This document shows positions 1 to 64,000 of a stretch of DNA of 64,000 nucleotides, in pieces (the first letter of the stretch is position 1; each line of letters opens with the position of its first letter). Where the stretch lies: NCBI GenBank assembly GCA_017554145.1, contig JAFZIZ010000018.1:1-64000 (forward strand), written 5' to 3'. Below the pieces are notes generated by a model. That model was given only the letters and a program-made list of their open reading frames with translations. It searched no databases and was not told where the DNA came from. Source of the stretch: Prevotella sp. (GTDB taxonomy: Bacteria; Bacteroidota; Bacteroidia; Bacteroidales; Bacteroidaceae). The position numbers and the translations under genes are program-made.

Positions 1-57
1 TTACCCGGCGGAAAATTACAATTCGTAAAGGCGGGGGACGAGTGGCAAGGCTGCTAA
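1..57 (+). CDS. 3' end of an upstream gene (partial, product unknown)
   Basis: The first frame is open from the window edge and ends in TAA at 55-57, giving an 18-residue C-terminus ending DEWQGC. It lies 46 bases before the CorA start on the same strand, so an upstream gene probably ends here. Too little is visible to name a product, and another frame that runs through to the CorA start cannot be excluded. Confidence 0.35.
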   Translation, partial: LPGGKLQFVKAGDEWQGC

Positions 58-103
58 TCCCTTTGCCGCTAAAACCATTTCAAACGAAAAAAGGATTAGC
101 ACA

Positions 104-1030
104 ATGAAGACTTTCTGGAACACCCAAGGCGGACTGAGCCAACTCACAGAGTGGCAGCCCAATTGCTGGATACAGGTGACATGCCCCACCGAAGACGACC
201 AGCGCGAACTCGAAGAGAAGTTCAACATCCCCGACTACTTCATGTCGGACATCAGCGATACCGACGAGCGTGCCCGTTACGAGTACGACGACGGTTGGAT
301 GCTCATCATCCTCCGTATCCCCTACGTAAAGGAGATACGGTCGAGGACACCCTATACCACCGTGCCCTTAGGTATCATCCATAAACGCGATGTCACCATC
401 ACCGTCTGTTTCTACGAGACGAACATGATGATCGACTTCGTCAGTTTCCAACAGAAGCGGGGCGTGGGTTTCACCGACCATGTCGACATGATCTTCCGTC
501 TGTTCCTCAGCAGTGCCGTCTGGTACCTGAAGCGTCTTAAGCAAATATCGATGCTCGTCGACAAGGCCAAGCGCAACCTCGATAAGGAAGTGAACAATGA
601 GAGTCTGATTGGTCTCAGCCGTCTGCAGGACTCGCTCACCTACTTCCAGACTTCTATCCGAGGTAATGAGACGCTATTGTCGAAGCTGAAATTCAAATTG
701 CAGATCGACGAATTGGACGCTGACCTCATTGAGGACGTCAACATTGAGATGACCCAGGCCCGTGAGACCACACTCATCTACTCCAACATTCTGGAATCGA
801 CGATGGACACCTACCAGAGTATCATCAACAACAATATGAACACCGTGATGCGTACGCTGACCTCCGTCACCATCATTATGATGATACCCACACTGATTAC
901 CTCGATGTTCGGCATGAACCTTGTCAACTTCATAGAAGACAAGTCATGGGGATTCATCTTTGCCATCCTCCTTTCAGTGGCAGTTTCAGGCATCTGTTGG
1001 TGGTTCTTCAGGCACAAACGATTGGTGTAA
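104..1030 (+). CDS. corA: CorA-family magnesium/divalent cation transporter
   Basis: A 308-residue inner-membrane channel of the CorA metal-ion transporter family, which moves Mg2+ (sometimes Co2+ or Ni2+) down the membrane potential as a pentamer. The N-terminal two thirds is soluble and charged, ending in a long helical stretch. Two membrane helices close the protein, and the first ends in the diagnostic GMN motif at about residues 270-272 (sequence SMFGMNLVNF). The C-terminus is short and basic (FRHKRLV), as usual. Length is normal for the family. ATG at 104 is the only start that keeps the whole cytoplasmic domain. Transport specificity cannot be read from the sequence. Confidence 0.93.
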   Translation: MKTFWNTQGGLSQLTEWQPNCWIQVTCPTEDDQRELEEKFNIPDYFMSDISDTDERARYEYDDGWMLIILRIPYVKEIRSRTPYTTVPLGIIHKRDVTITVCFYETNMMIDFVSFQQKRGVGFTDHVDMIFRLFLSSAVWYLKRLKQISMLVDKAKRNLDKEVNNESLIGLSRLQDSLTYFQTSIRGNETLLSKLKFKLQIDELDADLIEDVNIEMTQARETTLIYSNILESTMDTYQSIINNNMNTVMRTLTSVTIIMMIPTLITSMFGMNLVNFIEDKSWGFIFAILLSVAVSGICWWFFRHKRLV

Positions 1031-1165
1031 TAGACATAAATAATGTTAATTATTAGGTTAAACCGAAAATTATTCTTAACTTTGAACCCTGATTTCGCCC
1101 CATTGTGGGCGTTTTCATCATAATTAGTGTTCGTAATCATTCAAGTCAGTAACTAAAAAAGTTAA

Positions 1166-3061
1166 ATGATGGACTCTCAAGACAACATCCTCGAGCAAGA
1201 GGTAAAAGAAGAAGTTATCCAGGAAAATACTGTTCCTGAAGTAGAAACCCCAGAAGTGGCTCCAGTCGTTGAAGATGTGGCACCCACTGTAGAAGAAGAG
1301 GCACCAGCCGCTGAAGAAGTGGCTCCAGCTGCAGAAGAAGAGCAGCCCCGTAAGGTCTACGAAACCAAGAAGGAGGTGCTCGACCGCATCAAGGAGATAG
1401 CCCATGGTGACGAGGCTCCCCAAAAGGAGGAGATCGATTACCTGAAGACCTCTTTCTACAAACTGCACATTGCAGAGCGCGAAGCCAGTCTGAAGGCCTA
1501 TATCGATGGTGGCGGCGATCCGGATGCCTATCAGATCACACCCGACGAGGATGAAGAAGTATTCAAGGCCGAAATGGGCATCATCAAGGAGAAGCGTGCC
1601 AAGCTTTTCAAGGAACAGGAAGCTGAAAAGCAGGTGAACCTGGAAAAGAAACTCGCCATTATCGAGAAGATCAAGAGTATGATCACCTCTCCGGAGGAAG
1701 CCAACAAAGCCTATCAGGAGTTCAAGGCTCTTCAGGCCGAATGGCGTGAGATTAAGAATGTCCCAGCCGAGAAGGCCAATGAGTTGTGGCGCAACTATCA
1801 ACTCTATGTGGAACAGTTCTACGATCTGCTCAAGTTGAATAGCGAAGCCCGCGAATATGACTTCAAGAAGAATTACGGGTTGAAGACCAAGCTCTGTGAA
1901 GCCGCAGAGAAACTGGCCGACGAACCGGATATCATCAGTGCCTTCCATCAGCTCCAGAAACTGCATGCCGAGTATCGTGAAATCGGTCCTGTGGCCAAAG
2001 AGCAGCGTGAAGAAATCTGGAACCGTTTCAAGGCCGCCTCAACCGTTATCAACAAACGTCATCAGCAGCACTTTGAAGGGGTTAGAGCCAAGGAAGAGGA
2101 GAATCTGGCCCGCAAGACGGAACTCTGCGAGAAAGTAGAGGCCATCGCCGCCAAGGAGAACAAGGGCAGCGGTGACTGGGAGAAACATACCAAGGAGATT
2201 ATCGACATTCAGACAGAATGGAAGACCATCGGTTTCGCTCCCCAGAAGATGAACGTGAAGATCTTCGAGCGTTTCCGCGCTGCCTGCGATGACTTCTTCG
2301 GCAGGAAAGCTACCTATTTCAAGACCCTGAAGGATACTTTCAAGGATAATGCCGAAAAGAAACGTGCACTGATTGAGAAAGCCAAAGCTCTTCAGGACTC
2401 TACAGACTGGAAAGCCACTGGTGACAAACTCATCGCCCTCCAGAAGGAATGGAAGACCATCGGTATGGTACCCAAGAAACTCGGTGACCAACTCTGGGAG
2501 GAATTCCTCGGTGCCTGCAATAAGTTCTTCGATGCCCGTAATGCCGCTGGAGCCGGACAGCGCGGCGAAGAGCGCGAGAATCTTGAAAAGAAGCGTGAGA
2601 TTGTTGAAAAGCTCAAGGCTGTGGCCGAGGAAGCTGGAGACAATATCCAGGAGACAGTCCAGAAACTCGTCGAGGAATATCAGTCCATTGGTCATGTTCC
2701 TTTCAAGGAGAAAGACAAACTCTACGAGGAATACCATGCTGTGCTCGACAAGCTCTATAAGGAACTGAATATCAGTGTTGCCAAGCGTCGTCTGAACAAC
2801 TTCAAGCAGAGTCTCAAACAGGTGGCTGAGCGTGGAGAGAACGCCCTCGACAACGAGCGTGCCCGTCTGTTCCGCCAGTATGAGGCTATCAAGCAGGAGG
2901 TACAGACCTACGAAAATAACCTCGGTTTCCTCAATGCTTCCTCGAAGAAGGGTAACAGCCTCATCGACGAGATGAACCGCAAGGTTCAGAAGTTGAAAGA
3001 CGATATGAATCTCGTCAGGGAGAAAATCAAGGCCATCGACGCTGAGAACAAGGAAGAATAA
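1166..3061 (+). CDS. DUF349 domain-containing protein
   Basis: A 631-residue, highly charged and largely helical cytoplasmic protein. An acidic, Ala/Pro/Glu-rich N-terminus (about residues 5-65) is followed by several copies of the DUF349 repeat, recognised by recurrent units such as EWKTIGFAP, EWKTIGMVPKK and EYREIGPV, each followed by a W/F-x-x-F helix. The last 100 residues look coiled-coil. DUF349 proteins are found across Bacteroidetes and Actinobacteria; no reaction is established and there is no signal peptide or membrane segment. Two adjacent ATGs (1166, 1169) could start it. It is monocistronic and ends in a strong terminator. Confidence 0.9.
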   Translation: MMDSQDNILEQEVKEEVIQENTVPEVETPEVAPVVEDVAPTVEEEAPAAEEVAPAAEEEQPRKVYETKKEVLDRIKEIAHGDEAPQKEEIDYLKTSFYKLHIAEREASLKAYIDGGGDPDAYQITPDEDEEVFKAEMGIIKEKRAKLFKEQEAEKQVNLEKKLAIIEKIKSMITSPEEANKAYQEFKALQAEWREIKNVPAEKANELWRNYQLYVEQFYDLLKLNSEAREYDFKKNYGLKTKLCEAAEKLADEPDIISAFHQLQKLHAEYREIGPVAKEQREEIWNRFKAASTVINKRHQQHFEGVRAKEEENLARKTELCEKVEAIAAKENKGSGDWEKHTKEIIDIQTEWKTIGFAPQKMNVKIFERFRAACDDFFGRKATYFKTLKDTFKDNAEKKRALIEKAKALQDSTDWKATGDKLIALQKEWKTIGMVPKKLGDQLWEEFLGACNKFFDARNAAGAGQRGEERENLEKKREIVEKLKAVAEEAGDNIQETVQKLVEEYQSIGHVPFKEKDKLYEEYHAVLDKLYKELNISVAKRRLNNFKQSLKQVAERGENALDNERARLFRQYEAIKQEVQTYENNLGFLNASSKKGNSLIDEMNRKVQKLKDDMNLVREKIKAIDAENKEE

Positions 3062-3072
3062 GAACAGAGAAA

Positions 3073-3102
3073 AGAGATTTCCACATGGGAATCTCTTTTT
3101 TT
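3073..3102 (+). terminator. Rho-independent terminator after the DUF349 gene
   Basis: Ten-base-pair stem (3073-3082 with 3087-3096, one G-U pair), ACAT loop, then a run of seven T. Confidence 0.85.
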
Positions 3103-3133
3103 GATGTCTATTTTAATTTTTTCTCCGAAAAGT

Positions 3134-3164
3134 TTTGGTAATTCCAGAAAAAGTAGTACCTTTG
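3134..3164 (+). promoter_or_regulatory. Promoter of tRNA-Gln
   Basis: TTTG at 3134-3137 and TACCTTTG at 3157-3164 are 19 bases apart, matching the Bacteroidetes -33/-7 consensus. The tRNA begins about 30 bases downstream. Confidence 0.7.
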
Positions 3165-3194
3165 CACCCGCAAATGAAAATTGCAAGGATTCAT

Positions 3195-3265
3195 TGGGGT
3201 ATGGTGTAATGGTAACACTACAGATTCTGGTCCTGTCATTCTTGGTTCGAGTCCGAGTACCCCAA
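3195..3265 (+). tRNA. tRNA-Gln (anticodon CTG)
   Basis: The acceptor stem pairs 3195-3201 with 3258-3264 (TGGGGTA/TACCCCA) with discriminator A at 3265. The anticodon loop TTCTGGT places CTG at positions 34-36, and the T arm contains TTCGAGT. CCA is not encoded. The gene is the integration target of the neighbouring element; its last 12 bases belong to the 13-bp repeat also found at 31012, so the left junction keeps the tRNA complete. Confidence 0.95.
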
Positions 3266-3266
3266 C
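3254..3266. other. attL core, 13-bp direct repeat in the tRNA-Gln 3' end
   Basis: CGAGTACCCCAAC occurs here and again at 31012-31024. Bases either side differ, so the identity is exactly 13 bp. The position at a tRNA 3' end and the integrase gene beside the distal copy are the standard arrangement for tyrosine-integrase insertion. Confidence 0.88.
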
Positions 3267-3277
3267 AGATTAAAAAG

Positions 3278-3311
3278 CCAACCACTTGATTATCAGGTGG
3301 TTGGTTTTCTT
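3278..3311 (+). terminator. Terminator immediately inside attL
   Basis: CCAACCAC (3278-3285) pairs with GTGGTTGG (3297-3304), with a further TGA/TCA pairing after one mismatch, then a T-rich tail. It lies inside the element, so the element supplies a terminator for the tRNA it interrupts. The probable original chromosomal terminator lies past attR at 31034-31070. Confidence 0.75.
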
Positions 3312-3320
3312 TTGTGGGTG

Positions 3321-3341
3321 TTTTTCGCGTCGGATTCGCGT
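3321..3341. promoter_or_regulatory. Arm-type integrase site, left end
   Basis: TTTTTCGCGTCG (3321-3332) and ATTCGCGT (3334-3341) recur at the right end: TTTTTCGCGTCG at 30872-30883, its inverse at 30842-30853, and ATTCGCGT at 30863-30870. A 12-base perfect match near both att cores is what arm-type sites of a tyrosine integrase look like. Confidence 0.6.
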
Positions 3342-3672
3342 TAAGAGTTGGGAAACTCAAAGTTTTGTGATAAGTCTGAACCAAGAAAAAGAAATTGGGG
3401 ATGCAATTATTATCACAATAACTGCACCCCTTACGTTCTTATAAAATTACCATTACTGGCAATTCGGTTGCAAAGTTACGAAAAAAGTACGATAATCAAA
3501 ACTATTTGGCTCCAAATATTTATTTGGTTATAAATATTATAATGTATATGGTAATTATTGGAGGTTATTCTCAGATTCCGACATAGTTTGTCACCAAGTC
3601 TAATCATAAACGACTATCTTTGCATCATCTTTTCTGAATCACAGAAAAGGCTAAACTATAATAAGAAAGAAT
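3342..3672. other. Left-end intergenic region with a weak promoter
   Basis: About 330 bases without a credible gene. It contains an imperfect palindrome near 3397-3436 (GGGGATGCA facing TGCACCCC), an AT-rich stretch at 3490-3560, a possible -7 element TATCTTTG at 3615-3622 for the gene at 3673, and a small hairpin at about 3629-3648 (TTTTCTG/CAGAAAA) in the leader. Confidence 0.5.
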
Positions 3673-4191
3673 ATGGATGCAACAGAACTTAGCAAAACTT
3701 TGAGAGAAAGCGCACGTTCAAACGGACTGTGTGATCAATGGTATAATGAATGGAAAGATTCTTGCTCACCCAAGGAACTTGCAGCCAAAATGTTTAAGGG
3801 ATTGGACTTCGTTCTTAAACTTCATTGGCCATCCAACGACTTCATCAAAGAACATTTCAGCCTCGACTTCCGTAGAGAGGTCAATGTATTCGTTGACGAT
3901 AGTCATAGCACACTCAATCCAAAGCAAAGCCTTATTCTGGGAAAGTCGGAGGTCACGGCTCGATTCAATGGTGCAAGTCATGGCAGTATCTATGTCCGCG
4001 ACTACTCCAGACTTACAGTGACGGCAAAGAACCGTAGTTTTGTTATCATCCACCTCTATGACAATGCGACTGTCAGCGTCAAACAATTCGACAAAGCAGA
4101 GATAGTTGTCATTAAACACTCACACGATGTAACTGTCAATGCCGACGAAAGCATCAAAGTACGTGAGGAATACGACTATTTAGAAAAATGA
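3673..4191 (+). CDS. Beta-solenoid-like element protein (paralogue of the 12270 gene)
   Basis: 172 residues with no family I can name. The N-terminal half is helical and aromatic-rich (WYNEW, LKLHWPS). The C-terminal half, from about residue 85, is a run of short strands with a V/I at every second position and small or acidic turn residues, such as SIYVRD, RLTVTAK, ATVSV, AEIVVI and DVTVNAD, like a right- or left-handed beta-solenoid. The protein at 12270-13061 has the same two-part layout and the same phrases (VxIYxD, TVRDxSxLT, VVIKHxxxVTxN), so they are probably paralogues. It lies alone between attL and the convergent tape-measure gene. No signal peptide. Function unknown. Confidence 0.75.
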   Translation: MDATELSKTLRESARSNGLCDQWYNEWKDSCSPKELAAKMFKGLDFVLKLHWPSNDFIKEHFSLDFRREVNVFVDDSHSTLNPKQSLILGKSEVTARFNGASHGSIYVRDYSRLTVTAKNRSFVIIHLYDNATVSVKQFDKAEIVVIKHSHDVTVNADESIKVREEYDYLEK

Positions 4192-4280
4192 TTCTTATTC
4201 TTTTTCCCTTAGCAAAGCGTTGTGAGGGAATAGTTTAGTTAGTAGTAATATTTATAGTTTTAGGTTTTTAGTTATTGGTT

Positions 4281-4316
4281 GAATCGGATGTCTGGGATAG
4301 ATAGCCGATTCTTTTC
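4281..4316 (+). terminator. Terminator after the 3673 gene
   Basis: GAATCGG/CCGATTC seven-base-pair stem (4281-4287 with 4305-4311), followed by CTTTTC. The inner part, TGTCT with AGATA, can extend the hairpin. Related to the terminators at 20014 and 26169. Confidence 0.75.
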
Positions 4317-4325
4317 ATATAAAAA

Positions 4326-4354
4326 GGGTAGGAGTCTTATCGGACACCTACCCC
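4326..4354 (-). terminator. Terminator of the tape-measure gene
   Basis: Read on the minus strand, GGGTAGG pairs with CCTACCC with three more internal pairs, followed by TTTTT (plus-strand A run at 4321-4325). It sits 37 bases past the stop codon at 4391. Confidence 0.75.
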
Positions 4355-4390
4355 AACACAAAAAATGAATTGGCAAAAAAATAGAACAGA

Positions 4391-7300
4391 TCACTTTATA
4401 CTTATTTGTTCAATGCCATTTGCAGCACGGTCAATATGGTCACTCATGGACTTTATGGCTTCAAATAGCGCACCGTCACCCCGTTCAATCATTCTTACAA
4501 GTGCTTGTGTGTTGTCGTGGATTCCTGCAACATGGTTGCTCATTCCTGAGATTTGCTCGATATAGTCACGCCAATATGTCTGTACAAACTCCTTGTATTG
4601 TGATTCCTGAAGGATTCTCATTATTGACAAATCCTGACGGGCTGCATTTACATACCCTGCAAGCAGGCCACTCGTTTCCTCAGACGTACCCTGAACACTA
4701 CTACTGAGAGTATTTGCACTGTCATTCATTACAGAAAGTCCGGCATTGTTCAAGCCTCTCTCGAAAGCGTTCATAAACTCCAAAGCTGCCGTGATAGTCT
4801 GCTCACCCTCACCGCCTTTGCCAAAGAAGTTTGTGATGGTAGATGTGACTGCTGCCATACTACTCTTCGGGTCTTTAGCATTGAACACGCCCTTGGTTCC
4901 TTTCTCAACGCTACCAAACAGTTTCTCTTCGAGATTGGCAAACATTGGTTCAAGAATAGCCATTTGCATCATCTTGTTCATCACCTGCTGTAAGATATGG
5001 GTAACAGTGTCTTTGTATGCTTTTGCGGCACTCTCACCATTCTCGAAAGCAGTAGAGAGACCATCGGAAAGCTGATCAGCCCAACCCTTGATGTCAATAT
5101 CCCACAACTCTTTCGCCAAGTCTTCGGAGAAATAATGAATCTGCTCGTCAAGTTCGGCTATCTTCTTCTTGAACTCCAATAATGCCTCGTCTGAAGAGTC
5201 TTTCTTATCATCCTCTTCATTATACATGTTGACGTAATCCTGACGCTCTTTTTCGAGGGCTGCAAGTTCCTGTGCATAGCCAGATGCACCAGAGCCAGTA
5301 GTGTAGAACTCACGCATGGCGTTACTTGCTGCATCACCACCTTTGTACGTCTTTGCAAAATAACGACGTAGAGCACCTGTGTCATAGCCTAACGTGCGAC
5401 CGCGAAGGGATTTGATAACCTCGGTATTGGCTTCCAAAGCAGCAACGTTACGCTGCAAAGCCTCGATGTGGTTCTGACGTTTCTTGTCATGTCCTTTGGC
5501 AAAGCCGGTTATCCAACCAGTGAACGAGCCAACGACACCAGAGATAACACCTCCGGCATCACCATTCTTCAACGAATCCCAACCCTTTGCAGCACTACTA
5601 CTGGCAGAAGAGAAAGAACTGAAGAAGGTGTTCGCGTCTTCCCAAGAATCGCTCTCTGTGTCATAGCCAAGGGCAGTGTACATTTCACGAATCTGCTGGA
5701 AAGCATCATTGAAGCCTTGAACAAGGTTGTCGATACCGTGAACAATCATGTCGATAATGGCAACACACTCCATGCCACCCTCACCCATAGCTTCCATACC
5801 CTCACCCATCTGCATCATGGATTGGGCTGCATCACTGTCTTTGAAAGCCTGCGCAATCTGTTGCTGGTCGGAAGACGTGTCAAGAATCTTTTGAGCATCC
5901 TGATATTTCTGCGCGCCCTCTTCCTGCATGGATTTACCACGCTTGATCATATTCTCAAAGATGCCGTTCAAACCATTCTTCATGTAGGACTGGAAATAAC
6001 TGTCTTGTTTATCCAGTTCTCTCATCCGTTTATTGATAGCGGAAATTTTGTCAGAGTATTCCTTTGCCGTGATTGCACCTGTCTTCAGGGCTTCATTGAG
6101 TTTCTGTTTTAGAGTGTTGGCAAAAGTTTGTAGTTCTGCCTTGGCCTTGATGAAGGAATCGCCAAACAGTTTCTTGTAGTCAGCACTCAGTTCCATAATC
6201 TTCAACTGCGCACTGGCAGTATTCCTTGATATGGCACTGCTTTTTTCAGCCTCTGTCAGTTTTGAGTTCTTGCTGATAAGTTCATTCTGATATGCAAGTT
6301 CACCGTTTATCTGAGCAATCTGCGTAGCATAGTCTTTGGCGTTCTTTATCGCGTTCTCGTAGGCAGTGGCACTTTCCTTTTCTATTTTCAGGCGATTCTC
6401 CTGCCAGGCATCCCAAATCTTATAGATGGCACTATCCTTGCCAAACTTCTTTACTTCGCTTTCGGACATGGCAAAGATTTGGTCAGGCGTATATTGGTTG
6501 CCTACCTTCTTCATTTCTTCCTGCATCTTGTCTTTCAGCCAGTCGGAATAAGATGTGTTCTGAACCACACCGGCTATTCTGGCAGCAAAATCGGGATCAC
6601 CTGTCAGTTGCAACCATTTCTTGTAAGTATCATAGTTCTCACCTACAATCCTTTCGAGACGTTCAAGTTCACTGACAGCGAAAGAAATATCTTCCTTAAA
6701 TTTGCGTAATGACTCTGCGCTTTTCTTCGACCCAAGTCCTTCTACGAAAACTTTCCTTTCCTCAGTCTTCGACCCAATCTTCTTTGCAGCCTCATTCAGA
6801 CTTGCATCAAAGTCATTCGGATTGGTGAAGTAACTCCATAACGGTGCAAAGTCACCCTCGGCTTTCAACTTCGATTCAGCCTGCGCCCGCGTCATTAGCT
6901 TTTCAAGCTGTGCCAACTCCTGCCTATACTTTTCCAGAAGTTGTATGCGCTTTCTCCATAACTCCAGTTCCTTGTCAGCCTTTGCCGTATTCTTGTCTCG
7001 GAAAGTCTTACCACCGCTATTAGGATCAGAGAGGGAAATGCCAGTAGCGGCATTGAATCCCATTGCATCATTCAGTTTCGTAGCATAGGAATCCCAATCA
7101 GCAAGCATATTCTCAAAGATGGTTGCATCCTTACCCGGATTCTCTTTCTTCCACTGATTGACAAGTGCTGTCCTTTGTGTAAGTCCAAGTTCCTTCATAC
7201 CACCGCTAACGTCAACACCCATCTTTATCATCAATGGCTTAACATTGTTGAAATAGTCCTGTGCTGATTTGTAGTCTTGGCGAATCTTACTGATAACGTC

Positions 7301-10300
7301 ACCAAAGTTGGTAGCGGTCTTTATGTCAATGTGCCAGTCGTGACCAACCAAATCTTTCAATGACTGTTCCATAGCATTGATTCTGGCGGCGGCTTCGACC
7401 GTCTTCACGTCAAGTTGAATGCCAAACTTTTCACTCGCAAGTTTCTTCACGCTCTCACGAATGTCTTCGGTGGCATTATCGGCTTTGCTGACAGTTTCAG
7501 CCAGAGCCAGTGCAATAGCCTGCTTCTGTGACTCAGAGAGGTTCTTGAAGTCCCAACCTGCCTCAGTGAGTTTTGCTTTCAGACTGTTAGCCCATTTGGT
7601 TGCATCAGCATCCATTTCCTCAAAGGCACTCTTCATCATCCAAGCATACTTATCGGGGCCATCAGCACCAAGATAACCACCACCAGAGCCGTGGAAGACG
7701 TGACCAAGTGCCTTACGCTCGTATTTGGTCATACCTTCCCTTGCATCCTCAAAGGCTTTGACGGCATCGGTGTACTTGTCTTGATTCTCGACCAACATCT
7801 TCAACTGCTCGGCTTCTGTGAGGTTGCGTTTCTCATTTTTCACCATAGCGGCATTAGCCACTTTCAAAGCATCGGCAAACGTCTTCTCACTACGGGCTGC
7901 AGTAAGTGCCGTGTCAATGCTCTGCGAGTGCTTAACCGTAAGTTCTGTAATGGAATCGTTGTATTTCTTAACGGCATTGGAATAGTCATTGATATTGGTG
8001 ATGAAACTATCATTGAACCAACCGCCATTAGTCGCATTCTCAGCATATTCAATGGCACTGCTAACCTGTTTGAGATAGACGTAAGCCTCAGCCGTTTGGG
8101 TTACAGACTTAGCGAGAATGTCATATTGCTCTGCAACACTTCTGACATTGCCTTTATCGTCTTTGAATGACTCATTGAGTATGCGGTTAGGAGTGGCGGC
8201 ATATTCACGGATAAACTGAGTCCACTTGTCTATTTGAGCCATCATGTCCTGAGTTGACATTTCTGCCGACGGCTTATAAGAGAATTTGCCATTGAGAATA
8301 TCCTTAACGTCACCAATCTCAACTTCAACGTCGTTGACCTTGAAAGTAAGTCCAGTGGCTTCCATCATTGAACGTATATTCTTGACACCCTCCAAGGCAC
8401 GGTTGAATAAGTCATCGTTCAACTGCTTTGCACGGTCAACCTCGATCTTGTTACGCTGCCATAGTTCCATGACACCTGCAAGCAAGGCGAACAAAGCCAT
8501 CTGAGGATTCAGGAACAAACTCTTCATAGCTGCTCCCAACTTCACAAAGCCCATACTCAAACCATTCACTACACCAGTCATAGCACCATAGGTACGGACG
8601 CTATTCACGGCTGCGATTCCTGCACTCTTCTCAGCCTTTGTCAAGTCAGAGAGAATGATTGCTTGTCTGGCTTGAGCCTTAGAGGTCTTACCAAGAGCAA
8701 CCTGACGTGCAAGGTCTTCCGTTGTCTGTCTGCGTTCTGACAATGCAAGGGCATTACCGAAAACTATCTGCTGTCTGGTTGTGGCAATGCGGAGTTTCTG
8801 AGCGTCGTTAAGTTGTCGTGACAATCCTATGCGACGGCCAATCCATGACTGAGCGAGTCTTTCACTGGCAGTCCACTTATGGGTTGTGGCTATCATGGCA
8901 TTTTCAGCGAGAGTAATGTCACGATAACTTCTGGCAAGGCGCAAACTGGCAATTTCTGCCCTCTGATATGCTTTGATACCGTTCATTACTGCGATGGCAT
9001 TAGCACCAAGCAATGAGTTGACAAGAGCCATATAGGTCTTAACCGCTCCAAATGCGACAATACCAGAGCCGACAATGGTAAACAGTTCCTCCCAATGCCG
9101 TGACAGAGTAGTGAGAATGGCTGCAAGGTCTTTCAGTCCGCTACCGACACCACTTTCTGCAATCTCATTGAACATGATCTCGTAGGAGTCACGGAGATTC
9201 TTGAACTTAGCATTAAGAGCCTGTGACATTGTTTCCTGTGCCTCAAAGAACGGGCCACCTTGATTCGTCATGTCTTTCAGGACATTCAGAACATCGTCAT
9301 AGCCAATCTCTTTTCGGGAAACCATCTTACGAATCTGCGACGTGGTTACACCGAACTTATCTGCCAATCTCTGTAACAATGGAACATTGGCCATGGAGAA
9401 TTGACGCAAGGTATAACCAGTAAGAGCCGTCTCGGAACGGACGTGACCCAAAGCCAATGCCAAACGGCTTACATCAGTGCCAGTTGCAGCGGATATGTCT
9501 GCCAAACGCTTCGTCATATCATACAACTCACTGTATTCAAAGCCAAAGGCACTGAGTTGCTTTGTCATAGCATCAAGTTCAGTAACTCCAAATGGTGACT
9601 TGATAGCCAGATTCTTCACCTTAGAGAAAAGATCAGTGGCATGAGCCGTGTCACCAAGTATTGCACCGATGCTAAGACGCTGCTGTTCAAGTTTACCGCC
9701 TTTCTCGATGATATTGTCTATAAACGACTTTGCACCCCATACACTGAGGTATTGAGCCGCCATACTTCGTAAGTCCTGTAACGTCTGAGACTGACCATGA
9801 AGTGCCGATGTACTTTGGTTGATAGCCTGTGCAAGTCGCATTTCCTCACCTGCAAGCCAAGTAACGGCTGCAACGGCTGAATTTCTCGCGGCAATGTTGA
9901 TTCGCGTTTCCTGAGTGTTCTGCTGAATCCGTTGTGTCAATGCTCGATAACCACCCTCGGCTTTCAACATCTGTGCCGTTGTGCCATCTTCCAAGTGACC
10001 GCCATTTCTGAAAATTGCCGTGAACTTCTGCATATAGCCGTCCATATCCTGCAACAGCTTATCCAGATTCGGAGTCTTCACACCAAGTTTGTTAGCCTGA
10101 GACTGCAAAGCCTGTAATGCAGCAATCTTTTTCTCCAAAACGGCAATCTGATAGACGGCTTCATTGACACTACGCTTGTCAACCAGTTTTTGCTTCTCTG
10201 CCGCCCGGCTCTGCTCTTGCTGTGTCCTCGACAATCCGTTAATCTCATTCCTCAACATACGTATAACCTGCATATATCGGTCGTACTGATTCATCATAGA

Positions 10301-10849
10301 CGTAACAGCACCAGTATTGCCAAGGAATTTCGGGTTACTCGTTAAACGGCTCATTTCCGACGCGAAAGACTTCATGTCGGCAATAACCTGCTTGTAACTG
10401 CTGACATCAACACCAAGACCCCTTGCATGGGCGCGATCCATCTGCAAGGCGTTCACAGACTTCATCATGTCGGCGTAGGCATCCACTACACGCTTCTTCG
10501 ACTTCTCGATTTCATCCGCTACTTTCTTGGATTCATCCGCTCCACGTCTCAGGGGCTTGGTGATGTTGTCAGCGACGTTACGTAGGCCGGAGCCATCGTT
10601 TAATTCTTTCAACTTCTTTTTCAGACCGTCAATCTCTCTCTGCATCCTTTGAATCTCAGATGAATCGCCAATCTTCAAATTCTTCAAAGTCCTAATGACT
10701 GACTCGGCTTCGCCAAAGTCAATCTTCAACTTGTAACCTTTGCCACCATTGTTGGCAAAGTTGTTGATCTTCTCAGTCCAGTCTTTTAACTTCTTGTCAA
10801 GTTGCTCGATAGAGACAGAGAACATCAGAGGTGATAAATTTTCTGCCAT
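4391..10849 (-). CDS. Phage tail tape-measure protein
   Basis: 2152 residues from ATG 10849; a start 30 bases upstream is possible but adds a basic stretch that looks untranslated. Tape-measure proteins set tail length and guide DNA exit in siphophages and myophages. Residues about 380-530 match the tape-measure N-terminal domain, with phrases RLSIGAILGDTAHA, SPFGVTELDAMTKQLSAFG, ADISAATGTD and LRQFSMANVP. Before this are 350 residues of helical coiled coil. A hydrophobic, Ala/Gly-rich segment lies near residues 600-760. The C-terminal 1000 residues alternate coiled coil with Gly/Ala-rich stretches. By the usual relation of length to residue number, a protein this long would specify a long tail. 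It is the only gene on its strand here and is separated from the other tail-like genes by about 10 kb, which is not normal phage order. Confidence 0.9.
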   Translation of the reverse strand: MAENLSPLMFSVSIEQLDKKLKDWTEKINNFANNGGKGYKLKIDFGEAESVIRTLKNLKIGDSSEIQRMQREIDGLKKKLKELNDGSGLRNVADNITKPLRRGADESKKVADEIEKSKKRVVDAYADMMKSVNALQMDRAHARGLGVDVSSYKQVIADMKSFASEMSRLTSNPKFLGNTGAVTSMMNQYDRYMQVIRMLRNEINGLSRTQQEQSRAAEKQKLVDKRSVNEAVYQIAVLEKKIAALQALQSQANKLGVKTPNLDKLLQDMDGYMQKFTAIFRNGGHLEDGTTAQMLKAEGGYRALTQRIQQNTQETRINIAARNSAVAAVTWLAGEEMRLAQAINQSTSALHGQSQTLQDLRSMAAQYLSVWGAKSFIDNIIEKGGKLEQQRLSIGAILGDTAHATDLFSKVKNLAIKSPFGVTELDAMTKQLSAFGFEYSELYDMTKRLADISAATGTDVSRLALALGHVRSETALTGYTLRQFSMANVPLLQRLADKFGVTTSQIRKMVSRKEIGYDDVLNVLKDMTNQGGPFFEAQETMSQALNAKFKNLRDSYEIMFNEIAESGVGSGLKDLAAILTTLSRHWEELFTIVGSGIVAFGAVKTYMALVNSLLGANAIAVMNGIKAYQRAEIASLRLARSYRDITLAENAMIATTHKWTASERLAQSWIGRRIGLSRQLNDAQKLRIATTRQQIVFGNALALSERRQTTEDLARQVALGKTSKAQARQAIILSDLTKAEKSAGIAAVNSVRTYGAMTGVVNGLSMGFVKLGAAMKSLFLNPQMALFALLAGVMELWQRNKIEVDRAKQLNDDLFNRALEGVKNIRSMMEATGLTFKVNDVEVEIGDVKDILNGKFSYKPSAEMSTQDMMAQIDKWTQFIREYAATPNRILNESFKDDKGNVRSVAEQYDILAKSVTQTAEAYVYLKQVSSAIEYAENATNGGWFNDSFITNINDYSNAVKKYNDSITELTVKHSQSIDTALTAARSEKTFADALKVANAAMVKNEKRNLTEAEQLKMLVENQDKYTDAVKAFEDAREGMTKYERKALGHVFHGSGGGYLGADGPDKYAWMMKSAFEEMDADATKWANSLKAKLTEAGWDFKNLSESQKQAIALALAETVSKADNATEDIRESVKKLASEKFGIQLDVKTVEAAARINAMEQSLKDLVGHDWHIDIKTATNFGDVISKIRQDYKSAQDYFNNVKPLMIKMGVDVSGGMKELGLTQRTALVNQWKKENPGKDATIFENMLADWDSYATKLNDAMGFNAATGISLSDPNSGGKTFRDKNTAKADKELELWRKRIQLLEKYRQELAQLEKLMTRAQAESKLKAEGDFAPLWSYFTNPNDFDASLNEAAKKIGSKTEERKVFVEGLGSKKSAESLRKFKEDISFAVSELERLERIVGENYDTYKKWLQLTGDPDFAARIAGVVQNTSYSDWLKDKMQEEMKKVGNQYTPDQIFAMSESEVKKFGKDSAIYKIWDAWQENRLKIEKESATAYENAIKNAKDYATQIAQINGELAYQNELISKNSKLTEAEKSSAISRNTASAQLKIMELSADYKKLFGDSFIKAKAELQTFANTLKQKLNEALKTGAITAKEYSDKISAINKRMRELDKQDSYFQSYMKNGLNGIFENMIKRGKSMQEEGAQKYQDAQKILDTSSDQQQIAQAFKDSDAAQSMMQMGEGMEAMGEGGMECVAIIDMIVHGIDNLVQGFNDAFQQIREMYTALGYDTESDSWEDANTFFSSFSSASSSAAKGWDSLKNGDAGGVISGVVGSFTGWITGFAKGHDKKRQNHIEALQRNVAALEANTEVIKSLRGRTLGYDTGALRRYFAKTYKGGDAASNAMREFYTTGSGASGYAQELAALEKERQDYVNMYNEEDDKKDSSDEALLEFKKKIAELDEQIHYFSEDLAKELWDIDIKGWADQLSDGLSTAFENGESAAKAYKDTVTHILQQVMNKMMQMAILEPMFANLEEKLFGSVEKGTKGVFNAKDPKSSMAAVTSTITNFFGKGGEGEQTITAALEFMNAFERGLNNAGLSVMNDSANTLSSSVQGTSEETSGLLAGYVNAARQDLSIMRILQESQYKEFVQTYWRDYIEQISGMSNHVAGIHDNTQALVRMIERGDGALFEAIKSMSDHIDRAANGIEQISIK

Positions 10850-11021
10850 AAGTCTTCTTTTTTTGTGTTGGTATGGCAAAATTTGTAAAATTATTTTACA
10901 AAACCTCTCAAAAATTGTGGGAATCTTTAAAATATCGAAGTAAAAAGTTGAATTATCACCAGTTTTCAGTAATTTACCACCAAAAACAAGGTATTGTAAT
11001 AATAATTTACTACCTTTGCAT

Positions 11022-11214
11022 CGTAGTGACTTGATTAGCCCGAACGAAGGTGACTTCGTGATTCGTCAATCCTGCTGCTTCTGTAACTGCAAAGACCTTT
11101 CTGGGTACGTCATAGCTGTTATTAGTCCGGACAATGGAGCAGCCGATTCAAAGAACGTAGCACACCAAACTATCAAGAAGCCCGCTCAGTAGCCCTTTCT
11201 GAACGGACTTTTTT
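11022..11214 (+). ncRNA. Putative structured small RNA between the tape-measure and HD-domain genes
   Basis: No open frame of note. A good -7 element, TACCTTTG at 11011-11018, puts a start near 11022. CGAAG-GTGA-CTTCG forms a tight hairpin near 11045-11060 with outer CGAA/TTCG pairing. A terminator-like hairpin ends the region: about eight pairs with two mismatches (11180-11189 with 11199-11208), then six T. Promoter, compact hairpin and terminator without a coding frame suggest a transcript of about 190 nt. It matches no RNA family I recognise. Confidence 0.5.
11180..11214 (+). terminator. Terminator of the 11022 small RNA
   Basis: GCCCGCTCAG pairs imperfectly with CTGAACGGAC (two C-A mismatches), followed by six T. 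Confidence 0.55.
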
Positions 11215-11232
11215 GTTAGAATGCTTGTGGTA

Positions 11233-12252
11233 TCAAGTATGCCTGCTTACCATTTTCCGAAGTAGGTTTCTTCCATTTTCAGTTGCCAGTTTGTTTAATT
11301 CTGGCATAACGCCAACTCTCCACAGGTCAAGTCTATCAGCATCAAAACAAGCGTCAATCGTCGGATTGCCAGTCTTTAGAGTTGTGGTGTGGAGATAACA
11401 TGCTAACTTCAACAAGTCAATCTCATAATCGGAAAGGTCTTTCAACAATGTGTTTCTTAATTCGTCAATCAGTACAGAAGCACGTTGACCGTGTTCGGTG
11501 TCTTCTCCATCTTTAATCCTGCATGAATCGTGTAAGTATGCAAACAAGGCGACAACAAGACGGTTTACCCCAGGTACTGCTAATCGCATTCCGTTAGAAT
11601 ATACCCTGTCCCAATGGTCAATGCCATGTGTTGTACTTAGCGTCCACTTTTTTTGACAATAATCACGCACGTCTCTTACTATCTTAGGAAGATCGTCACT
11701 TGACATCGGTCTGTTGTCCTTGTTTGTGATTTTAACGTGTGTAGCAAATTCCTTGGCAAGCCTTATAGCCTTTTCCTCAGCAACGAAGAAATGTATGCCA
11801 CACATTTCTTTGTTTACGTCAAAATCATCCGAAACAACGTACTCTCCAACTTTATAGATGGACGCATGACCCATGAAGTGAGAGCGAACCTCATTAACCC
11901 TATTTCGGTTGAAAAATGGACTGATCTCAATAACCAATGCCTTTTCACTTCTTGCTGCACCAAAATAGTGTTCGTCAAATGTATATAGACAACCTTCTTC
12001 TATAAGAAGTTTGCACAAATACATATTACAACCTTTGCCAAATAGCACCTTGTACCCATAGAACGGAGGACGTAATGATTCTCTAATTTCATTCAATACG
12101 CGAGAACAATCATTCTTTTCATCCGATGAACCATAAAGCCTAAGATATGATTCTATTTCCGCATCTGTCGCATTTGGCAGAACGATACCTGTTTGACAGG
12201 CAAAACGATACGCTTGATTGAATAGATCAGCGTCCAGATTTTTTACTTCCAT
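11233..12252 (-). CDS. HD-domain protein with a DUF5758-like N-terminus
   Basis: 339 residues. The C-terminal half has an HD-superfamily layout: HGIDHWDRV near residue 205, the metal-binding HD pair in LHDSCR near 237, HGQRA near 250, then ACYLHTT and PTIDACFDADRLDLWRVG, which fit the later metal and helix positions. HD proteins are metal-dependent phosphohydrolases, often acting on nucleotides. The N-terminal half includes GIHFFVAEEKAIRLA, resembling the GIHFF core of DUF5758, a domain often found with pentapeptide repeats. It is 17 bases downstream of the 12270 gene on the same strand, so the two are probably co-transcribed. A nucleotide-related defence or regulatory role is possible but unproven. 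Confidence 0.75.
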   Translation of the reverse strand: MEVKNLDADLFNQAYRFACQTGIVLPNATDAEIESYLRLYGSSDEKNDCSRVLNEIRESLRPPFYGYKVLFGKGCNMYLCKLLIEEGCLYTFDEHYFGAARSEKALVIEISPFFNRNRVNEVRSHFMGHASIYKVGEYVVSDDFDVNKEMCGIHFFVAEEKAIRLAKEFATHVKITNKDNRPMSSDDLPKIVRDVRDYCQKKWTLSTTHGIDHWDRVYSNGMRLAVPGVNRLVVALFAYLHDSCRIKDGEDTEHGQRASVLIDELRNTLLKDLSDYEIDLLKLACYLHTTTLKTGNPTIDACFDADRLDLWRVGVMPELNKLATENGRNLLRKMVSRHT

Positions 12253-12269
12253 TCAACAAAGAGAAAAAA

Positions 12270-13061
12270 CTACACATAGATTGGTTCCCATGCCATCAGG
12301 CCATTTTCCATCAGATTTAAAAGCCTTTTGGTTCTAATATTCAAAGTAGGATATTCAACAATAGTGGGAGACCCCATCGTAATCGGATTGTTGATTATAG
12401 TCGCTTCTCCTGTTTCATCGTTAATAGTTACAGTTGAATCATGCTTTATTATTACAACATTTTGGCAACCAGGCTTGATAGTGACAGAAGCAGAATCAGT
12501 GAGTTCAATTCTTGCACCAGCACGTTCTGCCGTATTGAGAAGCGTAAGTTCTGAATCATCACGGACTGTTATAGTGGGGTTATGGTGGGCAGATAAACTA
12601 ATACTCATATTAGAAGTACCGAGAATTAAATAATGTTGACAAGAGCTACATAATAGATCTTCTGGGTATCTTGATTCTCTATACGTGTCATTACGCAACG
12701 ATAACATGGGCGGCAATGCGCCATTAAAGTTGGAGTCTATGTATATACCTACTTGATTTAGGAAAGAGGCACTGAAGTATTGTCTGAAAAAACCAGTAGA
12801 AAACCATCGAAACAATAAACATTCGTCACGACATTGCCAGAAAAGAAGCTCAAATTCTCTTACGGTAAATCTGGACTGATATTGCTGTCTAAACTCAGCA
12901 GACGATAGAGTTGAAATATCATCCATTTTCCATCGGTGAACCCAATCTTCAAAAGCATTGACAAATTCAGCTTCGTTAAAATTGTTGGAAATTACTCCAC
13001 GCCATGATTCTATTACGTTGTTCTTGTAAGTATCGAACATTTCCTGTGCTACTGCATCCAT
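12270..13061 (-). CDS. Beta-solenoid-like element protein (paralogue of the 3673 gene)
   Basis: 263 residues from ATG 13061. A longer reading to 13346 exists, but its extra 95 residues translate promoter and palindrome sequence and are rejected. The N-terminal half is helical and aromatic (FEDWVHRWK, LLFWQCRDECLLFRWF). The C-terminal third is strand-turn repeats (ITVRDDSELTLL, IELTDSASVTI, NVVIIKHDSTVTIND) resembling the end of the 3673 protein. The pattern is bactofilin-like or solenoid-like, with no signal peptide. It is first in a two-gene minus-strand unit with the HD-domain gene; a -7 element (TATATTTG on the minus strand) lies just upstream. Function unknown. Confidence 0.72.
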   Translation of the reverse strand: MDAVAQEMFDTYKNNVIESWRGVISNNFNEAEFVNAFEDWVHRWKMDDISTLSSAEFRQQYQSRFTVREFELLFWQCRDECLLFRWFSTGFFRQYFSASFLNQVGIYIDSNFNGALPPMLSLRNDTYRESRYPEDLLCSSCQHYLILGTSNMSISLSAHHNPTITVRDDSELTLLNTAERAGARIELTDSASVTIKPGCQNVVIIKHDSTVTINDETGEATIINNPITMGSPTIVEYPTLNIRTKRLLNLMENGLMAWEPIYV

Positions 13062-13241
13062 AACTTTTATTTTTTCTGCAAATATAATAGAATCGTCGGA
13101 AAGTATGAATGTCTGATAATAGATATGTTTGCACACTGACGAAAGATTACCAATACAAATGTGAAAAACGAAAATGAAAAATAAAAAATCTCGGCGAAAG
13201 GTGAGGTGGGGGCTTAATAAAGCGTCAAGGGGGGGTGTAGG

Positions 13242-13270
13242 GGTATAAATACGAGAATCGTATTTATACC
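13242..13270. repeat. Perfect 13-bp inverted repeat
   Basis: GGTATAAATACGA (13242-13254) and TCGTATTTATACC (13258-13270) are perfect inverses with a GAA spacer. AT-rich and flanked by runs of G and of TATA. It lies between divergent transcription units (12270 minus, 13435 plus): either a regulatory palindrome or a strong hairpin in a long leader. Confidence 0.7.
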
Positions 13271-13284
13271 TATATATATAATAT

Positions 13285-13316
13285 GTCACATTATATCCAT
13301 AATGTAGCAATTTTGG
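13285..13316. repeat. Palindromic site, copy 1 of 2
   Basis: GTCACATTATA-TCC-ATAATGTA, with ATTTTG following, recurs at 14276-14308 as GTCACATTATA-CGG-ATAATGTA with ATTTTG following. The arms ACATTAT/ATAATGT are inverted repeats and only the spacer differs, which is typical of a protein-binding site used twice. Confidence 0.6.
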
Positions 13317-13434
13317 GGAAATGAATAAAATATTTAATAGGAGCAAACTTTTTTCTGAAAATGTTTGGTAGTTTGAAATATTATTCGTAACTTTGCACCA
13401 TATTTTTAATATTAACGTCTAAACTTTTAGCATT

Positions 13435-13662
13435 ATGAACAAGCAAGTAATTAACGAGAACAACGAAGTTTTCACTACATTGGTAGGAGTTATCTCATCA
13501 GTCAAGAACGCAGAAGAAGCGTTTGAGCGTGCAACAACACTGTTTGACGAAGACAAAGAACTTTATAACGATAAGTTCACAGACTTAACAGAACAACTTA
13601 AGAAGGTAGTCGAAGAGTTTGCACAACGTGTAACGGCGGTTAAACTGGCAGAAGTTGTTTAG
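13435..13662 (+). CDS. Small hypothetical element protein
   Basis: 75 residues, acidic and probably all-helical with heptad-like spacing (VVEEFAQRVTAVKLAEVV at the C-terminus). TAACTTTG lies about 40 bases upstream as a promoter and a strong terminator follows, so it is monocistronic. No recognisable family. Confidence 0.65.
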   Translation: MNKQVINENNEVFTTLVGVISSVKNAEEAFERATTLFDEDKELYNDKFTDLTEQLKKVVEEFAQRVTAVKLAEVV

Positions 13663-13686
13663 TAATTCCGACACTAACATTTATAA

Positions 13687-13716
13687 AGCGGTTGCAACAT
13701 GATTGCAGCCGTTTTT
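13687..13716 (+). terminator. Terminator of the 13435 gene
   Basis: An eleven-base-pair stem (13687-13697 with 13703-13713, two G-U pairs), CATGA loop, and T run. Confidence 0.85.
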
Positions 13717-14108
13717 CTTTTGTCCTGTTTTGGCTTGTTTGGCGGTTCTTTTTCTTTTTGCCCTTATTGTTACCCACCAAACAAGTGAAACACGCTCTAA
13801 ACGTCTCTTTTTTGCTTTTCTCTTATGTTGTAGTATTACCAGGAAACAACCAACACAAACAAACACTTTCCTTCTATCTGGTTGCTATCTGGATGCAGCA
13901 CAACCAACGAAAAGCACAACCAGCCAACGAACAACAAAAGCGGGTGATCATGATGCAGCGCACAATCAGGTAACAACCAAAACAAAATAACTCTTTTTCT
14001 TTTTGTTCTTATTCTGAATAGAAGAAACAAGCAGAACCGACAACTACAGCAAGTGACAGCCTACCAGATTAACAACAGCTTTCGCAGGTTCTTTTATTTT
14101 TCAAGCCT

Positions 14109-14153
14109 CAACCGTTACACGCGCAGGAAGTTCGACACTTACAAGGTCGTGAG
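14109..14153. repeat. Imperfect direct repeat, copy A
   Basis: Shares CAACCGT, ACACGCGCAGG and ACTTACAAGGT in order with copy B at 14199-14247. Translated on the plus strand, both give TRRK/E..TYKV, so this may be a duplicated short coding module. Confidence 0.5.
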
Positions 14154-14198
14154 TTGGCAGGAGTTTCATTTACACCTGCAACCGCCTTACAAAATTTG

Positions 14199-14247
14199 CA
14201 ACCGTCGTTGACACGCGCAGGGAGGCGAAGACTTACAAGGTTTAGAG
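14199..14247. repeat. Imperfect direct repeat, copy B
   Basis: Partner of 14109-14153, about 90 bases downstream, with the same ordered blocks CAACCGT, ACACGCGCAGG and ACTTACAAGGT. Confidence 0.5.
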
Positions 14248-14275
14248 CCGTTTTCAGTTCCATTTTCGCCAAAAA

Positions 14276-14308
14276 GTCACATTATACGGATAATGTAACC
14301 GATTTTGA
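14276..14308. repeat. Palindromic site, copy 2 of 2
   Basis: Second copy of the GTCACATTATA-n3-ATAATGTA site described at 13285, about 990 bases away in the same orientation, including the trailing ATTTTG. Confidence 0.6.
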
Positions 14309-14487
14309 GCGTTTTGCAGCCTATTTCGGGCAAAAATCGGGCAAAAACGCGCCAGTCTTCAAAATGTTGACAAAATTCACGCTCTTATTATCTCGATGGT
14401 ACTGGTGGCATATCTCATGGCTGTTGTGGTGATGGTTGCCGACGGCACGTTACAAGTCACATCGTTTTAACTTCTGGTCGTTACGAC

Positions 14488-14652
14488 ATGAGACAGATAT
14501 TGTCTTTCTCTATCATCTGAGGTTACGGAGGCGCAATCTGGCATAGAAACGACTACGACGAAGACACGCGAAACTTCCATTACGCTTACATAGAAGCCCG
14601 ACAGACCGTTTATTTCTGCAATGACGGTCAACTTGTAAGGTCAAGACACTAA
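14488..14652 (+). pseudogene. Small reading frame interrupted by one in-frame TGA
   Basis: ATG 14488 gives ten residues, then TGA at 14518-14520, then 43 protein-like codons (contains HRNDYDEDTRN and YIEARQTVYF) ending in TAA at 14650. With the TGA read through it would be a 54-residue protein rich in Tyr, Arg and Asp. Simplest reading: a decayed gene or a sequencing difference; stop-codon recoding is possible but has no support elsewhere in the element. GGAGG at 14526-14530 is followed by no start codon. Confidence 0.35.
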
Positions 14653-14728
14653 ATCGCGTCTGTCCGGCTCTTTTTGGGCTTGTTTTGGCTCAGAAAACGA
14701 CACTCTTCACTCTCTTTTCTTCTTTCTT

Positions 14729-14899
14729 CGGACACATCAGGAACGAAACTGTCACAAAAGGCACTACGCGCACACTCGCATTGAGTCGGTGTTTGGTGGT
14801 GGGTCGGCATCGTTTGACGTTCTTTCTCAAAATGCTGTTATTTTTCCCGATGGAGCCAAGGCAATCTTTGTGAAAAGTCGCCATAAATCCAAAATTTAA
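14729..14899 (+). pseudogene. Protein-like frame without an ATG
   Basis: A frame ending in TAA at 14897 reads coherently for about 56 codons, with SVFGGGSASFDVLSQN and FPDGAKAIFVKSRH near its end. The closing VKSRH resembles the VRSRH ending of the fragment just upstream. The only possible start inside it is GTG at 14789, with no clear ribosome site. Probably a relic. Confidence 0.3.
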
Positions 14900-15127
14900 T
14901 CAGTTCCCGCCATCCTCGCCCTCTTCACCCTCATACTTTTTTCTATGGTCGTAATGGTCTTTACCTGCTATGTCTGAAACTTCTGTTGTGATAGTTTGCC
15001 GGAATCGTTCAATGTCGAAAACTTTCTTTCCTGACTCTATGATGCAGTACGAACTATTCTTGAAGTTATGATCTGTTGCTATGAATCTGCCTCTATGTTT
15101 CTGTATTGACTTATGGCTGCTGAATTT
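14900..15127 (-). pseudogene. Frameshifted hypothetical gene
   Basis: 75 protein-like codons on the minus strand (ATDHNFKNSSYCIIESGKKV, then VFDIERFRQTITTEVSDIAG, ending EEGEDGGN) with no ATG, GTG or TTG. A second minus-strand frame overlaps its 5' side (15079-15402) and ends NIEADS exactly where this one becomes coherent, so a single frameshift would join them. That upstream frame runs through the AGTACGA array, so its N-terminus may not be real. Probably a broken gene. Confidence 0.45.
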
Positions 15128-15180
15128 TTATCTGGAAACTTTGACTCACGAAACTTACCCCCTGTTTTTCTACGGATAAA

Positions 15181-15379
15181 GTACGATGATTGCAAAGTAC
15201 GAATATAGAGTACGAATATAGAGTACGAGAATGGAAGTACGAGAATGGAAGTACGAGAATTGGAGTACGAGAATTGGAGTACGAAGTACGATATATCCGT
15301 TGAGAGTACGATATGTTTTCTACGAAGTACGAGAATACCCTCCAGAGTACGATTGCTTGAAGTACGATGGAAAGTACGA
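15181..15379. repeat. Iteron-like array: 14 copies of AGTACGA
   Basis: GTACGA begins at 15181, 15197, 15210, 15223, 15237, 15251, 15265, 15279, 15286, 15306, 15327, 15347, 15362 and 15374. Nearly all copies are preceded by A and all are in the same orientation. Spacing is 13-14 bases in the first half, then 7, then 20-21, close to multiples of a half or two helical turns. Several units extend to AGTACGAGAATGGA or AGTACGAGAATTGG. This is how replication iterons or partition-type binding arrays look; spacers vary, so it is not a CRISPR or simple tandem repeat. Confidence 0.75.
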
Positions 15380-15420
15380 TGAAAGAGAAAGCCTTTGTTC
15401 AAAAATCCCGAAAATTCGTT

Positions 15421-15506
15421 TTTCGGGTAGATTATTTATAAATAGACATTATTAGACATTATCCGATATTATTTAGATACCTATTGACATTATTGATATT
15501 ATTTAT
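15421..15506. other. AT-rich block between two repeat arrays
   Basis: Very AT-rich, with four close copies of GACATTAT/GATATTAT. It lies directly between the AGTACGA array and the 12-bp tandem array, the position of a DNA-unwinding element in an iteron origin. The role is inferred from position and composition. Confidence 0.5.
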
Positions 15507-15574
15507 ATTGTACTTTTTATTGTACTTTTTATTGTACCTTTTACTGTACTTTTTATTGTACTTTTTATTGCACC
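15507..15574. repeat. 12-bp tandem repeat, 5.6 units, AGTAC core inverted
   Basis: Units ATTGTACTTTTT at 15507, 15519, 15531, 15543 and 15555 plus a partial unit at 15567; units 3 and 4 carry one substitution each. On the minus strand each unit reads AAAAAGTACAAT, sharing AGTAC with the neighbouring array but in the opposite orientation. Confidence 0.8.
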
Positions 15575-15699
15575 GAAAATTAACACTTGATTAACAAAAG
15601 GCAAAATAAGGCAGAAATACGATTTTATAAGGTGGTTTGAATGTTTTTCGCCCTCAAAAGATGGTGCAGTAAAGTTTTCATTTATGGAGTTAAAGTCTC

Positions 15700-15733
15700 G
15701 CGTGTACGCACCCGTCACGTATGCGTGTACGCA
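15700..15733. repeat. Two copies of GCGTGTACGCA
   Basis: GCGTGTACGCA at 15700-15710 and 15723-15733; each is nearly self-complementary (TGCGT/ACGCA arms), again centred on GTAC. Followed by TGCACGCGAATG. They lie between the tandem array and the terminator of the 15818 gene. Confidence 0.55.
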
Positions 15734-15756
15734 AGCGTTATGCACGCGAATGAGTC

Positions 15757-15799
15757 AAAAAAAAGGTGTAGAACAGGATTTGCCCCTGCCTACACCTTT
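15757..15799 (-). terminator. Terminator of the 15818 gene
   Basis: On the minus strand AAAGGTGTAG pairs with CTACACCTTT, with an inner CAGG/CCTG pairing, followed by eight T. Confidence 0.85.
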
Positions 15800-15817
15800 G
15801 TAGTGATAGAAATACGA

Positions 15818-16861
15818 TTACCCCGATGCGTTATTCCTTACCTCTTCAATCTCAAAGCGTGTTGCCCTACGATAGTCTTTCGCGCTAAGTCTGGTCGTGT
15901 TATGTTCCTTGCCTCTATTGTCAAGAGCCTTTGCAACCTCACGGACAAATTGTTTGTGATTCAACTTGCAACTGACAAAAGTTCCAGCCTTTCCGCATGG
16001 ATACCATTCAGGAATGAAGTTACTTTCCTTCAGTCCAGTAGTAATGTTGTCAAACATCTTTCGCGTCGTATATTTCTTGTGCAACTCCAACAGCGTTTCG
16101 TTACCAGGCTTAACGAGCATCGTCTGTAGTTCAACCTCATTCATACACCCGAACATATTGGCAATGATATAACTCTTTGTAGTTTGCTTGAACGGCTCTT
16201 TACCAATGATTGCCTTTACACCCATATAGGCGGCAAACACCATGAGTTGAGCCTCCGTCTTTCTCTGGAAAAGGTATTCAAGCAACTGTGAGAGTTTGAC
16301 CGACACCATCCTCGTTTTCATAGTATCGCGTCCACAATACTTTCTGTATTCTTCCAACATCGTATTGTAGTCGTTGATCTTTATGCTGAATAAGTCTGCC
16401 GTCTGTCTTACACGGTGGAAGTCCAATACCATCTGATGAAACTTTTGATCTGTCTTACCACACTCCATCAAGTCACTGGCTGGCTCACTCAACTCCTGTT
16501 CGGCTCTTGAACTCCATCCCTCATGATCAAAATCGTAGTATTTGTAGAAGTCGAAATCTCCACATTTAACGAACTCTGTTATTTTTTCTTTGATATATTT
16601 TGGCAGTCTTGACTTGTAATCATTCAACTCGTTCTTGAAATAATTACCATCATCCCAATCATCCGGATTCTTCAAATATCTAAAGAAGCAATAGACCACC
16701 TGTTTATAGGCGTTCAGTTCGTCGATGTCAGACTTATCCGCAACGAGGCTGTAACCGTACAGAATCATCTTCTTTATGCCCGCTTCTTTGTCAACGAGCA
16801 TATCCCGAATGAAAGAAATCGGGAATCTGATGTAGTTTATTTTATTCTGTGCTTCAGCCAT
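15818..16861 (-). CDS. Hypothetical protein, candidate replication protein
   Basis: 347 residues from ATG 16861; an upstream extension to 16939 overlaps the next gene and is rejected. Mixed alpha/beta and basic towards the C-terminus (KKYTTRK, TTRLSAKDYRRATRFEIEEV), no membrane segment, no family I can name. Its coding sequence ends about 240 bases from the 12-bp array, and the preceding gene encodes a DNA-binding protein. A gene beside an iteron origin is often the initiator, so a Rep-like role is a reasonable guess, but no winged-helix, HUH or primase motif is recognisable. It ends in a strong terminator. Confidence 0.6.
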   Translation of the reverse strand: MAEAQNKINYIRFPISFIRDMLVDKEAGIKKMILYGYSLVADKSDIDELNAYKQVVYCFFRYLKNPDDWDDGNYFKNELNDYKSRLPKYIKEKITEFVKCGDFDFYKYYDFDHEGWSSRAEQELSEPASDLMECGKTDQKFHQMVLDFHRVRQTADLFSIKINDYNTMLEEYRKYCGRDTMKTRMVSVKLSQLLEYLFQRKTEAQLMVFAAYMGVKAIIGKEPFKQTTKSYIIANMFGCMNEVELQTMLVKPGNETLLELHKKYTTRKMFDNITTGLKESNFIPEWYPCGKAGTFVSCKLNHKQFVREVAKALDNRGKEHNTTRLSAKDYRRATRFEIEEVRNNASG

Positions 16862-16886
16862 AATATTCTTGAATTTTAGTCTGAAA

Positions 16887-17132
16887 CTACATATACCACT
16901 TCTTGAACCATCCGTTCTGAGAGGCGGCGATAAGGTCATTCTTGCGATAGAAGCACCTCTTACTTCCCTGAATCTTTACGCGATCAATACCGAACTTGTC
17001 AACTCTCACTTTGAAAGTATTAACCGTAAGACCAACAGCCTTTGCAGCGTCCAACTGGCTAAGATACTCCACACCATCAATGACTATGCCCTTGGCATCC
17101 ATTGACACATTCAATTGTTCTTTTGTTTCCAT
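16887..17132 (-). CDS. Small DNA-binding protein (HTH, excisionase/MerR-like)
   Basis: 81 residues. The central part (EYLSQLDAAKAVGLTVNTFKV, about residues 22-42) is a helix-turn-helix, and the following R-x-D-K-F-G-I-D-R and CFYRKNDLIAA match the wing and closing helix of excisionase-like or MerR-like small regulators. Located 25 bases before the 15818 gene and probably co-transcribed. Likely controls that gene or this region. Confidence 0.7.
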   Translation of the reverse strand: METKEQLNVSMDAKGIVIDGVEYLSQLDAAKAVGLTVNTFKVRVDKFGIDRVKIQGSKRCFYRKNDLIAASQNGWFKKWYM

Positions 17133-17243
17133 TTTCTTTACGTTTAATTAGTTTTTGACTGCAAATTTATTTCTTATTGAGTCTTTTTTTACCAATAAAT
17201 GATATTTTTTTGTGTTTTCGGCGAAAGATTACCAAAAAAAGCG

Positions 17244-17251
17244 TAAATTTG
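17244..17251 (+). promoter_or_regulatory. -7 promoter element of the structured RNA
   Basis: TAAATTTG fits TAnnTTTG; transcription would begin near 17256. It faces away from the minus-strand gene at 17132. Confidence 0.5.
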
Positions 17252-17255
17252 CATT

Positions 17256-17442
17256 GTCGTAACGATTAGAAGTCGTTTCCGACATAACATATTGGCTCAA
17301 GCCGTTCCGAACCACCACCTCGAAAAAAGCAGAGCCACAACTACGAAATTAGAGCGTGTGCGCAATATGGCGCAGACGTTATCTGTATTTCGTAGAGTCT
17401 GTGGTGGACTTGGAACGGCACAGGAACGTTCTGCGCCTTTTT
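17256..17442 (+). ncRNA. Highly structured small RNA upstream of the secreted-protein gene
   Basis: No credible frame, but four clear helices: GTC..AACGA with TCGTT..GAC near 17256-17283; a long outer helix pairing 17301-17308 with 17412-17419 and 17312-17318 with 17401-17407; a nested nine-base-pair helix, 17341-17349 with 17387-17395; and an apical hairpin, 17353-17363 with 17370-17380. It ends in a hairpin-plus-T5 terminator (17417-17437, T run to 17442) that shares three bases with the outer helix. This could be an independent RNA or an attenuator-type leader for the gene at 17497. No known family recognised. Confidence 0.65.
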
Positions 17443-17496
17443 GCTTGCAATCTGGCGTTATGATGGATTTAAGTGTAACGTCTAAAAATATGGTTT

Positions 17497-18219
17497 ATGA
17501 GAAGGTTTGTTATTTCGCTATTCGTAGCGTTATCTGTGCATGTTATGAGTGCTCAGACTTACAATTCTGTGTTTCCTATTGTCAATACAGTTTCCAACCG
17601 TCCTGAGTTTGTAGCCGCAAACGTCTATATGACACAGGAGTATATGGGAAAGAAAATATATATGGCAGATAAGATAGGACTCTATGATAGTAACGGTGTA
17701 TTCAGAGAATTGGAAAGTACCGTTTATGGCTCGTTTATTTCATTTACCTACGTAACAAAGTCAAAAACTGTGACTGGCGGAGGTTGGAACACAGGTGCAG
17801 AAACAACACAGATGGCATTTCATCCGGGCGGGCGTAACATACCATACGGTCAGAGCACGATGAAAGACGAGCCAAACTATGCCTTCTGCTTCAGTGAGGA
17901 TAACGGACTTGTTCTTTATGATCTAAACACACTAAGCAAGGTCGCAGTTCTTGATAATGGTGGCAATATAAAGCAATATACGAGCCTAACAATCTTTGCC
18001 AGTTCTGATTACACAATGCCAGACTATATCGTAATTGTAGGTCAGCAGAAATTTAAGATATACGGCATATTGCAAGATACAAATGGGGTGAGGTCGATTT
18101 CCTATTCAGGATCCGCACCATCGTACTTCGGCATCAATGGACAGAAATACGATTCTCCACAACAAGGTTTAAACATCGTTGTGAATGGCAGCGAGACAAA
18201 GAAAGTAATCATCAAGTAA
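17497..18219 (+). CDS. Secreted protein with a Bacteroidetes C-terminal tail motif
   Basis: 240 residues. The N-terminus (MRRFVISLFVALSVHVMSAQ) is a classical signal peptide with likely cleavage after MSA. The middle is beta-rich with no family I recognise. The C-terminus (YFGINGQKYDSPQQGLNIVV, ending KKVIIK) follows the pattern Y-x-x-x-G-x-x-x-x-x-P-x-x-G-x-x-I-x-x-x-x-x-x-x-K-V-x-x-K, common at the ends of secreted Prevotella and Bacteroides proteins. Cargo of this kind is not a normal phage structural gene, so it may alter the host surface. It follows the structured RNA and ends at a bidirectional terminator. Confidence 0.75.
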   Translation: MRRFVISLFVALSVHVMSAQTYNSVFPIVNTVSNRPEFVAANVYMTQEYMGKKIYMADKIGLYDSNGVFRELESTVYGSFISFTYVTKSKTVTGGGWNTGAETTQMAFHPGGRNIPYGQSTMKDEPNYAFCFSEDNGLVLYDLNTLSKVAVLDNGGNIKQYTSLTIFASSDYTMPDYIVIVGQQKFKIYGILQDTNGVRSISYSGSAPSYFGINGQKYDSPQQGLNIVVNGSETKKVIIK

Positions 18220-18222
18220 GAC

Positions 18223-18265
18223 AAAAGAGCGAGACCAATCATAATAGACGGCCTCGCTCTTTTTA
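18223..18265. terminator. Bidirectional terminator
   Basis: AAAAGAGCGAG (18223-18233) pairs with CTCGCTCTTTT (18253-18263) and serves the convergent genes 17497 (plus) and 18288 (minus). Confidence 0.8.
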
Positions 18266-18287
18266 ATTTAGCATTATCAGTCAATTC

Positions 18288-18572
18288 TTACTCAGACTTG
18301 CTTTTCCTATTACTTTTGACGTTCTTAGGACTGGCAGAGAGATTTATCATTTCTCCGCAATGAGGGCAAACAATAATTGCCTGATTATCATCTGCGTCTT
18401 TAACCAACTCGCTAACAGAAATACCAATCGTTTTAGCGATTCTTTCCAGAGACTTATAGTTTGGATTCTCGCTGTTAATGAGTGTTGACAAAGAACCTTG
18501 AGAGATATTAAATTCTTTTGCCAGTTGTGTTACAGTCCACCCTTGTTCTCGTATTCTTTTCCTAATATCCAT
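18288..18572 (-). CDS. XRE-family repressor with a Cys pair at the C-terminus
   Basis: 94 residues. Residues about 12-55 form a Cro/C1-type helix-turn-helix (WTVTQLAKEFNISQGSLSTL, then LERIAKTIGISVSELV). The tail contains CPHCGE, a CxxC half of a zinc ribbon, then a basic stretch. It is divergent from the recombinase at 18799 across a 226-base AT-rich region with repeated sites, the usual layout of a lysogeny or maintenance switch. No protease domain is present, so induction would not be LexA-like self-cleavage. Confidence 0.85.
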   Translation of the reverse strand: MDIRKRIREQGWTVTQLAKEFNISQGSLSTLINSENPNYKSLERIAKTIGISVSELVKDADDNQAIIVCPHCGEMINLSASPKNVKSNRKSKSE

Positions 18573-18798
18573 ATTGAATGTTTTTTTATCGGCTGCAAAG
18601 TTATATATTTTATTCCTAATAAGAAATTTTTGTGTATTAAAAATATTTAATAATACCCGATAATTTACAAAGAATATCGTATCAAAATAAATATTATAGT
18701 ATCTTAATATTTACTAAAACTTAATATTTTATTTGGAATGTTGGGTCAAAATAAATATATTTGCACTCAAATTCGAGTAACATCTAAAATAATTAATT
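18573..18798. promoter_or_regulatory. Divergent promoter and operator region
   Basis: Perfect 13-base direct repeat TCAAAATAAATAT at 18682-18694 and 18746-18758. The second copy overlaps the -7 element TATATTTG (18756-18763) of the recombinase promoter. CTTAATATTT/ACTTAATATTT repeats lie between. A minus-strand TAACTTTG serves the repressor. Binding of the repressor to the repeat is inferred. Confidence 0.6.
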
Positions 18799-19626
18799 AT
18801 GAATCCATTTGAAGTAGAGTTTTTGCAGAGGTATGACGACCGAAAGCAGATATTGTCGCACATTCACAATGCGCTTGGAATATCTGTTGTCGATTGGGAA
18901 CACCTGACACGGGTAAACCTCAGTATCATTGCAGGACATATCAGGTCGAATGTTTCAGCCAATAGTGCTGTTACGTATATGGCTATCCTGAAGAGTTTCC
19001 TCAACCGCTATTCTGAGACGGGCTTGATACCGTGCAAGTCATTCCAGAACGAACTACAAGCCAGACGTGAACCGAGTCAACATCTGGCATTGACGATGGA
19101 AGAGATTATCATGTTCGATCAGTACGAGCCTAAGACGCAAACAGAGCGTGACGTTAAGATTCTCTTTATGCGTGGCTGTCTCACTGGTATGCGTTTATCG
19201 GATGCCGTTTTGCTCAGTGAAGACAATATCCGTGACGGAGTACTGAGTTATGTCAGCAAGAAGACAAAGGTAGAGGTACGTCAGCCGGTTCAGGCACGAT
19301 TGATGAAATATGTCTCTGACAAACCGAGTAAGCAACACCAACGCTCTGTTGTGAATCGCGTTATTCAATCCATCTGCAAGAAACTTGGAATGACTGAGGA
19401 AGTACAACTCTTTGTAAATGGCAGACTTCGCAAAGGTGAGAAATACAAGTTTATCACCATGCACTCCAGTCGTAGGTCGTATGTGTCATGCCTTGCCGCT
19501 AATGGTGTTCCCATATCCACGATTAGCAAACTGGCAGGTCATGGCAGTACGGCTATGACAGACCGCTATGTTTGTGTTGACACCCATAAACTTGGTGAAG
19601 ACGCAATGCTATTCTTCAACAGATAA
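18799..19626 (+). CDS. Tyrosine recombinase 2 (XerC/phage-integrase type)
   Basis: 275 residues. The N-terminal 100 are a short SAM-like core-binding domain. The catalytic domain has Arg in GMRLSD (about residue 132), Lys near KKTKVEV, HSSRR (His about 222, Arg about 225), His in AGHGS (about 247) and the Tyr nucleophile in DRYVC (about 257), so all key residues are present. No arm-binding domain is obvious, unlike the integrase at 29279. It lies opposite the XRE repressor and is followed by an excisionase-like gene. Possible roles: resolving multimers of a replicating form, inversion, or a second integration system. Confidence 0.9.
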   Translation: MNPFEVEFLQRYDDRKQILSHIHNALGISVVDWEHLTRVNLSIIAGHIRSNVSANSAVTYMAILKSFLNRYSETGLIPCKSFQNELQARREPSQHLALTMEEIIMFDQYEPKTQTERDVKILFMRGCLTGMRLSDAVLLSEDNIRDGVLSYVSKKTKVEVRQPVQARLMKYVSDKPSKQHQRSVVNRVIQSICKKLGMTEEVQLFVNGRLRKGEKYKFITMHSSRRSYVSCLAANGVPISTISKLAGHGSTAMTDRYVCVDTHKLGEDAMLFFNR

Positions 19627-19635
19627 TATCAGAGT

Positions 19636-19812
19636 ATGGCAAAGGAAACTTATCTCAGGACGAAAGAAGCTGCTGAATACATCGGTGTATGTTTCAGAAC
19701 TATGCAGACCTATATTTCAGAAGGTCTTATCCCCTGTACGAAGCCTGGTGGTCGTTGGCTTTTCAGAAAGCGCGACCTCGACGCTTTCCTCAGTAACGAG
19801 TTAGTCAAATAA
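19636..19812 (+). CDS. Excisionase/MerR-like HTH protein
   Basis: 58 residues, starting 9 bases after recombinase 2. YLRTKEAAEYIGVCFRTMQT is an excisionase-type helix-turn-helix, and ISEGLIPCTKPGGRWLFRKR plus DLDAFL is the standard wing and closing helix. Proteins like this direct recombination or repress promoters. The tight spacing suggests that it works with recombinase 2. Confidence 0.8.
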   Translation: MAKETYLRTKEAAEYIGVCFRTMQTYISEGLIPCTKPGGRWLFRKRDLDAFLSNELVK

Positions 19813-19829
19813 TTAAAAACATTGGAGTT

Positions 19830-19973
19830 ATGGAGAATCACAATGAATCAGGTTGTATGACCAAGGAAGACACCATTAAGAAGATGGTGAAGAGACTTGA
19901 AAAGCGGAGTAAAAACCGCAGGTACACAATTGCACAATTTCTGGCTATGGGTGGTATGCCTTGGCTGATATAA
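19830..19973 (+). CDS. Small hypothetical protein
   Basis: 47 residues from ATG 19830, preceded by TTGGAG. Basic middle (KRLEKRSKNRRYT) followed by a short hydrophobic end. Third gene of the recombinase unit and directly followed by a terminator, which supports translation to this stop. No family known. Confidence 0.55.
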   Translation: MENHNESGCMTKEDTIKKMVKRLEKRSKNRRYTIAQFLAMGGMPWLI

Positions 19974-20013
19974 GACATATCGTAGATACTACGACTTTTG
20001 AATATGACCACGA

Positions 20014-20050
20014 AGCGGATTGTCTGTGAAGATAGTCCGCTTTCTTTTTT
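20014..20050 (+). terminator. Terminator of the recombinase 2 operon
   Basis: AGCGGA/TCCGCT outer stem (20014-20019 with 20036-20041) enclosing TTGTCT-GTGA-AGATAG, then TTCTTTTTT. The inner hairpin is identical to the one at 26169. Confidence 0.85.
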
Positions 20051-20115
20051 GGTAATCTTTCATCGAAAAAACGTTTTTCTCCCAAAATAATATTTATAAT
20101 AGGTATTATTGTGAT

Positions 20116-20123
20116 TATCTTTG
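20116..20123 (+). promoter_or_regulatory. Promoter of the 20156-26094 operon (-7 element)
   Basis: TATCTTTG, 33 bases before the ATG at 20156; the region upstream is AT-rich. It is the only clear promoter for the eleven-gene unit, though the hairpin at 21834 could modulate it. Confidence 0.5.
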
Positions 20124-20155
20124 CCGAAAAGTTTTTAAACATAATAGCAATAATT

Positions 20156-20746
20156 ATGAATACAGAGACATCAAAGTTGCCGGAGAAAATTGTTTCTCAG
20201 ACAATGGCAAATGCAAAACTTGAAGAGTTCAACACAAAGTTTAAACTGTTGGTTGACTCTTATGCACGACTGCCATTCCATCTAAGTGAAGAGGCATTGC
20301 CGAGCAATCCGAAACAGATCACTCAGGAACGGCTTGAAGAGTATGTGAAGAAGATGCAGGCAGGACTTCCAGAAGAAGGAAAGAATGTCTGGCAGAAACT
20401 ATACTCTGATGCTGTGATGCAGATTAAGCCTATTCGCAGTTTCTTTGAAACTTTCCCCTTGGCCGAATTATCTGTTGACGATAATATCAGCACTCCAAAA
20501 GATAAGCGTATCAAATGCACGAACAAACTGGAGGTTATCAATGCGGCTTCAACTGTTGAGATACCGACAGAATGCCGTGACTACTTCGAGAAAGTCAAGG
20601 CTTTGTGCTATGCTCTGTCTGAAATACGCGATTACGAAACACTTCACGGCTTGCAATCTCTCTCAATGGATGAAATGAATTATCTCACCCAAAACTCAGA
20701 CAAGTTCGCTCAGAAGTGGCTTAGTGGTGGCTTTAAGAAAAAGTAA
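20156..20746 (+). CDS. Hypothetical element protein, paralogue of the next gene
   Basis: 196 residues from ATG 20156; a longer frame from 20111 would translate the promoter. Mostly helical and acidic. Contains W-x-K-L-x-x-D-A-V-M-Q-I-x-x-I-x-x-F-F-E-T-F-P, echoed in the next protein as W-E-D-I-x-x-D-A-L-M-H-I-x-x-I-x-x-F-F-T-T-Y-P, plus a shared ending (FAQKWL versus LAANWV), so the two are diverged paralogues. First gene of the long operon. Function unknown. Confidence 0.65.
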   Translation: MNTETSKLPEKIVSQTMANAKLEEFNTKFKLLVDSYARLPFHLSEEALPSNPKQITQERLEEYVKKMQAGLPEEGKNVWQKLYSDAVMQIKPIRSFFETFPLAELSVDDNISTPKDKRIKCTNKLEVINAASTVEIPTECRDYFEKVKALCYALSEIRDYETLHGLQSLSMDEMNYLTQNSDKFAQKWLSGGFKKK

Positions 20747-20764
20747 CAACACAATATTATAACT

Positions 20765-21568
20765 ATGGCAGAAAAAAAGAATAATGTAGAGATTCCTGAG
20801 TTTATCGTTTTGTCTCAGGACAGGGATGCTTTTAAGGAACGGTTTGACCATGCTCGTAGTGGAATTGCCAATACTTATGAGCAGTTGAAGAGTATCACAG
20901 ATTTAGCAGAAGTTATTCCTGATGATATTAAAGAAGTCAAGGCAGAACTTGTCAATACCTATATTGACGATCGTATTGCTGAAATCGCAGGAATGAAGAT
21001 GCTGACTTCTGAAGCAAGGGAACGGGCAAAAAGTGAGTGGGAAGATATTCGTAAGGATGCACTCATGCACATTGAAATCATTCAGCGTTTCTTCACAACC
21101 TATCCCACAACAAAGTTTGTGCGTATTGGAGAGAAACTTGTGTGTGTCAACTCTGATGAAGTCGTGTTTGACTCATGCAAGCGAAGCGTACCCAAAGAAG
21201 ACGTGATGAAGCATTATGACCTTATCCAGAATGTCAGAATTGCCATTGATGCACTTTGGGCTTTCGAGCGCGAACACGATTGGCCGTCGGATAACTTCCT
21301 TAATGTCGAACTTGATTTGAGGCAAATTGAACAGCCAGAGAAATTAGCGGCAAACTGGGTTTACAGGGAATGGCAAAAGGAGTACAGAAAACAGCATCCG
21401 TACTTGGATGGTGCGTACAATGTTTCAAGAAGAACCACTCTGTCAGAACAGAACGCTCGACTTGCAGAACTTCGCAAGAAGCATTTGGAAGAGCACCCTG
21501 AAGACTTTATACCACTTGGCAACAAGACGAATCCCTACGAGAATACAGGTACGGGAAAAATGAAGTAG
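20765..21568 (+). CDS. Hypothetical element protein
   Basis: 267 residues, helical, charged. The central part is paralogous to the 20156 protein; the C-terminal 60 residues are an added basic and Asn-rich tail. 18 bases after the previous gene. No membrane segment or signal. In this position of a tail-type operon it could be a scaffold or assembly factor, but nothing in the sequence shows that. Confidence 0.65.
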   Translation: MAEKKNNVEIPEFIVLSQDRDAFKERFDHARSGIANTYEQLKSITDLAEVIPDDIKEVKAELVNTYIDDRIAEIAGMKMLTSEARERAKSEWEDIRKDALMHIEIIQRFFTTYPTTKFVRIGEKLVCVNSDEVVFDSCKRSVPKEDVMKHYDLIQNVRIAIDALWAFEREHDWPSDNFLNVELDLRQIEQPEKLAANWVYREWQKEYRKQHPYLDGAYNVSRRTTLSEQNARLAELRKKHLEEHPEDFIPLGNKTNPYENTGTGKMK

Positions 21569-21593
21569 AACCAACATTTTAAACTTTTAGATT

Positions 21594-21824
21594 ATGATAC
21601 AGAATTTATTTTCAGTTTTGAGTGAGGAACAGATTAACTCACTGACACAGGAAGAGAGGCAGACACTTACCCGCCTCGACGAGAAACTTTTCCCTGACTA
21701 TGACAAGTACGTTGACGAACACATGAAACAGAAAAGCATGGTTGAGCGTGTTTTGGATAGACACAGGGCAGAGGAAAGGGGAAATGTTGAGTACCAACAG
21801 ATGATGGAATCGGAGTTCTGTTAG
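21594..21824 (+). CDS. Small hypothetical element protein
   Basis: 76 residues, helical and strongly charged (LTQEERQTLTRLDEKLFPDY at about residues 17-36). Intergenic distance 25 bases. No family recognised. Confidence 0.6.
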   Translation: MIQNLFSVLSEEQINSLTQEERQTLTRLDEKLFPDYDKYVDEHMKQKSMVERVLDRHRAEERGNVEYQQMMESEFC

Positions 21825-21833
21825 TTTCATGTG

Positions 21834-21872
21834 TGTGGGTGGGGAACGGCAACTTTGCCCTACCTACCCACA
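21834..21872 (+). promoter_or_regulatory. Stem-loop in the operon leader between 21594 and 21890
   Basis: TGTGGGT (21834-21840) pairs with ACCCACA (21866-21872), with further G-C pairs inside and a GGCA/TGCC apex. It is followed by A rather than T, so it is not a classic terminator. Likely an RNA processing or stability element just ahead of ATG 21890. Confidence 0.5.
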
Positions 21873-21889
21873 TTAAAAAAGATTGCTTT

Positions 21890-22249
21890 ATGTGTACGAT
21901 AATAGGAACAAACAAGAAACAGAACGTGGAACGTAGTAGTTTCCTTCTACAGGTGCGCTATGTTGCTGCTGATGCAAAAATATCTTTGCAGAAATACATT
22001 TCACAGAATCCTTTACTTGCAAAAACGCCCATGACGAAGAAACTTGTAAAGGAGGTTTTCTTTCGCAACACTTTGGATCATTTTCCATGTAGAAGTGTTG
22101 ATGCTCTCGCTGAATTTCTGTTTAGTCAGGCATTGAAGAATGAGTACATTGTGCAAGTGCCTAAGATTTGGCAGAATGATCCCGATGAATATATCTGTAA
22201 TCCATACTTATTGAGCATGAAGCCCGGTCCAAGAACAAAAGTAGAATAG
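21890..22249 (+). CDS. Hypothetical element protein
   Basis: 119 residues from ATG 21890; a frame from 21833 would translate the stem-loop. Mixed strands and helices, with a Pro-rich end (NPYLLSMKPGPRTKVE). Two bases before the next gene. Unknown function; the size would suit a connector or structural accessory protein. Confidence 0.6.
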   Translation: MCTIIGTNKKQNVERSSFLLQVRYVAADAKISLQKYISQNPLLAKTPMTKKLVKEVFFRNTLDHFPCRSVDALAEFLFSQALKNEYIVQVPKIWQNDPDEYICNPYLLSMKPGPRTKVE

Positions 22250-22251
22250 GT

Positions 22252-22983
22252 ATGGAAATGCAAGTAAAAAGGCAGCTGATACATATACTGCAAAATAGAG
22301 TGAAATTTAAGTGGATGTCGTGGGATTTGCAAGCCATAAATGTGAATGATAAAGCTCAAGCAGAACTTTATGTGCCACAATTAGAGAACCTTGCAAAAGG
22401 CGTTTCCAATTTCGCTTATAACTATGGTGTTTTCGTAAATTTGGGAACAGAACCTTTGTATAGCGATGACACCAATTTTATGAGTCACTACAATGCTATG
22501 GTTACTTCCTTCTCAACCATCCCTTATGGGTACTCTCTCAAAAATTCGCCATTCAATAGATACGCAAGCGAAATAATAAGTGATATTGAAGGCGGTTTAA
22601 ATGTAAAGATAGTTAGACAAAAAGGAAGTACAATAGGTAATTTCTACGTTGGCACAAATCCAATATTTAAACGAAACATTAGTGGGTTGACAAATAGTAG
22701 AGCCTCCTTCCTGATACGACTTGTAACTAACTTGTTCTTACATGTAGACAAATTCCGGCTAAAAGACCCTAACGGAAATATCATTGAGGACAATATGAGC
22801 CGAAATGATATCGCATGGTTCTTTTTTAGTGGTTATACATTCACTGAAAACGGTAGCTATTACGATATAAGATGTATGACATTCAACCCGCCTCAATTAG
22901 TACATGACCCATCAGCCATAATTCCTACCGCAGAAGATATTAACAACTATAATGCACAAAGTAGCTTTGACATAATCGAATAA
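22252..22983 (+). CDS. Hypothetical element structural-type protein
   Basis: 243 residues, soluble, beta-rich with many aromatic residues (FAYNYGVFVNLG, WFFFSGYTFTENGSYYD). No signal peptide. Bacteroidetes phage structural proteins often look like this, but I cannot assign it to portal, capsid or tube. Tightly spaced with its neighbours. Confidence 0.6.
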   Translation: MEMQVKRQLIHILQNRVKFKWMSWDLQAINVNDKAQAELYVPQLENLAKGVSNFAYNYGVFVNLGTEPLYSDDTNFMSHYNAMVTSFSTIPYGYSLKNSPFNRYASEIISDIEGGLNVKIVRQKGSTIGNFYVGTNPIFKRNISGLTNSRASFLIRLVTNLFLHVDKFRLKDPNGNIIEDNMSRNDIAWFFFSGYTFTENGSYYDIRCMTFNPPQLVHDPSAIIPTAEDINNYNAQSSFDIIE

Positions 22984-22999
22984 GTATAATGTAAATAGT

Positions 23000-23440
23000 A
23001 TGAAGAGGATTCAAAAAAAAGAGTTAGAAGGCAAGGATTGCTTTTCTATCATCATAAGTGATATTGAATATTACTTTGAATACAATGCGCTGTTTGAAAA
23101 TATGCCGAGGTTCTTGCAGATTGAAAGCGGTAATACAGAAATTCGCATAAACTATGAAGTTAGTGAAATGGTGAATGGTTCTATTTCCAATGTAATAATT
23201 GAAAATGGACTTTTAGCTGAAATCATCGTTAGCACGAATCGCAATACAAATAAGCGAGGTTTCAAGGCTAAAACAATTGAGATTCTAAAAGTAATAGAGA
23301 ATGCGATAGGGAAAGCTGTGAATTACAATTGCTTCAGTCAAGACTTTGTGAAGTCAACTGATAGCGAGATCGAAACAATTGCAACTACCATTACGAGACA
23401 TAAAAACAGAATAAGTAAACAAGAAAAAATTACAGAATAA
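23000..23440 (+). CDS. Hypothetical protein, paralogue of the next gene's N-terminus
   Basis: 146 residues. Aligns along its length with residues 1-150 of the 23442 protein: GKDCFSI..IEYYFEYNA..NMPR versus GKECYSI..TDYYFLYSA..NMPK, then INYEVSE versus IHYELSD, and TIEILKVIENAI versus SVIIKSINNAI. A tandem duplication of one gene, with the second copy gaining extra domains. Function unknown. Confidence 0.65.
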   Translation: MKRIQKKELEGKDCFSIIISDIEYYFEYNALFENMPRFLQIESGNTEIRINYEVSEMVNGSISNVIIENGLLAEIIVSTNRNTNKRGFKAKTIEILKVIENAIGKAVNYNCFSQDFVKSTDSEIETIATTITRHKNRISKQEKITE

Positions 23441-23441
23441 T

Positions 23442-24350
23442 ATGGAACAGACAACTATTACACAAACGCAAGCACAGGGAAAGGAGTGTTATTCCATTTC
23501 CATTGATCAGACTGACTATTATTTCTTGTATAGTGCTGCTGTTGGCAATATGCCGAAGATTATTCAGGTGACAATAGACGGCGTGGATATTCCCATTCAC
23601 TATGAGTTAAGTGACGTTGTTAATGATGCAACGGGTTACGCTCTTGGTTTGGAAGAAAACCGCCTCTCTGGTGTCTTAGTCTGCATCGGAAAGTCTATCA
23701 ATACGAAAGACTTTCACGAAAAGACTTCTGTCATTATCAAAAGCATCAATAACGCTATTGAGCAGGCTATTGATCATGGCAGCTTTAACCATGAATGGGA
23801 AAAGCCTACGGATGCAGAGGTAGGAACTATGTCGGTGGAGATTGCAAGTCACTTCTACCGTATCAATCTTGGTGCAAGAACCAGTAGCACGTCTCGTTAT
23901 GCAGGTAAGCCGAATAACCGACGTTATCCGCATACTTGTGTCATTACTCATGTTGACAACAACGACCCGATGGCTGATGATCCCATCGAAGACGACCCGA
24001 TGGAAGATGACCCAATGGCAGACGATCCAATGGCTGATGATTCTGGTGACAATGGCAATAGTGGCGAAGGTGGAAGTGACGACGAAAGCGGACGTGTTGT
24101 TACAGTATATGATGGAATTTGCCGTAGTGAGGCAAAGCACACCACGAATGCAACAGGTAAAGTGATAGTCTCAACTCGTCGTGTTTCCATTCCTCTGACT
24201 ATTGACGATTGGGAGAAACGTGAGTACCAACCAGTCGCAGGTGACAGAATCAAGGTCTGCAAAGGTAGCGTAGCCGTTGAATGGGGGCAGATATTGGACT
24301 TCATGCCTGGCACTATGGGTACGACCATCTTGTTTGAGTTTGTAGCGTAA
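23442..24350 (+). CDS. Duplicated-domain protein with acidic repeats and a connector-like C-terminus
   Basis: 302 residues in three parts: about residues 1-150 paralogous to the 23000 protein; about 165-215 an acidic linker with repeated DDPMA/E units and then a Gly/Ser-rich stretch; about 220-302 a compact beta domain starting VYDGICRSEAKH and containing TRRVSIPLTID, GDRIKVC and GQILDF. The last part resembles phage head-tail stopper/head-closure domains in its strand pattern, and the next gene resembles a tail-completion protein. This is a weak structural argument. It starts one base after the previous gene stops. Confidence 0.6.
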   Translation: MEQTTITQTQAQGKECYSISIDQTDYYFLYSAAVGNMPKIIQVTIDGVDIPIHYELSDVVNDATGYALGLEENRLSGVLVCIGKSINTKDFHEKTSVIIKSINNAIEQAIDHGSFNHEWEKPTDAEVGTMSVEIASHFYRINLGARTSSTSRYAGKPNNRRYPHTCVITHVDNNDPMADDPIEDDPMEDDPMADDPMADDSGDNGNSGEGGSDDESGRVVTVYDGICRSEAKHTTNATGKVIVSTRRVSIPLTIDDWEKREYQPVAGDRIKVCKGSVAVEWGQILDFMPGTMGTTILFEFVA

Positions 24351-24355
24351 GTGTC

Positions 24356-24898
24356 ATGGCAAGGAATAGGGCAGTCATAACTAAAGCGGTTGAGGACTAC
24401 AAGAACCGTGTTATCATACCGATAATGGAGGCACGTTTGAAGTCATGGTGCAGCCAGATTCTTGACGCTTCTATATTGGCACGTCAACGGAATCCGAAAG
24501 CGCATAACTTCACAGGAAACCTTCTTAACTCAATTGTCGTTTGTCTCTACAAGAACCGTGAGCCAGTAATGGCTTGGTTTGCATCGGACAGAGTGCCGGA
24601 AGCCATTGTGCCAAAGATGAAGAAAAGGCAGCGTAAGCGTGTTTTCTTCAGTCGCGATTACGATGGTCAGGAAAGCGCATATCTGCCAACGGTAGAAACA
24701 AACGGTGGTTGGGGTCGTGATGATGCTCAGAACTTCTTTGAAACCTATGTGCCGAAAGGTAACAACCTCTTTGACGTTGTGATTGCCTATCCTGTTGAAT
24801 ATGCTGATTGGGTAGAAGCGCAAAGGGCTACAACTGGCATCCTCAATGCCTATCAGTATGTGGAACGTACAGGTGTGAGATTTATGAGACTTAAATAG
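24356..24898 (+). CDS. HK97-gp10-like tail completion protein (probable)
   Basis: 180 residues. A basic N-terminal helix (KAVEDYKNRVIIPIMEARLK) is followed by FTGNLLNSIV and, late, VVIAYPVEYADWVEAQRATT. The order of helix, G-N-L-x-x-S-I and A-x-P-V-x-Y-A-x-x-V-E resembles HK97 gp10 or related tail-completion/terminator proteins, where the last motif is usually A-x-Y-A-x-x-V-E. In phages this caps the tail tube for joining to the head. Preceded by the connector-like protein, five bases apart. Confidence 0.6.
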   Translation: MARNRAVITKAVEDYKNRVIIPIMEARLKSWCSQILDASILARQRNPKAHNFTGNLLNSIVVCLYKNREPVMAWFASDRVPEAIVPKMKKRQRKRVFFSRDYDGQESAYLPTVETNGGWGRDDAQNFFETYVPKGNNLFDVVIAYPVEYADWVEAQRATTGILNAYQYVERTGVRFMRLK

Positions 24899-24906
24899 AA
24901 AAGGAC

Positions 24907-25131
24907 ATGAATAAAGAAGAAAAAACCTTATTGGCATCCCTCAAAAAGATTAGGGATAATCAGGATGGAACTGAGGACTGGATGGTAGAGACACCATTTG
25001 AAGTTATCAACTATGGTTTCATCAAGACTCTCGAACGCAAGGTAAAAGGACTGGAGTTTGAATCTGTGAAAGTTGTCAATGGCAAACTCTCACTCTATTT
25101 TATAAGAAAGGGTTGGACTTATGCTCATTAA
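24907..25131 (+). CDS. Small hypothetical element protein
   Basis: 74 residues with a helical charged start and a strand-rich end (VVNGKLSLYFIRKGWTYAH). Overlaps the next gene by 11 bases, so translation is probably coupled. No family recognised. Confidence 0.6.
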   Translation: MNKEEKTLLASLKKIRDNQDGTEDWMVETPFEVINYGFIKTLERKVKGLEFESVKVVNGKLSLYFIRKGWTYAH

Positions 25132-25582
25132 GCGATTAAGAAATGCAAACAATGGTGATGGTAGTTTCAGTTTCCGTCTCAAGTACACACCCGGCTCTGA
25201 CTTGAAAAAGCCATTGCAGAAGTGGTTGAGAATGGAACTGGAACACGGCTGTTACTGCCTACACTCTGAAGAAGAGTTTCGTGACTATATGCGCGAGAAT
25301 ATCTTTGGCTATCTGCCAGATTGGTTTGCCCGTGAAGTTACGGAATGGGCTTTTATGGTTGCATACAGAGAGGGCTATGTTTGCCGTAGTCAGCATGATC
25401 AGAACGCGCAAGTTCCGATGTTCTATATACCACGTAGTTTACTTGACCTCAAATGTGGGCCACATCTGAAAGTCAGTGACCAATACGCAAAAGACTTCGA
25501 TATGATTCCTGGTGTATCGGCTGACTTCGAGGAACAAAAACCAATCACAAAACTTGAAGACAAAAAGAACATTGAATTATGA
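25121..25582 (+). CDS. Hypothetical element protein
   Basis: 153 residues, mixed fold, rich in Trp, Tyr and Phe (DWFAREVTEWAFMVAYREGY). The first codons overlap the previous gene and the last four bases (ATGA) overlap the next. This is where a tail-terminator or tube gene would sit in a phage, but nothing specific is visible. Confidence 0.6.
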   Translation: MLIKRLRNANNGDGSFSFRLKYTPGSDLKKPLQKWLRMELEHGCYCLHSEEEFRDYMRENIFGYLPDWFAREVTEWAFMVAYREGYVCRSQHDQNAQVPMFYIPRSLLDLKCGPHLKVSDQYAKDFDMIPGVSADFEEQKPITKLEDKKNIEL

Positions 25583-26094
25583 TAGAAGAAAAAGAAGAGG
25601 TGCAAAAAGCACAGACAGAAGAAGTCGATGGTCTCACATATACCATCGTGAAGATACCACGTACCAATAAAGTATATAAGGTGCGGACTCTCACCAATAA
25701 CCAACTCGAAGACATTGCCAGACTCCTTTTCAGGGATGGTGAGCAGAAGACAACAGAAGAAACAATTCTCAAAGATACTAAGATTTCGGCAAAGGCTGCA
25801 GCAATCTATCTCACTCCTGATTATTGGAAACGTAAGTTGACGTATTGGTTTCGATGGAGGTGGTTCTACTACATCCGGCAGTATGACAACGCTCAGTTGC
25901 AACCAGTCATTTCGGCTGGCTTTGGCTCAACACCGTATATCGACTTTCTTAAAACGATGTCATTGCTTGCTAATCAGAAAGACACGCAAATGCGTATGAC
26001 CGTTAAGGAAGCCGAAAAGATTTTGCAGGAATTGTCTTCAAAGGCCAACACCAAAGATGGTAATGATTCCAAGCAAAACGATAATTCGCAATAG
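25579..26094 (+). CDS. Hypothetical protein, possible tail-assembly chaperone
   Basis: 171 residues. Starts with a strand-rich portion (YTIVKIPRTNKVYKVRTLTN), then helices and a basic aromatic stretch (WKRKLTYWFRWRWFYYIRQY), and an acidic Asn/Asp/Lys tail. Size and position at the end of the tail-type operon fit a tail-assembly chaperone, normally encoded just before the tape measure, but the tape measure lies about 10 kb away across the operator region. Last gene before a terminator. Inference from position only. Confidence 0.45.
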   Translation: MIEEKEEVQKAQTEEVDGLTYTIVKIPRTNKVYKVRTLTNNQLEDIARLLFRDGEQKTTEETILKDTKISAKAAAIYLTPDYWKRKLTYWFRWRWFYYIRQYDNAQLQPVISAGFGSTPYIDFLKTMSLLANQKDTQMRMTVKEAEKILQELSSKANTKDGNDSKQNDNSQ

Positions 26095-26168
26095 AAAGTT
26101 TTTCATTCTTGTTAGTTTGTTATAACTTTGTTTTGAATCCGAATGGATTTAATCTCTGATGTTTGGGG

Positions 26169-26201
26169 ATCGCTTGTCTGTGAAGATAGGCGATTCTTTT
26201 T
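26169..26201 (+). terminator. Terminator of the 20156-26094 operon
   Basis: ATCGC/GCGAT stem (26169-26173 with 26190-26194) around TTGTCT-GTGA-AGATAG, then TCTTTTTG. The inner hairpin is the same as at 20014. Confidence 0.85.
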
Positions 26202-26229
26202 GTTACATTATGAATCGTAAACAATCATA

Positions 26230-26277
26230 AATCATTTTGAAGAATGATTGTCAATCCAAATATTATTTGTACTTTTG
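26230..26277 (+). promoter_or_regulatory. Promoter with an upstream inverted repeat
   Basis: -7 element TACTTTTG at 26270-26277, with AATCATT-n6-AATGATT at 26230-26249 covering the expected -33 region, so a regulator could block it. Confidence 0.55.
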
Positions 26278-26282
26278 CACCT

Positions 26283-26402
26283 GTTAGGCAGCGAAAGCGT
26301 AAGTCCAGTAATGTAAAGTGCAGTGTTGACCTCTCTAACGAGGTGTGGCATCTGAAACCCGCTGATGTCTAATGGCAATAATGGGATTTGTTCAACACTT
26401 AA
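26283..26402 (+). ncRNA. Structured 5' leader or small RNA
   Basis: AGTGTTGA (26322-26329) pairs perfectly with TCAACACT (26392-26399), closing two hairpins: CCTC/GAGG around 26330-26343 and CATC/GATG around 26349-26366. A GCGAAAGC hairpin lies before it near 26291-26298. The shape resembles a three-way junction, sits directly upstream of a 44-codon gene and matches no riboswitch I recognise. Confidence 0.5.
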
Positions 26403-26412
26403 AACTTAAATT

Positions 26413-26547
26413 ATGAGTAAAGCAGAAATAACTCAAAGGATTGAGGAATTGACGAGAGAAAGAAACTCACTTCCACGGCACGGCTTTGAACGTGCAAGAA
26501 TCATGGATAAAATCTCGTCACTTCAAACTGCACTATCATGGGCGTAA
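26413..26547 (+). CDS. 44-residue hypothetical protein
   Basis: Encodes two helices (EITQRIEELTRERN and RARIMDKISSLQTALSW), mildly coiled-coil, similar in style to small phage control proteins. Has its own promoter, structured leader and terminator, which supports expression. No family recognised. Confidence 0.55.
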   Translation: MSKAEITQRIEELTRERNSLPRHGFERARIMDKISSLQTALSWA

Positions 26548-26561
26548 TCATGGTATCTTTT

Positions 26562-26591
26562 AAAGGGGAATCGGTTAGCCGATTCCCCTTT
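26562..26591. terminator. Perfect bidirectional terminator
   Basis: AAAGGGGAATCGG (26562-26574) and CCGATTCCCCTTT (26579-26591) with loop TTAG; serves both convergent genes. Confidence 0.9.
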
Positions 26592-27160
26592 TACACATAT
26601 TCAAACATTAGTCCTTTGACTGGTCTGTTTCGTCGCATATTGTAGTAGAAAGAATTGGGAGGAATCTGTGGGTAGGTTTCAAACAGTTGGGTAACGGAAT
26701 CGAATAACTCTCCAGTGGTAGTACACAGAATCTTCTTTCGATAATTCGGCAACTCCTTACCTTTTCTGCTATTCACAAGAATCTCACTATCTTCAACTTC
26801 GCAAAGCACGAAGTGGAAGCCTCTTGTAGGATTTTTATTCTTGATGCAGTTCGTAATAGTCATGTAGGGAATACCAGTCTTGTCAGAGCAATCTCTTACT
26901 GACTGGAAAATCTGGTCAGTCTCTACACACTTAACAAACTTGTTCCAAGTCTTTTTAGCCTTTGTCTCAGGATTTGTTAGTAGATTGGTGTTGACAGATT
27001 CTTCCTCGTTGATCTCTGCAAGCAGGAAAGTTTCTATCTCACAACCTCTTGAACGGGCAACAGCAGCCATTGTCTTAACTTCATCTTCGCTGAAGCAATA
27101 GATAAGTTCTGTTACTTTCCCGTTCTTGTAGAAACTCGCAAGGAATGTCTTTTCTGTCAT
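26591..27160 (-). CDS. Protein with two tandem NUMOD1-like modules
   Basis: 189 residues. Two repeats near residues 75-120 and 143-189 (CVETDQIFQSVRDCSDKTGI with GFHFVL, and CTTTGELFDSVTQLFETY with GLMFEYV) follow the NUMOD1 pattern of strand, S-V helix and a closing G-x-x-F strand. NUMOD1 is a small DNA-binding module seen in homing endonucleases and mobile elements; no nuclease domain is present. It lies at the distal end of the integration operon, 8 bases from its neighbour. Confidence 0.65.
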   Translation of the reverse strand: MTEKTFLASFYKNGKVTELIYCFSEDEVKTMAAVARSRGCEIETFLLAEINEEESVNTNLLTNPETKAKKTWNKFVKCVETDQIFQSVRDCSDKTGIPYMTITNCIKNKNPTRGFHFVLCEVEDSEILVNSRKGKELPNYRKKILCTTTGELFDSVTQLFETYPQIPPNSFYYNMRRNRPVKGLMFEYV

Positions 27161-27168
27161 AAGGCAAT

Positions 27169-27858
27169 CTATTCTTCAACACCGTATTTAGCCCTTAGTT
27201 GGCGCATTTCACGCTCAAAAGCCTCATTTTTTAACTTCATATCCTTATCGTAGTTACTGCCATGAAGAGCCTCGTATGCTTCTTTAGCATCTGGGTACGC
27301 TTTTTCAACAGCCTTACTAATCAAAGAAGCCATTTCGTCAGGTCTTACTCTCTCACCTACATCTTCATGCAGAACCTCGTTGAAATTTGCGAACAAAGGA
27401 CATTGACTGCATTTGATGGGAAAGTAGAAGTTGATGGCATCGGTCTCTTCCTGTTCTGGCTCTACGGTATTTCTCTGCCTTATCTCGTCGTATCTGAGGA
27501 AAAGGTCAGCACGCTCTTTTGAACCCTTTGGAGCGGCTTTTGCAGAGCGTAGTATTTCCTTTGCCACCTCGTCACCATCAATAAGTTCAACCTCTTCCAG
27601 TTCAACAGGGATGGCACTTTCTTTCACTCTGCTTATTCTGTCAGCAAGGAGTTTCTTGAATTTGGCAGAACCAAACTTCTTGTCTATGATTACCCTTTGT
27701 TGTTTCTCAGGGAGGTTTAACTTCAACTCTTCAGGGAATAACAGCATATAAGCATCAATATCCTTATAGCCGAGTGCAATCAAATCAGCGCAAGCAAGTA
27801 ACGCTGCATCTACATTGAGTTTCTTCAACTCTCTTCTAAATTCAATTGAGTGTTCCAT
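27169..27858 (-). CDS. Hypothetical protein, possible small-terminase-like
   Basis: 229 residues, helical. The first 60 residues (CADLIALGYKDIDAYMLLFP with later GSAKFKKLL) look like a helix-turn-helix start of the sort seen in phage small terminases, followed by coiled coil (GSKERADLFLRYDEIRQRN) and CSQCPLF, a Cys pair. Phage satellites commonly encode their own small terminase to redirect packaging, so such a role would fit, but the similarity is only to the general style of that family. Two bases from the next gene upstream. Confidence 0.45.
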   Translation of the reverse strand: MEHSIEFRRELKKLNVDAALLACADLIALGYKDIDAYMLLFPEELKLNLPEKQQRVIIDKKFGSAKFKKLLADRISRVKESAIPVELEEVELIDGDEVAKEILRSAKAAPKGSKERADLFLRYDEIRQRNTVEPEQEETDAINFYFPIKCSQCPLFANFNEVLHEDVGERVRPDEMASLISKAVEKAYPDAKEAYEALHGSNYDKDMKLKNEAFEREMRQLRAKYGVEE

Positions 27859-27860
27859 AT

Positions 27861-28019
27861 CTATATAAAATTTTCTGTTATCTGATCTTCACAACTTGAA
27901 TTGCCTGTTACCTTTTTATGACCGTGACATGATTTCTCATTCATACAGAATCCTTCCCATATCTCCGTTTTCGCATAGAAGACTTTGCAAGCCATGTAAG
28001 GGCAATCCAGACACTTCAT
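27861..28019 (-). CDS. Cys-rich 52-residue protein
   Basis: Starts MKCLDCPYMACKVFYAK and continues with CMNEKSCHGH and a later Cys. CxxC, C-x5-C, CHGH and spaced Cys/His suggest a small zinc-binding fold. Spacing of 2-3 bases on both sides in the integration operon supports it being a real gene. Similar small Cys-rich proteins in Bacteroidetes elements are uncharacterised. Confidence 0.6.
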   Translation of the reverse strand: MKCLDCPYMACKVFYAKTEIWEGFCMNEKSCHGHKKVTGNSSCEDQITENFI

Positions 28020-28022
28020 CAG

Positions 28023-28316
28023 TTATTTGTTACCTTTTATTCTGTCTATGTCGGCTTGTTTGTAGAAGGGTTTGCGCCCAATCTTTACAGGTATGAGATA
28101 ACCGCTCTTTGACCATCGCCACAGAGTGTTTCTCTTCACATTGAGAATCTTTGCCGTATCATCAGCACCAACTAATTCATTGTCATGCTCATTGTCGGCA
28201 ACAGCTTGCTTCTCTGCCTCTCGCTCGTCGATAATGTGATTGAAAAGTTCTTTGAGGTCATTCAGGCTAACGACCATCAAGACATTCTCTTTTGATTGTA
28301 ATATATCCGTAATCAT
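28023..28316 (-). CDS. Excisionase-like HTH protein
   Basis: 97 residues from ATG 28316; a longer frame to 28370 lacks support. The C-terminal half (DDTAKILNVKRNTLWRWSKS, then GYLIPVKIGRKPFYKQADID) is the helix-turn-helix and wing typical of proteins encoded beside integrases in Bacteroidetes elements. The N-terminal half is a charged helix. Located in the integrase operon, so a recombination directionality factor or operon regulator is likely. Confidence 0.8.
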   Translation of the reverse strand: MITDILQSKENVLMVVSLNDLKELFNHIIDEREAEKQAVADNEHDNELVGADDTAKILNVKRNTLWRWSKSGYLIPVKIGRKPFYKQADIDRIKGNK

Positions 28317-28436
28317 ATTGGATTGGTTTTGATTTTTCCGCGAAATTAGAGATAAATCAAACCCAATCAAAAGAAAAGAGGTGTATGCAAGTTTTCATAC
28401 ACTCACATACACCCCTATACAAGTTTTAGCCCTTTT

Positions 28437-29264
28437 TCAACTGAAAAAGACTATCTTATTAGCCCGGTCAAGGGCATTCAGGTTTTTATCGTTCATGTAG
28501 TTGTGAATGGCAGTCCATGACCCGATTCTTTCAAACTCAGACTCATATTCTTTCTGTGTCGGCAACCTCGTAATATAGTTCTCTTGTAAGGCACGTAGAA
28601 TGACACAACCAACATCTGCACCGCTTCGACCGTCAATAAGCACATGAAGACGTTTCAGGAGCCTTTCCTTATCATCGTATTGGATAATATCAGAGAAAGT
28701 TTGCGATTTTTTATTCTTTGCAACTGTGATAGTTTCTATTTCTGATTCTTCAGAATCGCTTTCATCAAATACAAGGTCGTATGTCTCTGCCAACGACTGC
28801 ACTTCACGTATGAGATAGTCGAACTTGTCACGCAGGCAAACAGCAATCAACCAGACAAACATTTTGATATCCTTACAACTCGTCATGTACTGTTCCCATC
28901 CTCCTATTTTCATCCAGTCTTTCGGGGCTTTAACATTCCAGTCCGATGCACCGAATAGAAGAGGCAAACAATTACACCTTTTGGCAATCTTTCCAAAAAA
29001 CACTTTGAAGATAAGTTTGTTATTGTCGTAGTCACCAGTCAAATGACTCTCTATTTCATTCACAACACTATCTGTGTTGAGGCTCATGCAAAGGTCGTAT
29101 GCAAACTTAACATCGTTCTTATCCAGTTGTTTCGGTCTTTTACGATCCAATGGAGTTTCTTCACCCTTATTGTTGACGATACAGAGATTGCCACAATACT
29201 TTATTGCAAGCATCGTCAACTCAAAAGATGAATCTATCAGCCGTTGTGTATTATCCCATTTCAT
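28437..29264 (-). CDS. Hypothetical protein in the integration operon
   Basis: 275 residues, helical, no membrane segment. Contains LDRKRPKQLDKND and a late FERIGSWTAIHNYMNDKNLN. Proteins of this kind next to integrases in Bacteroides elements are known only as uncharacterised families (possibly DUF6043; not certain). It begins 14 bases after the integrase stop. A helper role in integration or maintenance is a guess. Confidence 0.6.
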   Translation of the reverse strand: MKWDNTQRLIDSSFELTMLAIKYCGNLCIVNNKGEETPLDRKRPKQLDKNDVKFAYDLCMSLNTDSVVNEIESHLTGDYDNNKLIFKVFFGKIAKRCNCLPLLFGASDWNVKAPKDWMKIGGWEQYMTSCKDIKMFVWLIAVCLRDKFDYLIREVQSLAETYDLVFDESDSEESEIETITVAKNKKSQTFSDIIQYDDKERLLKRLHVLIDGRSGADVGCVILRALQENYITRLPTQKEYESEFERIGSWTAIHNYMNDKNLNALDRANKIVFFS

Positions 29265-29278
29265 ACTAAGCCCTCCTA

Positions 29279-30799
29279 TTACAAAAGATTGATTACATTG
29301 AATAGCGTTTCGTCCTCAATATTACGATAACGCTTGAAAGCCTTTGAGCCTTCGACGTGACCGCTCATTTTACCGATAATGTTTGGGTCTGAAACTTTGA
29401 AGTAGGCATTGCCGACAAAAGTACGACGTGCCAAGTGAGAGGATGCAATTTCGTTCAAAGGCTTAAACTCCGGCTCGCCTGTCTTTGGATTCCTTATCTC
29501 GACCTTGCGCGTTATCCCTGCCATACCGAATATGACTTTGATAGCATCGTTGTAACGCTGGCCAGTGATGCAAGGGAACAAACGGCCTTGGGTATCAACT
29601 CCACGATATTTCTCAATCAGTTCCAGTGCTTTCGGATGCAATGGTACGCGGGCTTGGAATGGTGTACTACCCTCGTCTTTGGTCTTATGAGGTGTATAAA
29701 CAAGAATGCCGCCATGAATGTTGTCGTAGTTGAGTTTCAGCAAGTCACCGACACGGCATCCTATCAGACATTGGAACACAAAAATGTCACGTTGTTCAAG
29801 TAATGTCTTTATCGGCATCCTCGCAGGTTTCTTCTCTTCTTTGCTCATGGTTTCCCATTTGGCTTCGAGGTCGGCATCAGCAATGATATTTCTCTCGTCA
29901 ATGGTTATGTAATACGGAGTGCCTACCTTTTCCACTCCAACCTTAACACCCTCAAATGGTCGGTTGGTTGTGTAACCTCTTTCATAGAAATAGGTAAAGA
30001 GCGACTTCAAGCGTGTCCGCATCTTGATAACAGTGTTCTCACCTCTGACTTCAATTTTGCTTCGACCAGGCTTAACGCTATTGGGGTAGGCTTTCAGTAG
30101 TTTGGCAAAGAGTTTCTTATGGTCTTCTGCCAATGTGCTTTCGTTACGCAGGTAGTCGGAAAAGTCTTCTATGTCTTCTCTGGTAACGTGGTTGATGTCG
30201 AAAGAGAAATACTTTCGGTTGCTGTCTGTAGCCCTAACAAATCCCTCATAACGGGAAATGGCACGTAGTAGAACGTGATAGACTCTGGCATGAGATTCTG
30301 CCAAACCTTTCTTCACGATGTACTCTTCAGCCATTTCGTAGAATGTCCGTTCTGTCTTGTTGCATACTTCTGGGTGGTTGAAGTTATCAATGATATTCTT
30401 CAGCCAGTCACCGCAAATCTCTGTCTTAGGTGCTTTCTCGTAAAACTCGATGATAACCTTCATCAAGTTCTCAATTCGCGTCGCCTGTTGCTTATGCCAT
30501 TTGACTTCTGGTGTTTCCACTCTGTGATTACTCACACAAATCACACCTCTATCAAGCAGAAAATAACCTTTGCTTTCCGCTTTCTTCTTGGTGATGGTGA
30601 TCAACTTCGGTGGAACACTAATGTTGAAGTCTTCGGTCTTCTTGCGGTCAATGTACCACTCGAAGAAGTCAGAGGAAATAAACACATCAGTCTTTGCATA
30701 GAGGTTGAAATGCTTACCTTCATGGAATCTGATAAGAACCTCCTGCCTACCAGTTTCTTTTTGGACTTTGGTAGAAAGTCTCAACTCGATTTTTGCCAT
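29279..30799 (-). CDS. int: Integrase (tyrosine recombinase, SAM-like arm domain)
   Basis: 506 residues from ATG 30799. The N-terminal 95 residues form the small Bacteroidetes integrase arm-type domain (KVQKETGRQEVLIRFHEGKH). A SAM-like core-binding domain spans about 130-290. The catalytic domain has Arg in IGCRVGD (about 347), HLARR (His about 453, Arg about 456), GHVEG (about 479) and Tyr in KRYRNIED (about 490). It ends about 1.7 kb from attR and its promoter contains arm-type sites, so it is the integrase that inserted the element in tRNA-Gln. Confidence 0.93.
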   Translation of the reverse strand: MAKIELRLSTKVQKETGRQEVLIRFHEGKHFNLYAKTDVFISSDFFEWYIDRKKTEDFNISVPPKLITITKKKAESKGYFLLDRGVICVSNHRVETPEVKWHKQQATRIENLMKVIIEFYEKAPKTEICGDWLKNIIDNFNHPEVCNKTERTFYEMAEEYIVKKGLAESHARVYHVLLRAISRYEGFVRATDSNRKYFSFDINHVTREDIEDFSDYLRNESTLAEDHKKLFAKLLKAYPNSVKPGRSKIEVRGENTVIKMRTRLKSLFTYFYERGYTTNRPFEGVKVGVEKVGTPYYITIDERNIIADADLEAKWETMSKEEKKPARMPIKTLLEQRDIFVFQCLIGCRVGDLLKLNYDNIHGGILVYTPHKTKDEGSTPFQARVPLHPKALELIEKYRGVDTQGRLFPCITGQRYNDAIKVIFGMAGITRKVEIRNPKTGEPEFKPLNEIASSHLARRTFVGNAYFKVSDPNIIGKMSGHVEGSKAFKRYRNIEDETLFNVINLL

Positions 30800-30826
30800 A
30801 ATGTTTACTTTTATAAGAACGTGCTG

Positions 30827-30883
30827 CAAAGGTACAAAAAACGACGCGAAAAACCTCCAAAAATTCGCGTCTTTTTCGCGTCG
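30827..30883. promoter_or_regulatory. Integrase promoter with three arm-type sites
   Basis: Minus-strand TACCTTTG at 30827-30834. Sites TTTTTCGCGTCG inverted at 30842-30853, ATTCGCGT at 30863-30870 and TTTTTCGCGTCG at 30872-30883 share the motif found at 3321. The site at 30842 lies in the spacer of the promoter, so integrase could repress its own transcription. Confidence 0.6.
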
Positions 30884-31011
30884 AACATCAAATTTAACGA
30901 GTTTTAATCAAATCTAATGCAATAATACGACATTGTGAAACGTTAATAAATAAAGGTGGTTTGGCTCTTTCGGGTGGAACTCGTTCTTTTTCAAAATCAC
31001 AATGGATTAGG

Positions 31012-31024
31012 CGAGTACCCCAAC
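31012..31024. other. attR core, 13-bp direct repeat
   Basis: CGAGTACCCCAAC, matching the last bases of tRNA-Gln at 3254-3266; the rest of the tRNA is absent here, as expected for the distal junction. Confidence 0.88.
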
Positions 31025-31033
31025 TGAAAGAGA

Positions 31034-31070
31034 AAAGAAAGAGGTTTCCAAGGAGGAAACCTCTTTCTTT
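31034..31070 (+). terminator. Original chromosomal terminator beyond attR
   Basis: Perfect 16-base-pair hairpin, AAAGAAAGAGGTTTCC (31034-31049) with GGAAACCTCTTTCTTT (31055-31070), loop AAGGA. Before insertion it would have followed tRNA-Gln directly. Confidence 0.8.
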
Positions 31071-31100
31071 TGCCCAAAATCAAAAATAATTCTAATTTAT

Positions 31101-31131
31101 TTTGCATTTCGCCCAATTTGCAGTATCTTTG
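31101..31131 (+). promoter_or_regulatory. Promoter of rsfS
   Basis: TTTG at 31101-31104 and TATCTTTG at 31124-31131, 19 bases apart. Confidence 0.65.
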
Positions 31132-31156
31132 CATCTAAATACATATTATATAATTA

Positions 31157-31516
31157 ATGGAACAAACAAAACAGCTCGTTAAAACCATTACAGAAGGAAT
31201 TCAAGAGAAAAAAGGCTCTGACATTGTCGTGGCCGACTTGACTAAAATTGAAGGCACCATCTGCAAATATTTCATCATCTGTCAGGGCAATTCTCCTACT
31301 CAGGTAGAAGCGATTGCCGAGTCTGTGGGCGATTTCGCCCGTGAACGACTCAAGGAAAAGCCCACTCATGTCGTAGGACTGGAAAATGCCCAATGGGTAG
31401 CCATGGACTATACCGATGTACTGGTCCACATCTTCCTGCCCGATGTACGGGAGTATTACGACCTCGAACATTTGTGGGACGATGCCAAACTGACTTATAT
31501 TCCGAACCTCGATTAA
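31157..31516 (+). CDS. rsfS: Ribosomal silencing factor RsfS
   Basis: 119 residues, the normal length of the RsfS/Iojap family, which binds ribosomal protein uL14 on the large subunit and blocks subunit joining under starvation. Family features seen: K-x-x-D-I-V-V-A-D-L near residue 20, CQGNSPTQVEAIA, and WVAMDYTDVLVHIFLPDVREYY in the second half. First gene of an rsfS-ftsH-cdsA unit, with 9 bases to ftsH. Confidence 0.95.
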   Translation: MEQTKQLVKTITEGIQEKKGSDIVVADLTKIEGTICKYFIICQGNSPTQVEAIAESVGDFARERLKEKPTHVVGLENAQWVAMDYTDVLVHIFLPDVREYYDLEHLWDDAKLTYIPNLD

Positions 31517-31525
31517 CAGATTATC

Positions 31526-33571
31526 ATGGACAATAAAAAGATGCCCAACAACAGCGGCGATCCCAAGATGAACATGCCGCGGTTTAATATGAACTGGATC
31601 TATGCCATTGCCATTGTGGCATTGGTCCTGCTTTATTTATCAGGAGGTGGCCCTTCGAACAGCAGTGTAGCCAAACAGGCCACTTATTCAGAGTTTAAGA
31701 CAATGGTGAATCGTGGCTATGCCTCGAAGATCATCGTCAACAAGGGGCAGGGCACCCTACGTATGTACGTCAAGCCAGAACATATCCGCGATGTCTTCCA
31801 TCAGGGCACCCAGCAGACGGGTAACGAGCCTTATATTGAAGTAGAATTCGGCTCTGTCGATCAAGTGGAAAGTTTCATTGAAGAGGCTAAGACCTCTAAG
31901 ACTTTCACAGGTCAGTACAGTTATGAGAACCGACGCGAAAACGAGATGTTCAACATGCTGTTGTATAATGTGCTGCCCTTTGTATTCATCATCGGTCTGA
32001 TGATGTTCTTAATGCGAAGAATGGGAGGCGGTGTCGGCGGCAATAGCGTCTTCAGCGTCGGCAAGTCAAAGGCCAAGATGTACGAAAAAGGTGGTGAATT
32101 AGGCATTACCTTCAAGGACGTTGCCGGCCAGGCAGGCGCCAAACAGGAGATACAAGAGATTGTGGAGTTTCTGAAGAACCCCCAGAAATATACCGACTTA
32201 GGCGGTAAAATTCCCAAGGGCGCCCTGCTCGTGGGTCCTCCAGGAACAGGTAAGACCCTGCTCGCCAAGGCGGTGGCCGGTGAGGCTGGCGTACCTTTCT
32301 TCTCGATGTCAGGTTCCGACTTCGTGGAAATGTTCGTCGGCGTGGGTGCCAGCCGTGTCCGCGACCTCTTCCAACAGGCCAAGGCAAAGTCGCCTTGCAT
32401 CATCTTCATCGACGAGATTGATGCCGTGGGCCGCGCCCGTTCGAAGAACCCCGCCATGGGCGGCAACGATGAGCGTGAGAACACGTTGAATGCCCTGCTC
32501 ACGGAGATGGACGGCTTCGGCACCAACAGTGGTGTCATCATTCTGGCCGCCACCAACCGTGCCGATATGCTCGACTCCGCCCTGCTCCGTGCAGGCCGTT
32601 TCGATCGTCAGATCCACGTAGATCTGCCTGACCTAAATGAGCGTAAGGAAGTGTTCATGGTGCATCTGAAACCACTGAAGACCGACGAGACCGTCGACAT
32701 TGACTTCCTTGCGCGTCAGACACCAGGTTTCTCAGGGGCCGACATTGCCAATGTCTGCAATGAGGCAGCCCTGATTGCCGCCCGCCATAATAGTGAGAAG
32801 GTGGGCAAGCAGGACTTCCTCGATGCTGTAGACCGTATCATTGGCGGATTGGAGAAAAAGACAAAGGTGATGACCGAGAAGGAGAAGCGCAGCATTGCTA
32901 TCCATGAGGCTGGCCACGCCACCATATCCTGGTTCACGGAATTTGCCAACCCATTGGTCAAGGTCTCCATCGTACCCCGTGGTCAGGCTCTGGGTGCCGC
33001 CTGGTATCTGCCTGAAGAACGTGTGCTCCAGACTAAGGATGCCATGCTCGACGAGATGTGTTCTCTCCTTGGTGGCCGTGCTGCTGAGGAATTGTTTATC
33101 GGTACGATTTCCACCGGTGCCATGAACGATCTGGAACGCACCACCAAACAGGCATACGGTATGATTGCCTACGCTGGCATGAGTGAGAAACTGCCTAACA
33201 TCTGCTATTACAGCAATCAGGAATATCAGTTCCAAAGGCCTTACTCTGAGACAACGGCTAAAATTATGGACGACGAGGTGCTTCGTATGATCAATGAACA
33301 GTACGAGCGTGCTAAACGCATACTGACCGAACATAAGGAAGGCCATGCCCAACTGGCTCAGTTACTCGTTGACCGTGAGGTCATCTTCGCTGAGGATGTC
33401 GAGAGGATCTTTGGCAAGCGTCCCTGGACGAGTCGTGCCGAAGAGTTGCTCGAAGCCCAGATGAAGGCAGATGCCGAGCGCATGGCCGAGGAAAGAGCGA
33501 AGGAACTGGAGGAAAAGGCGGCAAAGGCCGAAACAGAATCCCCATCAGAATCTTCAGAATCATCAGAGTAA
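31526..33571 (+). CDS. ftsH: ATP-dependent zinc metalloprotease FtsH
   Basis: 681 residues. Inner-membrane AAA+ protease that extracts and degrades membrane and short-lived proteins. Membrane segments at about 24-40 and 147-165 frame a periplasmic domain. Walker A GPPGTGKT (237-244), Walker [31 protein letters not shown], zinc site HEAGH (460-464), and a Glu/Ala/Ser-rich C-terminal tail. Nothing is missing. Co-directional with rsfS and cdsA. Confidence 0.97.
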
Positions 33572-33604
33572 TCAGAGTTTTCAGAGAAACCAAAGAGACC
33601 AATC

Positions 33605-34453
33605 ATGAAGAATTTTATCATCAGAACGATAACTGGCGTGCTTTTTGTGGCAGCGATTGTGACGTGCTTCTTAAGACCTGAGGCGATGATTTTACTGTTC
33701 GCTTTGGTAACGGGACTCACCGTCTGGGAGTTCACTGGACTGGTAAACGACTACCAGAACATCACCGTCAATCGGATGATCTGCACCATAGCAGGCGTCT
33801 ATTTCTTCTTTGCCATGGCAGGTTATAACAGCGGCCTCACCCCAGCTACCGTCTTCATTCCCTACCTCGTCAGTATCATCTACCTGTTGATTGCCGAACT
33901 CTACCTGAAAAACCCTGACCCCATCGGAGATTGGGCCTATACAATGATGAGCCAACTCTACATCGCCCTGCCCTTCTCTTTGCTCAACGTACTGGCATTC
34001 CGTTCCGTAGGAGTTGACATCCAGTATACCTACCTTATCCCACTTTGCGTGTTTGTCTTCTTATGGATAAACGATACGGGCGCATATCTCTGCGGTTCCT
34101 TGTTAGGAAAGCACAAACTCTTCCCTCGTATTTCTCCGGGAAAGAGTTGGGAAGGCAGTATAGGTGGCTGTATCCTTGTAACGGCCATTGCTGTACTGAT
34201 ATGGTACCTGACAGAACGCTATCAAGTCAATGAACTGAGTCTCACTGCCTTCGAGTGGGTTGGACTGGGACTGACTGTCGTCATTTTCGGTACTTGGGGC
34301 GATCTGATTGAATCACTCCTCAAGCGTACCCTGGGCATCAAGGATAGCGGAACGATCCTCCCTGGTCACGGTGGCATGCTCGACCGCTTCGACTCTTCGC
34401 TATTGGCGATTCCCGCTGCTGTCGTTTACCTCTACACACTGACATTAATCTAA
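33605..34453 (+). CDS. cdsA: Phosphatidate cytidylyltransferase CdsA
   Basis: 282 residues, a polytopic inner-membrane enzyme making CDP-diacylglycerol from CTP and phosphatidic acid for phospholipid synthesis. About eight membrane helices; the C-terminal signature is present as SPGKSWEGSIGG, then DLIESLLKRTLGIKDSG and PGHGGMLDRFDS with its metal-binding Asp residues. Starts 33 bases after ftsH. Confidence 0.96.
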   Translation: MKNFIIRTITGVLFVAAIVTCFLRPEAMILLFALVTGLTVWEFTGLVNDYQNITVNRMICTIAGVYFFFAMAGYNSGLTPATVFIPYLVSIIYLLIAELYLKNPDPIGDWAYTMMSQLYIALPFSLLNVLAFRSVGVDIQYTYLIPLCVFVFLWINDTGAYLCGSLLGKHKLFPRISPGKSWEGSIGGCILVTAIAVLIWYLTERYQVNELSLTAFEWVGLGLTVVIFGTWGDLIESLLKRTLGIKDSGTILPGHGGMLDRFDSSLLAIPAAVVYLYTLTLI

Positions 34454-34489
34454 ATTCAGTGAATTTGATGAGCAAATTCACTGAATTTA
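34451..34489. terminator. Perfect bidirectional terminator
   Basis: TAAATTCAGTGAATTT and its exact inverse (34451-34466, 34474-34489) with loop GATGAGC between the convergent genes cdsA and the lipoprotein at 34497. The left arm includes the cdsA stop codon. Confidence 0.85.
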
Positions 34490-34496
34490 CTATTAA

Positions 34497-34970
34497 CTAT
34501 TTAGTCTGATACAACACATTAAGCGTTGGGGTATACGTATTCTTTAAGGTCACGGTGATAAAACCACCGTCGGTCTCAAACTTCGCTACCTTGTGGTCAT
34601 CACCCAAAACAGGGCAATTGGGCCAAGCATCCAACTCTTTCTCCAAACCATCACGAATCTGCTGCCAAAGATTACGGGTACTGTCATTGGTCGACAGTTC
34701 GTAGGTTTCCTGAATCATCTGCAGTGTATCGTGCTGCTGAGCCAATACCAGATGATACAACTCACCTGGATTCCTCATCACTACATTTGTCAGATCTGAG
34801 TCAGAACGGGCAGAGTCGATGGCAAAGCCACGGTTCGTCAGAGAATCACAAAAAGCCTTGAACGGCATGCCCATGGACAATCCACGATAGTCCAGATACT
34901 TAGGTTCACTACTGCATGCACAAAGTGCCAAAAAAGCCACAAGGGCCACCAAAATCTTCTTCATAATCAT
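34497..34970 (-). CDS. Small lipoprotein
   Basis: 157 residues with a lipobox (LVAFLALCACSS, Cys about 18-20), so probably anchored in a membrane. The mature part begins YLDYRGLSMGMPFKAF, where Y-R-G-L-x-x-G-x-x recalls small Bacteroidales lipoproteins of unknown function. ATG at 34970 or 34964 is possible. Monocistronic. Confidence 0.8.
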   Translation of the reverse strand: MIMKKILVALVAFLALCACSSEPKYLDYRGLSMGMPFKAFCDSLTNRGFAIDSARSDSDLTNVVMRNPGELYHLVLAQQHDTLQMIQETYELSTNDSTRNLWQQIRDGLEKELDAWPNCPVLGDDHKVAKFETDGGFITVTLKNTYTPTLNVLYQTK

Positions 34971-35040
34971 ACCGGTTTAATAATTCTGCTGCAAATATAC
35001 GAAATAATTGTCAATTATCAATTATCAATTATCAAATTTT

Positions 35041-35126
35041 TTGTACCTTTGGCTTCACCGAAGGTACTCACGTTCGGAAAAACTCAAATTTATTTGGTTT
35101 TTCTCTCACTTATTCGTACCTTTGCA
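35041..35126. repeat. Promoter-bearing intergenic repeat, left copy
   Basis: About 85 bases matching 39505-39592 in inverted orientation. It begins with a hairpin (GTACCTT..AAGGTAC, 35043-35067), includes an 18-base perfect match at 35059-35076, and ends in the promoter of the TonB receptor gene. Confidence 0.75.
35093..35124 (+). promoter_or_regulatory. Promoter of the TonB receptor gene
   Basis: TTTG at 35093-35096 and TACCTTTG at 35117-35124, 20 bases apart. The ATG at 35130 is only about five bases after the -7 element, so the mRNA would be leaderless or almost so. Confidence 0.7.
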
Positions 35127-35129
35127 CCC

Positions 35130-37184
35130 ATGTTTACAGGAAGCATCCTACTTTTTGCCCTTCTGATGGCCCCTGACGATGCCGATACGATTCGCACGGA
35201 ACGAATCGATGAGGTTATCGTCACATCGAATTCTGCTCGCCAACGCCTACAGAGTGTACAGGCCGGTGCCGAGCAGCTCCAACTGAAGGAACTGACAACT
35301 GCTCCCCAATTATTCGGCGAGACCGACATTATGCGAAGCATCCAGTTGCTGCCAGGTATCAAGGCAGAAAGTGATGCATCGAGTAGTTTTCAGGTTCGAG
35401 GGGGTACGTCTGCCCAGAATCTGGTACTCTTCGACAACAGCCCTGTCTATAATGTTGGGCATCTCGCAGGCCTCTTTTCGGCTTTCAACAACGACGCTTT
35501 GGCAGGTGCAACCCTCTATAAGGGTCTGTTACCCGCCCAATACGGCGGTGCCTCGTCGGCAGTTCTCGACATCAGCGGACGGACGGGTGACAAACAGCAA
35601 TGGCATGGTGGCGCGACTATCGGACTGCTGTCTGCCAAAGGTACCATTGAGGGACCAATTGTAAAGGATAAGTTGTCTTTCCTCGTCACCGCCCGTCGCA
35701 CCTACCTCGATGCCTTCCTTAAACTCAGCGATGACTTCAAGGACAATACGCTCTATTTCTATGATGTCAATACAAAGATAGACTGGACCGTTACACCCCA
35801 TGACCAACTATTCCTCAGTTTCTTCACGGGCTACGACCGTACGGCCCTGCAAGACATGATTGATATCCGCTGGCGCAACCTGACAGGAAGTCTGAAGTGG
35901 CTCCATCACTTCCATGGCGGCTCCAACGCCCAGACGACCCTGCTCTACAGCAGTTACGAAAACAACGATGGTGTCGACTTCATGGGCCTCAACCTCTGGT
36001 ACAAAGGGCATATCCGTCAGGCCAGTTTCAGACAGGACTTCAATTTCTCCCTCGGACGTCACGAGTTGAAGGCAGGTCTCCAGTCATCCTTGCTTAATGT
36101 AAAATCAGCAGAATGGCAGGTGCTCAGTACCTACGAGAAGGAACAACGCCGTGCTTGGGAGAATGCAGTATGGCTCAATACCACCCTGAAGCCTTTCGAA
36201 CGGCTGACGGCCACTGCCGGCCTGCGTCTCAGTACCTTCTCACCTTTAGGTGGCTCGCTCTATTACGACATCAGTCCGCAGGGTGAAATAGACTGGTACT
36301 ACTCCTATAAGAAAAATAAGATTGTCAAGACCCATATTGTCTGGGAGCCTCGTGTCAGCTTCAACTTCTCCCTTACCCCTACCCTCAATGTGAAGGCGGC
36401 CTATGCCCGGATGTCGCAGAACATCCATGCCTTGCGTAACCAGAGCACGTCGACACCCTTCGACCGCTATACTATCAGCAGTAATATCGTGAAACCTGAG
36501 ATAGCTGACCAGATCAGTGCAGGTATCTTTTTTGTCACGCCCGACGAGACCTACGACTTCTCCATCGAAGGCTATTACCGCAAGATTGACAATGTCCTGG
36601 ATTACCGTGATGGCAAGACCTTCCGCAGTGAGATAGAGATTGAACGCCTGATTCTGCCTGGTGACGGAAAGGCATACGGCGTAGAATTTCTCGCCAGAAA
36701 GAACAATGGCCGTTTCACAGGATGGCTAGGCTATACCCTATCCTGGTCCAAGGCCTGTATCGATGGCATTAACGGAGGACGATGGTATGATGCCAACAAC
36801 GACCGACGTCATGACATCAACCTGGTTGCAATGTACCGTCTCACCCGTCGGTGGAACCTCAGTGCCGCCTGGGTTTTCAACAGCGGTCAGGCCTTTACGG
36901 CCCCAAGTGGCAAATACCAGATGATTGACAACTGGATTTACTATTATGCCGAGCGCAACGGCTACCGTGCACCCGACTATCATCGTCTCGATGTCAGTGC
37001 CGTCTGGAGCAAGAGATACCGTCGCACCACACATGAGTGGGTCTTCGGCATCTACAATCTCTATAATCGCTACAACCCGTTCCTCATCAACTTTGAGGAC
37101 GGCGAACAGGGAGCCGGCACCCGTGCCGTACAGTATTCGCTCTTCGGCATCGTACCGTCGGTTTCATTTAACATCAACTTCTGA
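35130..37184 (+). CDS. TonB-dependent outer-membrane receptor
   Basis: 684 residues from ATG 35130; a frame from 35049 would translate the promoter. Short signal-like start (MFTGSILLFALLM). Plug domain with DEVIVTS (TonB-box-like), MRSIQLLPGIKAESDASSSF, QVRGG and LVLFDNSPVYNVGHLAG. The barrel follows, with many Y/W-rich strands, and the C-terminus ends VSFNINF, with terminal Phe as expected. The usual N-terminal carboxypeptidase-like domain is absent. Seven bases after it stops, a DUF4249 lipoprotein begins; receptor-DUF4249 pairs are a common Bacteroidetes import arrangement. Substrate not identifiable. Confidence 0.92.
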   Translation: MFTGSILLFALLMAPDDADTIRTERIDEVIVTSNSARQRLQSVQAGAEQLQLKELTTAPQLFGETDIMRSIQLLPGIKAESDASSSFQVRGGTSAQNLVLFDNSPVYNVGHLAGLFSAFNNDALAGATLYKGLLPAQYGGASSAVLDISGRTGDKQQWHGGATIGLLSAKGTIEGPIVKDKLSFLVTARRTYLDAFLKLSDDFKDNTLYFYDVNTKIDWTVTPHDQLFLSFFTGYDRTALQDMIDIRWRNLTGSLKWLHHFHGGSNAQTTLLYSSYENNDGVDFMGLNLWYKGHIRQASFRQDFNFSLGRHELKAGLQSSLLNVKSAEWQVLSTYEKEQRRAWENAVWLNTTLKPFERLTATAGLRLSTFSPLGGSLYYDISPQGEIDWYYSYKKNKIVKTHIVWEPRVSFNFSLTPTLNVKAAYARMSQNIHALRNQSTSTPFDRYTISSNIVKPEIADQISAGIFFVTPDETYDFSIEGYYRKIDNVLDYRDGKTFRSEIEIERLILPGDGKAYGVEFLARKNNGRFTGWLGYTLSWSKACIDGINGGRWYDANNDRRHDINLVAMYRLTRRWNLSAAWVFNSGQAFTAPSGKYQMIDNWIYYYAERNGYRAPDYHRLDVSAVWSKRYRRTTHEWVFGIYNLYNRYNPFLINFEDGEQGAGTRAVQYSLFGIVPSVSFNINF

Positions 37185-37190
37185 TCGCCT

Positions 37191-37991
37191 ATGAATAAGT
37201 CTGCTTTTTTGTTCTTCTGTCTAAATATGATCCTTCTGTCTTCCTGCGAGAAAGACATCGACATCAATTACCATCAGGTGCCGTCGCTTTACGTGGTCGA
37301 GGCCTCTGTAAGCAACTCCTGCATGGAAGCCCGCATCAGCCGAACGAATAACATGGACGACGACAGAACGCAAAGCAACATCAACAATGCCACAGTGATC
37401 GTGACGGGCAATGATGGTAGCAGGGACCTGCTCAACTACCTGTCCAACGGCCGTTATTACTCCAAAAGCAAGGGAATACCCGGCGTAACCTATACCATCA
37501 GTATCGACCTCGACGGGGAGCACTTCACCTCAACCTCCACCATGCAGAGTAAGCCAACCATCAATTCGTTCAGGGTGATTCGTAAAAAGATTGCCACGGA
37601 ATGGTTTCAGATAGGTGAACTGAAATTCCAGGATCTTTCCAACGAAGACAACTGGTATTTCATGCACATCTATCGCAACGATCTGGGCTACCGCTGGGCT
37701 GTGCTGAACGATCGTAACAATCCGAACCAAGAACTGCAGCAACTCTTCACTTTCTTCCGCGAAGGCGAAGGTGGCAGCGATGTGCTCCGTGATGGCGATG
37801 ACCTGCGGATAGAACTCTATGCCATCGACCAACGGGCTTATGACTATCTCTTCTCAATGCAGATGATGGAAAACACAGGCACCAACCCGATTCCAAATTT
37901 CTCGGGCGGATGCCTTGGATTTTTCTCTGCACATTGGTTAGTGGCGCAACCCTTCATCTACCGTGCTGCCAATGTAGAAGAAGAGGAATAA
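37191..37991 (+). CDS. DUF4249-family lipoprotein
   Basis: 266 residues. Lipobox in LNMILLSSCEKDI (Cys about 19), then VPSLYVVEASVSN, the usual DUF4249 opening, and a beta-rich body. DUF4249 proteins are encoded with TonB receptors and probably sit on the outer membrane as partners. Slightly shorter than many family members but no sign of truncation. Confidence 0.88.
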   Translation: MNKSAFLFFCLNMILLSSCEKDIDINYHQVPSLYVVEASVSNSCMEARISRTNNMDDDRTQSNINNATVIVTGNDGSRDLLNYLSNGRYYSKSKGIPGVTYTISIDLDGEHFTSTSTMQSKPTINSFRVIRKKIATEWFQIGELKFQDLSNEDNWYFMHIYRNDLGYRWAVLNDRNNPNQELQQLFTFFREGEGGSDVLRDGDDLRIELYAIDQRAYDYLFSMQMMENTGTNPIPNFSGGCLGFFSAHWLVAQPFIYRAANVEEEE

Positions 37992-37997
37992 AAGGAA

Positions 37998-38468
37998 TCA
38001 GAAAAGATCCGGTGGCGTTGTCGGTGTTATGCCAAGTTTAAGCCGGACGGTCACAGGGGTTTCCATATCCGTATTCTTATACTCTAACCTGATGACCATG
38101 TCGTCAAAGGACAACACCCGCATTTGAATCTTCCTTACCTGATCACCTTCCGGATATTCCATGCGAAGGTTGTCGTTGTCACACTTATAGGTGCCGGCGT
38201 TAATGGTATGGCCGTATATATCGTATGCACAAAACGAACCGTCCCTTACCATGCCGTTATAGGTGCCATCGCCAGAAAAAGTGAAATAATAATAAGGATA
38301 ATCCTCAGGCGATACATCCACGTCGCCGATAATCTCCACGTCACCTTCCTCCCAGCCACGATACCAAGTGCCGACTATCTGCTCTGCCAGTCGGCTACCG
38401 TCGTCATCACCAGAACCGCAGCAGATGAACAACGGCAGAAACAACAACAAGAAGAGTCTACTTGACAT
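37998..38468 (-). CDS. Lipocalin-like lipoprotein
   Basis: 156 residues. Signal with lipobox ([15 protein letters not shown]), then [26 protein letters not shown] and a strand-turn pattern consistent with the lipocalin-like domain common in Bacteroidetes lipoproteins. Its first 11 bases overlap the end of asd on the same strand, so it may be translated from the asd message. Ligand unknown. Confidence 0.8.
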
Positions 38469-39471
38469 TACCCACCTTCACCAAGTACTCTGCAATCTGC
38501 ACAGCATTCAGGGCCGCACCCTTACGGATCTGGTCACCACTGAGCCAGAAGGTCAGACCGTTCTCATCACTGATATCCTTGCGGATACGGCCTACATAGA
38601 CATCGTCCTTACCGGCAGTCTCCAGCGGCATAGGATAAGTCAACGTCGTGGGATCATCCTTCAATGTACAACCTGGTGCAGCGGCAATCGCTTTCTGGGC
38701 CTCCTCCACACTGATGGGACGCTCGGTCTCAATCCAGACAGACTCGGAGTGAGAACGCAAAGAGCTGACACGGACACACATGGCCGAGCACTTGGCATCG
38801 GTATGCATAATCTTACGGGTCTCGTTGTACATCTTCATCTCCTCCTTGGTATAGCCATTGGGCTGGAACACGTCTATCTGAGGAATGACATTATATGCCA
38901 ACTGGTGGGCGAACTTCTTCACGGTCTTTACCTCACCCTCTTCAACCATTTCCTTATACTGCTGCTGCAATTCGGCCATCGCGGCGGCACCGGCGCCAGA
39001 GGCACTCTGATAAGAAGCTACGTGGATGCGCTTGATATGCGAGATGTTCTCCAACGGCTGAAGCACCACCACCATCATTATCGTGGTACAGTTCGGATTG
39101 GCAATGATACCACGAGGACGGTTCAGTGCATCCTCAGCATTGCACTCAGGCACTACCAAGGGCACATCGTCATCCATGCGGAAAGCCGAAGAATTATCAA
39201 TCATCACAGCCCCGTATTTCGTAATTGTCTCGGCGAATTCCTTCGATGTGCCTGCACCGGCAGAGGTGAAGGCGATGTCCACATCCTTGAAGTCATCGTT
39301 GTGCTGCAACAGTTTCACCTCAATCTCTTTACCCTTAAACGTGTACTTCCTGCCTGCGCTGCGCTCCGAGCCAAACAGCACCAGTTCATCCATCGGGAAA
39401 TTTCTCTCTGCGAGAATACGCAGGAACTCCTGTCCCACAGCGCCACTCGCGCCAACAATTGCTACTTTCAT
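38458..39471 (-). CDS. asd: Aspartate-semialdehyde dehydrogenase
   Basis: 337 residues. Converts aspartyl-phosphate to aspartate semialdehyde with NADPH, leading to Lys/diaminopimelate, Met and Thr. [14 protein letters not shown] is the nucleotide-binding start; [10 protein letters not shown] carries the catalytic Cys; the later His region is [10 protein letters not shown]. Full length. The -7 element TACCTTTG is on the minus strand at 39507-39514, within the second copy of the intergenic repeat. Confidence 0.96.
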
Positions 39472-39504
39472 CTTGTTTAATTATTATAATGGTTATAATT
39501 TGGC

Positions 39505-39592
39505 TGCAAAGGTACGATTAAGTGAGCAAAAAACCAAATAATTTTATGTTTTTTCGAACGTGAGTACCTTCGAATTTGATTCAAAGGTACTA
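39505..39592. repeat. Promoter-bearing intergenic repeat, right copy (inverted)
   Basis: Inverted partner of 35041-35126: 18-base perfect match at 39555-39572, shared TTATTTGGTTTTTT and TCGTACCTTTGCA, and a hairpin at 39564-39590. Here the repeat's promoter drives asd. Confidence 0.75.
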
Positions 39593-39597
39593 CTTTT

Positions 39598-39629
39598 TTT
39601 GGAAACAAAAGAAAAAATTCGTATCTTTG
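39598..39629 (+). promoter_or_regulatory. Promoter of the cation/proton antiporter gene
   Basis: TTTG 39598-39601 and TATCTTTG 39622-39629, 20 bases apart. The ATG at 39638 lies 9 bases after the -7 element, so the leader is only about five bases. Confidence 0.7.
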
Positions 39630-39637
39630 CACACGAA

Positions 39638-41806
39638 ATGGCTATAGTGGCTGCATATTTCCCAATAACTGACCCCACGATGATTTTCTTCGTCGTGTTG
39701 TTGATTATTCTCTTTGCACCAATCATCATGAGTAAGCTGCGCATCCCGCACATCATTGGTATGGTGCTGGCTGGTGTTGTTATTGGCAAATATGGCCTGA
39801 ACATTTTGGAACGCGATATCTCTTTTGAGATCTTCGGAAGTGTCGGACTTTATTATATCATGTTCCTGGCAGGACTTGAGATGGACTTGGAGAGTGTCAA
39901 GCGCAACTCCCGTCAATTTCTGATCTTTGGTCTGCTCACCTGTTTCGTACCATTGATCCTTACCTATGTCATGTCACGAACGATGCTGGGCTACAGCCAT
40001 CCAGCCTCTTTCCTCTTAGGTTGTATCATGGCTTCCAACACCCTCATCGCCTACCCCATTGTCAGCAGATACGGTCTGCAACGGCATCCCTCCGTCCAGC
40101 TGTCCGTCGGATCCTCGATGATCTCGCTATTCATGGCCTTGGTGATGATTGCGGCTCTCTCCACCCTCTTCACTGCCAGTCTCACCGACAACACCCATTC
40201 CTCCCTCTTTGTTTCCCTTGCCACTTTCCTCATAAAACTTACGGTCTTCATCGCCGGTTCTGTCTGGCTCATTCCCCGTCTGGCACGCTATTTCCTCCGC
40301 CGCTACTCCGATGCGGTCATGCAGTATATCTTTGTACTGGCTGTGATGTTCCTCTCAGCGGCACTCTCGGTAGCCATCGGTTTGGAGGGTATCTTCGGTG
40401 CGTTCTTATCAGGATTGATTCTGAACAGATACATCCCGAAAGTCTCCCCCCTAATGAACCGTATCGAATTTATCGGTAATGCTGTCTTCATTCCTTATTT
40501 CCTCATCGGTGTCGGCATGCTGATCAATGTGCGCACGGTATTCACCTCGTTACAAGTCTTATGGGTTGTCTGCCTCATCGCTTTCTTCGGGACCTTTGGA
40601 AAGGCCGTTGCTGCGTATATCTCCAGTCTGTTTTTCAGACTACCACAGCGCGACGGCAATATGATGTTCGGCATGACCTCTGCCCACGCTGCCGGTGCCA
40701 TCGCCATGGTGATGGTTGGTATGCGTCTGGAGGTGTCGCCAGGGGTCTATCTTGTCAACAGCGACATGTTGAACGGTGTCATCATGATGATCCTTGTCAC
40801 CTGTATCATCTCCACCCTGATGACAGAGCATGCTTCCCAGCAGATTGTGCTCACCCAAAGCCGCGATGCCATCTCCTATCCAGGTACAACGACAAGCACC
40901 AACACATCTGAGGATGATGAGAAGATCCTGCTCTGTGTCAAATACAAAGAGATTGCCCCACAACTACTGTCGTTGGCCTTACTAATGCGCAACCAACGGT
41001 TGAACAGAGGTCTTGTAGCCCTGAATGTGGTCTACGATGATGAAAAGTCCGTCAGGCATCGTGAAACAGGACTCCGATTGTTGGAGCAGTTGCAACAACA
41101 GGCCTCCGCTGCTGAGGTGCAGATGCAAACACAGGTGCGCTTGGCATCAAACATTGCCAACGGTATCAAACACGCCTTCCGTGAGTTCAGCAGTTCAGAG
41201 ATTATCATGGGTATGCACGTCCATACGGAGCGCAATCCCAAGTTCTGGGGCGACTTTATCCAGAGTCTCTATAATGGTCTGAACCGACAGATTATCCTCA
41301 TCCGCTTCGTACAACCTCTCAATACCCTGCGGCGTATCCAAGTGGCTGTGCCATCAAGGGCTGAGTTTGAGCCCGGTTTCCACCGCTGGCTGGAACGCTT
41401 GAGCCGTTTGGCAGGCCAACTCGACTGCCGCATCCAGTTCCATGGCCGCGAGGAGTCGCTTGTGCTGATTGCCGAATACATCAACAACCGCCACCCCAAT
41501 GTCCGTGCCGAATATACAGGCATGGCCCATTGGAACGAGTTGCCCCAGTTGGCAGCCACTATTCAGGAGGATCATCTGTTTGTCGTCATCACTGCCCGTA
41601 AAGGTACCATTTCCTATAAGAATGCGTTAGAACGACTGCCCGACGAACTTCAGAAATACTTCTCTGGCAAGAACCTCATGATTATCTTCCCGGATCAGTA
41701 TGGTGATCCGAAGGATGACCATATGAGCTTCACAGAGGCACAACACCACGAGGAAACATCGCTTTATACAACCATCTCGCAGTGGATTCATAAAAAAAGG
41801 AGTTGA
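39638..41806 (+). CDS. CPA2-type cation/proton antiporter
   Basis: 722 residues from ATG 39638; a longer frame from 39560 would translate promoter and repeat sequence. About twelve membrane helices in the first 400 residues, with the CPA2 pattern: PHIIGMVLAGVVIGKYGLN near the start, FLAGLEMDL, EGIFGAFLSGLILNR, MTSAHAAGAIAMVMVG. The C-terminal 300 residues form two universal-stress-protein-like domains (VPSRAEFEPG). Probably exports Na+ or K+ in exchange for protons. Overlaps nothing upstream; the next gene follows at once. Confidence 0.9.
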   Translation: MAIVAAYFPITDPTMIFFVVLLIILFAPIIMSKLRIPHIIGMVLAGVVIGKYGLNILERDISFEIFGSVGLYYIMFLAGLEMDLESVKRNSRQFLIFGLLTCFVPLILTYVMSRTMLGYSHPASFLLGCIMASNTLIAYPIVSRYGLQRHPSVQLSVGSSMISLFMALVMIAALSTLFTASLTDNTHSSLFVSLATFLIKLTVFIAGSVWLIPRLARYFLRRYSDAVMQYIFVLAVMFLSAALSVAIGLEGIFGAFLSGLILNRYIPKVSPLMNRIEFIGNAVFIPYFLIGVGMLINVRTVFTSLQVLWVVCLIAFFGTFGKAVAAYISSLFFRLPQRDGNMMFGMTSAHAAGAIAMVMVGMRLEVSPGVYLVNSDMLNGVIMMILVTCIISTLMTEHASQQIVLTQSRDAISYPGTTTSTNTSEDDEKILLCVKYKEIAPQLLSLALLMRNQRLNRGLVALNVVYDDEKSVRHRETGLRLLEQLQQQASAAEVQMQTQVRLASNIANGIKHAFREFSSSEIIMGMHVHTERNPKFWGDFIQSLYNGLNRQIILIRFVQPLNTLRRIQVAVPSRAEFEPGFHRWLERLSRLAGQLDCRIQFHGREESLVLIAEYINNRHPNVRAEYTGMAHWNELPQLAATIQEDHLFVVITARKGTISYKNALERLPDELQKYFSGKNLMIIFPDQYGDPKDDHMSFTEAQHHEETSLYTTISQWIHKKRS

Positions 41807-41808
41807 TT

Positions 41809-42435
41809 ATGCTGAAATTAGGAGAGTATCATACGCTGAGAATCAAAAAACGTACAGACTACGGACTTTATCTGGATGGGGGTGATGAAGGCAATATCCT
41901 CCTACCCAATCGATATGTGACAAGAGAAATGCACATTGGTGATGAGATAGAGGTGTTTATCTATCTGGATCAAGACGAGCGTACCATCGCTACCACAGAG
42001 CATCCCATTGCCAAGGTCGGAGAGTTTGCCTGGATGGAGTGCGCATGGACCAATGAATACGGTGCTTTCCTGAACTGGGGACTGATGAAAGACCTGTTCT
42101 GTCCCTTCCGTGAACAGAAGCAGCGCATGGAGCGTGGCAAGAAATACTATGTATACGTGATGGAAGACGAGAAGACCCACCGGCTGATGGCTACGGCGAA
42201 GATAGAACGCTATCAAAAGAAAACGGGCCATGAACTGGCCCTGGATTTCTCGGAAGAACTGTTGCGCTACCTCTATGAACACGAAGGTCATTGCGACCTT
42301 GGCGACAAATCGCCTGCTGAAGAGATTGCCGCCCGCTTCGGAGTCTCTAAGAAAGTCTTCAAACAGGCCGTCGGCGACTTATACAAGCGACAGATTATCA
42401 CCATCAGCGACGATGGTATCCACCTCGTCCCCTGA
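41809..42435 (+). CDS. S1-type RNA-binding protein (CvfB family)
   Basis: 208 residues from ATG 41809, preceded by AAGGAG; a TTG at 41803 also reads in frame. Tandem small OB/S1-like domains ([42 protein letters not shown]) and a C-terminal winged helix ([20 protein letters not shown]) match CvfB-family proteins, which bind RNA and affect expression. Its last 57 bases overlap lolD on the other strand. Confidence 0.9.
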
Positions 42436-43107
42436 ATCTATCTTCATACTGGATTCTCCTTCGATAACGCCATCTCTCAAATGAATGGTGCGATCTGTCA
42501 GCTCAGCCAGGCTCTCATCATGCGTCACGATGATAAAAGTCTGCCCAAACTTATCACGGAGGTCGAAAAACAACTGATGCAATTCAGCCTTATTCTTTGA
42601 GTCAAGTGAGCCTGATGGTTCATCAGCTAAGATAACAGCGGGGTTATTGATGAGCGCACGAGCCACGGCCACACGCTGTTTCTCACCACCAGAAAGTTCA
42701 TTGGGTTTATGTGAGGCACGCTCACTCAGCCCCATAAACGCCAACAAATCCTTGGCCCGTTTCTTTGCCTCCTTTTGCGAGACACCGGCAATATAGGCGG
42801 GAATCATGATATTCTCCAAAGCCGTAAATTCGGGTAGCAACTGATGGAACTGAAAGACGAAGCCAAGGTGTTGGTTACGGAAATCGCTCAATTTCCGAGC
42901 CGACAACTTGCTGGTATCGATACCATCTACTACCACACGACCCGTATCCGGTTTATCCAGCGTACCGATGATCTGCAACAACGTGGTCTTACCAGCACCT
43001 GAAGGGCCAACGATGCTCACCACCTCGCCCTTGTCAATATGGAGGTCGATGCCTTTCAACACTTCCAAGGCACCAAAACTCTTATGGATATTCTCAATTG
43101 TAATCAT
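42379..43107 (-). CDS. lolD: LolD-type ABC transporter ATP-binding protein
   Basis: 242 residues from ATG 43107. Walker [10 protein letters not shown] (about 34), Q-loop, signature LSGGEKQR, Walker [14 protein letters not shown]-loop VTHDES; close to LolD, which powers lipoprotein release from the inner membrane, or MacB-type exporters. Permease genes are not adjacent. The last 22 residues ([20 protein letters not shown]) go beyond a usual LolD end and are encoded antisense to the previous gene. Confidence 0.9.
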
Positions 43108-43117
43108 ATTGCTAAAA

Positions 43118-43143
43118 AGCCTCTGGATTTTTCTCCAGAGGCT
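43118..43143. terminator. Bidirectional terminator between lolD and the ompA-like gene
   Basis: AGCCTCTGGA / TCCAGAGGCT, perfect ten-base-pair stem with a six-base loop and A/T flanks. Confidence 0.85.
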
Positions 43144-43165
43144 TTTATTGATTAATAAGTGATGC

Positions 43166-44317
43166 TTATTCTGCGATACAGATAGATACACGGTTGAGGT
43201 CGTTCTCAGCGAACGGCTGTACACGTGAACCCTTAGAGTCGTAAGAGATACGGCTCTCTGCAATGCCGTATTGCTCCTTCAGAGCTTTTACAACGGCATC
43301 AGCACGACCAGCGGCCAGACGGTCGTTGATTTTGTCATTACCAGTACCAGCGTCGGCATAACCAGTCACCTGAACCTTGGCATTGGGATACTTAGCCAGA
43401 TAGTCGGCAACGTCCTTTACCTTTTGCTGCTCACCGTCACGGATCACAGTCTTGTTGATCTCGAAGAAAATGTCACGACGAAGCGGCTCAATCTTCTCCA
43501 CTACAGGAGCAGGAGCGGGTTGCTCAACAATAGGCTCGGGCTCAACAACGGGCTCCGGAGCGGGAGCTGGTGCGGGAGGAGGAGGCAGAATCTTGTTGTA
43601 AGCCTTGCCCAGATTGATCTTCAGACCTACCAAAGCATTGAAATACCAGTCGGCCTTCAGTTTACGCTCGGCCTTCTTTGAGTTGTACTTGTCACCAAGG
43701 ATGTTTGCATTACCCTCGATGGTCAGAGCAACGGCATCAGAGAGCTTGAAAGCAGCCTCGAGACCACCACGTCCGAAAGGACTGATCTTACTGTCGGTCC
43801 AAACATAATCCAAATTATAAGCATTCAAGCTTGCCAGATTCTTAGCGATGTCGTTTGCCTCGTCATTGTCGAAAGCGATGTTGGCACCACCACCGAGGAA
43901 AGCGCTCAGATTGAACACGCGGTTAGGATTCCAACCACAAAACAGGTTGCTCAGGTTGAACATCAGGTCAATGCCGGGAGCAACATACTTGTACTTGTAG
44001 TCGTTGGTGTAAGGTGCTGCACCGATAGTTGGACGGAAACCATTCCAACCACCTTTGCTCTGCCAAGCATTGGCCTGGATGCGGGCACCGAATACAGGAC
44101 TGAACTGATAGCCAAGACCAAGCTGAACATTAGGAGAAATCAGCTTGGAGAACTTAGCCTCTCCAAGGGTATACTGAGCACCACCTTCCAGATTGAGGAA
44201 AGCATGCTTCTGGAACTCATACTTTGTACCATCAGCAGCCTCATAGGTTGCCTGAGCCAAAGCAGATGCGCTGAAACTCAGCAGCATTGCAGCCAATAAA
44301 ACCTTAATTGTCTTCAT
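43166..44317 (-). CDS. OmpA-family outer-membrane protein
   Basis: 383 residues. Signal peptide ([16 protein letters not shown]), about 200 residues of beta-barrel ([20 protein letters not shown]), a Pro/Ala hinge ([12 protein letters not shown]), then the OmpA domain with [41 protein letters not shown] and [13 protein letters not shown], which binds peptidoglycan. Expected to be abundant; own promoter and terminator. Confidence 0.94.
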
Positions 44318-44369
44318 AATAGTTAAAATAAAAATTAAACATCAAATAAATAGTCACGTACAAAAATGC

Positions 44370-44825
44370 TTATTCGTAGCACTTGATACCCTGCAGGATG
44401 ATCTCCGTAGGCTCTTCAGAAGCGTTCGTATAGACGTTGGCACTACGATAGAACTGTCCGGAACCGAGTTCACCCATTTTTAATATCATAGTTATTTTCG
44501 ATCGGGTGCCAGGTGCAATGGGATCCTTAGGATAGTCCACTTCCAAGCAGGTACAAGATGATTCCACTTTTTGAATTACAAGAGGAGCGCTACCCGTGTT
44601 TGTAAATAGAAACTCTCGCGTCTGATCCGGACCATCGATTTCTAGCGCACCAAGGTCAAAAAAGACTGTATCGAACTTGATAGCAGCAGTAGCATCAGCA
44701 GGCAATGTACCTACACTGACATTATCCATAGAGTCACCCGAAGCATTACCTTGTTGACCCCGCCGATTCGACTGGCAAGCAACAATCACCAAAGCCAGGA
44801 GACTGATAAACAATAATTTCCTCAT
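44370..44825 (-). CDS. DUF1573 lipoprotein
   Basis: 151 residues. Lipobox LALVIVACQS, then the immunoglobulin-like DUF1573 domain: FDLGALEIDGPDQTREFLF, NTGSAPLVI and SSCTCLEVDYP. This family is widespread in Bacteroidetes with no fixed function. 14 bases after the lipoprotein at 44840; both minus. Confidence 0.9.
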   Translation of the reverse strand: MRKLLFISLLALVIVACQSNRRGQQGNASGDSMDNVSVGTLPADATAAIKFDTVFFDLGALEIDGPDQTREFLFTNTGSAPLVIQKVESSCTCLEVDYPKDPIAPGTRSKITMILKMGELGSGQFYRSANVYTNASEEPTEIILQGIKCYE

Positions 44826-44839
44826 AGTCAGTGTCTGAC

Positions 44840-45352
44840 TTATTCTTCAATTTTTGATTCGCGCGTGTTCAGATCATCTTCGTCAGCAACCGTCAGATGC
44901 CATTCGCCATTAATACGAACAGGCTTGATGGCATAGAACATCTTGTTAGGACGGTTATCGTTCACGTCTTCCTTATCGAAAAGCACGCCAGAATACTTAA
45001 CAAGACAATCACTTTCAGTTCTGAAAATTACGCTCTCCAACTCATAGCGAACCGGAGAAATGATTTTCATCCCCATCTGATAATGCTTCTGCAACTCTGG
45101 TGTCATTTCTACCAAAGAATCATTACGATATTGTGAGACCATCGACATCGCACCTTCAAAATCTTTATTCAACAGGAGGTCAAAATACTGATGCATCAGG
45201 TCGAAAACCTGAGTGGTGTCGTTAGCGGAGAGCAACATGGTTTCTTCGGTTGTCTCCTCCGCAGTTTTGTTCTTATCGGTGCAAGCAATGCACAAGCCAA
45301 AAAGCAAAAGTACCAGAGAGAATACAGTCAATATTTGTTTGTTCAACGTCAT
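44840..45352 (-). CDS. Hypothetical lipoprotein
   Basis: 170 residues from ATG 45352. Lipobox LLLFGLCIACTDK; the rest resembles an NTF2-like or DUF4878-like alpha+beta fold (LMHQYFDLLLNKDFEGAMSM, then INGEWHLTVADED). It is upstream of the DUF1573 gene and probably co-transcribed. No known function. Confidence 0.75.
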   Translation of the reverse strand: MTLNKQILTVFSLVLLLFGLCIACTDKNKTAEETTEETMLLSANDTTQVFDLMHQYFDLLLNKDFEGAMSMVSQYRNDSLVEMTPELQKHYQMGMKIISPVRYELESVIFRTESDCLVKYSGVLFDKEDVNDNRPNKMFYAIKPVRINGEWHLTVADEDDLNTRESKIEE

Positions 45353-45365
45353 ACAATTGTAGTTT

Positions 45366-45395
45366 TTAAAAAGGGGTGCCACAGAGTGACACCCC
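45366..45395 (-). terminator. Terminator of the 45426 gene
   Basis: On the minus strand GGGGTG..CAC pairs with GTG..CACCCC, then TTTTT. It lies between that gene's stop and the start of the 45352 gene. Confidence 0.8.
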
Positions 45396-45425
45396 CTTGA
45401 TTATTTAATCCTCACGAGGAAGAAA

Positions 45426-48400
45426 TTACTCAAACATGGCCTGCTCAACAGAAGCCGTTACACCAACGGTAACCCACTTGGTCTGACGAACAGTCTGGAA
45501 GCCATAGACATAAGTCATCGTGATAGGAATGAATACATGGAAACCACCGGTCACACCTGAGTTGTTCAGGTAGCGGAGCTTCGTCTTACCAGTCTTCTCC
45601 AACTTCAGGTTAGGAACTGAAGAAGTCAGAATGAAGCCCTTAGCCTTTGCATCGGCCTCATCAGCAATTACTGGCATATGACCAAGTGTGTAGTTATCAC
45701 TACGCTGGCTTGTACCAAGGTTAGCATCTGTGTAGTATACATTCTCAGTGATGTCAAGCTCAACCTGATAGTATGCATAGTCAAATGCCTTCTGGTTACC
45801 TACGCTCGGCAGAACGAGAGAAACATCCTTACCACCAGTGCGGTTCTGACGGTCACCATAGTACTCACGCCAATCCTTAACGATGAGAGCATCGGTCAGG
45901 TCGATTGAGTGCCAGTCGTTTGGTGCATCTGGAACAAGTGCCTGCTTCGGATTCTCCAGGTCAAGTGGACGGAGGAAGCGAACATTGAACCACATATTGC
46001 TCCAGTAAACAGGTGCACAAGCGTTCACAGCCTTGATATTGATGTAAGCAGTGAAGGTCTCGCGCTGACCAAGCTCATTGTGAGTCATGAAGTTCAAAAT
46101 ATCATCCTGATACTCACCATTAACATAGTTCAGAACAGTAACCTGACGATCAGCAACCTTTTCATTAGTATCATAGTTCAGAGTGATAAGTTCTACAGGT
46201 ACAGGAAGAGCATTACCATCCTTCTTGACAATCATAACCTTAGTATGAGTCTTGTCGATTTCAAGTGTGTAAATTGACTTCGTGTAACCCTTAACAGTCC
46301 AAGGCTGACCCTGATCACCGAATTTACTACCATCGCTAGTGATATTATCACCTTCCTTGAATACGTTACCAAGAGCCTTGCTCGGATAGATGAACTCACA
46401 ACCAAGCTTCATATCCTTAATCGAACCGAAGTGATCAGGATCTGTTACACTTGCAGAAAGTTTACCGTCAATGAAGAAGTCCTTCAGGTCCTTAGTGAAC
46501 TCAGTATAAGTGTTATTACCTCTCTTAGCCTTAGCGTCATTAGCCATTTCAAGGAGGTTATCATATCTGATGTCAAGAGCGGCACCGTCTTCGTAGCCAT
46601 AGCCGATAGTCTTCTCAGTTGCAGAAGCCTCGGGAACTGGAACTGGAACGTTTACACGAACCTCGTATGCATCATTAACACCAGTAGCGTTGGTCTTGCT
46701 ATTCAGATCATACCAGAAAGTCAGGATCTTGTTAGCACCCATATCACCCTTAGCAACACGAATTGCACCAGCAGGAAGTGTCAGCTTCACCCAAATTGAA
46801 GGATTACCCTTTGTAGGAGCAGCACCAATGGCAGGAGCATCGTCAATAGGAGTATAAGCCTTATGAGCATAACGTACCCATGTTACGAATGGTTCCTTAT
46901 TAGCCCAATAACCACCCTTATCTTCAAGCTTACCAGCATTCTTAAGTTCTTCAGCCTTATCCTGCAGCTGTTTTGTTGTGAACGACCACTTGATGATATG
47001 AGTTGTAGCATCCTCAATACCCTGAGCAGACAAGTTCCACTGCTCGTCAATTGAACCGAATGACTTACTCTCATCAATGCGCTTACCACCCTTAGATTCA
47101 TACTGGATACCATTACGAGTTACCTGATGATAGGTAGCGCCCTGAACATCAACCACTTCGTCGCTCTCCTTATAGAAATCAAAGACGTAGTTATTATCGA
47201 AGGTCTGCTTAGACATACCACCGAGTGTCTCGTCATAAAGCTTGCGCTCTACCTGTGACCATGTAACCTTACCGGCATAACCCTTCTCATCACAGTTCAC
47301 CCATAATACGTCCTCAATATCAAACTGAACTTCCTTAGCCTCCTCAGGTTTAATCTCATCAGGAGTAATGAGGAACTTCATGTAAGCGAATGATACGATG
47401 TCATTGCCTTTCTTAACCATGATACATACGATAGGCTGACGACCTACGCAAGCTGCATTTGCGGTCTGACCCTTAATGGTCTCACCCTTATCAGTCACAT
47501 TACGCGGATAAGCAATCACATGGTTGGTTTCAGGATCTGTAATCAACTCAAGGTGAACAGACTCACCAGTCTGGTTAGAACCCAGATTGTAATTAACAAG
47601 CTGAATATCATAAGTCAAACCAAGTCTATCCATGTCAGTCTTTGACAAGGTCTTAACCTTATCGGCAGCAATCGTAGCGTCACCATCCTCCTCAGGATTC
47701 AAAGTTGTTTCATTCCATTTGGCAATAGCCTTATGGGTTGGGTGAGCACTAGCAGTATCTTTAATAGCTTCCCAATCTGGCAGCAGCTTCACGATACGTG
47801 ACTCAAGCACTGCAGTGATATCGAATGAAGAGTCATACTTAATACCATGAGTAGCAGAAGTAGTAGCCAAAGCCAGGAAGCTGAAACTTCTGTGCAGGTT
47901 AGCTGAATTCACAGTACCTCCATCATAACCAATAATATCCTCAAAAACAGCAGGAGTTGTCGGTTCAAAAGTATTATCACCAATCAGCAGACCATAACCA
48001 TACTCAGGAACAACGATTGCATAGTCAGAATTGACAGTCGTATCAGCAACACCCTCAGCGCCCTTCTTTGTCATAGACAGAGAAGCGATAGTTCCCTTAC
48101 CCTGCTTCAGCTTAGCCTCAATAGCAGCAGCATCAGCTGTGAAAGGAACTGTAAGGATACCATCCTTCAGGTAGTTAGCATTAGCCTTGAGCAAATCTTC
48201 GGTTGTCTTATATACAGGACTAATACCAGCAGCATCACCACCGCGGGTAGGAGTTGTACGCTCCCAAGCGGCAGGCTCCTTAATATCAGCATTGTGGTTA
48301 TAGAAGTCAATCGAGAAATTAGACAAATCGACATTGCTTGGATTGACATGATACTCTGCAAAGCCATAATCAGAGATATTAAGATCACCCTTACGCTCGA

Positions 48401-49427
48401 AATAGCGATAGAGGTCCTTAGCATTGCAAGGATTATTCACCTCCTTAGGCAACTGATATGTATATACGCTTACACCTTCAATACCACCATAGTATACAGA
48501 AGGACGGAGCACGAGGCTCTTCAGATCACGCTTAACAAATATATTCAGAGCATCGATGCTTGCACCGATAGCAGCCAGCTTTTCGCCAATCTTCAGATCA
48601 TTGAGAGCCTGAACAGCATCCTCAGCAGCCTTCATTCTTGACTCAAGAGCTTCAAGGTCAGCCTTGTTAGCCTTAGCATCGAGATCACTCTTGTCAGCCT
48701 TTGCATCAAGGGCACTCTTGTCAGCCTTTGCAGCGATGTCAGCCTTGATTCCCTCGAGAGAAGCAATAGCAGCGTCAACGGCATTCTTCCAAGCCTGATC
48801 AACAATAGGATCCAATGACTCAATACTCTTCTTGAACTCATTCAGAGCATTAATCTGGCCCTGAATATCGTTAAGAGCAGCTTGAGATGCGAAACCTGCA
48901 TTAGCAAGAAGTGCCTTCGCGTCATCAAGAGTCAGAAGTTTCTCATCGATGGCAGTAATCTTGGCTTCAACACCTGCGATAGCAGCATCAAGAGTAGCCT
49001 GGTCGACCTTGCCAGCGATAATGGCCTTCAGATCCTCAATGGCACTCTCAAGTGCAGCAACAGTCTCCTGCTTGGCACAAAGATCAGCAGCAGCCTGAGC
49101 AGCCTGAGCAGCAGCAGCGGCAGCCTGAGCGGCAGCAGCAGCGCCATCAGCAGTTCCCTGAGCATTCTGGGCAGCCTGAGCGGCAGCCTGGGCAGCCTTT
49201 ACAGCATTGTCTGCAGTGTTCTGTGCAGCAGTAGCAGCGCCCTGTGCAGTTGTCAAAGCACTCTGCAGAGCTGTCAGCTGTGACTGTAAGTTCTGAGCGG
49301 TGATAGCATCAATCTGCGTCTGCAGGTTGTTGATGTCATCATCGTAGTCCTTACAAGACGTAAACATACCGACAGAAGCAATTGCCATAGCTCCCATCAG
49401 CAGCATACCAAAAAACTTTCTTTTCAT
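45426..49427 (-). CDS. Large surface lipoprotein with an Ala-rich coiled coil
   Basis: 1333 residues. Signal with lipobox (MAIASVGMFTSCKDYDDD, Cys about 25), so it is probably outer-membrane anchored. Residues 30-270 are Ala/Gln-rich coiled coil (AAQAAQNAQGTADGAAAAAQ, later ADKSALDAKADKSDLDAKAN), resembling a trimeric or dimeric stalk. The remaining 1000 residues are beta-rich. Proteins beginning SCKDYDDDIxxLQxQID are common in Prevotella and unassigned. Long upstream intergenic sequence; probably highly expressed. Confidence 0.8.
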   Translation of the reverse strand: MKRKFFGMLLMGAMAIASVGMFTSCKDYDDDINNLQTQIDAITAQNLQSQLTALQSALTTAQGAATAAQNTADNAVKAAQAAAQAAQNAQGTADGAAAAAQAAAAAAQAAQAAADLCAKQETVAALESAIEDLKAIIAGKVDQATLDAAIAGVEAKITAIDEKLLTLDDAKALLANAGFASQAALNDIQGQINALNEFKKSIESLDPIVDQAWKNAVDAAIASLEGIKADIAAKADKSALDAKADKSDLDAKANKADLEALESRMKAAEDAVQALNDLKIGEKLAAIGASIDALNIFVKRDLKSLVLRPSVYYGGIEGVSVYTYQLPKEVNNPCNAKDLYRYFERKGDLNISDYGFAEYHVNPSNVDLSNFSIDFYNHNADIKEPAAWERTTPTRGGDAAGISPVYKTTEDLLKANANYLKDGILTVPFTADAAAIEAKLKQGKGTIASLSMTKKGAEGVADTTVNSDYAIVVPEYGYGLLIGDNTFEPTTPAVFEDIIGYDGGTVNSANLHRSFSFLALATTSATHGIKYDSSFDITAVLESRIVKLLPDWEAIKDTASAHPTHKAIAKWNETTLNPEEDGDATIAADKVKTLSKTDMDRLGLTYDIQLVNYNLGSNQTGESVHLELITDPETNHVIAYPRNVTDKGETIKGQTANAACVGRQPIVCIMVKKGNDIVSFAYMKFLITPDEIKPEEAKEVQFDIEDVLWVNCDEKGYAGKVTWSQVERKLYDETLGGMSKQTFDNNYVFDFYKESDEVVDVQGATYHQVTRNGIQYESKGGKRIDESKSFGSIDEQWNLSAQGIEDATTHIIKWSFTTKQLQDKAEELKNAGKLEDKGGYWANKEPFVTWVRYAHKAYTPIDDAPAIGAAPTKGNPSIWVKLTLPAGAIRVAKGDMGANKILTFWYDLNSKTNATGVNDAYEVRVNVPVPVPEASATEKTIGYGYEDGAALDIRYDNLLEMANDAKAKRGNNTYTEFTKDLKDFFIDGKLSASVTDPDHFGSIKDMKLGCEFIYPSKALGNVFKEGDNITSDGSKFGDQGQPWTVKGYTKSIYTLEIDKTHTKVMIVKKDGNALPVPVELITLNYDTNEKVADRQVTVLNYVNGEYQDDILNFMTHNELGQRETFTAYINIKAVNACAPVYWSNMWFNVRFLRPLDLENPKQALVPDAPNDWHSIDLTDALIVKDWREYYGDRQNRTGGKDVSLVLPSVGNQKAFDYAYYQVELDITENVYYTDANLGTSQRSDNYTLGHMPVIADEADAKAKGFILTSSVPNLKLEKTGKTKLRYLNNSGVTGGFHVFIPITMTYVYGFQTVRQTKWVTVGVTASVEQAMFE

Positions 49428-49853
49428 ACGATTAATAATTTAAATTAATAAAAAAATTAAGATGTTTACTATTATATATTTCTCTCAAACTTCGCCCCAA
49501 ATAGCTCCCGAAAGCCTACATTAGGGCACTGTATCTCCTATACGGATTTACATTTTTGGTGCAAATATAGATATAATTCTGAAATCTTGCAAACAAAATC
49601 GAACTTTTTTTTAAAAAAAACCAAAAAACTTGCGATTTTAAGGCATTTTCTTACAAAAAACAACGATTTTTGCTCGAAATCCTCTTTATTTATCGGGGTT
49701 TGCACACTTTCATTATGTCATTGTTTCTGCTTCGTAGCGATTACAGGTCCTCCTATACCTTATTTTATAATATATATATTGGTTGATTCATTCATTTCGC
49801 ATGCAAAGATACTGCTTTTTTTCAAAAAAAACAAGTTTTTTTTCGTTTTTTTA
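49428..49853. other. Intergenic region upstream of the large surface protein
   Basis: A minus-strand -7 element, TATATTTG near 49565-49575, implies a leader of about 130 bases, with some pairing around 49505-49530 (GCTCCCGAAAGCC). The rest is T/A runs and a poor region up to the asnS end; no gene seen. Confidence 0.5.
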
Positions 49854-51290
49854 TCAGAATTCAGCTGACTTTGGTGTTCGCGGGAACGGAATGACGTCGC
49901 GAATGTTCTGCATGCCGGTGACAAACAAGATGAGCCTTTCGAAGCCCAGACCGAAGCCAGCATGAGGACAAGAACCCCAGCGACGGGTATCGATATACCA
50001 CCACAGATGGGTCTGGTCCATGCCTCGGCGCTCAATCTCTGCCATCAGCTTATCATAGCTCTCCTCACGCACCGAGCCACCGATGATCTCACCGATTTGT
50101 GGGAAAAGCACATCGGTACCTTGCATCGTGGGACCAGGCGCCACGGCTCCCTTATAACCAACAGAGACCTCACCTTGTGCCTCGTTCTGCTTCATATAAA
50201 ATGACTTGAAGGCACGGGGATAATCGGTCATGATGACCGGTTTCTTGAAATGATCCTCCACGAGGAAACGCTCATGTTCAGAAGCCAGGTCGTCGCCCCA
50301 GTTGCAGGGGAACTCAAATTTCTTGCCGTTCTTGATCGCTTCCTGAAGGATGTTGATACCCTCAGTATAAGGCAGACGGACAAAAGTCTCCTTGAGTACG
50401 CCCTCCAAACGGGCAAGAAGTGTCTTGTCGATCATCTGATTCAGGAAAGCAAGGTCGTCCTTACAATTGTCGAGTGCCCAACGCACACAGTATTTGATAA
50501 AGTCCTCTTCAAGATCCATCAATTCCTCCTGATCAATAAAGGCCACCTCAGGCTCCACCATCCAGAACTCAGCCAAGTGGCGGGGTGTGTTACTGTTCTC
50601 TGCACGGAAGGTAGGACCGAAAGTATAGATAGCACCTAAGGCCGTCGCACCGAGTTCACCCTCCAACTGTCCGCTCACGGTCAGTGAGGTCTGCTCTCCG
50701 AAGAAATCATCGTCGTAGATAATCTTGCCCTGCTCATCCTTCTTCAGGTCGTAGAGGTTCTTCGTTGTCACCTGGAACATGTTACCCGCGCCCTCACAAT
50801 CGCTGGCAGTAATCAAAGGCGTATGGAAATAGAAGAAACCATGCTCATGGAAATAGGTGTGAATGGCCATCGCCATGTTATGACGAATGCGCATCACAGC
50901 ACCAAAGGTGTTGGTACGAAGACGCATGTGGGCATTCTTACGCATAGCCTCGAAACTCTGTCCCTTCTTCTGCATGGGATAATCATTGCCACAAAGTCCA
51001 TATACTTCTAACTTGGCGGCCTGGATTTCACTGGACTGCCCGGCACCCTGGCTCTCCACCAAAGTTCCTTCGGCACAAATGCAGGCGCCGGTAGTAATGT
51101 CTTTCAATAATTGCTCGTCGAACTTCGTGGGATCAACGACCACCTGAACGTTCTTGATGGTTGAGCCATCGTTGAGGGCAATGAAGTCCACAGCCTTAGA
51201 ACTGCGGTGCGTACGCACCCAGCCCTTCACACAGACCTCCCTGCCATATTCTGTGCTTTGCAGCACATCAATTATCTTCGTTCTGTTCAT
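49854..51290 (-). CDS. asnS: Asparaginyl-tRNA synthetase
   Basis: 478 residues. Class IIb enzyme charging tRNA-Asn. OB-fold anticodon domain first ([19 protein letters not shown]), then class II motif 2 ([20 protein letters not shown]) and motif 3 ([11 protein letters not shown]). WMVEPEV and [14 protein letters not shown] match the AsnRS rather than the AspRS pattern. Full length. Confidence 0.97.
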
Positions 51291-51327
51291 AATTACGGTT
51301 ATTCTGGATTATCCGGATATTCCGGGG

Positions 51328-52698
51328 TTACTCGTAAGCGCCCATGCGCAGACGGTCGACCTCATCCTCAGTGAGGTAGCGCCAGTCACCACGCTTCAGG
51401 TTCTTCTTGGTCAAGCCGGCAAACTGGACACGGTCCAGTTTCAGCACCTTATAGCCAAGACTCTCGAAAATACGACGCACGATACGGTTCTTGCCCGAGT
51501 GGATCTCGATACCTACCTGCTTTTTGTCGGTAGGATGAGCGTACTGCACATCATCGGCTTTAATTTCACCATCTTCCAACTGGATACCAGTGGCTATCTG
51601 CTCAAGGTCATGAACTGAGCAAGCCTTGTCAAGGAAGACATGATAAATCTTCTTCTTGAGATATTTGGGATGGGTCAGCTTAGAAGCCAAGTCGCCATCA
51701 TTGGTCAGCAGGAGCACACCTGTGGTGTTACGGTCGAGACGGCCAACGGGATAGATGCGCTCAGGACAAGCGTTCTTCACGAGGTCCATCACCGTCTTGC
51801 GTTGCTGAGGATCATCAGAGGTGGTAACATAGTCCTTAGGCTTGTTAAGCAGCACATACACCTTCTTCTCTATATTAACCGGCTGGTCATGGAAACGAAC
51901 CTCATCCGTACGGAGCACCTTGGTACCGAGTTCAGTGACAACCTCACCATTGACGGTGACGACACCTGCCTGGATGAACTCATCAGCCTCACGGCGGCTG
52001 CAGACACCGGCATTGGCCAGGAACTTATTCAGACGCAACGGTTCATTGGGATCGAAGTTTACCTCCTTATACTCGATACGCTTCTTCATGCTGTACTTTG
52101 CATTCGGATCGTAATCGGCAGTGTGCTGACGCTGTTTCTTATAGGGAGCTGCACCGTATGGCTTACCTCCCTTATTAAACTTATAGCCACCATTGGGGTT
52201 ATAGCCACCACGCGGCTGATAACCGCCACGGGGCTGATAGCCGCCCTCACCTTGAGGACGTGGCTGGTAACCGCCACGCTGCTGATAGCCGCCACGGGGC
52301 TGATAACCACCTTCACCTTGAGGACGTGGCTGGTAACCACCACGCTGCTGATAGCCGCCACGGGGCTGATAGCCGCCCTCACCCTGAGGACGTGGCTGGT
52401 AACCACCACGCGGCTGATAACTGCCACGAGGCTGATAGCCGCCCTCACGAGGCTGACGGGGTTGATAGCCGCCAGTACGGGGGCTCGACTGCAGTCCTGC
52501 ACCAAAGCCTTCTGGACGGAATCCGCCCTCATCATTACTGCGCTTAAAAGCAGGACGGTCTGACACAGGATGCTGTCCTGTATGTATACGGGGGCGCGGT
52601 GAACGGCCCGGACGGAACTCACGTTGTTCTCTCTGAAAACCCTCTTTCTTCTGCTCTTCCTGAGGCGTGTTCTCTTGATTCATGTTTTCAATATCCAT
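51328..52698 (-). CDS. Pseudouridine synthase (RsuA/RluB family) with a Gly-rich repeat extension
   Basis: 456 residues from ATG 52698; a GTG two codons earlier is also possible. The C-terminal 240 residues are an S4 domain (LRLNKFLANAGVCSRREADE) and RsuA-family synthase with GRLDRNTTGVLLLTNDG, catalytic Asp in this motif; modifies uridines in rRNA. The N-terminal 200 residues are basic and low-complexity, with repeated GGYQPRGGYQPRPQGE units encoded by a tandem DNA repeat at about 52195-52450, like RNA-binding RGG tails. Such extensions are seen in other Bacteroidales. Confidence 0.92.
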   Translation of the reverse strand: MDIENMNQENTPQEEQKKEGFQREQREFRPGRSPRPRIHTGQHPVSDRPAFKRSNDEGGFRPEGFGAGLQSSPRTGGYQPRQPREGGYQPRGSYQPRGGYQPRPQGEGGYQPRGGYQQRGGYQPRPQGEGGYQPRGGYQQRGGYQPRPQGEGGYQPRGGYQPRGGYNPNGGYKFNKGGKPYGAAPYKKQRQHTADYDPNAKYSMKKRIEYKEVNFDPNEPLRLNKFLANAGVCSRREADEFIQAGVVTVNGEVVTELGTKVLRTDEVRFHDQPVNIEKKVYVLLNKPKDYVTTSDDPQQRKTVMDLVKNACPERIYPVGRLDRNTTGVLLLTNDGDLASKLTHPKYLKKKIYHVFLDKACSVHDLEQIATGIQLEDGEIKADDVQYAHPTDKKQVGIEIHSGKNRIVRRIFESLGYKVLKLDRVQFAGLTKKNLKRGDWRYLTEDEVDRLRMGAYE

Positions 52699-52768
52699 TT
52701 TCACTGTTTTTTTTGTTATACCTTATTAATAATATATATATGTTATCCAGATTGCTGGAGGTTGATAG

Positions 52769-54142
52769 TTAAATGCCTGTGTAGGTTGAGGGCGTGATGG
52801 CACGAAGCTCGTCTTTTACCGCATCGCTAACATCCAGCGTATCGATGAAACTGGCGATGGTCTCGGCAGTGATGCCTTTGTTAGTACGGGTCAGTGCCTT
52901 CAGTGTCTCATAGGGATTGGGATAGGCCTCGCGACGAAGGATGGTCTGAATACCCTCAGCCACTACGGCCCAGGTTTGATCGAGATCCTGCTGTAACTTC
53001 TGCTCATTGAGAATCAGTTTACGGAGTCCTTTCAGTGTACTCTGGAAAGCAATAAGGGCATGGCCCATAGGCACACCCACATTACGCAATACCGTCGAGT
53101 CGGTGAGGTCGCGCTGCAAACGGCTCACCGGCAACTTCGCTGCCAGGAACTGCAGGATGGCATTTGCAATGCCAAGGTTGCCCTCGGAGTTTTCGTAGTC
53201 AATAGGATTCACCTTGTGGGGCATGGCACTAGAGCCTACCTCACCCTGCTTGATCTTCTGCTTGAAATAATCCATGGAGATATACATCCAGAAGTCACAG
53301 TCAAGGTCGATGACAATTGTATTAATACGACGCATGGCATCGAAGAGGGCTCCCAACCAGTCATAGTTGGAGATCTGCGTCGTGAACTGCTCACGCTCCA
53401 GTCCCAGTTTCTCTGAGACGAAACGGTTGCCGAAATCACGCCAGTCGTACTGGGGGTAAGCCACGTGATGGGCATTGAAGTTACCCGTAGCGCCACCGAA
53501 CTTAGCTGTAACAGGTGTATCCTTCAAAGAACGTAGTTGCTCTTCCAAACGATAGACATACACCATGATTTCCTTTCCCAGACGCGTCGGCGAGGCCGGT
53601 TGTCCGTGAGTCTTGGCAAGCATGGGTACATTTTTCCAGACTTCTGCATAGTCGTGCAGTTGTTCGATGAGTTCCTCAAGCAGAGGAATATACACTTCCA
53701 CCAGCGCTTCCTTAATTGACAAAGGCACAGACGTATTATTAATATCCTGCGATGTCAGTCCGAAATGAATAAATTCTTTAAAACGGGACAGACTGGATAT
53801 ACCGGATTCTCCAGAATATCCTGAGAGCACATCGATGCGCTCCTTGATATAATATTCCACCGCCTTGACATCATGATTGGTAATAGCCTCAATCTCCTTC
53901 ACCCGCTGGGCATCAGCAGGCGAAAACTCTCTGTAGATGTCACGTATAGGCTCGAACAGGTTATGGTCAAAGTCTGCTAATTGGGGCAAGGGAAGTTCGC
54001 AAAGCGTAATGAAGTATTCTATCTCTACGCGGATGCGATATCGGATAAGCGCATACTCTGAGAAGTATTCAGCCAGTGGTTCCGTTTTGCTCCGATAGCG
54101 GCCATCAATAGGCGAGATGGCTGTAAGCAATGATAAATCCAT
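52769..54142 (-). CDS. purB: Adenylosuccinate lyase
   Basis: 457 residues. Two steps of purine synthesis: SAICAR to AICAR and adenylosuccinate to AMP. Fumarase/aspartase superfamily signature SSAMPHKVNPIDYENSEGN is clear, with TSQDINNTS and KTHGQPASPT. The sequence is of the longer E. coli type (starts LSLLTAISPIDGRYRSKTE). Confidence 0.96.
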   Translation of the reverse strand: MDLSLLTAISPIDGRYRSKTEPLAEYFSEYALIRYRIRVEIEYFITLCELPLPQLADFDHNLFEPIRDIYREFSPADAQRVKEIEAITNHDVKAVEYYIKERIDVLSGYSGESGISSLSRFKEFIHFGLTSQDINNTSVPLSIKEALVEVYIPLLEELIEQLHDYAEVWKNVPMLAKTHGQPASPTRLGKEIMVYVYRLEEQLRSLKDTPVTAKFGGATGNFNAHHVAYPQYDWRDFGNRFVSEKLGLEREQFTTQISNYDWLGALFDAMRRINTIVIDLDCDFWMYISMDYFKQKIKQGEVGSSAMPHKVNPIDYENSEGNLGIANAILQFLAAKLPVSRLQRDLTDSTVLRNVGVPMGHALIAFQSTLKGLRKLILNEQKLQQDLDQTWAVVAEGIQTILRREAYPNPYETLKALTRTNKGITAETIASFIDTLDVSDAVKDELRAITPSTYTGI

Positions 54143-54286
54143 TTTTAATTTAGTCCTAACTATCGATAATTATCTTTCTATTCTTTCTCTCAAATATTCA
54201 AGTGTGCCGAAAATTCGGGTGCAAAGGTACGTAGAAATTCAGAATCTGCAAAATTTTCTCCCGAAAAAATTGCAGATTCCAACAAT

Positions 54287-54712
54287 TTATAACTGATAGA
54301 GGTCATTGGCAGCCAGCAAATCAACCTTAATCTCAGCAAGAGCAGCCTCGCAGGCCTCCAGATCTGAAGGACGGATGATAACATGCGCCACGTTGCCATT
54401 GGCGAAAGAGTACATGTACTCGATGAAAATGCCTTTCGACGAGAGGTGCTTGAGGACCACTGCCAGTGAACCACTTACATTGGGGCACACGAAACCTATA
54501 ACGTCGGTAATCTTCACAGCAAAGTGCTGCTCTTTCAAAACCTGATAGGCCTTGTCGGGCTCAGACACGATGCAACGAAGAATGCCGAAGTCGGAGTTAT
54601 CGGCTATCGACATAGCGGAAAGGTTAATACCAGCAGCGCCGAGGGCTTCTGTCACTTCGGTCAGACGGCCGGATTTGTTCTCGAGGAACACAGATAGTTG
54701 TTTTGCTTTCAT
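54287..54712 (-). CDS. ACT-domain protein
   Basis: 141 residues containing two ACT modules (LSVFLENKSGRLTEVTEALG; GSLAVVLKHLSSKGIFIEYM), which sense amino acids. Encoded after the phenylacetate-CoA ligase, a common Bacteroidales pairing that suggests aromatic amino-acid metabolism. No catalytic domain. Confidence 0.9.
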   Translation of the reverse strand: MKAKQLSVFLENKSGRLTEVTEALGAAGINLSAMSIADNSDFGILRCIVSEPDKAYQVLKEQHFAVKITDVIGFVCPNVSGSLAVVLKHLSSKGIFIEYMYSFANGNVAHVIIRPSDLEACEAALAEIKVDLLAANDLYQL

Positions 54713-54774
54713 ATTTTTGACAATTAGAGTTTTTGACTGTAGATTATAGATTTGACTATTTACTATGGATATGA

Positions 54775-56073
54775 TTAAAGTTGTCGTTTATCAATAACAC
54801 GTTTGGCCTTGCCTTCCGAACGCTCGATGCCCTTCGGTTCAACGAGCTTCACCTTGAAGCCCAGACCAATCACACTACGTAACTCGCCTTCGAGTTTCTT
54901 CTGCAGACCGACCATAGTGGCCATATCGTCGGTAAAGTATTCCTCTTTCACCTCAACCTTCAACTCAGAGGTGTCGGTATTGTTCACACGGTCGACTATG
55001 AGCAGGAAATGAGGCTCGTACTCAGGCAGTTTCAAGATAACATCTTCAATCTGGGACGGGAATACATTGACACCACGGATGATGAGCATATCATCGCAAC
55101 GGCCCAAAATACGGTCCATACGCACGAGCGTGCGCCCGCACGTACATTTTTCATAGTGTAAGGCCGTCAGATCGTGGGTACGATAGCGAAGCAATGGCAT
55201 ACCCTCCTTCGTCAGATGGGTGAAAGTCAATTCGCCAAAGGAGCCCTCAGGCAACGGTTCACCCGTATTCGGGTCAAGGATCTCAGGATAGAAGTAGTCT
55301 TCACTCAGGTGGGTACCATTCTGATACTCGCACTCATAGCCTACACCAGGACCGGCAATCTCACTTAAGCCATAGATATCGTAGGCTTTGATGCCCAGCG
55401 ATTCTTCCAGTTTCACGCGCATTTTCTCCGTCCAGGGCTCAGCACCAAAGACACCGATCTTCAGCTTGAACTCGTCACGCGCCCACTCACACTCCTTCAT
55501 CGCCTCACCAAGGAACATGGCATACGACGGTGTGCAACAAAGGACCGTAGCACCGAAGTCGTGCATCAGCGTCATCTGCTTCTGGGTATTACCCGATGAC
55601 ATCGGGATAACCGAAGCGCCAATGTTCGTGGCACCGTCGTGGGCACCAAGGCCACCGGTAAACAGTCCATAGCCGTAAGACACCTGGAAGATGTCATCCT
55701 TCGAACAACCATAGGCCGTAAAGGCACGGGAGATAGACTCCGTCCACATGGCAAGATCCTTACGGGTGTGCAAGACCACCACAGGCTTTCCTGTAGTTCC
55801 AGAAGAAGCGTGGATACGGACTATCTGCGACATGGGTACAGCGGCCAGGCCGAAGGGATAGTTGTCACGCAAGTCAAGTTTGTTGGTAAACGGGAGTTTC
55901 ACGATATCGTCGATACTCTTAATATCACCAGGCTCCAATCCCATTTCCTGAAATTTCTTACGGTAGAAAGGAGTATTGTGGTAAACATACTCTGCCATTT
56001 TCACGAGCCGACGGCTCTGTATCTCGCGAAGCTGTTCGCGATCCATACATTCAATGTTTTGATTCCAAATCAT
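54775..56073 (-). CDS. paaK: Phenylacetate-CoA ligase
   Basis: 432 residues. Activates phenylacetate or a similar aryl acid with ATP and CoA. Adenylate-forming motifs: HASSGTTGKPVVVLHT (P-loop), DIYGLSEIAGPGVGYEC (A5), GELTFTHL and YRTHDL, GRCDDMLIIRGVN, then a C-terminal domain with VEPKGIERSEGKAKRVIDK. Paired with the ACT protein. Confidence 0.93.
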   Translation of the reverse strand: MIWNQNIECMDREQLREIQSRRLVKMAEYVYHNTPFYRKKFQEMGLEPGDIKSIDDIVKLPFTNKLDLRDNYPFGLAAVPMSQIVRIHASSGTTGKPVVVLHTRKDLAMWTESISRAFTAYGCSKDDIFQVSYGYGLFTGGLGAHDGATNIGASVIPMSSGNTQKQMTLMHDFGATVLCCTPSYAMFLGEAMKECEWARDEFKLKIGVFGAEPWTEKMRVKLEESLGIKAYDIYGLSEIAGPGVGYECEYQNGTHLSEDYFYPEILDPNTGEPLPEGSFGELTFTHLTKEGMPLLRYRTHDLTALHYEKCTCGRTLVRMDRILGRCDDMLIIRGVNVFPSQIEDVILKLPEYEPHFLLIVDRVNNTDTSELKVEVKEEYFTDDMATMVGLQKKLEGELRSVIGLGFKVKLVEPKGIERSEGKAKRVIDKRQL

Positions 56074-56202
56074 AAGTCTTTGTCTTTGGTTTTATGGGTT
56101 TGTGCCGCAAAGGTACGCATTTTTTTGGATATAGAAAGGATTTGGAGGTTAAAAGGAGTTAAAGACTGACACGAAAGTAGGTCATAACAAAATGATGCTT
56201 AC

Positions 56203-56234
56203 AAAAAAGAGAGAATTTCTTTCGAAACTCTCTC
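56203..56234 (-). terminator. Terminator of tRNA-Val
   Basis: On the minus strand GAGAGA..TTTC pairs with GAAA..TCTCTC, followed by TTTTTT. Confidence 0.8.
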
Positions 56235-56238
56235 TTTG

Positions 56239-56313
56239 TGGGCGTTGACGGATTCGAACCGCCGACCCTCTGCTTGTAAGGCAGATGCTCTAAACCAGCT
56301 GAGCTAAACGCCC
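56239..56313 (-). tRNA. tRNA-Val (anticodon TAC)
   Basis: On the minus strand it begins GGGCGTTTAGCTCAGCTGG, and the anticodon loop CTTACAA gives TAC. The T arm is CGGCGGTTCGAATCCGTC, and the acceptor stem GGGCGTT pairs with the 3' end AACGCCC plus A. CCA not encoded. It is not occupied by an element. Confidence 0.95.
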
Positions 56314-56398
56314 TTTTTTGTTTTGCGGGTGCAAAGGTACAAAGAAAAAGTGAATAGTGAATAGTGAATAATGAAAAGTTGTTGAAAATTGACATCTT

Positions 56399-58237
56399 TT
56401 AACGTTTTGCATCAAACAACCCTTCAATCTCCGCTTGCGGGAGGATTACTAAGATAGGTTTCCCGTCGGGCGTATAGTTCACATTAGAACACGTGAAAAG
56501 ACTGTTCACGATATTCTCCATTTCCTCATTCGACAAGACCTGTCCGTAGGGGATGGCTGCGGCACGCGCTAACGACAGATGCAACGATTGCGACACCGAC
56601 AAATCAACAGCTTGCGTTGCTGCCCCGCCCATAACATCATGTTCTGCCACATCCGCGATAATCTGCTGAATGAGTGTTATCGGCTCTATCCCCTCAAGAC
56701 TGGCAGGAATACCATTCACAGCAAAGGTGCCTCCACCCAAAGGACTAAGATCGAATCCAAGACTGTACAACTCCGAAAGGATCTGCTCCATGATGATGGT
56801 ATTTGAGGGTGACAACTGTATGGTTTCCGGGAATAGCAGACGCTGCGAAGAAGCCCCGCCTTCTGCAGATGCTGATGTATAGCGTTCAAAGAGGATACGG
56901 ACATCGGCACGATGCTGGTCAATAACCATCAGGCCAGACTTGACAGCCGTCATGATATATTGGCCCTTATATTGGTAATGCACAGGCGACTTGTCGGACA
57001 AGACACCAAAAAGTGGTGTTTCGGATGTTTCCACCTGACTATCTGGTTTAGCTGGTGTTTCCGGTACAAGCCCCTCATAAAGCGACTCCCAAGACGTAGG
57101 CGCACGATGCGAGGTGGCAGGCGTATGATCAAAGGGGTTATATGAAGGATTATACTTTACTTTTGGTGCCTGAATGTTATCACGTAAAGGGTCAAAGACC
57201 GGAATATCAGGCTTGTCAACTGTATCAAAATCGATAGAAGGGACTCCACAGAACTTCCCGATAGCATCGCGGACAACAGCCACTAATAATTGCCAAATAG
57301 CCTGTTCGTTCTCAAATTTAATCTCCGTCTTCGTAGGATGGATATTCACATCGATATCCGAGGGATTAATTTCAAAATAGAGAAAATACGGTGGCTGCAT
57401 ACCCTCTGGAATCAAACGCTCATAGGCGGTCATCACAGCTTTGTGGAAATAGGGATGTTTCATATAACGACCATTGACGAAGAAATAGTCGTTGCCACCT
57501 TTCTTACGGGCTGCCTCAGGCTTAGAAACAAAACCCGTCACGCGACACATCACCGTATCTGCTTCCACTGGCAGCAAATCCTGTCCATACTGCTTGCCAA
57601 ACACATCGGTGATACGCTGGCGCAGACTGCCAGGTTTCAGATTCAGCAATTCAGCCCCATTATGATGGAAAGTAAAATGGATTTCCGGATACACCAGCGC
57701 AATGCGTTCGTAAGCCATTAGAATATTGTTCAATTCTGTGGCATTCGATTTGAGGAACTTCCTACGGGCAGGCACATTGAAGAAAAGGTTCTCCACACGA
57801 AAATTACAACCCACAGGACAAGCGACTGGCTGTTGGTCAATAATCTTTGAGCCTGCGATGGAAAGGAGGGTTCCTATCTCGTCATTTGCCATACGCGTCT
57901 GCAACTCTACCTGGGCCACTGCGGCAATGGATGCCAACGCCTCTCCCCTGAACCCCATCGTATGGAGAGCAAAGAGATCATCAGCTTGTCTGATCTTCGA
58001 CGTTGCATGCCGTTCAAAGGCCAGACGGGCATCCGTCGATGACATACCACACCCATCGTCAATCACCTGGATGGAGGTACGTCCGGCATCAACAACTATC
58101 ACATTTATAGTATGGGCACCTGCATCGACAGCATTCTCCACCAACTCTTTGATGACGGAGGCAGGACGCTGTATCACCTCACCAGCAGCAATCTGGTTAG
58201 CTACGCTGTCAGGAAGAAGATGGATAATATCGCTCAT
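56399..58237 (-). CDS. mutL: DNA mismatch repair protein MutL
   Basis: 612 residues. GHKL ATPase start: [32 protein letters not shown]. The C-terminal dimerisation domain contains [12 protein letters not shown] where endonuclease-type MutL has DQHAxxExxxxE, and YTPDGKP where CPHGRP is usual, so metal-binding positions are changed and nicking activity is doubtful. Last gene of the guaB-to-mutL run, overlapping the OstA-like gene by four bases. Confidence 0.95.
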
Positions 58238-59832
58238 ATCTTTTTCTTGGGACGCCAGACGAATATATCATAACGGTTCAGAGGACGGATATCATCATAC
58301 CAGGCAAAACCCGACAAACGTTTCTTTTCGGCAGGAATCTGGTTGGGCGGATACATAGTACCCGAGGTCTTCGGAGTCCAGACACGTTCCAACTTCCGAT
58401 CCTTCAGGAACATCCGCATCTCTGTAGTTTCCTGATAGTTATAGATAATCGCCACTGAGTCGCCCTCCTCGAAATAATAGCCAATCAACACGTTATCCTT
58501 GGCCTGTGTCTCATGGATCTTTCCGTCAATAAAATAGGCAAACATCTCCTTCGACGACACCTGATTATAAAGAGTAGTGTCGCTCTTCAACTGCTGGATG
58601 GAGAAGGCATTGCCAATAACGTGGGCACGGTTGATGAGCGAATCTTTCATAAACACATCAATCTGGTCGCCTAAAAGCTGCTGATTGTAGTTCCAGACGA
58701 TTGGATCGAAAAACATCGTCATACAGGAGTCAAGGGAATTATAGACCAGTGAGTCACAGATGGCCTGAACATCTGTACGATAGGCCCGAACATGATGATA
58801 AGCGTAGATTTTGCGATAGACAGAGTCGGTCTCAATATTATAGGTGATGACCTTCAGGGTATCGGCATGCATAAAGAGAGAGTCACCCTGAGAATAGTCG
58901 ATAGCCACAGCAGAGTCCGTACACAACGCATAACCGGTATTTTCCCAGTATTCGCCATAGTTGCCTGTCATCTTGTTCTTGTTCACAGAGTCAACGTAGA
59001 TGACATCCCGGAAAGCCTGGCTGAAACCCAACTTACTATCGTAATAAACACTGTCTCCCACCATTGATTTGCCCTGATTGTGGAGCACAGAACGGTTCAT
59101 GAGCGTGGCTTGGTCCTTCTTTGTGTCATAATAGCCTTGTTCAGAATATATTTGGCTGTTGCCAGACGTGATATTCGAAGGGCCAACGATATGGGCAATA
59201 GAACGAGCATTGTCGTAATAAAGGGTATCGGTAGTGAGATAGAACTTAGGACTCTTCATCTTCACGTCGAAGTTAAACACCGACATCTTGCTTTTCGTAT
59301 TATACTCTCCCCAGTCGGAAGTCAGCGTGGTCTGCCCGTCCACCATCTTACCACCCTCAAAGAAATAGGCATTGTCATACAGACGGTCAAAATCGAGGGA
59401 GTCGGTATAAAGTGTGGTCTTGCGGTTCTTGAGCACTACATTATAACGGGCTCTCGCCATCTGCTCATTGCCGTCATAATAGGCATAATCGGAAGTCAGC
59501 GAGAGGGTGTCACCTTGATACATCTTCACATGACCGAAGGCTTCAAACGAATTGCTGGCTTCATAGAAATAGGCACTATCACAATAAAGACGGGCACCGA
59601 CGTGCGTGAAATGTACCTTACCGTTGAGAATCGTCGCATCGGGATTCTTGTATTGGTCAAAGTGGAGCACATCAGCATGCACAAGGTAGACGCGTTTATC
59701 CTGGATTTTACGGGTAGTCCTCGACCGTTTCTTGCGCTGCTGCTTCTGGGCATAGAGTGATGGACTGGCGAAATACGCCAACACACAAAACACGCCTATG
59801 ACCCAGAAAAACTTATTTGAACCAGCCCTCAT
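58234..59832 (-). CDS. OstA/LptA-like protein
   Basis: 532 residues from ATG 59832, overlapping the upstream PPIase by 20 bases; a start ten codons earlier is possible. Signal peptide ([22 protein letters not shown]). Residues 40 on are OstA-like repeats ([40 protein letters not shown]). Such proteins carry or handle lipopolysaccharide between membranes. Length and neighbours match other Bacteroidales. Confidence 0.88.
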
Positions 59833-61237
59833 ACTCAAATTTACAATCACGGTAGTTGTCATTCAGACGGGTATAGACCGACTTGATCTTATCGACAACC
59901 CACTGATGGATTCGCTCCTCATTGCGCTTGGCAAGTACCACATCCTTCATCACCTGGAAGTCCTCTGTGATAGAAGCCTTATGACCCTCCACACGATTCT
60001 TCAGCTTAACAATAGCACAAACAGTCTTACCACGCTGATTAATCATCTGAAAAGCACGCGATATCTGTCCTACCTGCATGGTATCGACCACCTTGGCAAC
60101 TTCCTGAGGCAAATCCTGCATCTGGAATTTTGAAGAGATACGGCCTGTCTGCATATTGGTATTCGACATCAAGCCCTTGTTATTACGGGTATCCTTATCG
60201 TCCGACAGCAGACTGGCGGCCTCCTCAAAAGAAAACTTATCTTCACGAATATCAATAGCAATAGAGTCCAAACGGCTGATAGCCTTTTCAATAGCCTCGT
60301 CAGAAACCACGGGTTTTTTCAGGATATGACGCACATTAACCTTATCACCACGCTTCTCCACAAGCTGGATAATATGGAAACCGAACTCTGATTCTACAAT
60401 CTTCGAGATCTTCTTCGGATCAGTCAGGTTGAAGGCTACTGCTGCAAAAGCAGGATCGAGGGTAGCACGACCCATCAATCCCAGTTCACCACCCTGACGG
60501 GCAGAACCCGGATCCTCGGAATATAGTCTGGCGAGGGCCTGGAAGGAAGTCTCTCCCTTAGTCACACGCTCTGTATAGTCCCGCAACTCATCCTTCACAC
60601 GGTTAATCTCCTCGGGGTCGATACGGGGAGTCATCGTCACAATCTGCACCTCCACCTCCGTAGGTACATACGGCAAACTATCCTGAGGCATACTGCTAAA
60701 ATAACGACGCACATCAGCGGGTGTCACAGAGATATCCTCCACCAACTTACGCTTCATCTTCTGGATTTTCTGACGGTCACGGAACTCCTGACGCATCTCC
60801 TGACGCATCTGGGCAATCGACTGGTGCTTATATTCCTCCAAACGTTCACGGGATCCATCGACCATTTCCAACCAGTAACTAATCTGCTGCTCAACATCCT
60901 GAGCCACATCAGCCTCAGTCACTTCGATACTGTCGATATCAGCCTGATGGAGAAAAAGCTTATTTACGGCAATCTGCTCAGGAATCGTACAGTCAGGATC
61001 CCCACTCCACTTTACACCTTCCATCGCAGCCTGCATACGCATAGCCTCCACGTCAGACTTCAACACAGCCTCGTCGCCAATCACCCAGATTACCTCATCA
61101 ATCACCGACTGAGCAGGAACCATCTGAAGAGAGTCGGAGGGAGTTGTCGGAATACTTAGAGAAATAGGAAAAGACGCAATACCCACAAAGGGCATGGCCA
61201 GAAAGAAAATGAATATAAGATTTCTTGTTGTCTTCAT
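59813..61237 (-). CDS. Periplasmic peptidyl-prolyl isomerase (SurA-like)
   Basis: 474 residues. Signal (LIFIFFLAMPFVGIASFPIS), an N-terminal chaperone domain (VIDEVIWVIGDEAVLKSDVE) and parvulin-type segments (ALARLYSEDPGSARQGGELG; FGFHIIQLVEKRGDKVNVRH). A chaperone for outer-membrane proteins. ATG overlaps the upstream gene's stop codon (TAATG). Confidence 0.9.
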   Translation of the reverse strand: MKTTRNLIFIFFLAMPFVGIASFPISLSIPTTPSDSLQMVPAQSVIDEVIWVIGDEAVLKSDVEAMRMQAAMEGVKWSGDPDCTIPEQIAVNKLFLHQADIDSIEVTEADVAQDVEQQISYWLEMVDGSRERLEEYKHQSIAQMRQEMRQEFRDRQKIQKMKRKLVEDISVTPADVRRYFSSMPQDSLPYVPTEVEVQIVTMTPRIDPEEINRVKDELRDYTERVTKGETSFQALARLYSEDPGSARQGGELGLMGRATLDPAFAAVAFNLTDPKKISKIVESEFGFHIIQLVEKRGDKVNVRHILKKPVVSDEAIEKAISRLDSIAIDIREDKFSFEEAASLLSDDKDTRNNKGLMSNTNMQTGRISSKFQMQDLPQEVAKVVDTMQVGQISRAFQMINQRGKTVCAIVKLKNRVEGHKASITEDFQVMKDVVLAKRNEERIHQWVVDKIKSVYTRLNDNYRDCKFEYEGWFK

Positions 61238-62682
61238 TAATGTTTATTTACTGTTTTCAACACATCCTTATTCACTGAGAAAGCATACTTCCTCCGAAGG
61301 TCATAGACCCAGGCTTTCTCCAACATGTCCTGATAGTCAGACACCACTTGTCCCCGAACATCAGTATAATTCTCCGGACGCTTCAACTTCTTGCCATATA
61401 CAGCAGAAATGGGATAGTCCTTCAACACGGCAGTCTGTTTTTCCTTTGCTCCTTTCTTAGGTGTCGTCTTAAAGACTTCCGTATCAACGAGGGCATTATC
61501 CCCCGGCTTGAAGATACCGATCTCCACACGGATACGCACTACAGAGTCGGGATTAAACGTAGAGCGCAACTTATCAGCCCATTGATCGAAGGGTAGTTTC
61601 TTCACACACTTCTTTACAGCCTTGATATCGGCCTTATCCTTCACATGATATGCAATACCCTTATAATGGGGCTCCGACCAAGCATAGTCCTTCTGATGGT
61701 CCTTGAAATAAGCCTGCAATCCAGCCTCATCCGAACTACCTTTATCCCAAACTACCTGCTTGCTGATTTCATAGAGCAACAGACCGTCATGGTATTCTTT
61801 CATAAGGTATTTCATCTCAGGATCAACAGCCGCCAACGAGTCAGCGCGAAGATCCATCACTTTCTCTGATGTGAGCGCGCCGGAAGAGGCATCCACCTCA
61901 CTCTTGATACGCTGTTTGGCAATATGATCACGGATACCCTGCTGTTCGATATTCTTCACAATTTGCGCCTTCAAAGAGTCAAAGGGCTCCAGTTGTTTCC
62001 GATCCTTCATCAGAATCACGTGCCAACCAACGGGCGACAGCACGGGCTGACTCATCTCATCTTTCTGTAAAGCATAGGCGGCATCCTCAAACTCCTTAAT
62101 GGACTGATTTGGACCAATCCAATAGGGCAGTTGGCCACCATTTATGGCCGTCTGCTTATCATCAGACACCTTCTTTGCCAGTTCGGCAAAATCTGCTCCA
62201 CCCCGGAGGGCTTTGTACACTGAGTCAATACGTTGCTTGGCTTTGTCTTGCTCCGCCTGTGTGGCCTTCGTCGAGACTCTAATCAGAATATGGGCAGGCA
62301 GTATCAGACCACGCGTTCCTATCTGCTCCTTCGCACGGTCATAGACTTTCTTAGCCTCCACCAGCACATCGGCATCAGTCGCCATCGTCGGCCGTACCTG
62401 CTGGTCACGATACATGGTATACTCTTGCTTAAACGACGACAGCGTGTCATAATGGGCATCAAGGGCGGCAGCCACCTTCAGCTTATAGTTGATAAACAGG
62501 TCTACATACTCATCCACCGTTTTTTTATCAATCACATCGGTACCGTTGTTCTTGTTATAGGAGTACTCAAACTCAGAACGGGGGACAGGAACGCCGTTTA
62601 TCGTCATGATTACAGGATCAGAAGCCTGTGAAAAAGCCATTATGCTCGATACGAGCGCCAGAAATAAAACGATTTTTCTCAT
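61237..62682 (-). CDS. Peptidyl-prolyl isomerase, parvulin type
   Basis: 481 residues from ATG 62682. Signal peptide (MRKIVLFLALVSSIMAFSQA), then a PPIC domain (ILPAHILIRVSTKATQ; ADFAELAKKVSDDKQ; GGQLPYWIGP; VGWHVILMKDRK). The second half is less conserved. Tandem with the next PPIase and 13 bases after guaB. Confidence 0.9.
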   Translation of the reverse strand: MRKIVLFLALVSSIMAFSQASDPVIMTINGVPVPRSEFEYSYNKNNGTDVIDKKTVDEYVDLFINYKLKVAAALDAHYDTLSSFKQEYTMYRDQQVRPTMATDADVLVEAKKVYDRAKEQIGTRGLILPAHILIRVSTKATQAEQDKAKQRIDSVYKALRGGADFAELAKKVSDDKQTAINGGQLPYWIGPNQSIKEFEDAAYALQKDEMSQPVLSPVGWHVILMKDRKQLEPFDSLKAQIVKNIEQQGIRDHIAKQRIKSEVDASSGALTSEKVMDLRADSLAAVDPEMKYLMKEYHDGLLLYEISKQVVWDKGSSDEAGLQAYFKDHQKDYAWSEPHYKGIAYHVKDKADIKAVKKCVKKLPFDQWADKLRSTFNPDSVVRIRVEIGIFKPGDNALVDTEVFKTTPKKGAKEKQTAVLKDYPISAVYGKKLKRPENYTDVRGQVVSDYQDMLEKAWVYDLRRKYAFSVNKDVLKTVNKH

Positions 62683-62695
62683 ATAATCAGGAATA

Positions 62696-64000
<1,305 letters not shown>

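Follow-up and report, generated by a model that had tools for sequence, protein, structure and literature searches.

A mobile element of 27.8 kb sits in the tRNA-Gln gene of a ruminant-gut Prevotella, bounded by 13-bp att repeats, and probably represents a new Bacteroidota family of phage satellites, which would build chimeric tails. What can be read from the sequence is that integration is site-specific, that the core genes are not found in the related phages, that a sister element occurs as a circle, and that recognisable head, packaging-motor and tail-tube genes are lacking. An earlier note on this DNA had proposed, among other readings, a satellite that supplies or alters tails, and this is well supported by the anatomy of six capsid-less elements which share a core and att sites, include the sister circle and in all six cases carry genes for a tape-measure protein (TMP) and for tail completion.

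Boundaries and gene content

The window, which is the whole stretch of 64,000 nucleotides that was analysed, contains exactly two copies of the 13-mer CGAGTACCCCAAC on its plus strand, at 3254 and 31012, and the element has a lower G+C (0.37-0.47) than its flanks (about 0.49-0.53) (Table 1). The exact pair, the tRNA-Gln and the tyrosine integrase near attR bear out the clear boundaries (13-bp repeat, integrase) described in the earlier note, whose account of the gene content is corrected by a second tyrosine recombinase within the element. Both recombinases match tyrosine-integrase families, and together with the integrase the element has an excisionase-like gene and a repressor-like regulator.

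Table 1. Features of the integrated element, in order of position (identities are to the relatives named).
Feature	Position	Strand	Remarks
tRNA-Gln (CTG), integration target	3195-3266	+	Final 13 bases form attL (3254-3266)
172-aa protein	3673-4191	+	Homologue of phage gene directly after TMP (43-57%); 2/6 elements
TMP, 2152 aa from ATG at 10849	4391-10879	-	6/6 elements
HD339, cargo	11233-12252	-	DUF5758 match; C-terminal HD-like region by eye
p358	12270-13346	-	Distant paralogue of the 172-aa gene
p373 and p81, accessory core	15818-17132	-	Each in 5/6 elements
Putative secreted protein	17497-18219	+	Signal-like N terminus, judged by eye
HTH94, Cro/C1-type repressor-like protein	18288-18572	-	5/6 elements
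YR275, second tyrosine recombinase	18799-19626	+	31% to a LoVEphage integrase
o196 and o267, paralogous core proteins	20156-21568	+	6/6 elements; predicted fold helical
o138 (o153 family) and o243	21833-22983	+	
o302	23442-24350	+	Residues about 158-301 are head-closure protein; N-terminal part resembles o146 (23000-23440)
o180, tail-completion protein by synteny	24356-24898	+	43-77% to phage and element homologues; 6/6 elements
o153, core gene	25121-25582	+	6/6 elements; 85% in G492; paralogue o138 at 21833-22249
o171, tail assembly chaperone (TAC) by synteny	25579-26094	+	Phage gene upstream of TMP (42-50%)
q189, no assigned role	26591-27160	-	4/6 elements (profile made from those four)
q229, candidate small terminase	27169-27858	-	Phage homologues after TerL-portal-MuF (39-46%); 70% in G492
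q115, excisionase-like HTH_17 protein	28023-28370	-	Relatives in other elements and several small elements
q275, no assigned role	28437-29264	-	G492 homologue (36%) adjoins integrase
Tyrosine integrase, 516 aa	29279-30829	-	75% identity to G492 integrase, located in same tRNA-Gln
attR, 13-bp direct repeat of tRNA 3' end	31012-31024	+	

YR275 is not at the corresponding place in the gene lists of the other elements, and o243 has no relative across 99 other genomes or in the viral-contig scan. A replication role for p373 and p81 is a guess; p373 has no Pfam match, and an AAA_25 gene is carried by the sister element G492. The 10 of 26 element proteins that were compared with PADLOC defence genes gave no match at E <= 0.01. 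The earlier note had also remarked on the tail blocks lying on opposite strands, which is true of the window copy but is not a family trait, since, judged by gene order, positions 18288-27160 (HTH gene through q189) have the opposite orientation in G492. Across the family the TMP and the other tail genes lie apart, and their order differs from element to element. An invertible late segment driven by YR275 was considered and rejected, as the ends are without strong inverted repeats among the 25 of 39 pairs listed.

A family of elements with a shared core

A search for the same gene set elsewhere, which the earlier note had suggested, recovered five further capsid-less elements of 23.6-25.3 kb, four of them integrated in Prevotella-group genomes and one a circular contig, the six together spanning 23.6-27.8 kb. 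Att pairs of 13-17 bp and integrases are present in all five integrated elements, the pair of G517 being less sure as it was picked by position among several repeats. The circle, G491, ends in identical stretches of 78 bp and has an attP junction which, apart from a single core mismatch, fits the attL and attR of G494; it is the sister for which excision as a circle was seen. Duplicates were removed, namely G745 (identical to G494 over 16 kb), G822 (identical to G493 over 18 kb), L139/G824 (scores identical to those of G493), and G539 and G496, which represent the strain of the window itself or a near-identical copy (offset 391), as does L057 (99.995% over 20,540 bases).

Among 85 listed loci with a tail-completion gene, MCP, adaptor, terminator or tube genes are present in 75 and absent from ten; o196/267, o153 and p373 occur in none of the 75 phage loci, and a p81-like gene occurs in two. 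This list was chosen by the authors, several of its loci are overlapping stretches of one contig, each is at most about 20.6 kb and thus less than an entire phage, and L004-L007, L047-L049, L057, L061, L062 and the weak L134-L138 are left out. The element profiles (S_), among them those of o196/267, o153 and p373, were built from the elements themselves, in which they match by construction. As a core marker, o196/267 is found in none of 10 large phage records and in 19 of 398 genus genomes, some matches being weak (of the weaker loci G803, G693, G725, G736 and G652, four, with E values of at least 5e-5, could be chance matches). Nothing was found for o267 in the viral-contig scan or against named phages, nor for p373 against plasmids. 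Small relatives of about 7-9.5 kb have the same core, with p373 relatives among their genes, and no matched tail or phage-module gene; for the small element G000:C38, a 21-bp pair in tRNA-Val was chosen over a longer 30-bp pair nearby.

Missing head, packaging and tube genes

No capsid, portal or large terminase of any credibility turned up when the 26 element proteins of the window (main frames) were compared with PHROGs and Pfam at E values up to 1, nor did a credible capsid unrelated to the MCP of the phage family, and no prohead protease or lysis gene was named among these general families. Names at chance level were Gp13-like major capsid for the 17497 protein (0.096), 'head protein' for p358 (0.29) and GpA_ATPase for a small HTH protein (0.014), all far under Pfam cut-offs where a cut-off exists. 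A stronger test is provided by 17 phage-gene profiles, which were built on loci of related phages without the elements. At E <= 1e-3 these phage-only profiles find TerL, portal, MuF, scaffold, decoration protein and MCP in none of the six elements, and likewise adaptor, tail terminator, tail tube and tail hub, the hub profile being built from four loci. The same profiles find TMP and tail completion in all six elements, TAC in three, the TerS-like and 172-aa genes in two each, and head closure and the distal protein in one each. As a positive control, a distant LoVEphage is found by 18 of 19 profiles, including those of genes absent from the elements; the one match of the TerL profile in G493 has an E of 0.016, above the threshold.

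A tail tube or terminator hidden in the part of the operon without assigned roles was considered and rejected, with profile-profile probabilities of at most 7.3% in a comparison of nine element families and 15 phage families in which the controls reached 100% (TAC) and 99.8% (closure). In a structure search of the kind that the earlier note had recommended, the models of q229 and o267 are without PDB match at E <= 0.001, and a comparison of three families, as sequence profiles, with PDB sequences yielded no credible match.

The absence of portal, capsid and large terminase claimed in the earlier note therefore stands in all six elements by profiles, except that one gene is related to a gene in the packaging block of the phages. 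This is q229, a candidate TerS-like protein, whose homologue follows TerL-portal-MuF in related phages. The q229 model has a pTM of 0.37 and in Foldseek weakly matches named TerS proteins in BFVD (E 0.027-0.32, TM-scores 0.27-0.43); it has no PDB match and the protein no family match, and the L062 homologue of q229 gave nothing against named phages.

Tail genes without head genes would also suit a tail-only particle of the tailocin kind or a gene transfer agent, and the earlier note had likewise listed a tail-like-particle island. Such a reading is hardly credible because tube, terminator and hub (by the four-locus profile) are missing in all six elements, which moreover have the att sites and integrases of a mobile element.

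Tail genes and their exchange with rumen phages

The TMP of 2152 residues was correctly recognised in the earlier note: its frame is uninterrupted, with 2162 codons from TTG and 2152 from ATG, it matches Pfam TMP_3 (1.4e-18) and phrog_9959 (2.1e-43), and it shares 30-42% with phage TMPs across long stretches. Full-length TMPs of about 2000-2150 residues in open frames are present in all six elements. Between G494 and G491, dN/dS is 0.12 for the TMP (2092 codons) and 0.095 for tail completion, with an overall span of 0.1-0.2, this pair alone being used because dS between the window copy and G492 is saturated or above 2. The frames and ratios show element tail genes that are intact and under constraint. 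A shorter TMP in satellites than in phages was considered and set aside as too weak: the medians are 2104 and 2283 (n = 6 and 19; p = 0.04), three short phage frames (1031, 1132, 1493) are possibly split, and satellite lengths are counted from supposed ATG starts, which for G494, G491 and G517 gives 10-23 residues under the first-start lengths.

A different use of these genes would be that of an interference island, in which TMP, tail-completion protein and chaperone would poison helper tail assembly as dominant-negative or decoy proteins, while any movement of the island would be in ordinary helper particles. Excerpts of PMC11364771 describe tail-assembly interference as a known defence theme, and the small relatives of about 7-9.5 kb have the same core with no tail genes matched. 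However, a full-length TMP in all six elements, with purifying selection acting on it in the only pair with usable ratios (G494/G491), would be costly for a decoy, and the PLEs of Vibrio cholerae use TMP and chaperone in virions (PMC12987554, in excerpt). Interference is thus unlikely, though it deserves some weight.

A rumen phage family with large contigs of about 105 kb has related tail genes, and has no close relative in the named phage collection searched. Rumen IMG/VR phages (for example IMGVR_UViG_3300028832_000110, 107 kb) and LoVEphage share the TMP, tail-completion, TAC, head-closure, TerS-like and 172-aa genes with the elements, but unlike them have head, packaging and full tail modules. 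The TMP tree rejects a single clade of element TMPs (p-AU 3e-66), which occupy several places among the phage TMPs, and tail genes would therefore have been exchanged repeatedly with the rumen phage family. The direction of exchange can be read either way because phage L149 falls within a group of four elements. The earlier note had considered that close relatives might be full prophages of which this copy is a deletion; relatives of the tail genes do reside in full phages, but by gene content the six elements are a separate family and not one deleted copy.

Tail genes that group with phage genes at more than one place, and the rearranged window copy, might also be expected of independent remnants of prophages of the rumen phage family which kept their tail genes by chance, an origin close to the strongly reduced prophage of the earlier note. 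It is rather improbable, as o196/267, o153 and p373 are not seen in the phages checked, the same ten genes are missing in all six elements, sizes are narrow and similar, TMP frames are open, dN/dS of 0.1-0.2 (G494/G491) indicates purifying selection, one contig is circular and the small relatives share the core without a phage-module match.

The TMP belongs to the path through which DNA is injected, and this role and the several tree places of the element TMPs are consistent with a satellite whose own TMP widens or shifts its hosts rather than outcompeting the helper in assembly. The hub gene is, however, matched in none of the six elements, and this use of the TMP is quite improbable, while being compatible with a satellite that builds chimeric tails.

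Proposed mode of action

For the particles and the helper of a chimeric-tail satellite, the following may be inferred. When a helper of the siphophage-like family (contigs of some 105 kb) infects or is induced, the element would excise and replicate. Where present, the TerS-like protein would direct the helper large terminase and portal onto element DNA, and the TMP and tail-completion protein of the element would assemble with the helper capsid, tail tube and terminator, to which the window copy may add its own chaperone and head-closure protein. The outcome would be a chimeric tail with length and neck fixed by the satellite, which may let assembly favour satellite DNA or evade a block on the helper TMP. 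Neither TAC nor the TerS-like gene is essential to this scheme, since they are not found in three and four of the six elements, respectively. The helper MCP was not found in five element-bearing assemblies (G000, G492, G493, G494, G496), which therefore have no resident helper of the rumen phage family; the window's assembly is 83.5% complete.

The chances are evenly balanced that the Prevotella satellites form a two-tier family, with small core elements (about 7-9.5 kb) and large ones (24-28 kb) which exchanged TMP and tail completion several times with one phage family, the satellite setting tail length and neck and the helper giving head and tube.

Relation to known satellites

Vibrio cholerae PLEs build chimeric tails, and excerpts of PMC12987554 (Nature 2026) present this tail piracy, in March 2026, as a first for PLEs while mentioning predicted tmp genes elsewhere. 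Like the window copy, PLEs are integrated and have both a TMP and a tail assembly chaperone, and their other tail parts are demonstrated to come from the helper (PMC12987554, excerpts), as is proposed for the Prevotella element. The Prevotella elements belong to another phylum and probably have other genes. The helper of PLEs is the contractile ICP1, whereas the presumed helper here is a siphophage-like family. The PLE integrase is a large serine recombinase, unlike the tyrosine integrase of the Prevotella elements. PLEs have a baseplate hub (BhuB), whereas the Prevotella elements are without a match to the hub profile made from four loci of the related phages; they add tail completion, and the window copy also head-closure and TerS-like genes.

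Likeness to PICIs and SaPIs, as excerpts of PMC6092414 portray them, lies in flanking att sites, tyrosine integrase, excisionase-like gene, repressor-like HTH, a candidate TerS-like gene in some members and a size below that of the presumed helper. TMP or neck genes, which the Prevotella elements carry, are not mentioned in those excerpts, and the Prevotella core proteins match none of the families searched. The cf-PICIs are satellites with a TMP gene (excerpts of PMC12987554) but make their own capsids, whereas the MCP of related phages is found in none of the six Prevotella elements; a complete prophage would differ in MCP, portal and TerL, each likewise absent from all six. Among the literature matches listed, with preprints outside the scope, there was no Bacteroidota satellite with tail genes.

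If the proposal is true, chimeric-tail parasitism would have an independent origin outside Vibrio, in which neck proteins are a new control point, and its presence in an unrelated family of another phylum would make tail control a general satellite strategy. Phage and satellite versions of the TMP and of the neck proteins form natural pairs that would allow a test of what determines tail length and head-tail matching. The small relatives may be minimal satellites, and attention is drawn to a rumen phage family without close named relatives.

Boundaries and gene content of the element

The element in tRNA-Gln is bounded, as the earlier note had claimed, by a 13-base repeat of the tRNA 3' end, which occurs on the plus strand of the window at those two places only, and an integrase gene adjoins the right repeat. 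Its tape-measure protein (TMP) runs to 2152 residues counted from the ATG; other genes specify a second tyrosine recombinase, a regulator of the Cro/C1 type and an HTH protein that resembles excisionases. The claim that it holds no recognisable portal, capsid or large terminase also stands: PHROGs and Pfam gave no credible match to any of the three among its 26 proteins, and the few such names returned are at chance level. A near-identical record (99.995% over 20.5 kb) comes from Prevotella sp. isolate RGIG7649 of water-buffalo omasum. The second recombinase (31% to an integrase of LoVEphage) lies within the inverted late segment, close to one of its edges, and no strong inverted repeats were seen at the ends of this segment. 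Judged by eye and from a joint alignment, o146 and the N-terminal part of o302 resemble repeats of one domain, of which the second copy is fused to the head-closure domain of o302.

In 23 of 29 loci of relatives tRNA-Gln lies near rsfS, on the opposite strand to it in 23 of 23; the window has the two on one strand. Compared with G020, the tRNA and the element are jointly inverted between DUF349 and rsfS, which may be a real inversion or an assembly fault. A second rsfS copy (79%) elsewhere in the window's genome fits the 5% contamination reported for its assembly.

Coordinates and attachment sites of the elements and associated features
Feature	Location	Direct repeat	Remarks
Window element	window 3254-31024	13 bp	tRNA-Gln
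Second tyrosine recombinase	window 18799-19626
o146 and o302 N-terminal part	window 23000-24350
Joint inversion of tRNA and element	window 3062-31157
Element G492		15 bp	same tRNA-Gln as window; integrase 75% identical to window's
Element G493		14 bp	tRNA-Lys
Element G494		16 bp, TGGTGGGGCATCAATT	3' end of ccsA-like host gene
Element G517		17 bp	picked by position among several repeats, less sure
Second rsfS copy	G000:C14:168797-169153
Small element in window's genome	G000:C38, about 48.7-56.8 kb (L235/L236)		about 8.1 kb; beside tRNA-Val
Small element of genome G636	L234 17662-19627		near tmRNA gene
Large terminase of prophage L062	L062 3790-6435		881 aa

Sister elements without head genes

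A search for relatives of the element, a check in line with what the earlier note had proposed, recovered five further elements without head genes by three routes: viral contigs gave G491 (L016), the genome collection gave G492, G493 and G494 (records of uncultured Prevotellaceae bacterium RUG003 and RUG405 and of uncultured Prevotella sp. RUG063), and a search of the genus gave G517. Tail-completion matches were present in 11 of 398 genus genomes, and the six strong ones correspond to five elements (one in a near copy of the window's strain) and the prophage of G516. The six elements, including the window copy, measure 27.8, 24.3, 23.6, 24.2, 23.7 and 25.3 kb. The host gene at the G494 site is presumably ccsA.

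The ends of G491 are identical over 78 bases, and the contig can therefore be closed into a circle 23,683 bases long, which joins the TMP end to the integrase; this junction fits both G494 att sites, with one mismatch in the 16-bp core. On its sequence, the circle is an excised form. The metagenome that yielded G491 (3300014057) also yielded a 106-kb phage record of the related family described below, which is no proof of helper pairing.

Related phage family

The TMP query retrieved four contigs of rumen or gut viruses, whose TMPs share about 30-40% identity with it; for LoVEphage and its relatives the figure is 28%. When the 26 element proteins were compared with the four contigs by tblastn, an identical gene set recurred in each, in phage late-module order: o302 (its C-terminal, head-closure part), o180 (tail completion), o171 (tail chaperone), TMP and, following it, a 172-aa gene. 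Names such as tail completion and head closure are putative, assigned by synteny and from the annotation of the LoVEphage-like PV4-TP1. A homologue of q229, a candidate small terminase (TerS), lies beside the large terminase (TerL), portal and MuF-like genes in the G450 prophage and in phage contigs L013 and L014.

A capsid-protein scan of IMG/VR returned 54 loci of this family, seven of them on contigs of 103-110 kb, and the ten large phage records chosen comprise eight of 103-110 kb, one of 96 kb and one of 85 kb. A phage size of about 105 kb is a guess from this length clustering, as the completeness of the records is not stated. The L062 capsid protein, from a prophage of the family, matched 30 records in the named phage collection, all below 60% identity (22.6-28.5% among the ten matches listed), and the rumen phage family therefore has no close relative in that collection. 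In L062, PHROGs names TerL, portal and MuF ('head morphogenesis', 4e-5), and Pfam names the first two but not MuF. The portal is SPP1-like, and open TMP frames in the family reach about 3290 residues. The long TerL of L062 is matched weakly by Hom_end, and by terminase families on its N and C sides separately, a pattern that an intein might give.

Gene absence and constraint

Profiles of the phage genes were derived by iterated search, with phage loci as their sole source, and compared with six-frame translations. Of 19 profiles, 18 recovered LoVEphage, a control kept out of their construction, below E 0.05, the weak points being decoration (only 0.0015) and a missed 173-aa gene; the profiles of the giant hub (4 loci), distal gene (6) and 172-aa gene (7) are thin. 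At E <= 1e-3, TMP and tail completion were found in all six elements, the chaperone in three, q229 and the 172-aa gene in two each, and head closure and the distal 182-aa gene in one each. At the same threshold TerL, portal, MuF, scaffold, decoration, major capsid protein (MCP), adaptor, tail terminator, tail tube and giant hub were found in none of the six; one TerL-profile match in G493, at E 0.016, is weaker than this threshold.

Of the 85 listed loci that have a tail-completion gene, 75 also have at least one of MCP (72 loci), adaptor, terminator and tube; the other ten, which include duplicates of the six elements, have none of the four. The core proteins o196/o267, o153 and p373 are absent from all 75 phage-type loci, and a p81-like gene occurs in two. 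A search for the o196/o267 marker likewise found it neither in the ten large phage records nor in three genomes that hold prophages of the related family (G450, G495, G516).

The earlier note had also entertained a strongly reduced prophage. Such decay is countered by TMP frames that are open in all six elements, by low dN/dS between G494 and G491 (TMP 0.12 over 2092 codons; tail completion 0.095; integrase 0.12; four further genes common to both, 0.11-0.21), by the absence of the same ten genes from every element, and by a retained shared core not seen in phages.

Exchange of tail genes with phages

In a TMP tree of a 337-column region, with 38 rows left after thinning 62, the six element TMPs do not form one clade (p-AU 3e-66; the LoVEphage branch is long). 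The window element, G517, G494 and G491 are grouped (97/90) with one phage, L149, inside; G493 falls with three phages (100/96) and G492 stands apart. The tail-completion tree needs four label changes, at least two of them forced by well-supported branches, and places G517 next to two phages, L148 and L176 (100/99, from a bootstrap that had not settled). Both trees imply that phages and elements have exchanged tail genes on more than one occasion, with the core staying in place; the direction of each exchange is inferred. The phages nearest to G517, L148 (with L176) for tail completion and L149 for TMP, include two contigs, L148 and L149, that carry MCP and also a p81-like gene.

Small relatives

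The o196/o267 marker matches 19 of 398 genus genomes (11 of them among the 175 good genomes), a few of the matches having E values of the order expected by chance. Ten further marker loci were read, all with an o196-like gene (the search criterion). An o153-like gene is present in eight, a p373-like gene in four and a match to one of two integrase profiles in six; none matches any of 15 phage-module profiles. Repeats of 15-29 bases surround six of the small loci and delimit about 7.2, 7.7, 8.1, 8.5, 9.2 and 9.5 kb; two of the eight tried gave no good repeat pair, and the other two loci lie at contig ends. Sites common to small and large elements include tRNA-Lys and the ccsA-like gene. The window's own genome holds a small element of the core family, with no tail-gene matches, and other small ones, about 7-9.5 kb long and holding portions of the o196/o153/p373 core, lie in G661, G746, G602, G685 and G059 (L224-L240). 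Several appear by eye to carry a serine resolvase-type gene, and a Resolvase domain was confirmed in G746 and in the large element G493. The tmRNA gene is perhaps the integration site of the G636 element.

Proposed mode of action and comparison with known satellites

Since no head, motor or tube can be recognised in it, the element would not be expected to form particles by itself. A helper capsid gene was looked for and not found in five assemblies that carry elements (two of them near copies), so that a helper would come from outside. That TMP and tail completion are carried makes sense if helper tubes use the satellite's ruler and neck part: the tubes would be polymerised around the satellite's TMP and closed with its tail-completion protein, and in two elements a TerS-like protein would direct packaging. 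The TerS-like assignment of q229 draws on the place of its homologue after TerL-portal-MuF in related phages, on a model (pLDDT 76, pTM 0.37) whose N-terminal part we read as helical and HTH-like, and on BFVD, where an uncharacterised protein comes first (E 1.1e-4) and the name terminase small subunit appears at ranks 2, 4 and 6 (E 0.027, 0.088 and 0.32). The core protein o267 gave a helical, fairly confident model (pLDDT 82, pTM 0.60, 8 sequences), and any role in capsid or helper manipulation is a guess. The structure search suggested earlier, run on these two models, gave some TerS-named matches for q229, and neither model has a match in the PDB.

In the literature, preprints being outside the scope, the matches listed include no Prevotella, Bacteroides, Bacteroidetes or Bacteroidales satellite with a tape measure or chimeric tail. 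Features given for PICIs in PMC6092414 are found in part in the Prevotella elements. PLE satellites encode TMP, chaperone and a baseplate-hub protein; their TMP enters virions, most transfer is lost without it, and they are termed the first satellites known to manipulate tail assembly, with tmp genes also mentioned for PLE-like elements and some cf-PICIs (PMC12987554). The Prevotella elements differ from cf-PICIs, as portrayed there, in having no capsid match. From PLEs the family is set apart by its genes, its host phylum and its tyrosine integrases, which we take to be of another type than the PLE integrase. Judged on anatomy, it would nevertheless act similarly to PLEs, and the element probably works as a satellite with a chimeric tail.
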